From Xanthostigma xanthostigma (lineage: Eukaryota; Arthropoda; Insecta; Raphidioptera; Raphidiidae), in the NCBI GenBank assembly GCA_963575645.1, contig OY754466.1, positions 36,612,001 through 36,676,000 of the forward strand: a DNA stretch of 64,000 bases. The letters run 5' to 3'. Position numbers and translations under genes: made by a program. The first letter of the stretch is position 1. Each line of letters opens with the position of its first letter. The notes beneath the pieces are model-generated. The model saw only the letters and a list, made by a program, of their open reading frames with translations, had not been told where the DNA came from and did not search any database. This document shows positions 1-64,000 of this stretch, piece after piece.

Positions 1-233
1 TGGATAAGTTATCATATTCTTATAGTTGCCTACAAACGTGCAAACTGTGAACATGATGAGTAAAAGAAAATCTTCGTGTATTGAAAATATTAATGGATTA
101 TTTCGTCTCTTCTCTCTCAATAACGCCACAAAGTGCACAGTCCCTTGAGTGTCGCTATATAGAGTTTACATTGTAATTGATTCGAAATGTAAAAGTTGAT
201 ACATTTCAATGCAATAATAAACTTTTAATTCGA

Positions 234-497
234 AGATTAAAGGATGAAACCTGGGTGGCATAGGATCAATGAACTTTGCAAATACTGAAGGTTTTTTTTA
301 TTGCATTTTATTGTCTGACGTTTCGGCAAACTTAAAGATGGCATAAAGTTTGCCGAAACGTCAGACAATAAAATGTAATAAAAAAACCTTCAGTATATGC
401 AAAGTTCATTGATCCTATGCCACCAAGTTTCATCCTTTAATCTTCGAATATTTAAAAAGGATCATCATCACTCTAAATTATTAGAGTTCTTCTTCAC
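234..497. mobile_element. Hammerhead-motif mini-element, 264 bp, with 18-bp target duplication
   Basis: Flanked by identical 18-bp copies of AATAAACTTTTAATTCGA (216-233 and 498-515). Most of the insert is a palindrome (about 229-448) whose arms carry GACGTTTC (317-324) and GAAACGTC (355-362). The centre CTTAAAGATGGC..GCCGAAACGTC is a degenerate hammerhead-like core, one step from the CTGAAGA form at 7532. Likely a retrozyme- or Penelope-like non-autonomous insertion; no protein is encoded. Confidence 0.6.
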
Positions 498-1066
498 AAT
501 AAACTTTTAATTCGAGTAATAATGGCGTGTAAATAAATCGATCTGAGGTATTATTTAATAATAACAAACGAAGCAGAAAGAGCAATTTTGCAGCAAGTTG
601 ACATATCATGCGAGATGTTTTGCTAGACAGTTGATGTGTGTGACACATCCTCTTTAAAATAGAATCAATGAAGGTGGGTAGGTACCTTACAATACACACA
701 ACGTGTTTATTTTTCCGAAGCAAAACTAATTTAAACTTTATTTTTGTTTTATATGAAAGTCAGGTACACAAAATGAACAAAAAACACGAATGAAGGTTCG
801 TTCTAGTTGAAAATACTTAAATAAAACTTTCTCTAAAAAAGATCTGCTGTTCTTATGACAGTGATACATTTTTCATATAAATATTCTGTGACGTCACTTA
901 GCTCCGCTGAATGTGGTTGGTTGATTATAACAGTAGTTAGTATTAGACGCATCAACAAAGCACTTTTAACGTCAGCGGAACTGAGTGACGTAACATGTCA
1001 CATAGGCCAGCAACTTAAATATATCGCTTCCGTAATTCATTCAAGATTTCTCAGAGTTTAAGATTA

Positions 1067-1662
1067 TACAGGGTGCGGCAAAAGTTTGGAAACGGTCCGA
1101 TATTTCCGGAGGGTTAGGTTTGCGAAAAAAAAGTTTGGTACAAAAGTTGATTGGTTTTCAGTTTGCAATCGTCTGGCCACTGAATCCATCCCTCAACCCC
1201 CCACCCCCCACGTGGGGGTGGGGGTGACTTGGAAATTTCAAATCGCGACCCCAATTTTCTTTCGCGGATTTGGGTTCAGAGAGCAAAATTAGGCAACTTT
1301 TGTTCGAAAATTTTTTTTTGAAATTCGTTCAAGACCGTTCTTGAGGGAAAAATGCATGAAATTGCGAATAAAAGCGAATTGTGAGTCTGGAGGGTGGAGG
1401 ATGATCCGGTTCAAAAAAATTTTCGAACAAAAGTTGCCTAATTTTGCTCTGTGAGCCCGAATCCGCGAAAGAAAATTGGGGTCGCGATTTGAAATTTCAA
1501 AGTCACCCTCACCCCCACGTAGGGGGTGAGAGGTTGGGGGATGATTCAGTGACCAAACGATTGCAAACTGAAAACCAATCAACTTTTGTACAAAACTTTT
1601 TTTTCGCAAACCTAACCCTCCGGAAATATCGGACCGTTTCCAAACTTTTGCCGCAGCCTGTA
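1067..1662. mobile_element. Fold-back MITE, 596 bp, TA target duplication (Tc1/mariner-like)
   Basis: Begins TACAGGGTGCGGCAAAAGTT and ends with its inverse, flanked by TA on both sides (1065-1066, 1663-1664). The arms are about 250 bp and include a G-run block (CCCCCACGTGGGGGTGG). The middle has no coding capacity. Apparent reading frames are read-throughs of the arms. Confidence 0.75.
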
Positions 1663-1929
1663 TACAAATTGGCTTTTTTTCGCACTGCACAACATTTCTA
1701 TACATATAGAAACCTTATTGTGTAATATATCAATGCTTATATAAGTTGCAAATTTTAATGAATTGTGAGCACACAGGTAATTCCTATATATATAAAAAAT
1801 TTATCAAAGTTCCCGAAAATAAATGAACTCAATGGGAATAATTTCAGGTGTTTAATCAAAAGCTGTCATCATTTAACTCTATTAGCATGCCTATGTAGAT
1901 TATATTAGAGTTTTATTTTCATTGTTCTA

Positions 1930-2215
1930 CAGAAGCATGGCTACGACGCAAGCATATTTGTGTCCAACAAAATGGGGACAACTTCGAACAAACTGTGAAT
2001 ACTTGATAATGACATAACATATTTCCATAGTGACATAACATAACGTCAGGACCGATCTCAAAATGTGATAAAATTTAATAAAACTTTGGAAGCCCGTTCC
2101 TCTTTCATTTTTGAATTTTGATAGAAAAGTTACTTGAAATATTTGTTCGTTTGTTTGATTTCTCTAAGCTGTTAAAAAAGGATAATCAACTTAAAAATCA
2201 GCCTGCATGTGATCC
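1930..2215 (+). repeat. Dispersed repeat, copy 1 (see 35485)
   Basis: About 280 bp matching 35485-35760 in the same orientation. Shared blocks include GCATGGCTACGAC, TACTTGATAATGACATAACA and TTTCCATAGTGACATAACAT. A partial inverted copy lies at about 35270-35390. Family unknown. The following 2215-2290 holds a 'ACTTACGAACAAACCC' repeat tail. Confidence 0.7.
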
Positions 2216-2443
2216 GACTTACGAACAAACCCGACTTACGAACGAGTCTCGGGAATGCAAGGTGTTCGTAAATCGAGGAATACCTGTATTAATAAATAAT
2301 GTTGCACATCATTGGCGACTACTGTATAAGACTAGCTTATTTTTTTTTGTATCAAAATTGAGTTTGCTAACATTTATGTTCATTTGACCTAGCTTCGCGG
2401 GCCGCAACATGATTCCTGGCGGGCTGCATGCAGCCTTGGCTTA

Positions 2444-3991
2444 GGCCGCGTTCATGTTGGAGCTGCGATAAAAGCTATAAGAGCAGCGATAACAGCGTTG
2501 ATAAAAGCGTCGAAAATATGTCGTTCTTTTCTGTGTACATATTGAAGCAGCGATCAAAGATCAGCATCTGAAACTCTTCACTTTTTAAATGATATTAAAG
2601 TTGTAAAATAATAATCGTTGCAGTTATACAACTGAAATAATAGGTATAAAATGAGTGATTCTGAAGAAGAATACCTGTTGTCCTCAAATACTGTCATATG
2701 GTATATTAATAACCGTCAGAAACGGAGATATAGTGCACATGATACATCCTATTAATGCGAGTAGATTTAAATTTGGAGAATACCGTCACTTGTATAGCGA
2801 CCTGAGAAAGTTTCCTTCAAAATTTTTTGAGTAGGTATATGCGGATGAAACCAGAAAATTTTGATTATATTGAATGCCAAATTTCTGGATCAATAGAGAA
2901 ACATGGAGCAACTGTCGTGCACGGCCAATAATTCCTGAATAACACTTCTGTAATAAGTTTATCCATATCCATATTAGGAAATTACTATACAAAACTTTTT
3001 AACAAAAAAATTAAACCGCCGAAAAACTGAAAAGCAAAAAATAATAAATCTTTTTATTTAACTAAGTTCTATTTAAGTAGTTGAACGTATGTGACAGTCT
3101 AGTATATCTAAGTAATTTTGAGTCGGCGTCAACAATCCTTCGCCGGAAATCTCTGAGCGTTCACGAAGTTAATGTCAGCGACAGAGCAACCCGAACGGGC
3201 ACACACTGAGGGCACACGTCTTTGCGAGTGGTCGTGTGGAGAGCCGCATGTTTGTAATGTAATATTTATCGCTGGAGATTTCACGTATCATTGTTAATTT
3301 GATTTGGTTATTTCTTTTAGTGATCTTTGCTCATTGATTGTTTGACGCCGACTCAAAATTACTTAGATATACTAGACTGTCACATACGTTCAACTACTTA
3401 AATAGAACTTAGTTAAATAAAAAGATTTATTATTTTTTGCTTTTCAGTTTTTCGGCGGTTTAATTTTTTTGTTAAAAAGTTTTTATTTCATAATTTTTTG
3501 TGGCTATATAATTTATAATTGTAATACACAACTCAGCATGAAAATCTGTGAGTGAACAATAAATCACCCCTATTTTCCCACCCTTAGGGTAGGAATTTTT
3601 TTTCCAAATTTATATGAGACCAGCCTCGAGGTATACCCTATCCAATAAAAAAATAATTATCAAAATCGGACTACTCTGTAAAAAGTTATGCGTGGTCATA
3701 CATAAATAAAAAAAAAAATATACGCGTCGACTTGAGAACCTCCTTCGTTTTTGTTTTTCGTCGGTTAAAAATAACAAATGATTCGAAAACACGTGCTAAA
3801 ATAATCCCTGATAAACGCAAAGAAATATACACCGCTACTTCTCGTCGCTCTTATCGCTGGTCAAGCAAAAAGCGTCGCTCACCTCTCTGCTCCAATATAA
3901 ACATACAAGTCTAAACTACTGCTTTACTTTTATTTGCTTTGATGCTGTCTTTGCTCTTATCGTTTATCGCAGCTCCAACATGAACGCCGCC
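2444..3991 (+). mobile_element. Decayed PIF/Harbinger-like element, 1548 bp, TTA target duplication
   Basis: Termini GGCCGCGTTCATGTTGGAGC and its inverse near 3991, flanked by TTA (2441-2443, 3992-3994). The plus strand carries the N-terminal part of a Harbinger transposase. MSDSEEEYLLSS opens at 2651. In a second frame from 2745 comes HPINASRFKFGEYRHLYSDL, which stops at 2832. In the next frame from 2839 comes MRMKPENFDYIECQISGSIE. These match the 'HPiN..R...GeY..L..dLR..p.kFf.Y.RM....FDyi' pattern. At least two frameshifts and loss of the catalytic part make it non-autonomous. A 494-bp fold-back (2991-3484) is inserted inside. Confidence 0.8.
2991..3484. mobile_element. Fold-back MITE nested in Harbinger element
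   Basis: Arms of about 145 bp (2991-3135 and 3341-3484), nearly perfect inverse copies starting AAAACTTTTTAACAAAAAAA. The loop contains unrelated GC-richer sequence. It lies within the 2444-3991 element, so it inserted later. No coding capacity. Confidence 0.75.
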
Positions 3992-4082
3992 TTAGAGTGT
4001 TTGCAATATTGATTGAACGATCCACTCGACCGTTACTGGATTTTTCGAGTACTAGCAAAATAATATAAATGTTATTTCTTAC

Positions 4083-4343
4083 CCGAACTAAATCTGTCAA
4101 TAGAGACAATCTGAATGACCAATCGAGTTTGATTTCATCCATGACGAGAACATCTTCCAGCGAACCCCTGGTACACCATTCGAACACCAATGCGGGTCTT
4201 GAAGGTTCTGTCAGACATCCAATCAATGGATTTAAGTTTTCGTGACGCAGTCCGTGGATCATGACAAGTGTGTCCATGGCTTTACTTTTCAATTCGAACG
4301 TTCCTTGATTCGATGGAAGTTCTTTTAGTTGTACGAAATCACC
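4083..4343 (-). CDS. Receptor guanylate cyclase exon G (kinase-homology domain, N lobe)
   Basis: 261 bp, 87 codons, acceptor ttttttacag|GGT and donor CGG|gtaaga. Key segments are GDFVQLKELP (position of the kinase beta-3 Lys), LVMIHGLRHENLNPLIGCLT (the 'l.HeNl..fiG.c' strand typical of receptor cyclases), ALVFEWCTRGSLEDVL (hinge) and LDWSFRLSLLTDLVR (start of the alpha-E helix). The next exon, which should carry the pseudo-catalytic loop, was not found in 1-4082 and probably lies beyond the left edge. Confidence 0.9.
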
Positions 4344-7300
4344 CTGTAAAAAAAAGAAAAAAATTTTAGTCGTTGACTTACAATAACAATTAATGATTTA
4401 TCAATAACTTAGTGAAAATTAAAATTATCGTGCTCGAGATACATACTGTAACGAGGCGCGTATTGTTACGCACATTGTTATTGGAACCACATAGAAGAAT
4501 GCCAAAGTATGTTCCAGAATGCGTCTGAAGAACTTATATAAACAGCGCTAGCGTGGAAGGCAGGGCAGTCAATTAGTGCGCGACGTAATAAATAACCGTT
4601 CCAAGATAAATAGAGAACCGCGACATAAATATTGTGTGCACAGTAGTTTAGTGTTATTATTGTTGTTTTAGAATTCGTTTGTTTTTCGTAATTTATTTTA
4701 TTATTTCATTTTTGCATTAGTATAAGGTATGTTCCAAGCAGCCAGCAAACGGACACGAAACCGTCACCGTCATGCGCAGGTAGCTAAGACGTGTTTCAAA
4801 AGCGATACAAAAAGTTTCGTTTTAGCTACTGTGCATGCGGAAGACGGTTTCGTGTCCGTTTGCTGGCTGTTTGGAACATACCTATTAAGAACTACTTTTT
4901 AGTTTGTTTTTGATAACATTTATTTTTGTAACTTAATATTTTTACCACCGACAAAGAACAGTTTTGTCAGTTTCGTAACAAAATAGTATTCTTTGCGCGT
5001 ACCCGCTATAAAATAGCTGATTTTCACAGAATTTTTAAAATTTTTTACTGTTCAATTTCGAGAATTATGAGCAAGTCCACTTCTAATTGTAGGCTGCGTT
5101 GGATGGTATCGCGACTACGTTTTTTTTACTTTACGCTCTCGTGAAAAATGATTTATTTTAGTATTGTTAATACAGACATGAAAAGAGGTTATTTTATAGG
5201 AACGTGTGCAAAAAGTTATTTGTGATGCAATGTAAATGTATTGCAATATTCAGCATTCTTAAATTATTGTATTTTACAGCTATTGTTGATCGTCAATATA
5301 ATTGCCAATGTAAACACATAAAAAGTTTAAATGCATATTGTCGACTATAAACTGGTTTATTTATTATCGTTAGAAATGTTAGAATAAATGCATTGTTGTA
5401 GTGTCGATGTCAATTTCCAATAAAAAAGTTGCAATCCAATAATGGTTAAAATAGTGTTGTTACAAAATTGAAATTCCCATGGATTTGTTAAGTGTATTAC
5501 TACAGGGTCGTTCCGCGTTTCAAAATTTTATACATTTTAACAGAGCATTTTAATGTAAATCAACTTTCTCTTCTTCTTAATTAAAAACAAGAGTTAACGA
5601 CATAATATATGAAAGGTTTTCCAATATCGCAGAGCACTGATTAAGATCTCGTACTGTACATTTGTAAAATTGCCAAAAACTACATTCAACAATATTTAAA
5701 ATAAAAGATTGTACATTATACACGTTACCAGCAAGCTGAGTAGGCTTGAGCCTAGGGCGGCAATTTTGGGGTCAGAATTTTTTCCTTTTTTTTAGCCGGT
5801 AGAATGACTTTTACCGAATGTACATGTGTAAGTAGCACACATTACTCCGCCTTAATAGTCGAACATGATTAAGCTTTAATTAGCTCAGAAATATATACCC
5901 AAAAACTATTTTTTGTGCAATTTAAACCAAATTACTTGATTATAAAAATAATCTGGGCACTGACAATAATTTGTAGAGGCAAGAGCGGCAAAAATTTAAA
6001 AGCCTATACTTGGGAAATGTGTAAATTCGCCACTGATAGACGCTACATAGCTGATGAGTGATGACATTAACTAATTTTTCTAATTATTCATTATTTGGAA
6101 TCATTGTTATTAAATAATGGCCAATCAGCGTTGCCATATGGTACCCATTCTCATATGTGGCCAAAGTAATCGTTGATCCTAACTAATTTGCACAGTCGAG
6201 TTTTTTCTGTGATACACCCTGTATATATTTATGCGTGGGCATAATAACTCTCGACAGACCTTATCGAATTAAACGTTGAAATCCACCACCGCACGATGTC
6301 TATTTAAAAATGGGCCTAATCGGGGCATTTTAAGGGTGGTATTTAGGGTTTTATGCCCAAAAATGTGCTGCTATAATTTGAACATCGGCCTGACAGAACC
6401 GAATTTACAAATTTTGGGAAAACACTAGTTTGCGGATATGAAATAATGAATTTTTTAACTGAAGGATGCATTTAATTTGGTGCAAATGTTGGATTGACCA
6501 TAATAATGTAACTAAGAAAAAAATGTATTATTTTAAGGGATATATTAAGGGGTTATTTTTTTTATATTGACCAAAAACTGTCTAGTTTATATAATAAAGT
6601 CACACTGTCTGTAATAGCAAATACACTTTATTTTTGGCAGGGTTTGGCACTGCTACCCGTATTTTTTTTGTCTTAGAGATTAAAAAAATGTATTTGTTAT
6701 TTCCAAATAATGCTAAAAGAACAAAATAATAATAATATAAAAAAATATGCACCCTTGCTTGATTTTCAACTGTTTTCCAATTGGAGAGAGGAAGAACCCA
6801 CGTACTACACAATTTGATTCTTATGGTAACAAGAGAATTTTAGGAATTGGAATTAATATTTTTTGCTTTTTTTAATCCTAAAGTAGTGGAAATTTTTTTT
6901 GTTGCACCTGTATATAGTTAAAGTTATTCCAGAATGATTTTTATACGATGTCTGTTAGTTATTATAATGGAGCATAGGGGAATCAAATGCAAATGATTAT
7001 GTTTGAATTTATTTTGTTTTGATACCTGCGGGAATTTTACTACTATACGTTCAGATGCTAATAGCGTAAAACAAGAAAATATAAAAAAACGTTATGTAAT
7101 ATAGGTCACGGTGTCGTAACTTCTATTCAAAAGTGTTTTTATCAGGTGAAACTTCATACTCCAGCAATCTTTTAGATCATACTTAGAGTTTCTTAAACAA
7201 AAGAGACATCTCTTTACCTTATGTAATATGCATATTATGACCTTCTAAATATAGCTTCTCTAGCACAGCTTCGTGTATGGCTACATTATATTGACAATAA

Positions 7301-10300
7301 GTTATTTGACTTGTCTTTAATTTTTGACGCTGTTAATCACCAATTTGTTCTAGAAAAGTCTGCGCATGGAATTAGGAGCAATGCTAAAGATTATTGGAGA
7401 AAACCGTCTGAAAAACCGTAACAGATATTGATAATTGGCTCGATTGATAGCTTAGCTATTAGTAATAATGAAACAAACAGTTGGTCTCACTATCCATTTG
7501 TTAAAAAGTAACATTGTTTTAATTGTTGCACCTGAAGAGGGCAATGGTTTAAATGAAATTGCCGAAACGTCGTACAGTTTGTTGTGATTTTCTTAAATAA
7601 ATTAATGGATAGTGAGACCAATATTGTTCGTAATAGATATTGTCGTCAAAATCAATTAAACAAAAGCAGACAGACTTGAAATAGCAATTGGTGTCCCGTA
7701 GGGCAGCAATTTAGGACCAATCTTTTTTCGTTGTATATGTAAATAACATTTTTGACTAGATAAAAGTTGGACAGGCGATTACCTATTTAAATTTATTTTA
7801 TGCAGACGATACTTAATTTGTTTGAAATAGATCGCGGGACAATTTTGTACTTAAGTTACTTCTAAATGATTTTAATAAATGTTTCAAACAAAATTATCTA
7901 TCAATAAATCACTTAAAGGAAACTCGTATAGTTTTTAATTAAACCAGTCATGATTCTGGTTATAGTAATAATCTAAATAAAGAAAAATGTAAATGTTCGT
8001 TCGTTCAAAATCTTCTTCACCGATTGCTTCGAAATTTTGACATAATACGTGCGTGTTTTTATATATCTATTTTATGAATGTCAAACCTCTGCCAGGTGAA
8101 ACTAGTGTTGGGCATAATCGATATATTTTAATAATCGAATGAATCGAAATAATCAGTTTTTCATTCGAATTATCGATTATGAATGATGCGCAAACTTGGC
8201 AATTATTAATTTCGTTTTATTTACTTTTACAGTATAAGCGAATGATCATTCAAAATATCGATTATGAATTATGTTCTAACTTTGCAATTTCGATTTGTTA
8301 ATATTACTTAACACAATATTAATAATGGAATCACTGGTATGATCGAATATATTTGTTATGCCCTAGATGGATACATCGTCAATTTACATAATGAGTTAAA
8401 CATTAAAATTGAAATTTAAAAAATCCTTAATGTTAGAAAAACAATTTTTTAGGAATTTGATTTAAATTCGAACTTAAATTCTTTACCACACCGAATTTCA
8501 GTTAAGCTATTTGGTAGTTTATTAAATAAAACACTGCCAGCAAAGACTTCCCATCCCAGTACATGTAGATGCAGAAACCGAATGATATATCGATATATCA
8601 CATTAATATCGACAGTGGACATAGCAATAGTACTGTGTCGGGATTTAATATTCATTTCATATTTCATAATCGATTCAAGCGAATGATATCTCGGTTGCCA
8701 TGATCGAATGATCGATTATTCGGCCATAATCAAAATATTTCGATTATATCATTCATAATCGCCCAACACTAGGTGAACCATGCTTTTCTTAAAAAAACAG
8801 CGCCATCTGTTGAACTTAACGCAATACACACGCAATACTAAATATTGCTCACGCCGGATAGCAAGCTTCATGACTAGCATTTTCAATAGATGTCAAACCT
8901 AGGACAGGTAAAAACTTTCTTTTTCGAAAAACAGCGCCATATGTTGGACGTTAAAGTAACACACGCTATACTTAATATTTTCCTGCAATGGGAGCGCCAT
9001 ATGTCAAACGTAACAGCAACACACGCAATACTAAACATTGCTCATGCCGAACTGGGTGCTTAATCACAGTTGGTGTCACTTAAAATTTTCAACGTTTTCT
9101 ATTGCATTGTTGAATTGAATTTTTTAGATCCAGACACGGATCGTTTCTCACATGGACAATTATATGTTGCGTGTTCTAGAGTCGGTTAACAGAGAATCTC
9201 TATATATCAATGGAACAACAAAAACTATTGTACTTATACCCACAAGCATTGTGAAATTAAACATATTGGAAACGTGTGCTTTTCCTTTTTTTCCATTAAG
9301 CCAGACTGAGCCACAGCAACTCTCAAGTCGTGCCAAAAGAAGTTTTAGATCGATAATAAAGAATTATACTTAGTTCAGAAAATTTTAGACAATAAAATGT
9401 TTTAAATTGCACAACATAATTTTTTTGTGGTACAAAAAATTGTATAGAGTTTACAAACACTTAAAGTAGAAAATTGAATACAATTCTGCGGAAGTTTTCC
9501 AACTTTCCTCAACTTCCAACACCCACACTGCACTGCTCTTGTTGAGTACAGCGCAGACTAATGTAATATAATAAAAAAAAGAAATGTATAAAGTGTGTTT
9601 GTATGTTGTCACGTTGTGTCTTAATTTTTGCAAATCACGTCCGTCTTTGTTACAGCCTCTTTCGGTAACGATTCTTTTCTTTTTTTGACATTGTTTTTCA
9701 AACTATAGAATTAACATCTGAAAATATTTGAAGACAAGCATTTGTCCCTTTACATAAACTTAAAAAATCGTAACAAGTGTAAATATACTTTTTTAACTGT
9801 AAATATACAAATAGCTAGCTTCAACTGCAGGCTATTGTTGTTATGATGAAAACACCCGTTTTTATAAACAAGAAAAACAGCGCACAATATATTTTAGTCA
9901 AACCAAAATTCAAAAAAGATATTGTTGTTAAAATACACTTTTATGGTGGATGTGAAGTGTTTATGGTGTAGGTGCAGGGTAGATTTCTCTTTTTTTACGT
10001 ATATCATATTTATATCTAACCAGTGATGAATTTACGCCTAGGACCGTGAGGCCCGGGCCTAGAGCGGCAATAGTTTATGGAATGAATCAACTCTGAGATT
10101 CATTAGAAAATACTGAAGATATGTTCTCTGCACAAAATATATGAAATATTTTACATTCACGAAATATTCGCGATGTTTGTGAAAAATCGAAACATTTTTA
10201 TTTTTTGTCTAATTTCAGATTTTAACACAGAATTTTGGTTAAAACTAGTTTTATCGAAATAAATTACAAACATTTACATATTTTTATATATATAAAAAAA

Positions 10301-13300
10301 ATACTATCACTGAGTCGTTCTGAAGGAGGTTCAATTTTTTTAAAGTTCTTTATTTTTTACTTTTTAGCGGTTTTGCAATATGTACTTTCACGTTATGAAT
10401 CGCCTTTTTCCCCAATAGCGTAATTCTTAACAAAAAAAAAAAAAAAAACGGTATATTAAATAGAAAAAGTATAATCAAAATCGATTCACAAATGCGGGAG
10501 ATAAGAGTTAAACATTCTAAACAAAAGGTCGTCGTAATTTTTTAAATTGGTCAACATCACAAAAAGTTATGGCTGAACATACAAAAAAAAATTCTTTTTT
10601 TGAAGGCAGTTAAAAACGATTGAACCGATTTATATGGAAATTTCATGATACCAATCGAACGAAACGACGTTGTAATTTTTTAAATCGGTTAATTCCTCTA
10701 AAAGTTATAGCTCAACAATGAACATACATAAAAAAATTCCAGCCAATAGGCGACGCGACCATTCCAATTTTTTAAAATGTTGACATTTGATATAGTATAA
10801 TAACGAAAAGAAAATTCTGATATCGCGTGAGCTGACGCGGGTAATGGCTAGTATTTAATATGATATTTGATATTCGTTGCCACGGTTTACCTACATACTA
10901 TTATGTTCCACGTCATGTAAAAATTAATCAAAGCATGCTTAGCTAGTTTATTTCGGACAGATCTACAAAATAAAAGAACAGATGATTTCCGAAACTATTT
11001 TTTTTGACAAAACTTTCTTGAAAAAATAAATAGAATAATAAGCCGTTATGAAAATTATACCACTATTATAGAAAAAACACCGTTATAGCATATATCTCTT
11101 CTGCGCATGCGCCGATTTTCCCCAAAAACAATAGGGCTCTTCATATTTGCATAGCAAACATCCTCTCAAAATTTGGTTTCAATCCGCTCACCCGTTTGAC
11201 CTGTATCGTGCTTACAGACAAACAGACGCACAGAGTTTTTCTAAAAATTTAAAATATGTATTTTGGGTTCAGGTATCTCAAAACGAAAAGATAGTGCAAA
11301 ATGTTTGAAAAGTGATTTTTGACATAAACTAGTACCATTCCTTACTTGTGGGTTGGAATGGTAAAATTCACGCGTCGGGAATATTATAGCCTCCTCTATT
11401 TTGAAATCCGTTAAAAAACTATCTATAATAATATGTAATAACTGTATAACATTAATAATGTGACACTTGTTATTAACAAATATTTCAATTGTAGTAGTGG
11501 TATATTACAATTCCATATGTTCGTGGACGTACACTGTGCTTAGAAAATGTAGATTGTGTATGTTTTTTTATCACGTTACAAAACAATTCTCACGTAACAA
11601 CAAAGTAACTTTATTACCTGTTTATACCGTTTATATCTATATAGTTACTTGCAATATTGTCACCAGAGCAGACATTAAACTTGTTTTTTACAGTTTCGTT
11701 TATTAGTGAATGCTAGCAAATCTAGCATTTCTTTATGTACGTAAAGTAACATTGTATGAATGGTATTAAAAGAAAGTTTCACTGACTCAGTAGTAGACAT
11801 TTCCTTATTTTCCAAGTTGACATAAGTGCAACATGCATGACGACAGATTTTGGAATTCCGGTCTATAATGTAGGTACATGTCTCCTATTTCCGAAAAAAC
11901 AACATTATTTCAGCAATAAATAACATTTTAACGCAAATTATTGCATTTTTATCTTTCTATTTTGAAGTAATCGTGAAATCATTTGTGACGTCACACCTTA
12001 GTGACAGCTAACATTAGATGTTGTATTTATGGGTGTAGAGCTGTGGTTCAGAGATATTTAGTAGAAAGGTATGTAAATTTACTTAATGATATAATTTAAC
12101 TACTCTTTATTTTTATTATCGTCACAGTCATGCGCAGTAGCTAAACAGAGATTAGAATGGTTCTAAAACTGTCCTTTAAGCCACAAAACAGTGCAAAGTC
12201 GACGCATGCAGGTACAAAAAGGATACAAAACAGTTTCGTTTTAGCTACTGAGCATGCATGACTGTGACGATAATATTACCGTTTGCAGAGAGGTTGGAAC
12301 ATAGCTAGTGTATATGGAGGCCTCGGCGTACGAGTATAACTGGTTACTTGCTCTTTTGCAGTTTGATAAATTAGGTTTGTGTCGACTCTAGTAGGTATAA
12401 TTTTGTTTTCAAAGAAGTTATAAGTGCTTAGTTATCATCTTTCTATAGCAAGTTTTACAAACTAATAATTGCATAGGATATGAACTGTAGATTGGCTGTT
12501 CACTTTATTTGTTCAATTTGTGAGAAGGAAACCTGTCAATTATCATAGTCTTTACTTTGTTCAGTTCCGAGGCGTACTCAGTATGTTTTTTATTTATTTA
12601 GTAGTGGGCCGGTTCGGTTTGGCCCGAATTTCTAGATTGCTACCGTTTTTTCGTCGACTTACGTTGCACGATTGGTCTCCACGAAAAGCGCTTTTATATC
12701 AACACGATCCATCCTGAAGGTATAATATATTCTAAATAGTTCCTACTGCCTCTCGCCGAGAAACGGTAATTGATGTACCGGCCATCTTGTTGAGGTATTC
12801 CATGGTTTCCCTCAATAATTCCAGATAAATATCGAAATGGTTCCTTATTCACGGCCATGACCGATTACCTGTCAAACTCCTATGCTCAAAATTTGCCTAC
12901 CTTATCCTTAATTTCCTAAAAATTCCTTCACTCGTCCATTGCTATTATTTTAGTGAAAGTTAAAAAAAAATGTATTATAGAAAATAACACGAAGTGTGAT
13001 AGATGGAAAATAGTAATGGTGCGAATGGCGTCTGTTATGACATAAAGTCGAGAAACGGACGTTAAGCATTATTATTATTAATATTATATTATATTCTAAA
13101 TAGTGGTGAAAGAATTTTTCAAATAGGTGCAGTGGTTCCGGGGATTACCCTCCGCATACACACAAATTTACGCAGCGCACTCTCTCTTTATAATATTAGT
13201 ATAGATAATAGATATAGGCAAGTAAAACAGCGAATTATAAACAAATATCTAATATACGTGTATCGATTATTTATTTTACACTGTACGACAACTGAACCCT

Positions 13301-16300
13301 CCAGATGCGAATTTGATATGTTTCTATAGTAAGTACCTACATAAAATAATCTAACCTAACCTAAAAAAAACCCCAGCTAAATCGCACCGAAGGTTTCGTA
13401 CAAAATTGTAGGTACCTATGTAAACAGTTCGTCCATCACGGAAATCAAGTCTTGAAGATTTTTCCCGCTTAGAGTCGCGGTCAGTTTGTCAACTAAGTGT
13501 GTAATTGCAATGAGTTAGGATGAACTACTGAGCTGTAGGTATTGTATTTTGTGGCTATATCTGATAGCCTAGTTGTTGTGCCGTGTTGTACGCGAGATTT
13601 CTTAAATTGTGCTGTATAAACGCATCCCGGTAGCGGACGCTTGTTTTGCATAAGAACTGTTACTGTGTACGTGCGTTGCATGTTGTTACTGTTTATAAAC
13701 ATTATTTTTTTGTGAAGTATCTATAAATTTATTTTTTTCGGATTTTTTCCTTTACTTGTGCTATAAGACATTGCTTCTTGCCAAATTTCATGATTCAGGT
13801 CAACGGGAAGTACCCTATAGGTTTTGATTCCCAAGAGTCTTCATAGACAGACAGACAGACGGACAACAGAATGATCCTATAAGGGTACCTTTTTTCACGG
13901 AACCCTAAAAATCATACAAAATAAATTTTCAGTATCTATAAAGTGAATTATTGTTACAATATGATATGCTTCCCAATAACTCAGTATAGTTTTTGATAGT
14001 AAATTTCGAGTTGAATAAAAAAATTTCAGCCAATTGGGCGACGGGACCATTCCAACTTCAAAAATGTTGACATTTGATTATAATAAAGAAAATAAAATTT
14101 CTGATATCGCGTGAGGTGACGCGGCTAATGGCTAGTATTCAATATGATATTAACTATTCGTTGCCATGGTTACCTACATAGTTCCACGTCATGTAAAAAT
14201 TAATTAAAGCACGCCTAACTAGTTTATTTCTGACAGATCCATAAAACAAAAGAGCGGGTGATTTTTTTTTATTTTCAAAATATTTCCGAAACTATAAAAT
14301 TAGAAAAAACATTTCTTGAAAAAATAAATAGAATAATAAGCCGTTATGAAAAGTATACCATTATTATATAAAAAAATACCGTTTTAGTATATATCTCTTC
14401 TGCGCATGCGCCGATTTTCCCCAAAAACAATAGGGCTCTTCATATTTGCATACCAAAAATCCTCCCAAAATTTGGTTTCAATCCGCTCATCCGTTTGACC
14501 TGTATCGTGTTCACAGACAAACAGACTAACAGACAAACAGACTAACAGACAAACAGACTAACAAACGCACAGAGTTTTTCAAAAAATATATTTTTTGGAT
14601 TCGGTGGACCTCAAAACGGAAAGATATTGTAAAATTTTTGAAAAGTGATTTTTGACCTCAACTAGTACCATTCCCCACTTGTGGATTGGAATGGTAAAAC
14701 TATTCCAACTTTTTTACCATTCCAACCCACAAGTGGGGAATGGTACTAGTTTAGGTCAAAAATCACTTTTCAAAAATTTTACAATATCTTTCCGTTTTGA
14801 GGTCTCCCGAATCCAAAAAACATATTTTTGAAAAATCTCTGTGCGTCTGTTAGTCTGTGAACAGTGAACACCATACAGGTCAAACGGATGAGCGGATTGA
14901 AACCAAGTTTTGGGAGGATGTTTGGTATGCAAATATGAAGAGCCCTATTGTTTTTGGGGAAAATCGGCGCATGCGCAGAAGAGCTATATGCTAAAAAGGT
15001 GTTTTTTATATAATAATGGTATACTTTTCATACCGAATTATTATTCTATTTATTTTTTCAAGAAAGTTTTGTTTAAACATGTTTTTCCTAACCTTTATAG
15101 TTTCAGAAATATTTTGAAAATAAAAAAAATCAATCGCTTTTTTGTTTTATGGATCTGTCAGAAATAAACAGTTCGGCATGCTTTGATTAATGTTTACATG
15201 ACGTGGAACATATTATGTAGGTAACTATGGCAACGAATAGCAAATATATTGAATTCTAGCGATTACCCGCGTCACCTCACACGATATTCAAAATTTTATT
15301 TTCTTTATTATAATCAAATGTCAACATTTTTGAAGTTGGAATGGTCCCGTCGCCCAATTGGCTGGAATTTTTTGTATATAGTAGGATACAAGAACTCTTC
15401 ACTGTTACCACTATCGGTGAACACACTGTTTATTTCAGTGTAGTAGATATCAATTTATTTAAATAAATTGAGGAGAAACCGCATTTATTCAATAAAGTAT
15501 ACTGTCAAAAAAAAGGATCGCTATCTTTTTTATTGGGTGATGTGAAGGAAAATTGAATGCTTACATTATATCTGACTCTTGGATCGATGAGAAGTGTCCT
15601 AGCTACTGCAAGGCTGCCCGTGCTGCTGGCTCCTTTCACAGCTCCTTGAGCGTGACTCTTTAATGATCCCACTGAGCCTTTTAACAGGTCCGGCTTGTCT
15701 ACCTCCGGGCCTCCGAACTCCTGCAGCTGCTGCAGCCAACAACATAACATCGCTTCAATACCTTCGTCTACCTGAAACAAAATTAAAACCTTTAATTATT
15801 ATATAAATTGAATATTTTTATAATATAAGACTAATCGAGGGTGTAGCTGTTTCTTTGTGTATATGGCGTTTTCATGTTCTATGGTTCCTCTTTTATAAGT
15901 CGTAAGTTCTAAAACTGAGTTTAAATATACGTATTATTAAAAAATTACAGCCAACTGCGCGACGGGACCATTTAAACTTCAAAAATATTAATGAAATTTG
16001 ACATTTTATAAGGAAAATAAAATGTCTGTTAACGCATTCGGCGACACGGGCAACGGCTAGTATTAAATATTATGATATTTGCTACTCGTTTCCATGGTTA
16101 CATAATATGGTAGCAGTTGATTTTTTTATAGGTTCAAAATATTTCCGAAAAGATAAAGTTTAGAAAAAATTATACAAGACTTTCTTGGAAAAATTATTAA
16201 AATAACAAATCATTCTGAAAAGAATACCCTAATAACAGAAAAAATACGTTAAAGCGCATATCTCTTCTGCGTATGCGCCAATTTTTTTTACGGTTTATTT

Positions 16301-19300
16301 ATCTATTAATTTTTACAAGAAAGTTTGGTAAAAAAATTGGTTGTCTGTAAAGTCGGTTTACGAACGATAGTTTTACGTGATAACGTATTCCGTAATACAT
16401 AACCTAAACCTCCCAAAATTTGGTTTCAATCCGCTTATCCTTGGTGTCGGAATGATAAGAAATGTCAAAAGTGACGTTTGCAACTTACAAAGTATTATGT
16501 TCTAATAATAATTAGTTATTCCAATACTTAACTTAGAAGGCGTTGCATTTCACAATATACTAATGTCAAAAAATTGAATTAAACATTAGAAATGCAGCCG
16601 TTTTCATGTTAAGACAAGACATACGTTTGCTTCTAATTTCCATGTACGGCAAACAAAGACAACCGACCGCGTCGCGCCATGCATTAGACAACATTGCATT
16701 TATACAGCTATTTTTCTATATAAATTTGTATAAAATATTTTTCTATATAAATTTGTATAAAAAAACTGTTTAGGCAAATTCTGTTATACGAAATCTATGT
16801 AAAATGTTCTCCTCTTTCGTTTAAGACTGGTTTCAAACCGATATGATTTAAATTGAGCGAGAAATTAGCAAAAAGCACGCACACGGTCAGGCGGAACGTT
16901 ACGTGTTATGCATTATGCGTTACGCGTTACGAACATTAGGAACGTTACGTTACACTTTTTCGTACATGCAGCCGGTGTTTTATCAATTTATAATATTGGT
17001 GATTCATCAATTTATAAGACGTTATCACGTCAAAAAATAAAAATATAATACTTTTACATCCATCAATTATGAATGCTATTGTTAAACCCTTACTGCTTAC
17101 ACAATTTAAGATGTTACACTTCACATTATAATTTCTTTTTTGTTAAATTAAGAATTATAACGACAATTTTGTATCTAGGTCATTCGTGTCCGGAGGGAAA
17201 ACAAGAAGGCATATTTTCAGATGTCTTCAGGCGAAAAAGATATTTCTTAAGAAATGAAATATTTATTTTTACGCTGGGTTTAACAGTCGGTAAATAATAA
17301 ATCATACCTTGTATTTTGTATTTTTCTAGAAATCACGCGATATTAGCACTGAACAAAGAAAACACGTTATCAAAACACTAGCATATTATCACAAATTAGT
17401 CAGTCTTAAAGTTCGACAAATATTGCATCTATAAGTTTTTCGAAAGTGTATTGATACGGATACTTTTGTTTTGATGTACCCTGTTCGCAAGGTTAATAGA
17501 TACACATAGCTTATTTTGTTCCATGAATGACATCAACTAGCACACCGTTCACATTTTTATCAACCATGAAATATCAATTAACAAACCCGCTGGAAGACGT
17601 CATCCCCTCATTACTAACAAACGGAACGAGGTAACATCTGTATCTACTAACCTTGCATAAGCGGCGGATTAAACTTTAATAAAGCATTATGTAAAATATT
17701 AGCAGTAGATAAACTGCATAGTGCATTACCGTATAGACGCTCAACAATTGATATTAATTACGTCTTAATAGTGGCGTTATGCCACTATTAAGAACACATT
17801 TTATTTGAGGGGGTGAAGATACTCGGATAGTTTTACCCCGCGTACTCGGTGATTTGTAGATAGTTTGGATAAAAGATATCTTTTTTTGCCCGAAGAACTC
17901 GACCCCTAGGGAGGATTTCTTGTGACCGCAGAATACATTACAACAAGTTGAGCAACTTTCATTCGAAACATTTTAAAAAAAAACTTAAATTTTCTGAGAT
18001 ATTTTGCCGTTCCGGGACTTTTGTGTATATGTTACGGTTAATACAAGAAAATAGTTTATTCGCGAATTAACCGGCTAATACCCGAATTAACCAACGTCAA
18101 GTATTGGTTAATTCGGGTAATTAGCCGATTAATTCGCGAATTAACTACTTTCTTGTATTAACCGTAACATATATACTTGATAAGATTACGAGTTACGACA
18201 TATAAATATTATTTATTTTGCTTATTATAATTTTTTAAAGTTTACAAAAAATGACAAATCTATACATTTTTAATAACTTTTAAATATTTATATGATGTAA
18301 GTACGGTTAATCTTGTTCCGTGGAATTCCGGGAGATGGGACTTTTTGTATGAAATTTCCTGCTCTTTCAGAATCTTCTTTGTGATTTCAGATATCTGCAA
18401 TAATTTTTGAGGTATTTGCAAATAACCAAACCCCTATTTTTTTTAACTAAAAAGTTTATAAATTTTGCAATTTTTTCGTCCCACTTCATTTTTGACGTGA
18501 TAACGTCTTATAAATTGATGAATCACCAATCTTATAAATTGATAAAACACCGACTGCATGCACGAAAAAGTGTAACGTAACGTCCCTAACGTTCGTAACG
18601 CGTAACGCGTAACGTTCCGCCTGACCCTGTGCGTACTTTTTGCTAATTTCTCGCTCAATTTAAATCAGATCGGTTTGAAACCAGTCTTAAACGAAAGAGG
18701 AGAACATTTTACATAGATTTCGTATAACAGAATTTGCCTAAACAGTTTTTTTATACAAATTTATATAGAAAAATAGCTGTATAAATGCAATGTTGTCTAA
18801 TGCATGGCGCGACGCGGTCGGTCGTCTTTGTTTGCCGTACATGGAAATTAGAAAATAACGTATGTCTTGTCTTAACATGAAAACGGCTGCATTTCTAATG
18901 TTTAATTCAATTTTTTGACATTAGTATTTTGTGAAATGCAACGCCTTCTAAGTTAAGTATTGGAATAACTAATTATTATTAGAACATAATACTTTGACAG
19001 TTGCAAACGTCACTTTTGACATTTCTTATCATTCCGACACCAAGGATAAGCGGATTGAAACCAAATTTTGGGAGGATGTTTGATATGCAAATATGAAGTG
19101 GCCTATTGTTTTTGGGGAACATCGGCGCATGCGTAAAAGAATATATCTCTTATAATGATGTTTTATAAAATAATAATATAGTTTTTAAAACGGTTTTTAC
19201 TCTATCTATTTTTACTAGAAATTTTTGTAAATTTTTTGGGTAAAATCGGCGCATGCGCAAAAGAGATACATGCCATAGTTGTTTTTTATATAATAATAGT

Positions 19301-22300
19301 GTACTTTTTATAGTGTTTTATTATTCTACTTAATAAAATTTACCTAAATTTGAAGCGAAAGATGCAATATCATAGATTCGAATTATTATAATTATTATAT
19401 AAATTTAGGTTATGTATTACGGAATACGTTATCACGTAAAACTATCGTCTGTAAACCGACTTTACAGACAACCAATTTTTTTTTTCAAAACGTTTCTAGA
19501 TGTCATTCCGAATCGAATGACACTATGATCATAATTTTAGGTGAAGGAGAACTGGAATTCATTAAAAAGGGATATGTGAAATAGCCTAAAAATGTAAGTG
19601 TTTAATTAATGAGTAAATTATTTGATCTACCGGTAATTTTGGAAGTAGTTAGTATAAGGGACTGTTACATCCACCAAATGGAAAAGTGTGTTTTTCAACT
19701 TGAAATAATAATAATATGGAAACAGATACTTACTCTTCGACTATCTGTCACTTGAGGGAAGACAAAATCAGTCGCTGTCAGAAGAATCTTGTACGGTCCT
19801 TTTTCAAGTCTCTTTTTCACATAATGGTTTCTGAAAATAAATAAAAAGTTTTTGATTTCAGTTATGCATGTTTGAAATTTTATTATCTTGATCGACTTAC
19901 AGTAAGTAGACAGGCATGAAATTGATGAGGAGTCTTTAGAGTATACAAATAAAATAGGATGTTTATAATAAATTCTTCGTGAGATTGGGTTTCACATTTT
20001 AAATTTATAACTTATAGAGCTCACACAAATAAACAGTGTAAATACCATATTATACTTTTGTTCTATACTGAGCATAGGAAAAAAATCGCAATTGAACCAT
20101 TAGGTGCAAACATACTCTTCTGTCTTTTTAGGCCATAAGCACTGGCGTATCCAGGAGGGCAATACAAGCACGGGGGACCCGGCTTAAGAAATTTCTAATT
20201 TGCCCCCTCCTGGGCCAAAAGCTGGGTACGCCCATGTTAACGTCATAGAAAAAGATAAAGCTTTTGAAACAGAGATACTTTATTCAGATTGAATGCAAGT
20301 ACCTACATCAACCAATCCTATCATCGGAGAAATCAGGGAATTACATAGAAGAAAGATACGCAGATATATTTTCGATACGCTTTATTGCCTTCACTCACCG
20401 CACATTGAGTTGATAGACAATGATTCATATAGTAAATCATTAAATATATGGTAAATACATATTTAGCTATTGTATTTGTTAAATAGCGAATAAACAACAA
20501 ATCAACTAATTAAATGATGCAGAAGTGAATGATCGGAACAAAAATTTAAGCGACACGGTGATTATTTACTTTAAATATTTATATTATCTTTGATTTAAGA
20601 AGGCGTGACGTCATTCACTGTTTCAGTCAACATGGCCGATTGCAGTATTTTATACTTTTATTTTATTAAAAATCTTATTAACTTCAATATTTATATTAAC
20701 ACTGGGTCACATATTTTTTTTCTATGATCACTTATTCTTTGATTCTTTTATATATTGTCATCATGCCTATTATATAATACGCGACACGAATCTAAAAGGC
20801 TCGGAAGTTAGATGCGAATGCGGGCTTGCGCTTGTACAGTCTGTTAAAAACCTACAACCTCGCAAATCAACAAAACTAAAATAACAATAACAACTTAACA
20901 ATAGCGTAGGTACTCGATTGTACTTTAAAGCAGGAAAGCGACAAGTGAGAAAGACAAGTGGCAACGAGCGATCACGGCCAATCACCGACGAGCGCACGTC
21001 CCGTGCAGGTAGCTGGGAGGTGGTGGGAGCCTCAACGGCTCTAAAATGTGCCTTTGCGACACTGTTTGTGACTAACTTCCGAACCTTTTAGATCCGTGGC
21101 GCGATTAATACACGCGAGCCGAATAAAAATGTAATGTGATTTTTGAGGTAGTAGAGGGAACGAGTCATAGAGACTTCGCGGCCGATGAAGTGAAGTGCTC
21201 TGTGTGCCTGGCTTACGCGAATGTCACATATTTCAGTTTCGGCGCGAATTATTTACTAAACTGCCGCAAGGAGGAGGCTTGTGGTCCCGCGGCTCGTCGA
21301 CCGCTGGTTTAAATGATCTATAGAGGTATCTAAGAGGAAACCGTGACTGACTGATCTATCAGCGCACAGCTCAAATCACTGGACGGATTGGGCTGAAATT
21401 TGGCGCACAGATAGTTATTATGAGGTAGGAAATCATCCGCTAAGAACAGATTTTTGAAAATCCGATCCCTAAAAGGGTGTATCGGGGGTTCAAAATTTTC
21501 ATGGAGAAATCATATAAGATATCAATTCGAAAATGCGAGGGATTACTCATGTCAACAAATAAATTATAAATACGTGTTTCGTGCTTTTTCTAAAACAACC
21601 CCTTCAGAGGGTGAAATGAGGTAAATAGTCTAAAAATCAACATGGGTGTCATTTTCAAGGTTTAAAGTTGATCACGTGAATGTCATCAATTTTGAAATTT
21701 TTTGGGAAGGTCACGTCGAGAAAGGAAAGGAATGATGGGAATGCGTCCGTGTTTCGTCTCAATCGCGTGCAAAGCCGCGGGTAACGGCTAGTACAGTATA
21801 ATAAAAAAAAATTACCTTGTGAACGCCACCAGGGCGATGACTGCGATGGCGAAAAGTGAAGAACAAACCACGATGATTAAAACGTGAGCAGTCTTCATCG
21901 GCATTAACGGCAAACAATTGTCGTCTTCGCAAACGTCGACAACGTCCTTTTGTATATGTTTCCATTTCCAGTCGTCAAAGTTTCTTTCTAATTTCTCAGC
22001 TTTGTAATTTATACGCTTATCAATGACAGTTTTCTTCGTTGTGAAATTATGATATATTCTCAAAATAGGTCGCCATTTTGATATTGTGTTCTTTGTTACA
22101 TTGTCATAATATTCATACCAGTCAAGTAATGCAAACTGGAAATATTTATTTGGTGTTTTGATACCTTTTTGACGATTTATAATTATTTTCAAACCGTCTT
22201 TTAAATGTTCTAAAACTGAATTTTTCAAAATAGTCGAATAATCGGAAAACAATTCTGTAACGTCATGTTCTTCCGACGTCGCCGTATATATTAAAATATT

Positions 22301-25300
22301 TTTTTGCAAAGTAGGTGTTAATTTTTCTATAAATTTCTGTGTAAAGTTAATAATTTTATGTTGTTTAAATAAATATGATAGATCGGCATTAAATATTTTT
22401 TCTAATGTAGATAAAGTTACATTTTGTGAATGATTTTGATGACGATTTTCGTTACTTTTATTATTATTACTACTATATTGTACATTGTTGGAAGACGAGG
22501 GACTAACTTTAGTATTATTGACATTAGACAAGATCAAGTTATTTATAGAGTTATTGGAAGACAGGATATTATTTGAATATGAATGTGAGGTTTGGAGATA
22601 AGGTATTATCGATATGACATCTACTATTATTATAAATGTGCCGAAACGTTGAGAGACTCGCATGTTGTCAATTGTTGACAATATTGACTGGCCGACTGGA
22701 TGCATCGATGCACATATTATTATAACTGAAAAGAAAGAAAAACAAACTTCAAAAACAATGTGTTTCATGAAATAATAAAAACTACATAAAATTATTATTT
22801 ATAAATAGATATACATTGAATTTCATACGTGAGTTTTGTTGATACGGTAGCTATAATGCATTACAAAAAATCGTTCCACATAAAATGCAACATAGACCGG
22901 GCGTCCAAGGGTGGTTCGTATGCATTTTCTGCAATGCATTGAAATTCACTGTGTAAATATCTATACAGTGGATTTCATTTAAGACGCAATGTAGGTATAT
23001 ATGATTGTTGTTGATATGGTAGATATTATGAAAATCATTAATGCATAAAAAATCGTTCTATACATATACCGGGTCTGTGTTAAATTTTATGTGGATTTTC
23101 TATAATGAATCTAAATGATTTCCATATTCTACCATATCAACAAAAGTCATGTGTATATTCCATTTTAAATGAAAACAGTATAATGTGTTTCATAAGAAAC
23201 GAAAAATGTTATGATATGATGATATGATATGATATGATATGAAAGTTGGTATAACGTGTCCGTTTAAGCAAAAAGTACACATGCACATATTTTGAATTAT
23301 TATTGCAAGCACAGTTTGCGGAAGTATTATTTATTGTCGCTTTATGCGCCAGAACTGAGTTTCATTCATTCAAGTATAGTTATTCTAAACTAATTTCGCA
23401 AGAAATCGATTCAAATTGTCGCTTTTTGAAAAGAGGAGATTTAAATTGAATCCATTTTCAAAGTGATTTGAGTTCATAATACGTTCCAAAATAGTAATTG
23501 AAAATCGAGAACAGCAGTAATATTGTTGGTTAGTCTGTACGTACGTACGTATGTACGCGACGTACGTCTGAGCTCTACAGGTTCAGTTTTATAAGCTTTT
23601 ATTCAAATTGCTTTTCCTGTCTGTTTGTCTGTCTGCTAATAATCTTGAAAATCGAGTTTTACGCACTTCTGGTTATTAGATTGAGTTGAAATTTTGCATA
23701 CGAGTACAGTTATTTTATTCGCTTTACTTACTATCAAAACAGAGATTTATTAAAATTCAGTGAAAGGCAATCAGTAGCTTAATTGTTATAAATCAAAGTC
23801 ATTCAATATATTTATCCGCAAGCAAAATACACTTTGATGACCCAATATTCACAGTTCAAAGAAAAAAAAATATTTAAGGTGAGTGATCAACGTTTGCGAT
23901 TTTTAACTTCTCGCCATAAAAATCAATGATTTTCCGAAAAATCGGGAAGTTATTGTTTTCACCTCGATTTTCGAAAAACTAGTTTTCGTCAGATCTCGAC
24001 GTTTTGGGGTCTTAGGAAGCTATTTTGGCGATGATGTCCATAGGGCTGTATGTGCGTGTGTGTGTAAATACAAGTTTAAAAAATTTTTAGTAATTTGTTT
24101 TTTTGGAATAGTTTCTAAACAACTAAATCGATTAATTCCAAAATCAAATCAGCTCTTCTCTTCAAAAAACTGTGTCGATTGCCGCAAACCGCATCTAAAT
24201 CGGTTCATTTGTTCAAGAGATATCGTGAACGAAAAATTCGTAGGAAAGTGTTTTTTTCTTTTTTGAGCTCGAAGAGCTAAAAAGTAAACTTGCTATATTT
24301 TATATATTTTTGAGCGTTTTGAGCTCGAAAATAGCGGTAAGTTTCAGAGATGCCATGCAGGGTCAAATTTCTTTTCAATTCTTAGTTTCAGAGATGCCAT
24401 GCAGGGTCAAATTTCTTTTCAATTCTTAGTTTCAGAAGTCGCTTTATGTATTCTTTATTTAAAAGATATTATTATCTCCTTATTGACAATAAATCTGAAT
24501 AACCTGTAGTTTCAGCGGCTTGGTGAATTCTTTTGAAATAATGGCCCGCTTTTATAAAAGCTGACAAACTGAGTATTGTCACGAAACTTCAACATTTTGT
24601 GGGAAATTAAAAAAAAAGAAACTCGTAAAACGTGCCAAAACAATGTTCGATGTGTGTGCTATTCTATTGAAGTAATAAAGAATACAGCACCGTGTCTTTC
24701 AGTAAATAATGCTCTTCTCTGTAAACACGTTTTCGTGGTGGTAAGAAAGTGTTTTTAATGTGCGTTATTTTGTTTTATGTTAAGTTTTTGGACGTGGTTT
24801 TTCTGGAGTATTGAATTTGAATAGTTGTTTAAATGTACTATATTAAAATTAGAAAAAAATTCAATTAAAACATACATAATATGAAATTGCAGTCAGTGAT
24901 TCTAAAACAAAAAATATACATTAAGTAACTCAACGCAGACCTCTACCTAATTCTTAAATTGATTCATGAATATTTATAACATACAGTGGTCATAATAAAT
25001 AACAATTTCCTCTTGACAAAAGCGTTATGAGAGGGAGAGTTTTCAGTAGTAAACCGTTTAGATTTTTTTATTTGAATTTAATGCGATAGCTGTAAATAAA
25101 AAGTGACAATTCATGCATCATGCGCAATAAAGACGCCAGTTAATTTTTAGGGACGAACCATTTTGAGACCTCTTCAACCCCCCACTACCTCCGATGCAAG
25201 TTACGTTACAGAACTGAAGTTTTTCAGAGTAAGTCTCATACGTCGATAGGTGAACTACTTTCCAAGATACAAATGTCCGAAAAACATGATTTTGGGCATT

Positions 25301-28300
25301 CACTGACTGACTGATAGATCATCATAATTCACAAACATCTAGCCGGTATTAGGAGCATCGAGCGGTCGTCCGAAGACTACTCGTGCCTAGTCGGCGCGGG
25401 AATTAATTAAGCGGGATAGTGCATTTGGCGCGGAAATTTATGTCGAAAACAAAATTTAAAAGGGCTAAAGCGAAACGAATTGGGGGTAAAATGTGGTCTA
25501 ACGATATTTTTTGCGGGCCAACTTCACGCAACTGTATTTCGCCACTAGAACAAACAATAATCCCACTAAAAACACAAATGTTAATAACGGACAAAAAACA
25601 AACTTTCCCGAAAAAAGAAGCTACGAAATTTTCATTTAGCAGGTTTTTCTGTTTTTTGTTATAAATAAATGACTCGTGTAAGTAAACTCGCTAAGTGAAA
25701 ACTTGGCACCTTCTTTGCTCTCGCTTTTTTTCGGCAAAACCGGCCAACTGACTCGTTCTTAGTATCGAACTTGGTCTTTTATTCACATTTATGTTTTTGG
25801 TGGTATTATTTTTTGTTCGCCGATGCATATACTTTATTAAAAAAGGAGATATAAAATTGTGTTAAATTAATTCAAGCGAGGCTGTTATAGTATATGTATA
25901 GCGTTAGACAAGGATATAACTGCATTTATTTACTCACCAACTTAACAGAGGGATTTTTCTTGTATACAATATAGGTACTGTAATATTAAAAGCGGTATTT
26001 CTATTTCTTTGAGACTGATACTTTTACTTTAAAAAAGCTCTATATTAAAATTTATTATACTGTAATAAAAGCTTCTGCATTAGTTCTATTCTACGTTCAA
26101 AATGTTCAGTTAACTGGAAATATATAAGAAGAAAATATCATTCTAAAATATTATCTCATGTTTAAAATATACATGATAAATATTTTCAAATGAAAATAAA
26201 GTTTTAGATATTCTGAAATTATGAAATGGAAAATTGTTTAAAGCTTAGTTTTAGAACTACATTTTTGATCTTTAGATTAAATATAGCCTTCAAGGGTCTC
26301 AGATCAAAAGTTTCTTGAAGAGACAGCATCGGAACTGTACATTCTTCAAAATTTCAACTCAATCGGTTAACCGCTAGCGGGAAGTTGATTAAATTCAGAA
26401 GTGTGATTTCATGTGGACGAAAGCCGGGTCAGTCAACTAGTTATTGTAATGTTGTATTGTCATCGGAACTACAGGTGCAAAATTTTAACTGAATCAGATA
26501 ACGAGAAGTAGGTGGAAAATTGGTCGCAAGTTTTGAAACCAATAAATAATAAAGTGAAATTCAATAAAACAGAAATTTGGTAGAAGATCTTTATATACAA
26601 ACATATCATTGTTTTGTAACTTATTTCTGGCGTATTTATGAAACATTTTTTCCCTAAAAATAATACAATCGGCGCATGCGCAAAAGAGATATATGATATA
26701 ACGTTGTTTTTTTTTTTTTAATACAATAATGGTATACTTTTCATAACGGCTTAATATTCTATTTATTTTTACAAAAAAGTTTTTAAATTTTTTTTTCTAC
26801 ATTTTGTAGTTTCGGAAATATTTTGAAAATTTTGTTCTGTAGATCTGTCAAAAAGAAATTGGTTAACATGCTTTGGTTCGTTTTTAGATGACGTGAAACA
26901 TAATATATACCTTTGTAGGTAACCATGGAGCATCATAATATTTAATACTAGTCGTTACCCACCTCACCGGGCACGATAATATTATATTATTACTAGCGGT
27001 CCCGCCCGGTTTCATCCGGGTGCAAAAGAACGAATGGGGAAGGAAGAAAAAAAATTTAGGGGTGGACTACCCCTAACATTTAGGGGGATGAAAAATAGAT
27101 GTTGGCCGATTCTCATAGATACCGGATAAGCACAAAAAATTTCATCAAAATTGGTCAAGCCGTTTCGGAGGAGTATGGCAACGAAAACTGTGACACGAGA
27201 ATTTTATATATATAAAGATATTATACTATATTAAACTAAGTATATCAAATGTCACTATTTATGAAGGTGGAACGGTCCCGTAGCCCAATTGGCTAGTATT
27301 TTTTTAAAATTTTAATGTACGTCTTAAATATAAAAGGTTTCGAAGATAAATTTTTTTTTGACATTTAGTTAGAATTTTTCTTTTGTAATTTTTTTGAAAC
27401 TCGGTTCTTTTTAAAATTCTTGGACAATAATTAAGCTACACAATCGATGCAATTTCCTGTTTGGACTTTCTTTTACGGGCATCTCAAAGTTTACATGCCT
27501 TAAGGCGTTTTAATTTCATTATGAAAACGATAACTTTAATAATGTATAATATTATAAAATATTATACATGATGATCGTTGAACAATATTATTATATGTAT
27601 ATAGATTGTAACGAAAATTTAATTTCTAAGTTGAATAGAATAGTTAAAATGTTGAGGGCCATTTTTACATTTAAGATGTTTCTCTCACTGATGGTCTTTC
27701 CATTACACTACACACATAATACTGATTGCGTAATAACTGATAAAATATTTTCTATGGAGTTAAAATGCAGTCGACAAGAATTAAAAAAATTATACTGTCT
27801 TAAATATAATTTAAAAAAATTCATCGTATACTCGTATATTGATTAATTTGTGTTTCAATTTAAGCTTTCATGAATAAACTAAAATACAAGTAAGAATATT
27901 TAAAAAAAAAAGTACATTTACCCAGCATTGGGCTCGAACCCAGCATCTCGATACTATGAGTCTAGAGCTATACCAATGAGCTACGCATCTATATTGTACA
28001 TGACTTGATTTTACGGTATTCGTAAATTTGAAATTAGTGCCAATTAAATTGTTTATAACAATTAATCTCGCTAGAATTTTTCAATCGTGATAATTTTCGT
28101 TCAATCTTTATTTAATTTTTAATGTTCGTGTTTTTTTCCGGTTTTTTCTGAGCGATCGATTAGAAGATCGGGCAAAAGGACAGCAGTTTTCAAACCCTTT
28201 TTTACGAAAAATGACAAAAAATATCCATCATATATATTGTTGATTTCGTGCTTCAATAAACTACTCTACAGTCTACAAGACATCCTTGAAAAAAGCTCTT

Positions 28301-31300
28301 TTTTATTTCCAATTTTACCCCATGAAATTAACCCCAGAATCAAATTTCAACTTTTCGTACCTCACGTCTGTGATTGGGCCACCATAGTCTGTGTGCCAAA
28401 CTAAATTTTTAAGTCAAATAGAAAATCGCCTGTGACTGATGGACGAACGGACACCGATTTGATAAGTGTTGCGTTTGCATGGAAAACTAAAAATGAACAC
28501 GAAACATACTCTCCCAACCTTATGTTTGAATTTAGAAGTATACATTTTAATATAAACGTGCAGATTGAATGATTAGGTACTAGTTTCACAGTCAAAAAAA
28601 TAAATGTACTGAACGTAAAGTTAATTAATAAAATCGTTTAAAACAAACATCACCAACCGGTTACTAAAAATAGTAGTTTTTTTTTTGCTTCCTAATATGT
28701 TTTTAAAAAACTGTGAATTCAACTGTACAGCACTGGTCATTAAATTTTAGCTAAACAATTAGGACGTTCATATTTTTTAGCTACAATTTTCAACAAAGAT
28801 CGAATACAAAATTGAAGGACGTCTGTTAGAAAATCTCCGGAACATTTTGTGCCGATTATGGTAGATATATTTAAGACGACTAGTAGATAACTAATTTTAT
28901 TGAAATTCTTGTACGTCTATTATGGCTGGTTTGCACGTTGTGGTTTGCCGAGTAGCACCGTATGGATGTAACTTACGAGCTACTCGCACGTAGCTCGCAT
29001 GCGGGTTACTTCAACATTTTTTGTTTTCACTCGCCTAGCGCCTGACAGCAGCTCGAACATCACTCGCATCGTTCTGACGCGTTCGGAAGTAGCTCGCCAG
29101 TGTCGCCAGGCAGTTGTGAGCGGTTTTTTTAATCAAAGCACGTCGACTCGACATCGCGACAACTCGCATGAGATCGGGCAGCTACTCGAATTATCTGGAC
29201 AGCACAAGCGAGCCGAGCTACTGGCGTGCGAGTACACAATGCGAGCAGCTGCCTACTGTCAGGTCAGCAGCTCGCAACGTGTAAACCAGCCATTATGTAG
29301 ATATAATAACAATAAATGCCGATCTAGGTGCATACCTCTACAGGGAATATTGTTCAAGGGAAGCAGCTTGACGATACGCTGGTGGTTTGTAGCGTCCTGA
29401 GGGATGGTGATGAAGAGCTTAGCAACGAGTCCATGTTCGCGCCGGAAGGTGATGTCCAGTGAATGCGCTAGGCTGGGCCACCAACCTTCATCTGTAAGCA
29501 AATTATTACGTAACTACATAAATAATAATGACAATAATGCAAATGAATCAAAGAGAGCGATGTTGTAAATTATAGACGCTCAACAATTGTGGCCATTAGC
29601 AAAATATTCGTTTAATATAATCAGTCGTATACTATTGCATTTTGATTTTGATTATACAAAAACATTAAATGCCAGTTGGTTTAAACTTTAAACTATTAGA
29701 TTTGAACAAAATTCTGTTATAATATTAAATTATAAACGTTCGATAACTACGTTCTGTTATTATAGTAATCAATTAAACAACTGTAAAATTTTATCGCAAA
29801 GTCAGACAACAAATTATAAAAAAGAAATAGTTATTCTATAAAATTTCATCGTTTACAAAACTCTTTCATATTTCTCTAACAATGAATTCTGAACTTTATA
29901 TGTTTTTTAAAAATGTTATATACCTATATTAAGAATAATTAGAAACTTAATACTAAAATGTACAATCCGCTTGCCATTCTATTTGTAATATTACAGACTA
30001 GCGGCCCGTCCCGAGTTCACCCGGGTGCAAAACTGTTTTGGAAATATTATATTGACCTTCGAATCTACACAGCAGAACTATCAAAGTACATTATTTTGAT
30101 ATATCTCTAAAGATTTGGCCAGCGTTAGCCATGTAAGCAAAAACAGTTTTCTTTGACAAAACACCGTCATAGTTCAGCCATTTTGTTCAAAATATTTACA
30201 AATTATATACAGAAACCTTTCTCGTTTATCGCTCTTTCTATTAGTGAAAACCGTACGAAAATTCGTTCGGTAGTCTTTGAGTATATCGCGTTCTGACAGA
30301 CAGACACGGTGGGGAGGACTTTGTTTTCTATATAATATATAGATGAAATATTCGTCATTACAAAATGTTTGATATTCAATACAGCTAAATAGAACTAGGA
30401 ATTCTGATCAGAAAACATTGGTCGTAGTACCAAACCTTGTCGACTAAATACTATGCGTTGCGGTATTATATGAGCAGCATGTTTTTGGACAAAATATAAA
30501 AATCAATTTTAAAAGTGTGTTAAAACATCTATTAGACATTGGTATATTATGTAAAATATAGTTTAGTTATTTGCATTTTAAGCCCTTGCAAATAATATTT
30601 ATAAATATATGTACATTTACAGTTTTCAGGAGACTTTGCATCAAAATTTACATTTTATTTATTCGACTTTCCTGCATTCATAATCCGATTACGTGGTTCT
30701 ATACAGTGTGTAAAAGTCTGGAATAATCCACATAAAAAATCTCAGATCTTCTGTGATTAAAATCCTCGGATACGCTATTTTTATTTTAGAAAAATATCAC
30801 ATTAATATTTTTTGTTGTTTTCTGTGGATATAAATTGTTATTATAGTACTTTTATTACATAAATATCTTGTGTAATCCAATTTTTTTAAGTTGCTTAGGC
30901 GTTATTTTCTACGTTATCTTGTCAACGAGGAAAACCAATTATTAACCTCTGGGCTAATATATTTTTATGAAATGCTCTGTCTCTATTATTATATTACAAA
31001 GTGATACAAAACTGTACGTCATATACGAAATCGTATTTTCTATTATATTTACTAAAATATATGTGTCAATAATAATAATAATAAATAATTTAATAAAATG
31101 TATTTCTTATTTATAATTCTACTATAGCTGTACCCGGCCACACGTTGCTGTGGCTCAGTCTGTTTTGCGTGTGTTGCTGTTACGTTCAACATGTGGCGTT
31201 TTCGTCGCGGTAAAATACTTAGTTTATGCGAGTGTTGCTTTAACCTCCACCAGATGGCGCTCCTGCTTCGGTAAAATATTTATAGTATAGCGAGTGTTGT

Positions 31301-34300
31301 TTTAACGCCCAACAGATGGCGTTGTTTCATAAAACAGATAAACGCTATAATAAACGACAATATTTTAGTGCAGATTTCGTAATGTGCGGTAGACATTTTG
31401 CAGCTCTTTTAAGTAGTTTTATAAATGCAAATTAATTAATGAAAATAACACATCATTAACACACTAGATCGGTTTAGCATTGCTAGACAGAAATAGCAGG
31501 CGACCGACTGACGAACGTTGCTGGTTGTAATGTGCGCTATTCCGTTAAATAACATGGGTACGTTCACGAACAAGTTTTTTTGCTCTGTAGTGTGCAGGTC
31601 GTGCAGGTTTATGCTTCACAAGTCAGCGCAATCTTTCAACCAGCGTTTCCAATGTCGTTTTTAATGACAGGTGCTAGAATGTGGATGCAAATATTAATAA
31701 AAAAAGTGTAATCTTAAAGATGATGCAGATGTTCCGCGATTGTGTATCCAGATGTCAACACTTGTGCCACATTGTAAGTAGGTGGTGAGTATGTGAGCTC
31801 GAGAGAGTCGACCGACGTCACGACTGTTGAAATGTTTTTCGTGTAAAGACCTTTACATACAAACAGCAGTGTAATAATATGTGGGCGTGGCTGCCTGATT
31901 AGATCATGCAATCTTCCCGTTGAAAAGTACAATAAAGAAGATTTTTGCAGCGTCGTAACTATAGGGCCTGGCAACCCTGGGTCCGCGTCAGGTGCACAAA
32001 CCCGGGAGGGCGCAATCAACAATGCGATTATGTTTGTTTTATTTGAATACTAGCGGTCCCGCCCGGTTTCACCCGAATGGAGGGGGAGGTACACAAGTAA
32101 GTACGCACATTCATCTTAGTTTACCGAGATGAATGATGTGTCCAAATTTCATGATGATCGGAGTTACCAATCAAAAGTTTTTTTTCGGAAGGAGACATTT
32201 TGAGTTACATTTTGTAACATTTTTCATTGATGCTCCGCTCCTATTGGTCGTAGCGTGATATTATATAGCCTATAGCCTTCCTCGATAAATGGGCTATCCA
32301 ACAACAAAAAATATTTTCAATTCGAACCAGTAATTGCTGAGATTAGCGCGTTTAACCAAACATACAAACAGACAAATAAACAAACAAACTCTTCAGCTTT
32401 ATATATTAGTATATCAATCTTTATATATTAGTACATCAACCAACATAATTTTGAGGCACTGAATTTTAGACCTTATATAAAAAAAATATTTTTAACACGT
32501 GTTTTACAAATATGTAGATCTCCTGCGATGCGCATGATTATGGAGAGCTGGCAATACCTGGAGAGAATCCACTTAATGTATAAAGTAGTGATGTGCCGGA
32601 TATCCGTATCCGTATCCGCGGATATCCGAGGGTTAAGAAAGATCCATATACGTATCCGTATCCGTTAGTTTTTGGCGGATCTTTTACTTTATTAATTTTC
32701 AATTCATAAATAAAATTTTATATATATAGGACATATAGGTGATTAGGTAATAATGAAAAACTGTTATTCCATTCAGATTATTTTTTATTTTTTAAAATCG
32801 TATTTGGCACCTTTATATTGCAAAAATTTATCGTAGTGAGTACCATACCAATAATACATAACTCAAAGGTACTAAAAAACTATCTTTATCTTTGGAAAGA
32901 GACAATCTGTTATGAGAGTTAACTCTTAAAGAGGTCAATAACTTTTTCCCATAACAGATAGTCTCTTTCCAAAGGATGATGTGCAATATTTACCGCCGCG
33001 TACTCTAAGAAAGTTAAGATCCGTATCCGTATCCGCGGATCTTGAAACCAAATATCCGTATTCAGATCCGTATCCGCGGATATAGTACATTTTTAACGAT
33101 CCGGCACATCACTAGTATAAAGATCGCTGCACACGAGGCTGGTTTCGTCGCTGGAATCCTTGCTGAACCTGGCGCTGGTTGTCACTATGGCTACAGGGAT
33201 CGAAATGACGTCATTGCAGACTAGCGTGCGTTGTTATTAGTTGGATTTCAAAATTAGAATCGGGACTATTTTTCGTGCTTGTTTTGAACAAGGACCAATC
33301 AGGAAACAGTATCTTGTCATGTAGACGACATAGGCAAACGCTCACAAACATGGCTTTATAGTGTGTGTTCTGTTCAGAGACAATAAACATATACTTTTGT
33401 TAACGTTTGAACTGTAACTGCGCGCGCACCAAACCCATCCACACAGCCAGCTGCAATACAGCCATCGTGTGAAGTAAACACATAAAAGTCATCACGAAAC
33501 CCAGCGCAGGCTTGAAACCTAGCAACCAAATCTATCAAGGAATCTAGCGGCAAAACCAGCCTCTTGTGCAGCGACCTTAAGATATTACGATGATACCTAT
33601 TTCGAGCCTAAATGTACACTAGATGTACCTACTGAATAATATCATCTGTATCTATGTTGCGAATGGCGTGTTAGACAACGGTATAGCAAGTCTCTTTAAT
33701 TATTAACTCCGCGGCTTTGATGATAATACCTGAATGGGTTCGATTAGGTGTTCTACATTCACCTGTTTGTTCAAAGGGCGCCAGTAATCCAATTAATTCC
33801 ATATCATTGATTCTGAGACGTAGTTTCATGAGACTAATATGGCTGCAGCTTACTGTCAATAATATATTATTCTAATAATGTAGTGTACACAGTGCAGCTT
33901 CAAGAATAAATTAAATAATGAGACGCATAACTCTAGTTATTATTATTAGTGTAGGATTAGACGCGACTCAATTTATTGTTACCCCGGGACCACACATTGG
34001 GGCCAGTGTTGGCGCATGTTGGCGGTATTATTTTTGAAAAGCGTCCACACATTGGGATTTATTGGAGCCAACCTCAGTTAGTTCCAAGCAGAGCTAACAT
34101 CAACATGTCGGACCTAGAAGTGGCTGTGGGTGCGGTTGCTGTGCTAAGCGCTGCTTATCATAATATTATTTTTCTACAAAACCGAAATAAACGTCCGTTT
34201 CTATTTTTGTGGTCTTTAATTATTGGATTCCATAAAAATGGTTTTGCTTGATAAAGCTCCAAAAATATTTTCATTTGACCATGTCTCCTTTGATGACATC

Positions 34301-37300
34301 ATTTATAATTTTAAATAATATTACCACGTTGTCACTCGCTTCATCAGATACTGAAGACTGGTTGGCGTTTTACACGCCAATGTGTGGCCGAATACACGAA
34401 CGTTGGGACAAATTCCCTTTGATGTTTCGTCAAAAAATCGACACAAGACGGCCAACGTCCAACGTTGGAGCAAACACTGGCACCAACGCTATAATCTCGA
34501 TCCACACATTGGCCGAGAGTTGTTGGCACCAACATTGGCCAAATGTGCGGTCCCGGCTTTAGATTATTTGCAATTACATAGAAATTGGCTCAGTGGCGTA
34601 ATTATACCACCTGAGGCCCGTGGCAAATTCATCAGATGGGACCCTCTCTTAATATAAAAAAGCTTCACGTTGTAGTTTCATCTTTATAAATCACGAAGTA
34701 AAGTAGATATTGTTTATGTTCTTGAGTTAAATACCTGACTTGAATTGATTAATATTTTTAACCAAATTTTGTAATAAATGTTAGGTTCTTCCTGTCCTAA
34801 TGACCTCTCGGGCTGGGCGCCCCCTCAGGCTATTTTGTCCGTTCTGCCACCCTGTAGTTACGTCACTGCCTCATAAACGTTGCGTGTTTAATTTATTATT
34901 AGAACAATATTATCAATGTACATACTATTATTCACCATTCTATATTATTTAAAATAAACTGCATGAAAACACAATAGGTGTTTTCATTCTTATATAAAAA
35001 TCTCAATTTTCATTTCTACTTGGAAGAGTTGTTCAACAAAAAAGGATTGTTCATACCTCCAGAAAAAATAAACTTCAAGAAGTTAAATTGGTTTTCTGGT
35101 TGACGTATTCTATTTTGCTATAATTCACATCCGTTCTTTGAAAGCTAGTCGACATCACTGGACTTTTCTCTACAGTCCAGTTTCGTACAGATTCTAATAT
35201 TTTGAATGCTTTTGAATAAGGAAATTTTAAATTCTCTCGTGAACAGATATGTGAAATATGTTTTACACAGAGTGATTTTTAAGTTGATTCTTCTTTTTAA
35301 CAACGTGTAGAAATTAAATAGATGAACACATATTTTAAGTAACTTTTTTATTAAACTCAAAAATAAGAGAGAAACAGCCTTTCAAAGTTTATTTTTTTAA
35401 AATCCGGCAAAGAAATGGTAGCACGAATCAAAAATGCATCCCAAATAATTCGCGGAGGGCCCTCATCGCTACTACAAGCATGTACAAAAGCATGGCTACG
35501 ACCCATTTGGGTTCAACAAAACGAAGACAACTTCGGATAATTTCTGTCAATACTTGATAATGACATAACATATTTCCATAGTGACATAACATAACGCCAC
35601 GACCGACCTCAAAATTTCATAAAATTTAATAAAATTTTGAAAGCTCGTTCTTCTTTCATTTTTCAGTTTTAATAATAAAGTGACTTGAAATATTAGTTCT
35701 ATTTGATTTCTACAGGCTGTTAAAAAAAGAATCAACTTAAAAATCATTCTGTATAAAGCACTCATTTCTCTAGTCACTCTAAAGGTCGCTGCACACGATA
35801 GCGGGATTTGTGCTGACTGCCGCGCTGGTGGCGATGATGGAAATGACGTCACTACGGTCTCCGCAGCGTGGTTACAAGCTGGATTTTAAAAATTACAACC
35901 GCGGTTATTTTTCGTCCATGATGCTCTGCTGGCTTTGAGCTTTGAAAAGTGTATCTTTCCACGTGGGTGACGTGGACAAACGTCATAAACAAACATGGCG
36001 ACAACAAAAAACTCCATCTAAAAGAAGTAAACCAACCTATTTTTTCATAACATAAGAAAGACACTATATAGAAAACATTACGCTAAAAATAGTTCAAACT
36101 GTTCATAAATATTCGGTTAAATAAATCTTAGCTTACAGAGGCTTCATATACAAATTGATTAGCTATAATTTCAGAATCCGGCTCTCAGAATATGAAGCTC
36201 TATCTAAAGAACGATAAACCATGAAATACATTACGCAGTAATACGCAATATACAACTCAACAAACGAACTGAAATTAACAAATGCATATTAATTTATCTG
36301 TAGTAACTCATGGACTGAAAATTGCACAATTGAAATTATGCATTTCTGACGCTTAAATTAATACGCCAAATCTAATTGACGCTGTTCATAATGTGTACCA
36401 ATTAGTATCATATACAAAAGCTCTGAAATTACTCTTAATGATTTGATGCAAACCTATATCAGTCGTCTTAACGAATTGAAATTAGTTTCTGTCATTTCAG
36501 ACCAGATTAAAATAAAAGTCGTTCAAGTGGAGGATTCTGCACTGATGATAGAGACTGACATTTGAAGCATGTAATTCCTCGAATATATCGTTTTCGATTG
36601 CACTTCTATAATGAATTACCTAACTACCGACATTAGATGGAAATGCCCCAAAGCTTATTGTTTTACAGAAAGAACAACAAGGATAAAAAGTTTATTACTT
36701 CATGGAATTCATTCAGGAAAATCAGAGTTCAATAAATGGACCCATTTTAAATAGGCGTCGTGCGGTGATTGCTTCCAGCATGTAGACGAAATTTCATGTA
36801 AATTGAGTAAGTCTGTCGAGAGTTATCGTGTTAATACACACACGTACACATTCAAATATACAGGGTGAGGCACATAAAGTGTTACAGAGCAATAGCACTC
36901 AAACTATTGATCAAATCCAAAAATGTTTCAGACAAGTTTTAGTGTTCGAGAAGGCCGTCATACTGCACTACCCTATTATTTTATCGGCGGAGGCGCTGAA
37001 GCTACGTCAAGGTCAATTACACTTTTTTAAACGAAACCATGTATTTTTTTTCGATGACATTATTAACGATTTGAAGACGAATTCAGCAACCTACAACACA
37101 AGGTCATTCTAATCACGCAAAATCGTAGTCGAAAAATCTAAACATATCGGAATATTCACTTTCAAAGGATCCACTAACCTTGGCTTGGGTCTACTTACGG
37201 AAGATGCTCGAAATGATGACTCTCGACTTGTAAGCACTTGTTAACATATCAAAAGATTCTTGAAAATCGTTCATTTTCGCAATCCGATGCACTCACATTA

Positions 37301-40300
37301 CAAGGTAATGCGTAACTAAGTGATACGTCAACAGAAAATGCGTACTTGCTGCCGATAAGAAACATTGGTATCGCAAGAAATGAAAACAGCGTTCAAACAA
37401 GTGTTTACATCTTCTGTAGGTAGACCCAAACCAAGGTTAGTGGATCCTTTGTTATTATTGTGGATTATTCCGATATGTTTCGATTTTTAGACTACGATTT
37501 TACGTGACTATTCTGGATAAAAATAAAAATAAAATAATTTGAATGACCTTGTTTTGTAGGCTGCTGAATTCGTCTTAAAATCGCTAATAATGTCATCGAA
37601 AAAAAATACATGGTTGTGTTTAAAAAAGTGGAGTTGACCTTGATGTAGCTTCAGCGCCTCCACCGATAAAAAAATAGGGTGGTCTAGTATGACGGCCTTC
37701 TTGAACACTAAAACTTTTGTCTGAAACATTTTTGGATATGATCAATAGTTTGAGTGCTATTGCTCTGTAACACTTTATGTGCCTCACCCCTGTATATATA
37801 TTTTTCTTAAACTGTGTATTCATGTATTTAACATCGTTTTTTTGTACAGTTTCCACTTCGAAGCAACTTTTTTCTACACATTTTGATCAAAATTTAGCTT
37901 CAAAAGCGATCTTTTCCTATATATAGAGCAATCAATTGTTTTTTTTTTTTTTTTTTGAGTACAATCTAATGTTCTAGATGTAACAGAGGTTGAATAGACT
38001 GCTTCTGAAGTAAGGAAACTGTGGTTATATGATCACAATCTAAGGTCATTGTCAAATCAAATTTTTTGAAAATCCTTTCTGCAACCCAGCATAATAATCT
38101 CAAACGATTAAAATCTCGAAAAAAATTCTGTCAGAGAGTTGGCGAATAGAAAAATAATGTTTAAATAAATAAAATTTTCGACCAATTTTTCTCAGAATCA
38201 TTCAAACTTTCAATCTTTCGTGCATTCTATTAGATAATAAATAACTAATACTAATTAATTTTTATATTTTTTAGATATTTCTGAAGAAAATCCAAATCCG
38301 GACCGAAACGTCATCTTGTGATATTGATTTGTATTTTTTTATTATTTTTTGTCAATATGTGGTCTGAGAAAAATTGGTCGACAATTTTATTTATTTAAAG
38401 AGTTCTATTCAGACGTTAATCAAAGATTAGAAAAATAATGTTCTCAACTTTCAAAAATTCTAATCAGTCTAACAATTTCCTAATTAAATATTATCAGAAT
38501 TTACCTCATCGTAGTTCAGTTTTCAATAAGATTCGATCGTTAGTGAACACATTTTAATGAGCAAAATATAACTTACTCCGCAATATCATATATAATGTAG
38601 AGACAAAAAGAAAACGTTTTAATTAAAAATATTAATTAGCGAATGCAGGCTTTTAAACAAATTTCTATCTAATGATGTGACCTGTAATGAACGAACCTAT
38701 TTCAAAATGTCTGCTACAGTTATGTCGCGACAGTGATAACACCTTAATCCTTCAAAAACCTGTAACACAAAGCTTTTACTGAAATTACTCTGCCCTGTCG
38801 TTAATTTCAATCTCTACTTTCATACAATCTACCTGTAGAGAAATGTCTCGGCTTCATTTCACCATGACAATATAAATTGTCATTGGCATTTAAAAGAAGG
38901 GTAACGCCGCTGCACACGAGACTTATTTTGCCGCTGGAATCACTGCTGAGACCTAGGCTGGCTGGCGCGCTGACTGCGACGATGGAAATGATGTCACTGC
39001 GGGCTCGCGTGCGTGATCACAAGATAGATATAAAAATTTGAACCGGAACTATTTTTCGTGCTTGTTTGTCTGCTTGTTTTGAGCAAGAACCAACCAGGAA
39101 ACAGTTAAAAACAATTTTTGGGCGAGAAAACATCCAAAAATCGGCATAATTCTTTAAGACTCGTATAATTTTTAATTTTAGAGATATGAGCGTTTAAGTA
39201 TATTTTTCTAGAAAAACTTGAACCGACATAACTTCAAAACGAAAAAAGATACTGAGGTGGGAGTGGTTGGAATCGATTCGGCGAAGTTTTTTCTATAAGA
39301 ATAACCTCAGTTGTAGATCATAATATGTAAACAATAACAGATTTTTTTATATAGGTAAGAAAGAAGGGTTCCCCTTCTTAAAAAAATGGTGAAACTCTTA
39401 AAAATAAATTCGCTCCGTTACGTTTGATGCTAAACATCCTTACAGAAAAAATCACGCTGAATCAATTTTGATTATCTCTTTAAATTTCGCAGATATATCC
39501 GTTTTAAACAGTAAAATATTTTATACATTTAACTTCTATAAATTAAAGTAAGCTACAGGCTTACGTTTTGGTCTAATCGATTCGGCATACTTTTTTTTTT
39601 ATCAGACACGTTAATGTTAAACATATCTGAAATATTCAAATCTAAACAGAAATCTTTAAATAAATAAAATTTATTGAGATATTAAATTATAATTTTATAA
39701 TTTTTTGTCAATATACAGTCTGAAAAAATTGGTTGATAATTTTATTTATTTGAATATCTGAAATATTTTAATATTTTTCCAAGTATTGCAAATCTAACTT
39801 TTTACAAGTCAATAACCATGTAACAAGAGCAGCGATAAATTTTAAGACCGTCAGTGAATAGGAGCGATTTTCATGTCTGTTGCGTTTAGACAAGTGGCGT
39901 GAGTAAAGGCCACTGCACACGAGGCTAGAAACGCTGCTAGATTTTTCTACTAGTTTTCTAGCGCTGGTTTTCTTGATTGCTGTTAAGTGATCGCTTCACA
40001 TGACACTATTTTTCAAGCTTGTTTTGTGGATAGATCTTGTGTGCGCGCACACAGAGCAAAACGTGTCTGTTGTCTGACTCTGAGCAGAATGAAGCCATGT
40101 TGGTTTGTGGGCGTTCAAGTGCCCACGTGACAAGATACTGCTTGATATTGGTTCTTGCTTATACCTGCAGCAAATCTAGCCCATGTTCTAATTTTAAAAC
40201 CTATCTTGTTTAGCCAGCAGGCCAGCCCGCAGTGACGTCATTTCTAGCTTCGTACCCAGCCTACTGGCTAGCAGAACTCCTAGTAGCGTTTCTAGCCTCG

Positions 40301-43300
40301 TGTGCAGCGGCCTTAACTTAGAGAAGTTCTATACTTCGTGGCAGCGTAACGAGACTTCGGTTCGCCTTCGCCGTTATATTATGGTGCAGTGGTCTCAGAT
40401 GTTCGACGTACGTACGTCGACTTTCGTTTGTTTGTTTTAAGATTCCTGCGAAGAGACGGTAGGTATATTATAAACCTTTAACTTTTCATTACCGCCATAA
40501 AACTATTTTCTGAGTTGCAATTTTTGTTTATACTATGTTGAAGACTGCAGTTAAATTTGATTTACATTCCGTAAACAAGTTATCGCAAAGTTTGAATTTT
40601 TTATTAAGATGAATGCTACCCTTAATAGTATGAGTGCTATCAAACATTTTTGGGTAGGTAGTTGAGGCAGCGTAAAACTTTATGTACCTAACACTTTTTT
40701 TGTAATGTGTGAATACAAAATCGAAAACCTGACTAAAGTCTTAAGGCATTTTGAAAATTTAGTACCTTTATATTTAGTATTTAATAAAATAAGTTCATAA
40801 ACTAAAATCCGACTACTGAAAAGTATGACACAAGAAAATATTCTCATCTGAGGATAGCCGTGATCATATGCCACCGACCCTAACAAAACATTACATTTTA
40901 ACAGTAGTAAGCGATCATAAACTCTAGGGCAAAGTGCATCACGTTTTACATCTCGAGGGGCATCATATATTATATGAGATGGCATACGACCACGGCTATC
41001 CTCAGATGAGAATATTTTCTTATCTCATACTTTTCAGTAGTGGGGTTTTAGTTTTTGAACTTATTTTTTATTTAAATTATTTTTCTTCATACCTCAATCG
41101 AAAGTACGTACTTTCGTCCCTTATAGCAGGGACGAAAGTTTGACATTTACTCCCTGTTACTTATTATATTAAATGACAGCGGTAACCCTAGTTACGAGTA
41201 TAAATACGCATGAGAAATTTTTTCCTCTCGCCGTTCTCACTAGGAGTAAATGTCAATCTTTCGTCCCTGCTGACGAAAGTACGTATTTTCGAGCGGATAT
41301 GGAGAAAAATCGTATACACCACACGGGCCTTAAAAGTTGAAATCTCGGCCCTGCGCGTCATGAGCCCGAGGCTTATGACGCGCAGGGCCGAAAATTCAAC
41401 TTTCGGCCCTTGTGATGTAATATTCTATTTTTTGAATTTATTTTTTGTTTTCAATTTACTCATCCATGGGACTAAAATTCAATTAAAGCCTATGTTACCC
41501 GGGCCAAAATAACGAATCGATCGGATTCTTATTTATCAAAATCGAATGAATAATTTAGGCGCTACGGTGGAACATCCATAAAAACAAACATACATAGACT
41601 GCTAAACTCATAACCCTTCCTTTTGGCTTCGCCACAGTCGAAAAAAATGAAAAAATTAGATCATTTAGTCGGATCTAAATGTCTGGAAGGTAGTAACAAA
41701 ATTATTATACATGAGTGCGGATAAGACGCTACGGGTATGTTGAAGTGTGTGATACAGCGTATACTAAAGGTTGAGTTGAAGTGTGCTGCTGATAATATAT
41801 GCTCTCTCTCACACTTCAACCTATAGCCCATAGTGTCTTACTCGCTTTATTATATACTAAATTTGAAGGTATTAAAAATTCACAATCCCTCAAGAATATT
41901 TTTTGCAAATACAATTTCGCAAAACTAAATATTTACGGCTTGGCTAGGCCCCCTACCCTTTCAGTCGGCTCTTAGATTTTGTGTTTAGACATTACAAAAG
42001 ATGTGTTACATACATTTTTATGCTGTCTCAAATACCTACCCAAAAAAGTTTTATAGCTTTCCTTCTGAATCTATATACAGGTCTGCCAACTATTATTAAT
42101 GGCTCAAAGTCTGTAGAAAAATAACAAAACTTACTTCTCGTTGTTCAAAATTCTAGTTAAACTGCAAGTTATCTCCTGCTACATGACTAATATACATCTT
42201 CTGAAAGAACGGGTACGTAATTTCGCGACCTGTGTTATGTTATCATACTAGCGACCTGTCCCGGTTTCACCCGGGTGCAAAACTGTTAATTGATCATCCC
42301 AACTACACAAAATAACTATTAAAGTACATTTTTTTTTAATGTATTTCTACAGAGTTGGCCAGCGTTAGCCATAGAAGAGTACCTACGAACACAGTTTTTT
42401 TTTTTTTTGACAAAACACCGTCATAGTTCAGAGCCATTCTGTACAAAATATTTAAAAAAAACCTTTCTCATTTATTGCTCTTTCTATTAGTGAAAACCGT
42501 ATGAAAATCCGTTCGGGAGTTTTTGAGTGTATTGCGTTCAGGTAGACAGACAGACGCGGCGGAGGGACTTTGTTTTACAAATATAGATTTTTTAATCATA
42601 TAAAATATGTACGTGCTTCGCTACGTATAAAGTGAAATAATAAAACAATTTAATTGGAACATCTATCTATCTATCTATCTATCTATTTTATTAATTGCTA
42701 GCTATTTTAAAATATATAATAATAATAATAATAAATGTACTGTATTTCGGTAAGTAACCATTACAGGGGGATTGGCAATACAACAATAATTAAAATAACT
42801 TACTAATAATTAAATCTATAAAAAAAAAGTAAATACTTATAGAACAATCTTAGCAGATAATAATCCTTTTTCATGAATATCGCAATTCCACCATTTACAC
42901 GTCCTAAACTCTTTTCTTTTACTACCTCAGTATAAAATAATTCACAATTATTATATTATCGAAACATCTCATTTCCCGTTATTTATAAAGGATTCAATGT
43001 TTCTACCAGACAGCAAACATCATTGTTATAATGTCTCGAATTAGCACACTATCTAAGTTTTCTATATTATAACACTGCAGGTATCATAAATATTCCAAAA
43101 ACATTTTTCAAATTGTTTTCCCCTCAAATACTGATTCGGAGACAATATACTATATTGAACAGCTGACTGTCTATTTTTGACGAGTATACGTCATTTCGAA
43201 ATTTACTATACCGCGTTTCACTATGACTATTAAAATGTACCATTCTACTAAAACTGATATCATACCTAATTTGAGTTATCTAATTATTACCACGCTAATT

Positions 43301-46300
43301 TCATTTGCTCCTACCCGTTGGCTGTGTCCGGTGAGCTGGACTTTTCTAAAACAAAATATCTGTCAATTGTTTTCTCTGCACTTATTTTCCTTTTCTTTGT
43401 TCTATCTTGTTCCCTGCATTCCTCTTCATCTCTTGTAGTTACTGCTTGTGTATAATATGTTTTCTTCTCCTTTAAAATTATATTGTTTTCGATCTGTCTA
43501 TTAGTTTTTTCTAAGTGTAAGTCTTGAAGAGTGTACAATTTTCCGTCTAAGTATATCTTATTACCTTTTAAGTAACTTCTGTTACCTTCTTTCCTTGCCT
43601 TAATCATAAACGGGATCAGCTGTTTTCTCTCTTGTATTGTCTCCTTCACGTAATCATTTTCTATCCAAAGATTACTACCTCTTAATGCTTTATGGCCCCC
43701 ATACACCTCGTTCTTTTTTGGCAGTTTTCATCGTCACGATAAAACACGTCGGTCAAAACCGAAGTGTATGGGCAAAAACTGTCGATGAAACACGGCAGTT
43801 TTTTTATCTGCCGAATCTTGATTTTAAACACGACGTGTTTGCTGGTTGTCGTTTTAAATCGTAATGTGTGGCGCTTTCCGATAAGAATCGACGTGTTTAT
43901 TCAGTGGTGCGACGTACAGCAAATAAGTCATATTAATTAAATGATTGTAATTAGTTTGAGTATTGATTTATATTTTAACCGTTTTAGTGCTAAGCAATTT
44001 TGACAAAAATAAATGAAAATTGCTATAAACATATTGATTAATTTAGAGGAAAAAATAATGGTGTCAAATAAAACACTCTAATTTAGACAAATATCAATCA
44101 ATTTTATTAATTATTTTTGCATTATATTGTTTATTAATGTTTATTAAACATAAAATAATATCAATATTATTGTATTTTATTTCTTTTAGAAAATAAAAAA
44201 TCTAAAAAAAATAGCTCTCAACACACTGAAACTGATACTCGCAGCGCTTTTGCGCTGCGCCGCAATTTTCGATACAAACGATCGCAGCGCTTTTGCGCCG
44301 CATAGCATTCTAACGGTTAATAATAACTCAAAATAAGTATGTTCGTCCATTCTCAGGTAATTGAACCAATCCCCAGGTTCAAGTTTCAGCTCGTTCAATT
44401 CATACAATTGTATCGAAAATTAAAGCAATCTCCTGGTTCTAGTCGTAATTCATTTAGAAGATTTACGTGTGAAAATTGCCTGCGTTTAAGTAACCATTCT
44501 TTAGTCCATTTTGAACGTTTTCTTTTTGAAAATTTTAATTTTATAGCCACTGCGGCTGCAACTGCTAACGTTGTCGTAGGATCCATCAAAGCAGATCGTA
44601 TTAATGATGCCACGACTTCAGAAAAACTGAACGAAACAACGCCTCTGTGTGGATATGGTCGTTGTTCGTGTTTAATTAACCGAACAGTTTTACCCGAGCG
44701 GTTAAAACTGCCATAAAAGAACGAGGTGTATGGGGATGGCCGTTGTTCGTGTTTAACCGTACAGTTTTACTCGGCGGTTAAAACTGCCAGAAAAGAACGA
44801 GGTGTATGGGGGCCTTTAGAACCTGACATTACGTCATATTTTAATAACCTTGATCTAAAAGCAATGACTATTGGCCTAGTTTTTCCCGATCCTATTAACA
44901 TAATTTATGTCATATATATCGAGGTTGATTTGAAGTTTCTCTTTAAGTAATTCGTATATTGAATTAACCAGAAAGGTTCGATTTTCGTTTTTATTTTCTT
45001 TCATCCCAAATAAAATAATGTTATTCTTCTTATTTTCTTTTTGAAGTTGAACTATAACTTGTTCTTGTTGTGCTACTTTACTATGAATATTTTCAATTTT
45101 TTCTTCATTTTTATTAATCTTTTCTTCAAAACTTTTCAATTTTAGTGCTATATCCGAAATTTCTTCTTTAATTCCTTTAAAATCTTTTCTAAGCGCTTCT
45201 ATTATTGCCAACAGTTTATCAAGTTTAGCTTCCATAATTTTGTACTATACTTTTCTGATATCGGAATGAACTATATTATCAAATTGTGGATCGTCGTTTG
45301 ACAAGTTGAATTAAGCAAATCTCGCCTTTAACAACACTTGTTTTAATGTAACGTTTTTAAACAAAAAACTAATTTTATTAAAATTATTACACCCTTAACT
45401 TTTGAAATAAGATCTCTATTCACATTTCCTAACCGTTTATCACAATATTTTAACTATAACTGCTGTAAAAACTACTAAAAGTTATTTTTTTTTACAGAGC
45501 AAATAAAAACGTGTATGCTTATAGTCACGCACACTACCATACCCCCCTATTTTAAAATATACATGGGCGTATATGTGTGTAAAAAAATAGCGTAAAGTAT
45601 TCGTGGATAACTGGTCTTTAAAACACTTGCTCTATTTCGAGCACTCCGGCTGTGCCGTCGTGCCGAGCAGTTTTAAACGATATTCAGTTTTTTTACATCC
45701 TCGATCTAGATATATGGTTGTTAAGTTCGTTGCGCCATCTATTGAATATTCACTCAATCCAGTCAACAGATATGGTTGTTAAGTTCGTTGCGCCATCTAT
45801 TGAATATTCACTCAATCCAGTCAACAGATCTTAAATGGTTGTTAAGTTCGTTGCGCCATCTATTGAATATTCACTCAATCCAGTCAACAGGTACGCCATC
45901 TTATATGGTTGTATTATGACTGTCAAGGAATAGACAAATAATTTGCAATAAAATAATATTGCGACTATAAATTGAAATGTAAGCTAGCCTATCTTTCAAG
46001 TTGGGTCGAATTTCACACGGTGTGCAAATCAAATTTAAAATCGGTTCAGTAGTTTAGGAGTTCATCGCGGACAAACATCCGGACAAACAACGTGACACGT
46101 AATTTTTATATATAAAGATATCCATTTGAGGTGAACATTTATTTATTTTTATATAAAATTTATAAGCTTTAATTTTAGTGATCTAATTTTGTAAACCAAT
46201 TGATGAGGGATACAATATCACTCCTTCCCACTGATTACGTTCATAATTACGTTGAAATATTTATATCAGTTTCTGTTTACCCTCCTGTTTGCATTTTATA

Positions 46301-49300
46301 GACATTTTTGTCGAGTTTTACATTCAATATGTGCAATACCTGCCCTTTCATCATTTTTGTATATTGTAACAAAACTGTTCTAGTCCGTGGTGGAAATTAT
46401 TTATTTACAATAACGTTTAACAAAACATTTAAACACACAACGAAAGCGTACTTCTCAAACGAGACAGTAATAATAACGTTAACAGAAACAAAACTAATAG
46501 TTCTAAATAATAAAATAGAAGACTAAGTAACAGAAGAATATAAAGTCACTAATCATGCACAGTCGAAGAGGGCTTTAATCGACAGGCCAATATTTTTAAT
46601 CGGTGTTTGATGACGTGAATATTGATATGAAGTTTGGATGGAGAAATTTTTCGTAGCATAAGATCAGAAAAAAACGTAATACTATGGTGGAAATTGCATT
46701 TTATTATGCTGACGTTTCGACAATTATTTTTGTCATCTTCGGAGCTCTATTGAGAATTAAAAGAAAATTGTTTTTAATATTTATAATAAAAATACATAGT
46801 GTGTAAAAAAATAATAAATTCTGTCTAAACTTACTAAATGCGGTTTATGATAGTATTTTTGTTAATTGGTTTAAATAGAAAATAATACATAATTTATTAT
46901 AATTTTCATCCAAACATCATAATCAACTAAGGATAATATTCATCTCTTCGTTGAGATAAGTTTTCTTCATTAATATGAAGGTTTTTTCATAGATATTTTT
47001 TTTAAGATGACACTAAAGAAGAGGTATTTTTTATGAAAGTGTTATAATTTCACTTTAATTAAAAATACCTCTCAAATTAATTATTTTTAACAAAACAAAA
47101 CAGAAATAAAATGTTATTGTACGTAAAAAAGATATAACATTTTGGATATCAGGCGCTTCAATAATATCAGAGATAGGGTAAAGACTCCATCGTAAATAAA
47201 GTTACCAACCCTTTTATTGCCTTCGTCCTTTTCGACTTAACAAACTTACTGCAGTTCACCGTACAATTTACGTTCATGCATGCCCTTTATGGCCATCATC
47301 CCCAAAGAAACGTTCCGTCTATTTGCAATATTAGCCTCGGTGGTCTGATAAGCTATTGCTAATACTCAAGTCTGCTTTATTGCTAACCCCTACATTTCCA
47401 GTGCTTTTAGATAAATACAGGTTGATCAATCTCACTGATTCTCTTCTTTATATTCTAAAAAAGTATTTTTTTTAAAGTGAGGGTCGTTACCCCTTGGGGG
47501 ATCGCAAAACCTGTCAGAGGATCGCAAAGCGTTCATTAAAAACAAAGTTCAAAAACATATTTTTATTAGGAAAATGTTAATTAAAGGACATTTATTGTAG
47601 ACTAATACAAATTAACCGATACCTAACTATGAAAATAAATAAAAATGCTGTACGGATTTGATATTTGTAATATAATACACTATAATAGTTAGGAACAGCG
47701 GAGGGTAGGGTGTCCCAAAATATTTCTTCATACTAAGGGTGTCGCGCCATGATAAAGATTGAAAAACACTGTTCTAAAAGAATGTAGGGTCTGTCAAAAA
47801 AGTCTCTAAGATATGAACCAGGTACCTCTTGAATGCAAGTCTAGAGTTCCACCCGGACCCGACTCCGCTAAAACCCTGGTTTCCTTAAGGTCGCTGGACA
47901 CGTGGCTGACTTTGACGCCAGATTTGGCTGCTAGGTTTCTAGCGTACTGTGGCTTTGGATTTCGGGATGGCTTTTATGTGTTCACTCCACACGATGCGTG
48001 TTTTGAAACTGACTTTGTAGTGAACGTTTATTGTCTCTGAACTGAACAAACACCATGCTTGTTTGTGGGCGTTTATCCATGTTGCCCACGTGACGAAATA
48101 CTCTTTTTTTCTGATTGGTTCTTGTACAAAACACAAAAAATAGCTCCGGTGCCAATTTTGAAATCCAGCTTGTCACCACGCACGCAATAAAAGATTATTA
48201 GTTACGTAATTCACCGTCATTTTACGACCGTGATACTACGGTACGGCTATCTTAGGAAACCTGGGTTCAAGGAAACCGAGCCTTAAATAACGCTTTCTTT
48301 AATTATTTTAGTACAAAAATAAAGTGACTGAAACACAGCATAAATAATTTATTAAATAAAATCGAAATAAAGGTCTGATCGTTAATATTAAATTACTGGT
48401 TTATTCACAAAATAGTGCTAAGACACTTATGCCTATATTCATCGAACACTATAGATAGAAGTTACTAATCTTGGAAGAAATTTATTCGTTAGAATAAAAT
48501 TTACTTTTAATTCACCAAGCAAACTATCAGGTAGAAAAGTTAGTTAAAGAATAAATATAGTTGGCAAAACCAAAAGTGCACATCCCGCAAGTTTTCCACT
48601 GTACATTATATTATAATGAAAAAAATTGAGAAAATAGATTAAAACAAATTTAAAAAAAATAAAAATATACGAGAAACATTAGTAAAATAAGAAATTTTTT
48701 TTAGCAATTATGCACGGGTTTTGCTCTCAAAAATCCCGATTTTTTAAGTTTCTTGTCCTAGTTTATTGACTTTCTAGTTTATCGAAGAACGCATTTTATA
48801 GACACAATATCCCAAAACACTATTTTTCAAGAATATTCCACCGCTACACTAGCGGTATGTGCAATAGATTAAAAAAAACAATTAAAAAATTAAAATGAAA
48901 AAAATAAAATGAAAAAAAAAAATAATAATAAAAAAAATATATGAGAAATATATTATATATAATATATAAATATTAAGTGGAATTAAGTGGAATAAAATGG
49001 AATATAAAAAAAAAAAATTCTTATGTCAGCGGGAATCGAACCCCGGCACCTTGGGATTACAGGACTTACGCTTTAACCGTTCGGCCACACCGATGCCGTA
49101 CAACGCCTTTGTTATTATGGTATAGAAGTGTAGCAGTTATTTTACGTATCATACTACATTAATTGAGTATATTTATTATGTTTTTTGTTTTTTTATTTTA
49201 ATTAGCTGTCAAAAAAAAATTAAGAACTATACATAATAATATAATATATAATTAATATCAAGTGGAATAAAATAAAACAAAATAAAAAGAAAAAAAAAAG

Positions 49301-50629
49301 AAAAAAATCAATGATTTCGTAAGGAATCGAACCCAGGACCTTGCCCTTGCGGATCTAACGGCATAACCATTACGCCACGGCGGCCTAATACGTGTATTGG
49401 TGTTATCACGGTATACAAGTGTAGCACTTGTTTTATGGATTACACTATATTTACACTATATTTATATTGTTTTTAAAGTATTAGCTGTCAAAAATAATAA
49501 GAAATAAAACTGTTTATAAAAATTAAACTACTGAACACATTTTAGTGAATTTAAATAGGGTTCTGGTCTGATAGTAAACAAAGTGAAGAAAATATAACCC
49601 AAGGGGATCCGACCAAAATTGCGATCTGTAGAGTCGTGACGTACGTACATACGTACGTACATACGTACGTACATACGTACGTACATACGTACGTACATAC
49701 GTACGTACATACGTACAGACCAACCGACAACTGCTGTTTGTGATTTTCAATTACAATTTTAATAGTATTTATGAACTCGAATTGATTTAAAAATGGTTCT
49801 GTTTTATAGATTAGAATCTCCTCTCTTCAAAAAGTTTCAATTTGAATGGATTTCGTGTGATATTAACTTAGATATAACTTCGTATCTGAACGAAAGTCAG
49901 CTCTGATGCACAAAGCGATAATAAAGCACATACCGCTAGTTTAGCGGTATGTGCAATATATTGCACTATACTCCTTGTTCTTTTTGTTGAATACTTTGAC
50001 ATTCACCCAAAAATCCGACCGATGGCGTTAGTCTAAACATAAAAAAAAAGTTTCACAATATAACCCAATTGCACACAAAACTTCCACTAACTTTAATGTT
50101 TAACAACTATACACTTCACACAAGGTTAATAAACAACACATATTTTTGGGTATTATGATCTATGTGGTGGCCACTATTATTTTATTAAGCGAATAAATAC
50201 CCTTGAAGTAAGATGAATAGATTTATACCTGCAGTAAACATAATTATTATTGGTGAATTGAATTATTGCTATTTATTCGGAGGAATAAAACAAATGAACC
50301 GAGTAAATACCTACTTACGTTCGGTGAATATGGCCATTAAACAAAATGATGTAATAGTGTAGAGTGACAAATAAAAATACATTCAAATTTTTGACATCAA
50401 ACTTTAATTTGATTTCACTTCACAAAATTAAAATACGACGTGCGTTATTTTGAAATGCGAATTTATACGACACACAAATGCATATGAATACACGCACCAG
50501 AATAAAACCCGCACGCTTAGGTCTGTAGAGTGTAGTGTACCGCAAACATTCCCTTTCTACCATTGCGTGAACTTCCAGTGAACTGATATAACTCCGTGAT
50601 GCAATCAATATAATATAATAATAATAATA

Positions 50630-50677
<48 letters not shown>

Positions 50678-53600
50678 CGTTTAACGTCCGTTTCTCGACT
50701 TTATGTCATAACAGACGCCATTCGCACCATTACTATTCTTTTTTACCACACTTCCCGTTATTTTCTACAATTTTTAAACTTCAACTTATTAATAGGCGAA
50801 TGAAGGAATTTTTAGGAAATTAGGATAAGGTAGGCAAATTTTGAGCATAGGAGTTTGACAGGTAATCGGCCATGGCCTTGAATAAGAAGCCGTCTCGATA
50901 TTTATCTGGAATTGTTGAGGGAAACCGTAGAAAACCTCAACAAGATGGCCGGTACAGGAATTACCGTTTCTTGGCGAGAGGCAGTGGAAAAAACTCCCAG
51001 CCACATCTGCCCCCGCCGGGATTCAAACCCGGTACCTCCCGAATGCGAGTCTAGTGCTCTCACCGCTACGCCACCCCGCTCGGTGATGCAATCAATAATA
51101 GCACTACAAGACATCGCGTCCAAAAATTGTAAGAATTTTATAAAGGCTAATATGCTGCTTTAATAGTAATTGATGTCTTTATTTTATTATTAAGTAAATA
51201 TTTAGTACAATTACAGATTATTCATTACAAAGTAACAATTATTGTATTTGTGAGTTCGGTCGCTCTGCGCTGTTTGACAGTTCCATAGGTACTACTGCTA
51301 CAGGTCGACCGGCAGTGGGCCAGTGTGCCATTCGAGAGTGGTGGGGGGTATTAATTCGTTACACTGCGATTATTTAATATTTCAGTGGAGGTTTTTCTAT
51401 TAGTTAGTGAGATGGTGACAGAATTAATGGTCAAGAGGTACTTGGTGGCAGAAACGCTCCCTTTCGTGTATAGTCTGAGTCCCTCTCTACAAATCCGCTT
51501 AGTGGAGTAGGGGTTTAGCGCGTTGTGGTACGACGCTGGAGCACTTAAAAAAAACAAACAGAAAATTCAAATTTCTTTTACAATATGGCAGAAAATGACT
51601 GAACAGCTGGGGTACCTCCTAATTGCAGAAAAAAAATATTTTATGCCAATTTACCCCCTGCAGAGACTTAGTAAAATAAACAAATACAAAATAAATAAAT
51701 TAAAAAAGAGCTCTGTGAGTGAAACCGATCTCAGACGGTTCGTCTTCTTGTAGAGAATCCTGACGTACAGTTTTCTGCCATAATCGACCTTGCAAAAACG
51801 CGTCATTTTCGCGGAAAGTTTAACATGGTATTCAGGTAAAGCATTAAAGACAAGTACATTAAATTGGCAGATTGTGGTCTAGCAGTGACAAAATTGGCAG
51901 ATATATTTTTTACAAACTTTTTGTAAAGTCACTTGGAGCCACGAACATTTTTTCTCGTATTAAAATTCAATTTTGTATTTTTTTAACATTTCTTAGATTT
52001 TTGGAAAGGATTTTGAAAGTCTCTGCAGGGGGTAAATTGGCAGAAAATATTTTTTCTGCAATTAGCAGGTCTCCCAATTGCTGTTCAGTCATTTTCTGTC
52101 ATTTAGTAGAGGAATTTTGAATTTTGCGGTTTTTTTTAAGTGCCCCAGCGTCGTATCGCAACGCGCTAGATCCCTACTCCACTAAGCGGATCTGTAGAGG
52201 GAGACTCAGACTATACGAAAGAGAGCATTTCTGCCACCAAGTGCTCCTTGACCATTTCTGTTCACATCCTCTCACTATATGGGGGGGGGGGGGGTGAAGG
52301 AAAAAATCAATATTTTTTAAGTTGTTTTATTAATATCACACAAGAATACTCACGTCGGAAGGTGTCAAGCAAAATATTAATTCCCAAACTAATTTTACAC
52401 ATTTTTTTTCAAGAAGTATTTCTAAATTTTATTTTTTAGTTAGGTATTCGTAATATTTTCAGTTTTGCTTTTTATTATTATGGTCCAGGGAGAGGTAATT
52501 ACCCCCTTTAACTCGTATGTGTTGTGATTGCGTTCGGGAACTGTTTTGCGCTCCGAAGCAGCACATGACACGTTATTATCAGATACCTCGGTGTACACCG
52601 TGCAACTCCTGACCCACAAATGATATCGTGTTATTTAGATCGGGTTTGTGCTGTATTTACCGTTAGCACATTAGTACAAATAAGCAGTCAGAGAACGGTA
52701 ATAGAACCGTCACCGTTTTGCGCAGTAGCTAAAAAGAAACTGTTTATTATGGAGGGTAGAGGGTAAGGAGAACAATTTCTGTGTATAAAAAATGTCCGTC
52801 AAATAGAGTGAAATTAAGGAGCTACCTCTAGTTGACCCTGCAAAACGCGCCACCACTGATAATTAATAACATTATACTCGAGAGAAATTCAGAAAAAAAT
52901 TCTTGATAAAAAAGTAATAGTTTGTAAGGTGAACATCAAGGTTAGGTTATTTAAGAGTATTCGTCCCTGCAAATACCCCCTGCACCCTTCATTTCAAATC
53001 TTTTCCCCTCGCCTAAAAACGGTTCGCGCTCTCCCGACGCCATTTTTAAAGCTAGAGGGTTCTGGTAAACGCCAAATGAAAGACAAAGAATCAGACTACA
53101 GATCCTTCAGGCGAATTTTTTGAAAAACAGTTTCGTCTACGTGTGAAATACTACATAACTTATTATTTTTTTCAAAAGGTTGTAAGTTTTTTCAGGAATT
53201 TTTTTTCAAAAAATTCGCCTGAAGGATCTGTAGTCTGATTCTTTGTCTTTCATTTGGCGTTTACCAGAACCCTCTAGCTTTAAAAATAGCGTCGGGAGAG
53301 CGCGAACCGTTTTTAGGCGAAGGGAAAAGATTTAAGATGAATGGTGCAGGGGGTATTTGCAGGGACGAATACTCTTAAGTTTGTCAATAGCTAATTTCTT
53401 CAACTTATAGAAGTCAATTGATTTAACGAGGTTCGAGTTATAGAGTTTCTATACTGTATTGCTGAAGATTGTTTTAATTATACGAAGTTTGGTGAGTTTC
53501 CCCGGTACAGAATTTCAACGTCGAGCGAAATGTTTTCGGTTTGCATGACGTATACAGTCGAGTTTGAAGAAACTTTCTGTGTACCTGAATCTGACGTGCG

Positions 53601-56600
53601 ACAAACCATGAATGGAGCAGCAATAGCAATCATGAATGAAGAGGCAACACAAATGCAAATTATATAAATACAGCTACAATAATAGAGTAACTTTTAAAAG
53701 TTCTAATTTCTCTTAAGAGCTTTTTATTCTCTTTTCATTGGTGTAATTAAATACCAGTGCTCCATTATAAAAAGTTTTCTAGATGAACACATTTAAATTT
53801 TACATACAATATAATGCACTGCATATAATTAATTTGCATGATGGGCATATTCACTGAACATAAGTAGTTACCAACAATACTTATGTTTATTGCAGGTATA
53901 AATCCATTCTGTCTTACTTCCAGGGTATAAATATTTATTCGCCTGATAAAATAATAACGGCCGCCACATAGATCATAATAGGTACCTAACCTATAAACGT
54001 GTAGTATTATATCTATAGTTGCTCTTGTGAATTTATTGATGTATTGTTTATTAACCTTTTGTGAAGTGTATAGTTGTAGAATATTAAAGTAAGTGGAATT
54101 TTTGTGTGCAATTAGGTTAGGATACATTACTATTTTGTGAAACTTTTCTGACGTTTACACTAACGCCGTCGGTCGGATTTTTGGGTGAACGTCAAAATAT
54201 TCAACAAAAAGAGCAAGAAGTATAGTGCAGTGAATATTTATTGTTTAAAGAACTTTTCTACCTGATAATTTGTTTGGTGAATTGAAAGTAAATTTTATTC
54301 TAACGAATAAATTTGTTCCAAGATTAGCAACTTATATCTTTAATAGTGTTCGGTGAATATGGGCATCTGACATATTGGAATAGGTTCAATAGTGTGTATG
54401 TGTTTTTGTGTATCTTTTTATGATCGATTATAAATTTCTGTATCAAATTTAATTAATTAGGTCGTTTCCGTTAATCACTTTCCTTTGTAAATTGATTTTG
54501 TGTAGTTAAATGAACTTCTTGTGTTAAACTTTGAGATTAGAACGGGACGATGTTAATAGTATGTGGGTAAAGCTATTATAAGCAGATATCGCATGTTAGG
54601 CATCGAAAACTTTATTACTACAAAGTGCTTACTGAATTGTGGGAATTCAAATTATCTGCTTTCATCTTACAATTAACAGAGAGCGAGAGAGAGAGAGAGA
54701 GAACGCGCTAGTAAAGATACGGTCCTGATACAGTATTTTACTATAATGGCGATTTTGAATAATTTCAATAGATAAAAATAATATCAAATGCCAATTACTA
54801 ATGTAAGGTTAAATTCTTATATTATTGATGTAAAACATTTAATGGCGTGTTTTGGTTGGGTATAAAACCATGCAATTAGCGCGACACTTTTATGGGACGA
54901 AGTTTTATGGAAGAATGTTACGTTTGTGTGCGTTAGATTAAACATGGTTTTGATTGAAAGCGACATCTAGAAAACAGAGCGAAAGGGTATAGCCGGATAG
55001 ATATGGCGAGTTGGCCCCCAAATGGCAACCTATATCGAAACTTATGTTTTAATATCTACTTGATGTACGAACTCTTTTTATATATGTGTTACCCCCGCAC
55101 TCCCCTTTGACCTTGAGATATAGAGCAAAAACCAGCCTACCTACGACTATCGTTCAAAGAGACATATCTCGAAAACTAATTGAGCTAAAGAGGTAAAACC
55201 AACGCGAGCATTTAGGTAACCTTTAAGAGCACATTTTATATTTTTTTTGAATTTTTGCGAATAATTACACACAATATTAAAAAATAAATAAAAATATAAT
55301 TTTCAATTTTTCAGTGTTCTCTGTGACTTACAATCACTGAAATAATATATATTGTGGCACCGCGCCGTATGAAATCAATATTTTCCTGACAATTGTTTAT
55401 ATTTTCAATCAATCCATTCTAACAATAATTTTAATTAATAAAATATTTATATATGTGTGTACTATGTCAAGTTTGTATCCTTATATGATGTGATGCGCGT
55501 CAAAAAAATTTTTTTTCGAAGTGTTGCACCAACTTTTTTCTAACGCAATTTGTATGTGTAGTAGTGCATATCAAGTGCCACAATATATATTATTTCAGTG
55601 ATTGTAAGTCACAGAGAACACTGAAAAATTGAAAATTATATTTTTATTTATTTTTTAATATTGTGTGTAATTATTCGCAAAAATTCAAAAAAAATATAAA
55701 ATGTGCTCTTAAAGGTTACCTAAATGCTCGCGTTGGTTTTACCTTTTTAGCTCAATTAGTTTTCGAGATATGTCTCTTTGGACGATAGTCGTAGGTAGGC
55801 TGGTTTTTGCTCTATATCTCAAGGTCAAAGGGGAGTGCGGGGGTAACACATATATAAAAAGAGTTCGTACATCAAGTAGATATTAAAACATAAGTTTCGA
55901 TATAGGTTTCCATTTGGGGGCCAACTCGCCATATCTATCCGGCTATACCCTTTAGTTACTAGTATTTAGTTAGATGACAGAGCGTGACGTTTGCTTTGTG
56001 TATGCGTTGGATTATAACTTGACTTTTGTAACAGGACAAAAAGTTATTGGGCGATATTTAGTCACTAGAATTTCGTTAGTTGATAGGACGTAATTTAGTA
56101 GATGACAAGGCAAAATGACGTTACAGGCTGAAATTTAGTGACAGGGCGATATTTAGTTACAAAAATTTCGTTAATTTACAGGGCGTAGTTTAGTAGACGA
56201 CAGGGCAAAATTTAGTTACAGGCTAAAATTTAGTTGCAGGGCGATATTTAGTTACTAAAATTTTGTTAGTTGACAGGGCGACATTTAGTATTTCGTTTAT
56301 GTTTCACATTTTCCAGGTGTCTCACGACGGCTCACATTTTTATATTTATAGCGCGGTATTTGCTCTTGTCATATGAAATACAGTCATTATTACAGTTATA
56401 ATCCTATATACGAAAAATTTACTTTACAATAGTGTGTCCGACCGAAATTTCGGTTTCGGCCTAGTTTCGGCCAAAAAACTGGTATCGGTTTAGTTTCGGT
56501 TTCGGCTCCCATCTGGCCGAAACAGAAAGTACATTCGGGAGGTTTCGCGCTGAAATGAGGTGCAGCTGCGAGCGACGAATTGTGTTTTATGCCTGCGCGC

Positions 56601-59600
56601 TTCGCGTTTTTTTTTTATTTTTTTTAGTTTGAAAGAAAACTTTTTTATTTTGATACTTTCGAATGAAGTATTCTTTGCACTAAAAATATTTATTTAGTTG
56701 TTGTATTTGGTAGGTAGGTACTTATAAATTAAAATTTTATTGTAGTTCTTTAACAAGAGTACCATACAAACTGACCAAAGTTTAGAAGAAATAATTTTTT
56801 TCTTAAGATGAAAGGGTGTTTTCTTTTTTTTTGTTGTGTGTACCTATACCTAAACATGTTTATTAGGTAAATACTTTTTACTAACAAGTAATTTTGTTTT
56901 GTAGCTTTTTTTTATTAGATAATATTAAAAAAAAGTATATTTATTTGTGTTTTTGAAATAAGGGGGGTAATAATATGATATGATAAGTTAATGATTAGTT
57001 AAAATATCAGAGGCTGAATGATTAATATGTGATTAATTTAAAAATGAAAAAAAGCCTGATTATGATATTGTTTACTTTATTTTTCCCACGAAAACATGAA
57101 GTTTCGGTTTCGGTTTCGGCCGAAACTGAGACTGAGGCCGAAATTCGGTTTCGGTTTCGGCCGTACAGCTAGTTTCGGTCGGACATTAGTGACTGTCAGG
57201 ACTTAAACCCGAGCCTTCTACTACCACTACGGATGGCTTAATCAGTTAGTTTACTAGTATGTCACATCAGAAGAGTGAATCATTCCTATAATAAAACGTA
57301 TTTGTAACTGTAATCTGTATTCCACATACTCGGAGAGCTAATTTTTTACATTAGACATCGCAAAATGTGAACCTTCTCTCGAGCGAGAGCTACTTTTTAA
57401 GTGTGAATCAAAGGCTTTATTGTGAGAATGATTGATTGTTCTGATGTGTCATTGTAGACCTGATTAAGTCAGTCGCTGCGATAGTGGAAGTTTTGGGTTT
57501 AAGTCCCGACAGTGACATTGTGGGAAAGTACATCTTTCTTATATAGCATTGTAATTGTAACAATGACTGTGTATTTTATTATTTCATACAACAATAGCAC
57601 ATTAAAATAATGTTTTCTCTGTACTTTGTAAGGTAAGGCTAGAAGTGCCAGAAGTTCTGATTTTGAAAAAAAATACTGTTCAATCGAAATCTAACCTCTC
57701 TGATAACTGAACATGTTAAAGAACATTTTGTTCAAGATGGTTTCTACAGATGCGTTTTAATGCTGCCATCTGTCAGTCGATGCTTTTAAATAGCGGAACT
57801 GATCGCGAAATTGGTTGCATCAGAACCTGTTTCACCTTTCGTTCAAGATGGGTCTTACAGATGCTGTTTGATGCCGCCATCTGTCAGGCGATGCCTTTAA
57901 ATAGTAGAAATTGCGTAAAAAAGTCACTTCCGCCAGAAAAAAATCTGAGTTACTCTCAAGTCGCGATAAAGAAGTTTTATTTCAAAAAAAAAATTAATAT
58001 ACCAACGTCGAATTCTAAAATTTCTAGGCTGCGTGAAAAATGTTCTTGTAACTCGGAACGTGGCATACATATACTCCGAAAAAAAAATATACCTATTAAT
58101 ATATTTCTCCAACTATGAGCTTACTATTTCACTTTTCTTTTAATGACCTGATTTATTGAGTGTCTATAATTTACAGCAGGGGTCACCAAATGGCGAACCG
58201 TGGTTCGGATTCGGACCGCCGACCTATTTTGTGTGGACCCAGAAGAATCTAAAAATATCAATATAAAAATTTGTGGTAATTTAATTTGGCCTGCGCTTTG
58301 TCTTATCTCTACCGCTCATCGGTCACATAGTCACAGACAACAGATAGACGATTTTTTAATTAGATGTATCCTTAATAAACATATATTCAGTGTTCTTTTC
58401 GTTTTATTTTTTAATTGATATTATAAACCTTTGTTGCTAGTCATCATCATCATATTTTTTTAAACGAACCCGCAATGAAACTAAGTGATTATCCCTGATT
58501 AGTATCTATCTTGGAGAAAAACTGAATAAATACGGAAAATAGGAGATTCTGAGACCCTTCTGTGCCAATAAGTATTTTATGTTATAGATTATGCAATGAC
58601 GCGCATACCGGATTTTCTAGCATGGAATAGTGATAGAGTTTATAATCCAAGCTATTAGCATCCACGAATTTGTTAGCGACATTAGTGAAAAGCTTTCTCC
58701 AATTATGTACAAACATAAGAACAATTAAAAGCTTTGTGTATTTGTCGTAAATGGGAATGTTTTACTATTCGGGCATTTCTCTACTATCAGGGCTACTTGC
58801 TGTCTCACAATAATTTTTTGAAAAACTTCTTCATTCTGCTGTAATTATTTTAAAAGATATGAATTTATAATAATATTAAGAGTATTCGTCCCTGCAAACA
58901 CCCCCTGCACCCTTCATCTCAAATCTTTTCCCCTCGCCTAAAAACGGTTCGCGCTCTCCCGACGCTATTTTTAAAGCTAGAGGGTTCTAGTAAACGCCAA
59001 ATGAAAGACAAAGAATCAGACTACAGATCCTTCAGGCGAATTTTTTGAAAAAAATTCCTGAAAAAACTTACAACCTTTTGAAAAAAATAATAAGTTACGT
59101 AATATTTCACACGTAGGCGAAACTGTTTTTCAAAAAATTCGCCTGAAGAATCTGTAGTCTCATTCTTTGTCTTTCATTTTACTAGCTTTAAAAATAGCGT
59201 CGGAAGAGCGCGAACCATTTTTAGGCGAGGGGAAAAGATTTGAGATGAAGGGTGCAGGGGGTGTTTGCAGGGACGAATACTCTTAATTGGTGCATAGTCT
59301 AAAATATTACAATAGAAATACCATCACTTATTAAAGTATTATCCAAAGTCGTAAAAGTCAGCAGCCTGGTCGGTCACCAAACCAGAAAAATTGACAAAGT
59401 ACATACATAAGTTTATAAAAACATGCAATTTAAGAATTTAAATTCGCCTTGAATTTTGTTCAGATAAATAATGATCATATGTAAATATCATACTTTCTGA
59501 TAGTTACAATTAAATTTATTATTGTAAAAAAAAATAAAAATTTTTGTCATGAAATTTGGAGCACAGTTCCCTGCCTTAATTTTTCATTGATGTATACACT

Positions 59601-62600
59601 GTTGTCTATTGCCAAGCTATGATTTTGAGTTGAACGGAACGTTACCAGTGAGAAGTTCGTTACGTGAAGACAGAGCGGCGCTGTCGCTATATGAAAACTA
59701 TCAAACTATTGAAGATATTCTCAAATTATGTTGAAATACTCAGTCCCCTGGCAACATTCCCTTACTCTTAAAGATGACAGGGATGACAGGTTTGTATTAC
59801 CAAGGAACTACTTGTTCGTGTGTTTTAATGTAGCAGATGTTACCTTTGATCGAATTTTGGAAAAACTTTCTATGCCTCGTTTACAGTTAAAGTTATTAAA
59901 AAATGTGGTTTTCCTTTATAAAATCAGTCCGCTATGTAAATTTAATTTAAAATAAAAAATAAGTAAAATAAAAGAAATTGTCTTATACTGGAAATTACTG
60001 CTGGCCCCATTATTGTATTTGATTGCATCTAACAAGCAAAAATATCATTGGGACACTTTTTCAGTGAAAGTGACCCCGTTAGTAGAGAAATGCCCATTCG
60101 TACTGTGAAGTTATATGAAATGCTCAAAAAGTTTTGCATAAAAAAATATTGACAAACCTGATGTGACAATGGCAAACGATTTCCATCTGAGTTCTCGTAG
60201 CGCCACGACGAAGGATGTCGCGACAGCCGGAAGAGTCGGTATTAGTCGATCGGCGTCGAAGTCGTCATCGCGAACGGCGGCGTCGCTATCGCCGTCCGAC
60301 CTTGTGGTCTCTCCATCGAGGCCGCTGCCAGATACATCAGCAGTCCCTGGAGATCCCTGCCAAGACAAGTCAGAAACAACTTGTTACATTACGTATTATG
60401 TATATTTACAGACTGATTCGAAATTCATTTGTTATATGATTGACAATAGTTATGAAATTTTAAGAATATGATCTTTTGGCTATTTAAATAAAAATTTCAG
60501 GCAATTGCGCGACGGGAGTATCCCGACTTCAAAATTTTGACATTTGATATAGTATAATTTTGTGAGGTGACGCAGGTAATGGCTAGTATTCAATATGATA
60601 TTTGCTATTCCTTGTCATGGTTACCTACATAATATGTTCCACGTCATGTACAAATTAATCAAAGCATGCTTAACTAGTTATTTATATAAATGGACTCAGT
60701 CGGGCTATGGTAGGGGTGGTTTTTAGGGGCTGAAAAACGTTTATGTGCCCAAAAATAACGAAAAAATCACAGAATCGTTTCAAAATTGAAATTTCACCTA
60801 TTAGTAAAGATTAAAGTGCTTCTAAAACAAAAAATTCGGCCGACAGGAACTTACAAATTTTGTGAAAACACTAGTTTGTGGGAAACGTACTGAAGGGTGT
60901 ATTTCATTTGATGCAGTTGTTGGATTAGCAAATGTTGAAAATAAGATAAAAATACAATTTTAAGGGGTGTATTAAGGAGTAACACTTTTCATTTTGTCTA
61001 AAAACTAAGTTAACATAATAAAGTCCCAATGCCTGTATTAGTAAATAACTAAATACACTATATTGTCGACAGGGTTTTGGCGCTGCGATCCGAGTTTTTT
61101 TCCCTATTAATTAAAGACTGGAGTGACCTGTGCGAATTATTCGCACTAAATAAGTATAATAATTATCACATTAAAAAATTATTTTTTAAATATGATTGCA
61201 GGTATTCAATTCGTTTCTAATTTTGCACACTGCTTATATAAAGTTCTTCTTTTTGTTGTATTACAATATAAAGCTCAGATGATAGATCGAAGAAATATTT
61301 TACTAAAATTGTCATATAGAGGCGCAAGTAGCAAAAGCGTTGAGCTAAGCCGTCAGATGGCATCATACAGCATTGCTGTGACGTTGTTCAGCGTTGCTCG
61401 CTGTTTCAAAATTACAGCCGTCAGATGGCAGTATGCAGTATTGTGTCTGTTGTATTACAATATAAAGGTCAGATGACAGATCGAAGTGTTGACGTTGTTT
61501 CAAAATTAAAGCCGTCAGATGGCAGACGTTGTTCAGCGTTGCTGTATTTTAATTAATTTACAAAAACAAAAGCAATAATAAATTTTTTAGTTGTCGATGT
61601 CTGTAGAGCAAGCAATTATCTGTAAAATGATATATAATTTATGTAGAGTAATTGTGAGGTTTTTTTTAAAAAGGGAGGCAAACATCTTAAACCTTAGATA
61701 CATTTCAGAAGTTATGAAAGTGCTGTAGTTGCATGTTATATAATTATATGCATGTTCACTGTTCAGTGCGGTCTGTTCAACACGTTCAGAGGATTTTCTC
61801 GGCAGTGTTTTTAGTATAATGCAATATCTATGTTAATGTCGCACATTTACAAAATGGTGTGTCGTGCATCTCTTGTAATTACAGAACAAACTTCTAACTA
61901 TGCAGAGGAAGCATTTGCTCATAAAAACCACGAAGTCTTTAACCAGGAAACCTAGCTTCTTATGCTTGGTGGGTTTCGAGATGGACCGTTTTCTAGCGCA
62001 CGCGAACTGGCGCTGTTACCACTACCTGGGAAAACTTCGGTTCTTTCCACCTATTTACGCCATAGTATAACCAAAGCCATGAACGTGTATGCGTCATAAT
62101 ACACGCCACGAATCTAAAAGGCTCGGAAGTTGGATGTGAATGCGGACTTGCGCTTGTATACAGTCTGTTAAAAAACCACAAACTCGCAACTCAACAAAAC
62201 TAAAGTAACAATAACAACTTTACAATAGCGTACTCGAGTGTACTTTAAAGCAGGAAAGCGACAAGTGACAAAGGCAGCGAGCGATCACGGCCAATCACCG
62301 GCGAGCGCACGTTCCTTGCAGGTAGCTGGGAGGTGGTTGGAGTCTCGACGGCTCTAAAATGTGTCTTTGCGACGCTGTTTGTGACTAACTTCCGAAACTT
62401 TTATATATCCGTGGCGCGTATTGTACCCAGTAGCTGACGCCATATTGGTTCATGCAACAGATATCGGTCCACCGCTACGCTTGAGCTGGTTCTCTTGGTT
62501 ATGATTTCGTGATTAAAACCTTGACTATTAGATGTAAATAGTAAGTCGTCAAGCAAATAAAAAATTATGTTTACATGACACAAACTACCCACTTTAATTC

Positions 62601-63712
62601 AATTACTGTAGCTTTTGGCGCAGCCCTTCCAAATACGATTGCTTTTGAGTTCTGGGAGTAATCGGTTCTTTTGTTTCGAGTGGGCTACGGTCGCTTGCTG
62701 GTGATACGGATTGAACCCATCAGAGGAAACATTGGAATGTAGTTATAGCGAAACAAAAGTCACCCCCTTCCTCTGCTAAAAGGTGAGGAGGTGGGGGTGA
62801 TTTTTGTAAATGGGAACCTCCATCTTTTATGGTCGGATATTGTTTTATGGGAAAAAAAACATTTTTCGTCTGAACTTTTCTTCAATTCGGCTCGTAGTTT
62901 TTTACCAAAACGTTCATTAAAAAAATATATATTATTAGCGATTTGCAAAAAAACTAAAAGCCGAACTAAAAAAACTTTCAGACAAACGATATTCATTTTC
63001 ACATAAAAAAAACAATTCGATGTCAAAAAATGGGGGTTCCTATTTAAAAAACAAAAGTCACCCTTTCCCCCTGCTAAGAGGTGAAATGGGGTATTGTGTC
63101 CAAACAATATCCTCCTCGAACTCCAACAACTTACTTCGAACTTTTTTTTTTCAACCCGTTATTTTTTAAAGAAAAACGCCCAGTTTAAAAAAAAAAACAC
63201 CCGGTATAGTATCTAATACAACACTGACGATCGGACACAGAGCCGGTCAATTTGTCGGACCTAAACCTGGCTGAAAACCTAATTGTTACTTTGTATCCGT
63301 AATGTTGTAAGACTTGCAAATATAATTATATTTTAAGCAGACTGTCTGTTTGTCCGTTCTAACTAGCATAGTTGGAGAACTGCAAAAAAGTTCTTAAATT
63401 CTTAACTTAAATCAGTAAATGGTATGAATAAGGGTTAAAAGAATCAATGCGAATTTTGTTAATATAAAAGTACCATATTATTTACAAACGACAAATCTAA
63501 GAATATCTATTTTACCTTGATGTGTTTTGTGGTCGGACAAGTCCAGGTGACAAGCCATTTGCCCCACATGGCCGCAAGCCTAGTCGCGGTGTCACAATGG
63601 GCGGGGGCTGGCGATCCCACTAGACCGGCGGTCCGGTCTCCGGCTAGGGCATTCACCACCGCCGACAGTTGGCCGGCCACGTTGTGGTCCGCGCCGGATG
63701 ACGCGCATATTA
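4083..63712 (-). CDS. Receptor-type guanylate cyclase, partial gene, 7 exons in window
   Basis: Membrane guanylate cyclase that would convert GTP to cGMP in response to an extracellular signal. Join, in order: 63712-63516, 60356-60158, 29491-29336, 22725-21816, 19830-19734, 15771-15565, 4343-4083. Every junction has GT/AG and the phases fit: 0 after exon A, 1 after B and C, 2 after D, 0 after E and F. The split codons rebuild Asp, Val and Arg. Domains seen: ANF-receptor ligand-binding fold (exons A to D), extracellular stalk, one TM helix at the end of D, juxtamembrane segment (E, F) and N-terminal kinase-homology domain (G). The 5' end (signal peptide) and 3' end (rest of the kinase-homology domain, cyclase catalytic domain) are outside the window. 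It resembles insect orphan receptor cyclases, but I cannot name the orthologue. The family call rests on motif recognition, without a database search. Confidence 0.88.
4447..4980 (+). mobile_element. Possible solo LTR-like fossil
   Basis: Starts TGTAACGAGGCGCG and ends near TCAGTTTCGTAACA. It holds a TATA-like TTATATAAAC and AATAAA-like signals. There is no internal region and no matching flank duplication, so the call is tentative. A palindromic MITE (4727-4882) lies within it. Old, non-coding fossil. Confidence 0.3.
4727..4882. mobile_element. Short palindromic MITE (GGTATGTTCCAA ends)
   Basis: 156-bp fold-back with ends GGTATGTTCCAAgCAGCCAG and a near-perfect inverse, and an inner GTCATGCGCAGGTAGCTAA motif. 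Related, more decayed copies lie at 12119-12305 and about 52690-52740, sharing the CATGCGCAGTAGCTAAA core. Confidence 0.7.
6330..6680 (+). repeat. Dispersed repeat, copy 1 (see 60700)
   Basis: Diverged direct copy of 60700-61120. Shared landmarks in order: ACTTACAAATTTTG-like, GAAAACACTAGTTTG, a 'GATGCA..TGTTGGATT' block, 'TTTTAAGGG.TATATTAAGG' and 'GGCAGGGTTTGG.ACTGC'. Family not recognised. The adjoining 6236-6318 is an inverted copy of 36697-36832. Confidence 0.6.
7431..7628 (+). mobile_element. Hammerhead-motif mini-element, 198 bp, inside LINE
   Basis: Flanked by CGTAACAGATATTG (7417-7430) and CGTAATAGATATTG (7629-7642), a 13/14 target duplication. Inverted arms TTGGTCTCACTATCCATT and its inverse lie near 7481-7500 and 7604-7624. 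The centre has an intact hammerhead-like core: CTGAAGA at 7532-7538, a stem GGCAAT..ATTGCC (7540-7545 with 7558-7563), GAAA at 7564-7567 and GTC at 7569-7571. The flanks can pair partly as helix I. Probably a retrozyme- or Penelope-derived element. Confidence 0.65.
7532..7571 (+). ncRNA. Candidate minimal type I hammerhead ribozyme motif
   Basis: CUGANGA and GAAA core boxes are both consensus, separated by a 6-bp stem II with a 12-nt loop, and are followed by C-GUC. Helix III is essentially absent in cis. As I recall, this is the minimal form described for hammerheads in Penelope-like elements and retrozymes, which act as dimers. Predicted cleavage would be after C7571. Activity is inferred. 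Confidence 0.5.
8103..8771. mobile_element. hAT-type MITE, 669 bp
   Basis: Ends TAGTGTTGGGC and GCCCAACACTA. Flanking 8-bp sites GGTGAAAC (8095-8102) and GGTGAACC (8772-8779) match 7/8. The interior is built from ATCGATTAT/CGAATGAT repeats in both orientations. No transposase. It sits inside an older repeat with GCGCCAT motifs (about 8780-9060). Confidence 0.75.
8780..9060. repeat. Diverged tandem units with 'CAGCGCCATATGTTG' motif
   Basis: Three loosely repeated units, each with a CAGCGCCAT(C/A)TGTTG-like phrase and an 'AACACACGCAATACTAAA' phrase. The inverse theme appears at 31180-31330. Probably a retroelement tail or minisatellite. Confidence 0.5.
10736..11366 (+). repeat. Single arm of the long-TIR family X
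   Basis: One copy of the roughly 650-bp sequence that forms both arms of the palindrome at 14027-15364. Landmarks in order: CCAGCCAATAGGCGACG, GCGGGTAATGGCTAGTA, TTCCACGTCATGTAAAAATT, TTCTGCGCATGCGCCGATTT, GTTTCAATCCGCTCA and ACTTGTGGGTTGGAATGGTA. Other partial copies: 15945-16285, 19060-19340, 26640-27300, 60490-60680. Confidence 0.7.
12741..13090 (+). mobile_element. tRNA-headed SINE, 5'-truncated copy
   Basis: Body matches the full SINE at 50611-51082, starting at CTGCCTCTCGCCGAGAAACG and lacking the tRNA head. The tail is (ATT)n. Flanked by perfect 14-bp direct repeats ATATTCTAAATAGT (12727-12740, 13091-13104), the mark of LINE-driven insertion with 5' truncation. Confidence 0.8.
13780..13915 (+). 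repeat. Short dispersed repeat ending 'ACGGAACCCTAAAA'
   Basis: Contains (CAGA)n, then GATCCTATAAGGGTACC and ACGGAACCCTAAAA. From memory this phrase is common in moth and butterfly genomes. It is likely the 3' end of a retroelement. Confidence 0.5.
14027..15364. mobile_element. 1.34-kb palindrome, family X, two complete arms
   Basis: Left arm 14027-14698 and right arm 14711-15364 are inverse copies ending CAGCCAATTGGGCGACGGGA at both outer ends. They meet head to head around ACCATTCCaacccacaagtg with a spacer of about 12 bp. The left arm carries three 16-bp tandem copies of an ACAGACTAACAGACAA unit (14516-14567) that the right arm lacks. No coding capacity. Likely a long-TIR DNA element. Confidence 0.75.
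15565..15771 (-). CDS. Receptor guanylate cyclase exon F (start of kinase-homology region)
   Basis: 207 bp, 69 codons, phase 0 at both ends (ttgtttcag|GTA and AAT|gtaagc). The peptide begins VDEGIEAMLCCWLQQLQEFG, contains a Gly/Ser/Ala-rich linker and ends RTLLIDPRVRYN. The linker sits where a glycine-rich ATP loop would lie in a true kinase, in keeping with a pseudokinase-type kinase-homology domain. It reads straight into exon G (..RVRYN-GDFVQLKELP) without a phase break, although the intron between them is 11.2 kb. Confidence 0.86.
17763..17793. other. Perfect 13-bp hairpin
   Basis: TCTTAATAGTGGC, loop GTTAT, then GCCACTATTAAGA. A lone perfect stem in the centre of the nested palindrome; function unknown. 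Confidence 0.6.
18025..18176. mobile_element. Short palindromic MITE inside the nested palindrome
   Basis: Arms of about 70 bp around a roughly 10-bp loop, with ATTCGCGAATTAAC and GTTACGGTTAATACAAGAAA blocks and their inverses. Near-perfect pairing suggests a fairly recent insertion. Confidence 0.65.
19734..19830 (-). CDS. Receptor guanylate cyclase exon E (juxtamembrane)
   Basis: A 97-bp exon between ttattttcag and CGAAGA|gtaagt. Its first base completes an Arg codon with AG from exon D, giving ..FTR-NHYVKKRLEKGPYK. Then come ILLTATDFVFPQ and VTDSRR. A basic stop-transfer stretch directly after the TM helix, followed by 'LL...DFVFP', is the expected start of the intracellular part of receptor guanylate cyclases. 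It ends on a codon boundary. Confidence 0.87.
20779..21104. mobile_element. MITE, copy 1 (CTAAAAGGCTCGGAAGTTAG ends)
   Basis: 326 bp with inverted ends of about 32 bp (cgcgacacgaatctaaaagg and, at the right end, the inverse of cgcgccacggatctaaaagg). Inside are AAGCAGGAAAGCGACAAGTG and GGTAGCTGGGAGGTGG. A second, roughly 90% similar copy lies at 62101-62419. Confidence 0.75.
21335..21798 (+). mobile_element. Non-LTR retroelement 3' end next to exon D
   Basis: Contains GACTGACTGATCTATCAGCG, ATTGGGCTGAAATTTGGC and the end phrase GCAAAGCCGCGGGTAACGGC-tagta. This is a LINE/SINE 3' end that recurs widely in insect genomes. It ends 17 bp from the exon D donor. Confidence 0.6.
21816..22725 (-). CDS. 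Receptor guanylate cyclase exon D (ANF lobe, stalk, TM helix)
   Basis: A 910-bp exon: two bases, 302 codons, two bases. The acceptor is a strong pyrimidine tract ending ttttcag at 22726; the donor is ACAAG|gtaatt. It opens IIICASMHPVGQSI and then FGTFIIIVDVIS, the 'vivlC....ilr' and 'yvfi.vD' strands of ANF-receptor domains. About 60 residues rich in Asn and Ser follow, with many N-x-S/T sites, then a Lys-rich stalk containing CEDDNC. The exon ends with a TM helix, AHVLIIVVCSSLFAIAVIAL. An in-frame ATG at 22768 could pass for a signal-peptide start, but it lies upstream of the acceptor, in the intron. The Asn-rich block is AT-rich and unlike exons A to C. Confidence 0.87.
23330..23590 (-). 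repeat. Dispersed repeat with TACG microsatellite, copy 1
   Basis: Inverse, diverged copy of 49530-49930. Shared blocks in order are GTCGCTTTATGC, a CTTTTTGAAAAGAGGAGAT-like block, TGAGTTCATAATAC, TTGAAAATC and a (TACG)n tract (23535-23570). Confidence 0.6.
24341..24428 (+). repeat. 44-bp tandem duplication, two identical units
   Basis: Units start GTTTCAGAGATGCCATGCAG at 24341 and 24385; a third copy of the first bases follows. Identity appears complete, so the duplication is recent. Confidence 0.85.
26640..27300 (-). repeat. Family X arm carrying an inserted retroelement tail
   Basis: Reverse-orientation family X piece, from AATCGGCGCATGCGCAAAAG to GGTCCCGTAGCCCAATTGGC. It is split by the RTE-like insertion at 26992-27225. 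Confidence 0.6.
26992..27225 (+). mobile_element. Short RTE-like retroelement tail or SINE, copy 1
   Basis: Begins ACTAGCGGTCCCGCCCGGTT, contains TTTCATCAAAATTGGTCAAG and ends GACACGAGAATTTTATATAT. Related heads with 'CCGG/CCCG.GTTCACCCGGGTG' lie at 29999-30345, 32050-32405 and 42249-42590, and the same 3' end at 45960-46125. Family assigned from phrase recognition. Confidence 0.6.
27917..27997 (-). tRNA. tRNA-like sequence (SINE head or decayed tRNA)
   Basis: The minus strand reads GTAGCTCATTGGTATAGCTC (A-box-like) and GCTGGGTTCGAGCCC (B box GGTTCGA), followed by a T-run terminator at about 27902-27911. Acceptor and D stems do not pair well, so a functional tRNA is unlikely. Confidence 0.5.
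28923..29292. mobile_element. MITE, TTA target duplication, next to exon C
   Basis: 370 bp with ends TGGCTGGTTTGCACGTTG and the inverse of TGGCTGGTTTACACGTTGCG, flanked by TTA (28920-28922, 29293-29295), which is Harbinger-type. The interior is rich in AGCTCGC motifs and gives a spurious 133-codon frame. It lies 43 bp from the exon C donor. Confidence 0.8.
29336..29491 (-). CDS. Receptor guanylate cyclase exon C (ANF domain, second lobe)
   Basis: A 156-bp exon between ttgcttacag and AGAG|gtatgc: two bases, 51 codons, one base. The peptide runs EGWWPSLAHSLDITFRREHG and ends NNIPCR. It continues directly from exon B (..IVTSD) into exon D (V-IIICAS), so the three exons rebuild the interlobe strand and helix of the ANF fold. 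It lies 30.7 kb from exon B. A TTA-flanked MITE (28923-29292) ends 43 bp past its donor. Confidence 0.85.
29999..30345 (+). mobile_element. RTE-like retroelement tail, copy 2
   Basis: Begins CTAGCGGCCCGTCCCGAGTT; shares 'GGCCAGCGTTAGCCAT' and 'TCTTTCTATTAGTGAAAACC' with the 42249-42590 copy. Ends in TATATAATATATAG. Confidence 0.65.
31125..31335 (+). repeat. Retroelement-like repeat with 60-bp tandem units
   Basis: Starts AGCTGTACCCGGCCACACGT, then three units of 'GCGAGTGTTG.TTTAACG..CA.CAGATGGCG'. The same CAGATGGCGC theme, inverted, recurs at 8780-9060. Probably the 3' minisatellite of a LINE-like family. Confidence 0.5.
32050..32405 (+). mobile_element. RTE-like retroelement tail, copy 3
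   Basis: Head CTAGCGGTCCCGCCCGGTTT, the middle TTTCATGATGATCGG and a tail near TTTATATATTAGT. The 3' part is diverged from copy 1. Confidence 0.6.
32586..33114. mobile_element. hAT-type MITE, 529 bp, perfect 8-bp duplication
   Basis: Ends TAGTGATGTGCCGGAT and the inverse, flanked on both sides by GTATAAAG (32578-32585, 33115-33122). The interior repeats TATCCGTATCCGCGGATA-like words near both ends and holds a roughly 24-bp hairpin (TTTGGAAAGAGAC..) near 32895-32980. Confidence 0.85.
33121..33577. mobile_element. 'AGGTCGCTGCACACGAGG' MITE, complete copy 1
   Basis: 457 bp with ends AGATCGCTGCACACGAGGCT and the inverse, flanked by TAA (33118-33120, 33578-33580). Inside are ATCAGGAAACAGTATCTTGT and CAAACATGGC motifs shared with 35783, 38905, 39907 and 47888. 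TAA/TTA duplication suggests Harbinger mobilisation. Confidence 0.8.
33982..34558 (+). mobile_element. Harbinger-like MITE, 577 bp, TTA duplication
   Basis: Ends around CCGGGACCACACATTGGGGC and the inverse of CCGGGACCGCACATT, flanked by TTA (33979-33981, 34559-34561). Inner repeats of CACACATTGG/CCAACGTTGG form the arms. A short plus-strand frame (MSDLEVAVGAVAVLSAAYHN from about 34105) resembles the acidic start of Harbinger proteins, but nothing catalytic follows. Confidence 0.7.
34591..34870. mobile_element. Short MITE with CAGTGGCGTA ends
   Basis: Left CAGTGGCGTAATTATA and right TGTAGTTACGTCACTG are inverse ends; inside is GCGCCCCCTCAGG. No target duplication seen, so the family (perhaps hAT) is unsure. 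Confidence 0.5.
35270..35390 (-). repeat. Inverted partial copy of the 35485 repeat
   Basis: Blocks matching the inverse of the 3' part of 35485-35760 ('GATTTTTAAGTTGATTCTT', 'AAGTAACTTTTTTATTAAA'). Confidence 0.5.
35485..35760 (+). repeat. Dispersed repeat, copy 2 (see 1930)
   Basis: Same orientation as 1930-2215, diverged mainly by point changes. The copies together mark a middle-repetitive family of at least 280 bp. Confidence 0.7.
35783..36005. mobile_element. 'AGGTCGCTGCACACGAGG' MITE, partial
   Basis: Left end preceded by TAA (35780-35782), then AGGTCGCTGCACACGATAGC and TGACGTCAC motifs, ending near CAAACATGGCGACAAC. The right end is missing. Confidence 0.65.
36697..36832 (+). repeat. 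Inverted partner of 6236-6318
   Basis: Shares CCCATTTTAAATAG, CGTCGTGCGGTG and GTCTGTCGAGAGTTAT with the inverse of 6236-6318. Family unknown. Confidence 0.5.
36857..37794. mobile_element. Fold-back MITE, 938 bp, TA target duplication
   Basis: Ends TACAGGGTGAGGCACATAAA and the inverse (after CACCCC), flanked by TA. Arms of about 350-400 bp include GAGGCGCTGAAGCTACGTCA and its near-inverse, and CACTAACCTTGG..GGGTCTAC. Apparent frames on both strands are mirror images of each other and are not genes. Confidence 0.75.
38162..38427 (+). mobile_element. Hammerhead-motif mini-element, 266 bp, 15-bp duplication
   Basis: Flanked by identical TAGAAAAATAATGTT (38147-38161, 38428-38442). Inverted arms of about 30 bp (AATTTTCGACCAATTTTTCT and inverse, 38163-38194 with 38364-38396). 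The middle has CTGAAGA (38281-38287) and GAAACGTC (38305-38312) with a partly decayed stem II ending GGACC. It shares its right half with 39638-39753. Confidence 0.65.
38281..38312 (+). ncRNA. Decayed hammerhead-like motif
   Basis: Both core boxes (CTGAAGA, GAAA) and the GTC triplet are intact. Stem II (AATCC against GGACC) has lost pairs. Probably an inactive relative of the motif at 7532. Confidence 0.4.
38905..39115. mobile_element. 'AGGTCGCTGCACACGAGG' MITE, partial
   Basis: Starts CGCCGCTGCACACGAG after GTAA, with GATGGAAATGATGTCACTGC and CAACCAGGAAACAGTT. The right half is missing. Confidence 0.65.
39638..39753 (+). mobile_element. Internally deleted relative of 38162-38427, 14-bp duplication
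   Basis: 116 bp between identical ATATCTGAAATATT copies (39624-39637, 39754-39767). Its right part matches the 38162 element (TTTTGTCAATATACAGTCTG, then AATTTTATTTATTT), while the hammerhead-bearing middle is absent. Confidence 0.65.
39907..40313. mobile_element. 'AGGTCGCTGCACACGAGG' MITE, complete copy 2
   Basis: 407 bp, ends AGGCCACTGCACACGAGGCT and the inverse of AGGCCGCTGCACACGAGGCT, TAA on both sides (39904-39906, 40314-40316). Interior shares GCCCACGTGACAAGATACT with the 47888 copy. Confidence 0.8.
40789..41072. mobile_element. Fold-back MITE with ATTCTCATCTGAGGATAGCC arms
   Basis: Arms of about 90 bp (40789-40880 and 40980-41072), inverse copies, enclosing a unique centre of about 100 bp. 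Confidence 0.7.
41096..41300. repeat. Inverted repeat with GTACGTACTTTCGTCCC arms
   Basis: AAAGTACGTACTTTCGTCCC and GCAGGGACGAAAGTTTGACA (41100-41147) have inverse partners at 41240-41295. It reads as a short fold-back. Confidence 0.6.
41324..41418. other. GC-rich near-perfect 38-bp hairpin
   Basis: Arms CGGGCCTTAAAAGTTGAAAT.. and CTCGGCCCTGCGCGTCAT pair with ATGACGCGCAGGGCCGA..; loop about 13 nt. Strikingly GC-rich in AT-rich surroundings; probably a short MITE. Confidence 0.65.
41719..41848. repeat. Short fold-back with TATGTTGAAGTGTGTG arm
   Basis: GATAAGACGCTACGGGTATG.. against ..CTATAGCCCATAGTGTCTTA. Arms about 31 bp; a third GTTGAAGTGTG copy lies in the loop. Confidence 0.6.
42249..42590 (+). 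mobile_element. RTE-like retroelement tail, copy 4
   Basis: Head CTAGCGACCTGTCCCGGTTT; about 85% similar to 29999-30345 over most of its length, including GGCCAGCGTTAGCCAT. Confidence 0.65.
42661..42686 (+). repeat. (ATCT)n microsatellite
   Basis: Six and a half ATCT units, with a nearby (AAT)n tract at about 42718-42733. Confidence 0.95.
42800..43300 (-). pseudogene. LINE endonuclease fragment
   Basis: The minus strand has the readable piece VKEKSLGRVNGGIAIFMKK followed by DYYLLRL. This matches the 'keks.GRasGGiaifvkk' stretch of the APE endonuclease domain in LINE ORF2. Upstream, IESFINN also fits but lies among stops and frameshifts. It lies directly downstream of the ORF1 remnant at 43311-43692, so it belongs to the same element. 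Confidence 0.6.
43311..43692 (-). pseudogene. LINE ORF1, C-terminal part (separated by insertion)
   Basis: About 120 codons on the minus strand. SNLWIENDYVKETIQERKQL then IPFMIKARKEGNRSYLKGN and KLYTLQDLHLEK is the conserved C-terminal part of ORF1 in jockey-related LINEs ('nIfI..Dytk.v...Rk.Lip.mk.ar..gk.a.lk.dkl..ng'). It runs up to the insertion point at 43693; the N-terminal part resumes at 44876. The tail past LEKTNRQIENN is Lys/Glu-rich. Confidence 0.72.
43693..44815 (-). mobile_element. PIF/Harbinger-like element, 1123 bp, inside LINE ORF1
   Basis: TTA at both sides (43690-43692, 44816-44818) and ends TGGCCCCCATACACCTCGTT / inverse. On the minus strand 44613-44395 reads ..KRKRSKWTKEWLLKRRQFSH then VNLLNELRLEPGDCFNF. 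A partly duplicated segment in another frame (44407-44186) reads ELNELKLEPGDWFNYLRM and then DEHTYFELL. This is the Harbinger transposase N-terminus ('kr.Ww....l..R...g....L..eLr..d...f..ylRM....F..Ll'). No DDE part remains. The right end holds a roughly 70-bp tandem duplication (TGTTCGTGTTTAA / CGGTTAAAACTGCCA units, 44650-44800). Confidence 0.8.
44816..45235 (-). pseudogene. LINE ORF1, N-terminal part
   Basis: Starts ATG at 45235. MEAKLDKLLAIIEALRKDFK, then a long coiled coil (KLKSFEEKINKNEEKIENIH and VAQQEQVIVQLQKENKK), then the RRM-like start NIILFGMKENKNENRTFLV and IYDINYVNRIGKN. A coiled coil followed by 'nvilfGi.E' and 'R.Gk' is the standard layout of LINE ORF1 RNA chaperones. A Harbinger element cuts the protein after this point (the frame ends at 44876 with a stop). 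Confidence 0.75.
45712..45895 (+). repeat. Three tandem units of 57-65 bp
   Basis: Units start ATGGTTGTTAAGTTCGTTGC at 45714, 45771 and 45836. Each has GCGCCATCTATTGAATATTC and CAATCCAGTCAACAG. They precede the retroelement tail at 45960-46125, so they may be its internal minisatellite. Confidence 0.8.
45960..46125 (+). mobile_element. RTE-like retroelement 3' end
   Basis: GGTTCAGTAGTTTAGGAGTT, then CGTGACACGTAATTTTTATA and TATAAAGAT, the same end as the 26992 copy. The head is missing or replaced by the tandem units. Confidence 0.55.
46626..46921 (-). mobile_element. Hammerhead-motif fold-back, decayed
   Basis: Inverted arms AAGTTTGGATG and CATCCAAAC (46632 and 46908 areas) enclose, on the minus strand, CCGAAGA (46736-46742), a GACA..TGTC stem and GAAACGTC (46711-46718). 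One core base differs from CUGANGA. No target duplication recognised. Confidence 0.45.
47474..47780. mobile_element. hAT-like MITE fragment
   Basis: Near one end GGGTCGTTACCCCTTGG and GGATCGCAAAACCTG, near the other GATTGAAAAACACTGTTCT. This is the familiar 'gggtcgc...gaaccactg' pattern of hAT MITEs. Termini not precisely resolved. Confidence 0.5.
47888..48190. mobile_element. 'AGGTCGCTGCACACGAGG' MITE, partial, with SINE-like neighbour
   Basis: Starts AGGTCGCTGGACACGTGG. Inside is GCCCACGTGACGAAATACTC, similar to the copy at 39907. The right end is lost near 48190. Just upstream, 47812-47850 resembles the tRNA-derived head of the SINE at 50611. Confidence 0.6.
48945..49230 (-). repeat. tRNA-bearing unit 1
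   Basis: Minus strand, about 49105-49020: GTGTGGCCGAACGGTTAAAG (A box) and GGGGTTCGATTCCCGC (B box), followed by a T-run of about 11. Flanks share AAGTGGAATAAAA and a TAGCTGTCAAAAA-containing segment with unit 2. Likely a SINE or decayed tRNA gene array. Confidence 0.6.
49235..49515 (-). repeat. tRNA-bearing unit 2
   Basis: Minus strand, about 49387-49325: CGTGGCGTAATGGTTATGCC (A box) and CTGGGTTCGATTCC (B box), then a T-rich terminator at about 49300. Same orientation and period of about 290 bp as unit 1, but the tRNA-like core differs more than the flanks. Confidence 0.6.
49530..49930 (+). repeat. Dispersed repeat with TACG microsatellite, copy 2
   Basis: Carries (ACGTACGTACAT)n at about 49638-49712 and matches the inverse of 23330-23590. 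The microsatellite gives a spurious YVRT-repeat frame on the minus strand. Confidence 0.7.
50611..51082 (-). mobile_element. Full-length tRNA-derived SINE, 472 bp
   Basis: The minus strand begins with a tRNA-derived head: TGGCGTAGCGGTGAGAGC (A box) and CCGGGTTTGAATCCC (B box). The body matches 12741-13090 and the tail is (ATT)n. Flanked by perfect 15-bp duplications GTGATGCAATCAATA (50596-50610, 51083-51097). Intact ends and Pol III boxes suggest a comparatively recent insertion. Confidence 0.88.
51405..52278. mobile_element. Fold-back MITE, 874 bp, 250-bp arms
   Basis: TAGTGAGATGGTGACAGAA and its inverse at the ends. Arms share ACTTGGTGGCAGAAA, CGCTTAGTGGAGTAGGG and GTGCCCCAGCGTCGTA-like blocks. 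Loop about 51665-52010. The poly-G tract at 52280-52293 lies just outside. Confidence 0.7.
52955..53374. mobile_element. piggyBac-like MITE copy 1, TTAA duplication
   Basis: 420 bp, ends GAGTATTCGTCCCTGCAAAT and inverse, TTAA on both sides (52951-52954, 53375-53378). Arms of about 160 bp with CGGTTCGCGCTCTCCCGACG. TTAA is the target of piggyBac-type transposases. No coding capacity. Confidence 0.85.
53841..54366. mobile_element. Compact element with ATG..CATATTCACCGAAC ends, 526 bp
   Basis: Ends ATGGGCATATTCACTGAAC and the inverse of ATGCCCATATTCACCGAAC. The interior matches, in inverse order, the two outer segments of 48429-50337. Confidence 0.65.
54678..54702 (+). repeat. (GA)n microsatellite
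   Basis: About 12 GA units with one C interruption. Confidence 0.95.
54982..55953. mobile_element. Fold-back element, 972 bp, nearly identical 375-bp arms
   Basis: Ends AAAGGGTATAGCCGGATAGA and inverse. By eye only a handful of differences separate the arms over about 375 bp (e.g. GTTCAAAGAG against GTCCAAAGAG). The loop is 55362-55573. The youngest-looking large fold-back in the window; non-coding. Confidence 0.75.
56040..56300 (+). repeat. Minisatellite, period about 94 bp, 20-bp subunits
   Basis: Nearly three units start GGGCGATATTTAGT at about 56050, 56143 and 56238. Each is itself built of 'GACAGGGC-AAAATTTAGT' subunits. Confidence 0.8.
56430..57190. mobile_element. hAT-like MITE rich in TTTCGG
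   Basis: Ends AGTGTGTCCGACCGAAA and the inverse of ACTAATGTCCGACCGAAA, with subterminal blocks of repeated TTTCGG/CCGAAA hexamers at both ends. AT-rich middle; target duplication not resolved. Confidence 0.65.
57191..57530. repeat. Fold-back with GGACTTAAACCCGA arms
   Basis: GTCAGGACTTAAACCCGAG (57195) pairs with the inverse at 57500-57525. Second inner arms ACATCAGAAGAGTGAATCAT / inverse. GGGTTTAAGTCCC resembles a Pol III B box, so a tRNA-derived origin is possible. Confidence 0.55.
57735..57905 (+). repeat. Two 64-bp direct repeats
   Basis: CAAGATGG..TACAGATGC..GCCATCTGTCAG..GATGC.TTTAAATAG occurs at 57735 and 57842. Diverged duplication. Confidence 0.75.
58175..58260. mobile_element. hAT MITE end (CAGGGGTCACCAAATGGCG)
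   Basis: CAGGGGTCACCAAATGGCG with TTCGGATTCGGACCGCCG is the widespread hAT MITE terminus; a related 'GCGGGCCGCAACATG..GGCGGGC' stretch lies at 2397-2435. The other end was not located. Confidence 0.5.
58880..59282. mobile_element. piggyBac-like MITE copy 2, TTAA duplication
   Basis: 403 bp, same family as 52955-53374 but inserted in the opposite orientation (the loop is reversed). TTAA at 58876-58879 and 59283-59286. Confidence 0.85.
60158..60356 (-). CDS. Receptor guanylate cyclase exon B (ANF domain)
   Basis: Bounded by cttggcag|GGA and TCAG|gtttgt: 66 codons plus one base. It begins with an acidic Gly/Ser-rich loop (SGSGLDGETTRSDGDSDAA) and continues IPTLPAVATSFVVALRELRW, then KSFAIVTS. 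That is the classic 'ypT..R..p.d......v..l...W..vaii.sd' stretch of ANF-receptor domains. The last base G joins AT of exon C to give Asp, completing the usual '..SD' end of this strand. The GC-rich acidic loop is probably a surface insertion. Confidence 0.87.
60700..61120 (+). repeat. Dispersed repeat, copy 2 (see 6330)
   Basis: Direct, diverged copy of 6330-6680. A short family X piece (60490-60680) abuts it on the left. Confidence 0.6.
61310..61550 (+). repeat. Irregular tandem block with GTCAGATGGCA
   Basis: GCCGTCAGATGGCA recurs three to four times, with GACGTTGTTCAGCGTTGCT-like and TTGTATTACAATATAAAG phrases between. Probably a retroelement tail minisatellite. Confidence 0.6.
62101..62419. 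mobile_element. MITE, copy 2 (see 20779)
   Basis: Direct copy of 20779-21104, with a short deletion near 62270 and changes in the right terminus. Confidence 0.75.
62755..63207. mobile_element. MITE with repeated CAAAAGTCACCC blocks
   Basis: CAAAAGTCACCCCCTTCCTC and CAAAAGTCACCCTTTCCCCC (62755, 63051) are direct copies, each followed by TGCTAA.AGGTGA. The right end AAAACACCCGGTATA resembles mariner-type MITE ends. The left end is uncertain. Confidence 0.5.
63516..63712 (-). CDS. Receptor guanylate cyclase exon A (ANF domain, N-terminal part)
   Basis: An acceptor (ttttacag) at 63713 and a donor (AAG|gtaaaa) at 63515 bound 197 bp: two bases of a split codon plus 65 codons. The peptide contains GLVGSPAPAHCDTATRLAAM and then WGKWLVTWTCP. 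This is the ligand-binding-fold pattern of a GP.Cs-like loop followed by a helix and 'w..p.is'. The exon is visibly GC-rich against AT-rich introns. The phase-1 acceptor requires at least one earlier exon, beyond the right edge, carrying the signal peptide. The long plus-strand frame across this exon is only its shadow. Confidence 0.85.
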
Positions 63713-64000
63713 CTGTAAAAGAGGAAATGAATTAATCTCCAGAAGATGTTGAACATATTACTATCGAGTATCGATAGAATACATGCATGCTATACGAAAT
63801 GTTTCCAAAGGGTCATCATTGTAGTATCATTAACACATATATCCAGTGTGCTCAAGAGCCCACTGAATTAAGTTACCATATTATGTGATATAAAGAAACT
63901 TCCGTTAAAAATATTAAAAAAAAGAATGTGTCATTTTTAAATTTTCACAATTTTTATAATATTAATGAATAGGTACTTAATAATGTCATGTTAAATTATA
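63713..64000. other. Intronic sequence upstream of exon A
   Basis: AT-rich sequence on the 5' side of exon A. No exon, repeat family or RNA gene recognised. The phase of exon A requires more coding exons beyond the right edge. Confidence 0.6.

Follow-up and report, generated by a model that had tools for sequence, protein, structure and literature searches.

Several short insertions in the window (the whole stretch of DNA analysed here, 64 kb in length, in a host genome of 623 Mb and 28 contigs) have inverted arms and no coding capacity, and some contain a hammerhead-like motif, which raises the question of what kind of element they are and how the mirror-image layout comes about. The earlier note had taken them for one family, either of retrozymes or of Penelope-derived elements. 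We conclude that the inserts are almost certainly 5'-truncated insertions of Penelope-like elements (PLEs), in which two 3' ends (the pLTR end) are placed head to head inside a target duplication. The features of the five inserts (A–E) are as follows; E-values are those of the covariance model described below, and coordinates are those of the window.

216–233 (no strand): left target duplication of insert A; 18 bp, 18/18 perfect
234–497 (+): insert A, a PLE 3'-end unit present twice, head to head; left arm ~229–333 antisense, without tail; right arm 335–499 (by alignment) sense, with tail
329–368 (+): hammerhead-like motif of insert A; CTGA box lost; E-value 0.0024
448–497 (+): tail of insert A (unit bases ~150–201), at the right end only; approximate
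498–515 (no strand): right target duplication of insert A; 18/18
7417–7430 (no strand): left target duplication of insert B; 13/14
7431–7628 (+): insert B, a head-to-head PLE-type unit; left arm 7429–7495 antisense, with tail; right arm sense, without tail
7526–7577 (+): hammerhead-like motif of insert B, with intact boxes and a 6-bp stem II that follows a one-base bulge; E-value 0.00079
7629–7642 (no strand): right target duplication of insert B; 13/14
38147–38161 (no strand): left target duplication of insert C; 15 bp, 15/15 perfect
38162–38427 (+): insert C, a PLE 3'-end unit with two arms; left arm 38160–38196 (unit bases 198–162) antisense, without tail; right arm 38202–38428 (unit bases 1–227) sense, with tail
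38281–38312 (+): hammerhead-like motif of insert C, with intact boxes and a broken stem II; E-value 0.36 (weak)
38428–38442 (no strand): right target duplication of insert C; 15/15
39623–39636 (no strand): left target duplication of insert D; 14 bp, 14/14 perfect
39637–39753 (+): insert D, of the C family and more truncated, with the hammerhead motif absent; left arm with decayed tail, right arm corresponding to unit bases 122–198
39754–39767 (no strand): right target duplication of insert D; 14/14
46621–46632 (no strand): probable left target duplication of insert E, ATTGATATGAAG; some of these bases may belong to the end of the element itself
46633–46968 (−): insert E; left end at 46626 or 46633, right end corrected from 46921; long antisense arm at left, without tail, and short sense arm at right (~46907–46968), with tail
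46705–46748 (−): hammerhead-like motif of insert E, with CCGAAGA as its core and pairing in both stem I and stem II; E-value 7e-7
46969–46980 (no strand): probable right target duplication of insert E, ATTAATATGAAG; 11/12 against the left copy

As the earlier note described, four of the inserts are flanked by direct repeats of 14–18 bp, three of them perfect (18/18, 13/14, 15/15, and 14/14 for A–D, respectively), and have inverted arms, which sequence comparison confirmed. Insert A aligns with its unit over unit bases 149–47 on the minus strand and 36–201 on the plus strand, and is without a CTGA box because the fold-back junction falls at that box. Insert E had been thought to be without a clear duplication. 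Three copies of it elsewhere in the genome (L084–L086) run past 46921 and end near TTTTCTTC; the right end of E was accordingly moved 47 bp further out to 46968, about where these three family copies stop, and with that boundary insert E probably has a target duplication, with an 11/12-bp match. This duplication is graded as probable because seven of the left 12 letters resemble the element end in other copies (TATGATG). The supposed single family resolves into at least three (A, B, and C/D), with E as a distant relative of A.

Penelope-like 3' ends in the inserts

Matches to GIY-YIG in the genome number at least 37 (150 of 521 candidates scored), and those to one PLE frame at least 75 (75 of 1,250 candidates scored); within the 64-kb window, a search with two PLE frames as queries gave no PLE protein match. 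Reverse transcriptase (RT) and GIY-YIG domains were both found in the three PLE frames scanned, the assignment being made by domain content. Of the 201 bases of the insert A unit, 200 (tail included) match the 3' ends of two RT/endonuclease-coding PLEs, L091 and L092, at 90%. The insert C unit matches the 3' ends of L093 (88%) and L098 (80%), both without the tail, and in L024 it lies downstream of the stop codon that closes a GIY-YIG frame. A derivation from Penelope, one of the two origins suggested by the earlier note, is thus borne out for A and C/D, whose units are 3' ends of PLEs coding for RT and GIY-YIG (88–90%). Insert E matches the A-type 3' ends of L091 and L092 at ~75%, and no coding partner was found for B.

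The motif and the layout accompany the coding elements as well. Of 15 stretches adjoining PLE frames, 11 contain a hammerhead motif in sense orientation whose stem II has at least 3 bp; a looser pattern adds L087 and L088, and L099 and L100 still have none. Eight GIY-YIG/PLE loci, picked for having the motif in both orientations and representing seven places since L077 and L078 overlap, were compared with themselves, and all eight have inverted copies around the motif, with arms of 115–944 bp. Therefore, the fold-back layout also belongs to coding elements.

The hammerhead-like motif

Genome-wide, the pattern GACGTTTC-N8..34-TCTTCRG is matched 7,032 times, and the reversed pattern 39 times; the figure of 7,032 is not a count of inserts, because one insert can hold two motifs. 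For a covariation test, one motif from each of 11 loci outside the window was aligned (stem I, three pairs; stem II, four pairs), with the CTGANGA and GAAA boxes present in the 11 families by choice of the pattern. Stem II starts one base after CTGANGA, leaving a constant bulge in the families listed. Over both stems, 94.8% of cells are paired in the 11 families, compared with 57.2% in shuffles and 27–58% when the partner is slid, where stem II is partly selected, since a stem II of at least 3 bp was the criterion for taking five of the families (the others were chosen by hand). Stem I, which was not used in choosing the families, is 87.9% paired by itself. Over the two stems together, both partners have changed in 32 cells, compared with 9.6 in shuffles; copies outside the window thus do show the covariation. 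Among 15 families, 38 of 45 stem I pairs are formed (281 of 630 when swapped), as are 60 of 60 in stem II (515 of 840 when swapped). The motif appears to be a minimal type I hammerhead-like one, with stems that compensatory changes in the alignment suggest have been kept.

A covariance model built solely from the 11 families outside the window was then run on the window, where its three best places lie in inserts E (7e-7), B (8e-4), and A (2e-3). Insert C ranks fifth with a weak score (0.36); a place at 34319–34353, which belongs to none of the five inserts, ranks ahead of it (0.15) and has no match to the other loci of the comparison set. D is not listed. The Rfam hammerhead models, which the earlier note had named as a check, gave no match at either gathering or relaxed thresholds, as is expected because the motif is almost without stem III. 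The earlier description of boxes around a short stem stands in part: the boxes are complete in B and C, with the stem paired in B and broken in C, whereas A is without the CTGA box, D is without the motif, and E has CCGAAGA in place of CTGAAGA.

Target duplications, a near-strict one-tail rule, and a probable single source of both arms

The anatomy of the inserts was compared in a set of 47 loci, consisting of 43 elsewhere in the genome (50 fetched, of which seven were second views) and window inserts A–D. Fold-back pairs make up 29 of the 47 (families A, B, and C; 25 elsewhere in the genome and four from the window), of which 28 are independent because L017 and L019 lie in two copies of the same duplicated region. 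Exact flank repeats of at least 9 bp are present in 22 of the 29, with window insert B scored as a miss (14 bp with one mismatch), as against 17 of 812 flank pairs swapped between inserts; seven of the 29 are without an exact repeat of 9 bp. In the 22 inserts, the duplication is 9–18 bp long, and the duplicated target bases are 86% A+T compared with 72% in the flanks. Empty sites could be read for insert L012, which lies in a common repeat: 39 of 39 other listed sites run uninterrupted through the join (40 of 4,199 candidates scored), and the target sequence occurs once in each of five such sites that were inspected. The flank repeats are thus commoner than chance would give. A genome search with the flanks of window insert B gave no second copy that could serve as an empty site. 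The 18 loci not scored as fold-back pairs have no flank repeat of 9 bp (0/18), a figure that is uninformative because their 5' ends may fall outside the units used.

The outer ends of the inserts fall into two narrow classes, with and without a tail, ~29–30 (C) to 50 (A) bases apart. Exactly one tailed and one untailed end are present in 27 of the 29 fold-back inserts, with the tail at the left in 16 and at the right in 11; the exceptions are L032 with two tails and L027 with one odd end. Were the two ends independent and equally likely to belong to either class, at least 27 of 29 would be obtained with P ~8e-7, a value that refers to end classes defined after the alignments had been viewed and in which, for three B inserts, any end without a tail was scored as untailed. 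Insert E, which is outside the 29 counted, fits the rule by eye. The inner ends vary among copies from unit base 1 to 195, and the deeper arm in 26 A and C inserts is the untailed one in 13 and the tailed one in eight, with both equal in five. This near-strict one-tail rule is one of the less expected parts of the finding, along with the variants shared by the two arms and the amplification of the A lineage with a changed core.

Inverted arms, flanking direct repeats, and the lack of coding capacity would also suit a foldback or MITE-type DNA transposon holding a hammerhead-like string by chance. The duplications are 9–18 bp long, whereas their length is fixed in cut-and-paste families, the two outer ends differ in the tail, the inner ends vary among copies, and the arms are the 3' end of a retrotransposon. 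This reading, to which we give hardly any credence, was rejected on the unfixed duplication length and the unlike ends.

Animal non-LTR retrozymes, the other origin suggested by the earlier note, are non-autonomous, carry type I hammerheads, and spread as self-cleaved circular RNA, leaving tandem repeats in the genome. The inserts resemble them in small size, low GC, no coding capacity, a hammerhead-like motif, and target duplications of more than 4 bp (PMC7229834, consulted in excerpt, as were PMC3846280, PMC8969392, and PMC7761336 throughout). Retrozymes are direct-tandem dimers to multimers (PMC7229834, excerpt), whereas motif neighbours within 1 kb among 100 listed hits are head to head in 14 cases, tail to tail in one, and on the same strand in one (16 close neighbours, against ~1 expected by even spread). 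The units of A and C are, moreover, 3' ends of coding PLEs, and the core is changed in the A lineage (865 CCGA against 20 CTGA). An origin as retrozymes is therefore very improbable.

Arms resemble each other more closely within an insert than between inserts. In ten A inserts with both arms long enough, identity is 97.3% within inserts and 93.7% between them; the own partner is the closest arm in seven of the ten, and ranks seventh in L020, second in L026, and third in L031. Private differences, such as two in L009, are present in both arms. In the two C inserts that could be compared, the arms are 94.7% identical within and 85.7% between inserts. Both arms thus tend to share variants, and we therefore infer that one RNA source made both.

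Candidate mechanism and relation to published elements

Any mechanism has to accommodate the target duplication, the two fixed positions of the outer ends, the variable inner ends, and the likeness of arms within an insert, all of which are seen in the sequence; the steps given here go beyond them. The GIY-YIG endonuclease would cut both target strands with a stagger, and the PLE reverse transcriptase would start inside the RNA at two alternative sites that bound the tail. A single RNA source would supply the cDNA to which both cut ends become joined, either with each end priming at one start site or with one cDNA folding back to copy itself. Synthesis would stop early and the two cDNAs would be joined, giving the fold-back, which would not be made by the ribozyme; the hammerhead is present in the inserted segment because this segment includes the pLTR.

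As the simplest account, we tentatively propose, with less than even confidence, that the two RT start sites are coupled, in that each insertion uses both of them on a single RNA source and assigns one to either target end, giving a head-to-head pair with exactly one tail, and that the hammerhead is no longer needed, as in the A lineage with its CCGA core. The Poseidon element of Anolis carolinensis (PAc) offers a biochemical parallel: its protein cuts and extends both target strands in vitro, RT starts at two internal sites of the RNA, and the tail is the sequence between them (PMC11167929). In PAc, the start site was not seen to differ between the top and bottom strands (PMC11167929), a result that does not in itself predict a strict pairing of one tail per insert. 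In self-priming, by contrast, a single cDNA folds back and serves as its own template, without priming by a second target end. This older account, with priming on an antisense template, was proposed for Adineta vaga PLEs because of palindromes where the inverted copies meet (PMC3846280, excerpt), and we give it a similar, less than even, confidence here. That arms of one insert tend to share variants agrees with self-priming and is compatible with the two-site account too. Copying of an untailed first arm, however, gives no tail and full copying of a tailed arm gives two, whereas exactly one is found in 27 of 29 inserts, and the anole protein acts on both target strands (PMC11167929). The one-tail rule thus speaks for the two-site account over self-priming.

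The mirror-image layout itself, which the earlier note did not know as described, has in fact been described for PLEs. Those of A. vaga have inverted head-to-head pLTRs with an optional tail at one of them, an arrangement said to occur also in flies and fish (PMC3846280, excerpt), and a curation guide mentions both pLTRs in inverted orientation and short extensions at the 3' end (PMC8969392, excerpt). Pen2a_Av and other A. vaga elements share with the present ones the RT and GIY-YIG partners, head-to-head pLTRs, target duplications, 5' truncation, AT-rich targets, and a one-sided optional tail of ~30 bp (PMC3846280, excerpt). They differ, according to the same excerpt, in target duplications of 8–10 bp (9–18 bp in 22 inserts here), a tail of 31 bp (~29 bp in C to 50 bp in A here), and copy number, few being present in A. 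vaga, whereas the inserts here are tiny and the motif copies number in the thousands.

The hammerhead has counterparts in print as well. Minimal type I hammerheads occur in PLEs and are dispersed by thousands in animal genomes (review PMC7761336, excerpt, citing Cervera and De la Pena 2014 and Lunse et al. 2017); the motif shares with them the CTGANGA and GAAAC boxes where these are intact (B and C in the window), stems I and II, an almost absent stem III, dispersal in non-coding DNA, and, for some, a position in pLTRs. As in the present elements, PAc has two RT start sites bounding the tail and a hammerhead at the junction of pLTR and ORF, cutting 26 bp after the ATG of the ORF (PMC11167929); the motif of L072 (CTGAAGATG...GAAATGTA) ends 25 bases from the start of the ATG. 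PAc is arranged in tandem or partial tandem (PMC11167929), in contrast to the inverted pairs here, and its hammerhead cleaves with the protein (PMC11167929), whereas the motif here is known from sequence and has a changed core in the A lineage. The metazoan non-LTR retrozymes are likewise small and non-coding, with a hammerhead-like motif and target duplications (PMC7229834, excerpt); unlike them, the inserts are not in tandem, and A and C/D derive from PLE 3' ends.

The finding is accordingly real but mostly ordinary, the kind of element and its layout having been described already. Our literature search met no description of a hammerhead inside an inverted pLTR pair, an arrangement that follows from the hammerhead sitting in the pLTR. 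Neither a strict one-tail rule nor a CCGA lineage was met with in it, and PMC12910113 contributed nothing; the search did not include Cervera and De la Pena 2014, Craig et al. 2021, or Lunse et al. 2017, and we do not claim absence from print. These two points, the near-strict rule and the multiplication of a lineage whose ribozyme core is altered, deserve a second look. The second-strand steps of PLEs were left to be validated (PMC11167929), and the thousands of motif copies, many of them in very short insertions with both ends readable, form a record of where strands start and stop. One tail per insertion with arms from one source is a near-strict rule that any mechanism must explain.

The A lineage, in turn, is a natural test of the requirement for the hammerhead. 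The second base of the CTGAAGA box (U4) is needed for cleavage. Among A-type motifs with an intact GGC stem, 865 have CCGAAGA and 20 have CTGAAGA, and the coding A-type elements L091 and L092 carry CCGAAGA, as does insert E. Self-cleavage may hence be dispensable in this lineage, which, judging from its motif sequences, multiplied despite the CCGA core. Its spread agrees with the anole PLE, which inserts in vitro without need of its hammerhead (PMC11167929).

As a minor observation, two of the 20 CTGAAGA motifs have a longer loop and resemble the family of L018.

Tandem and head-to-head PLE copies in the genome

On contig C7 of the host assembly (G000:C7:24097535-24111362), five reverse transcriptase matches of a Penelope-like element (PLE) lie in one orientation at a spacing of exactly 3,097 bases (matches to one PLE frame, with 75 of 1,250 candidates scored), and form a head-to-tail tandem array of a PLE. 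The hammerhead-like motif was not found in the following stretch between two of the five matches.

C7:24098900-24100700, L099, part of the C7 PLE tandem array

Among the PLE-frame matches listed, long frames also occur in head-to-head pairs, at C8:30615713/30618035, C4:31520033/31522864, and C1:35772862/35775367; the inverted layout is thus found with long coding copies as well as in the small fold-back inserts.

Insertion surroundings

Two loci on contig C5 (L017, 3.65 Mb; L019, 14.28 Mb) carry, by eye, one insert of type A with largely shared flanks, and are judged from this likeness to be copies of one duplicated chromosome stretch. When the two flanks of insert B (window 7431-7628) were joined and searched against the genome, no further copy turned up. 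The host of this insert, by eye, is a decayed LINE-type reverse transcriptase frame (window 7300-7720). At L091, a PLE 3' end matching unit A, a frame resembling an LTR retrotransposon integrase (by eye; L091:2-481, minus strand, which is that of the PLE) lies a short way beyond the PLE 3' end, so that this PLE was apparently inserted into an LTR retrotransposon.

Other matches, repeats, and frames in the window

The covariance model of the hammerhead gave a weak match (E 0.15) at 34319-34353 on the minus strand, around which the sequence has no match to any collected locus. A dispersed repeat, taken as non-PLE, is shared by the window and L094, a stretch beside a PLE frame, where it lies beyond the hammerhead motif. 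The repeats are as follows.

10731-11270, 14018-15373, and 19044-19297, copies of the dispersed repeat
45712-45890, tandem repeat, 58 bp x 3
49639-49716, tandem repeat, 12 bp x 6.5, ACGTACGTACAT
56049-56290, tandem repeat, 95 bp x 2.5

Only one of the open frames listed reaches at least 200 codons (21812-22768, minus strand, 318 aa); by eye, it is rich in serine and asparagine.
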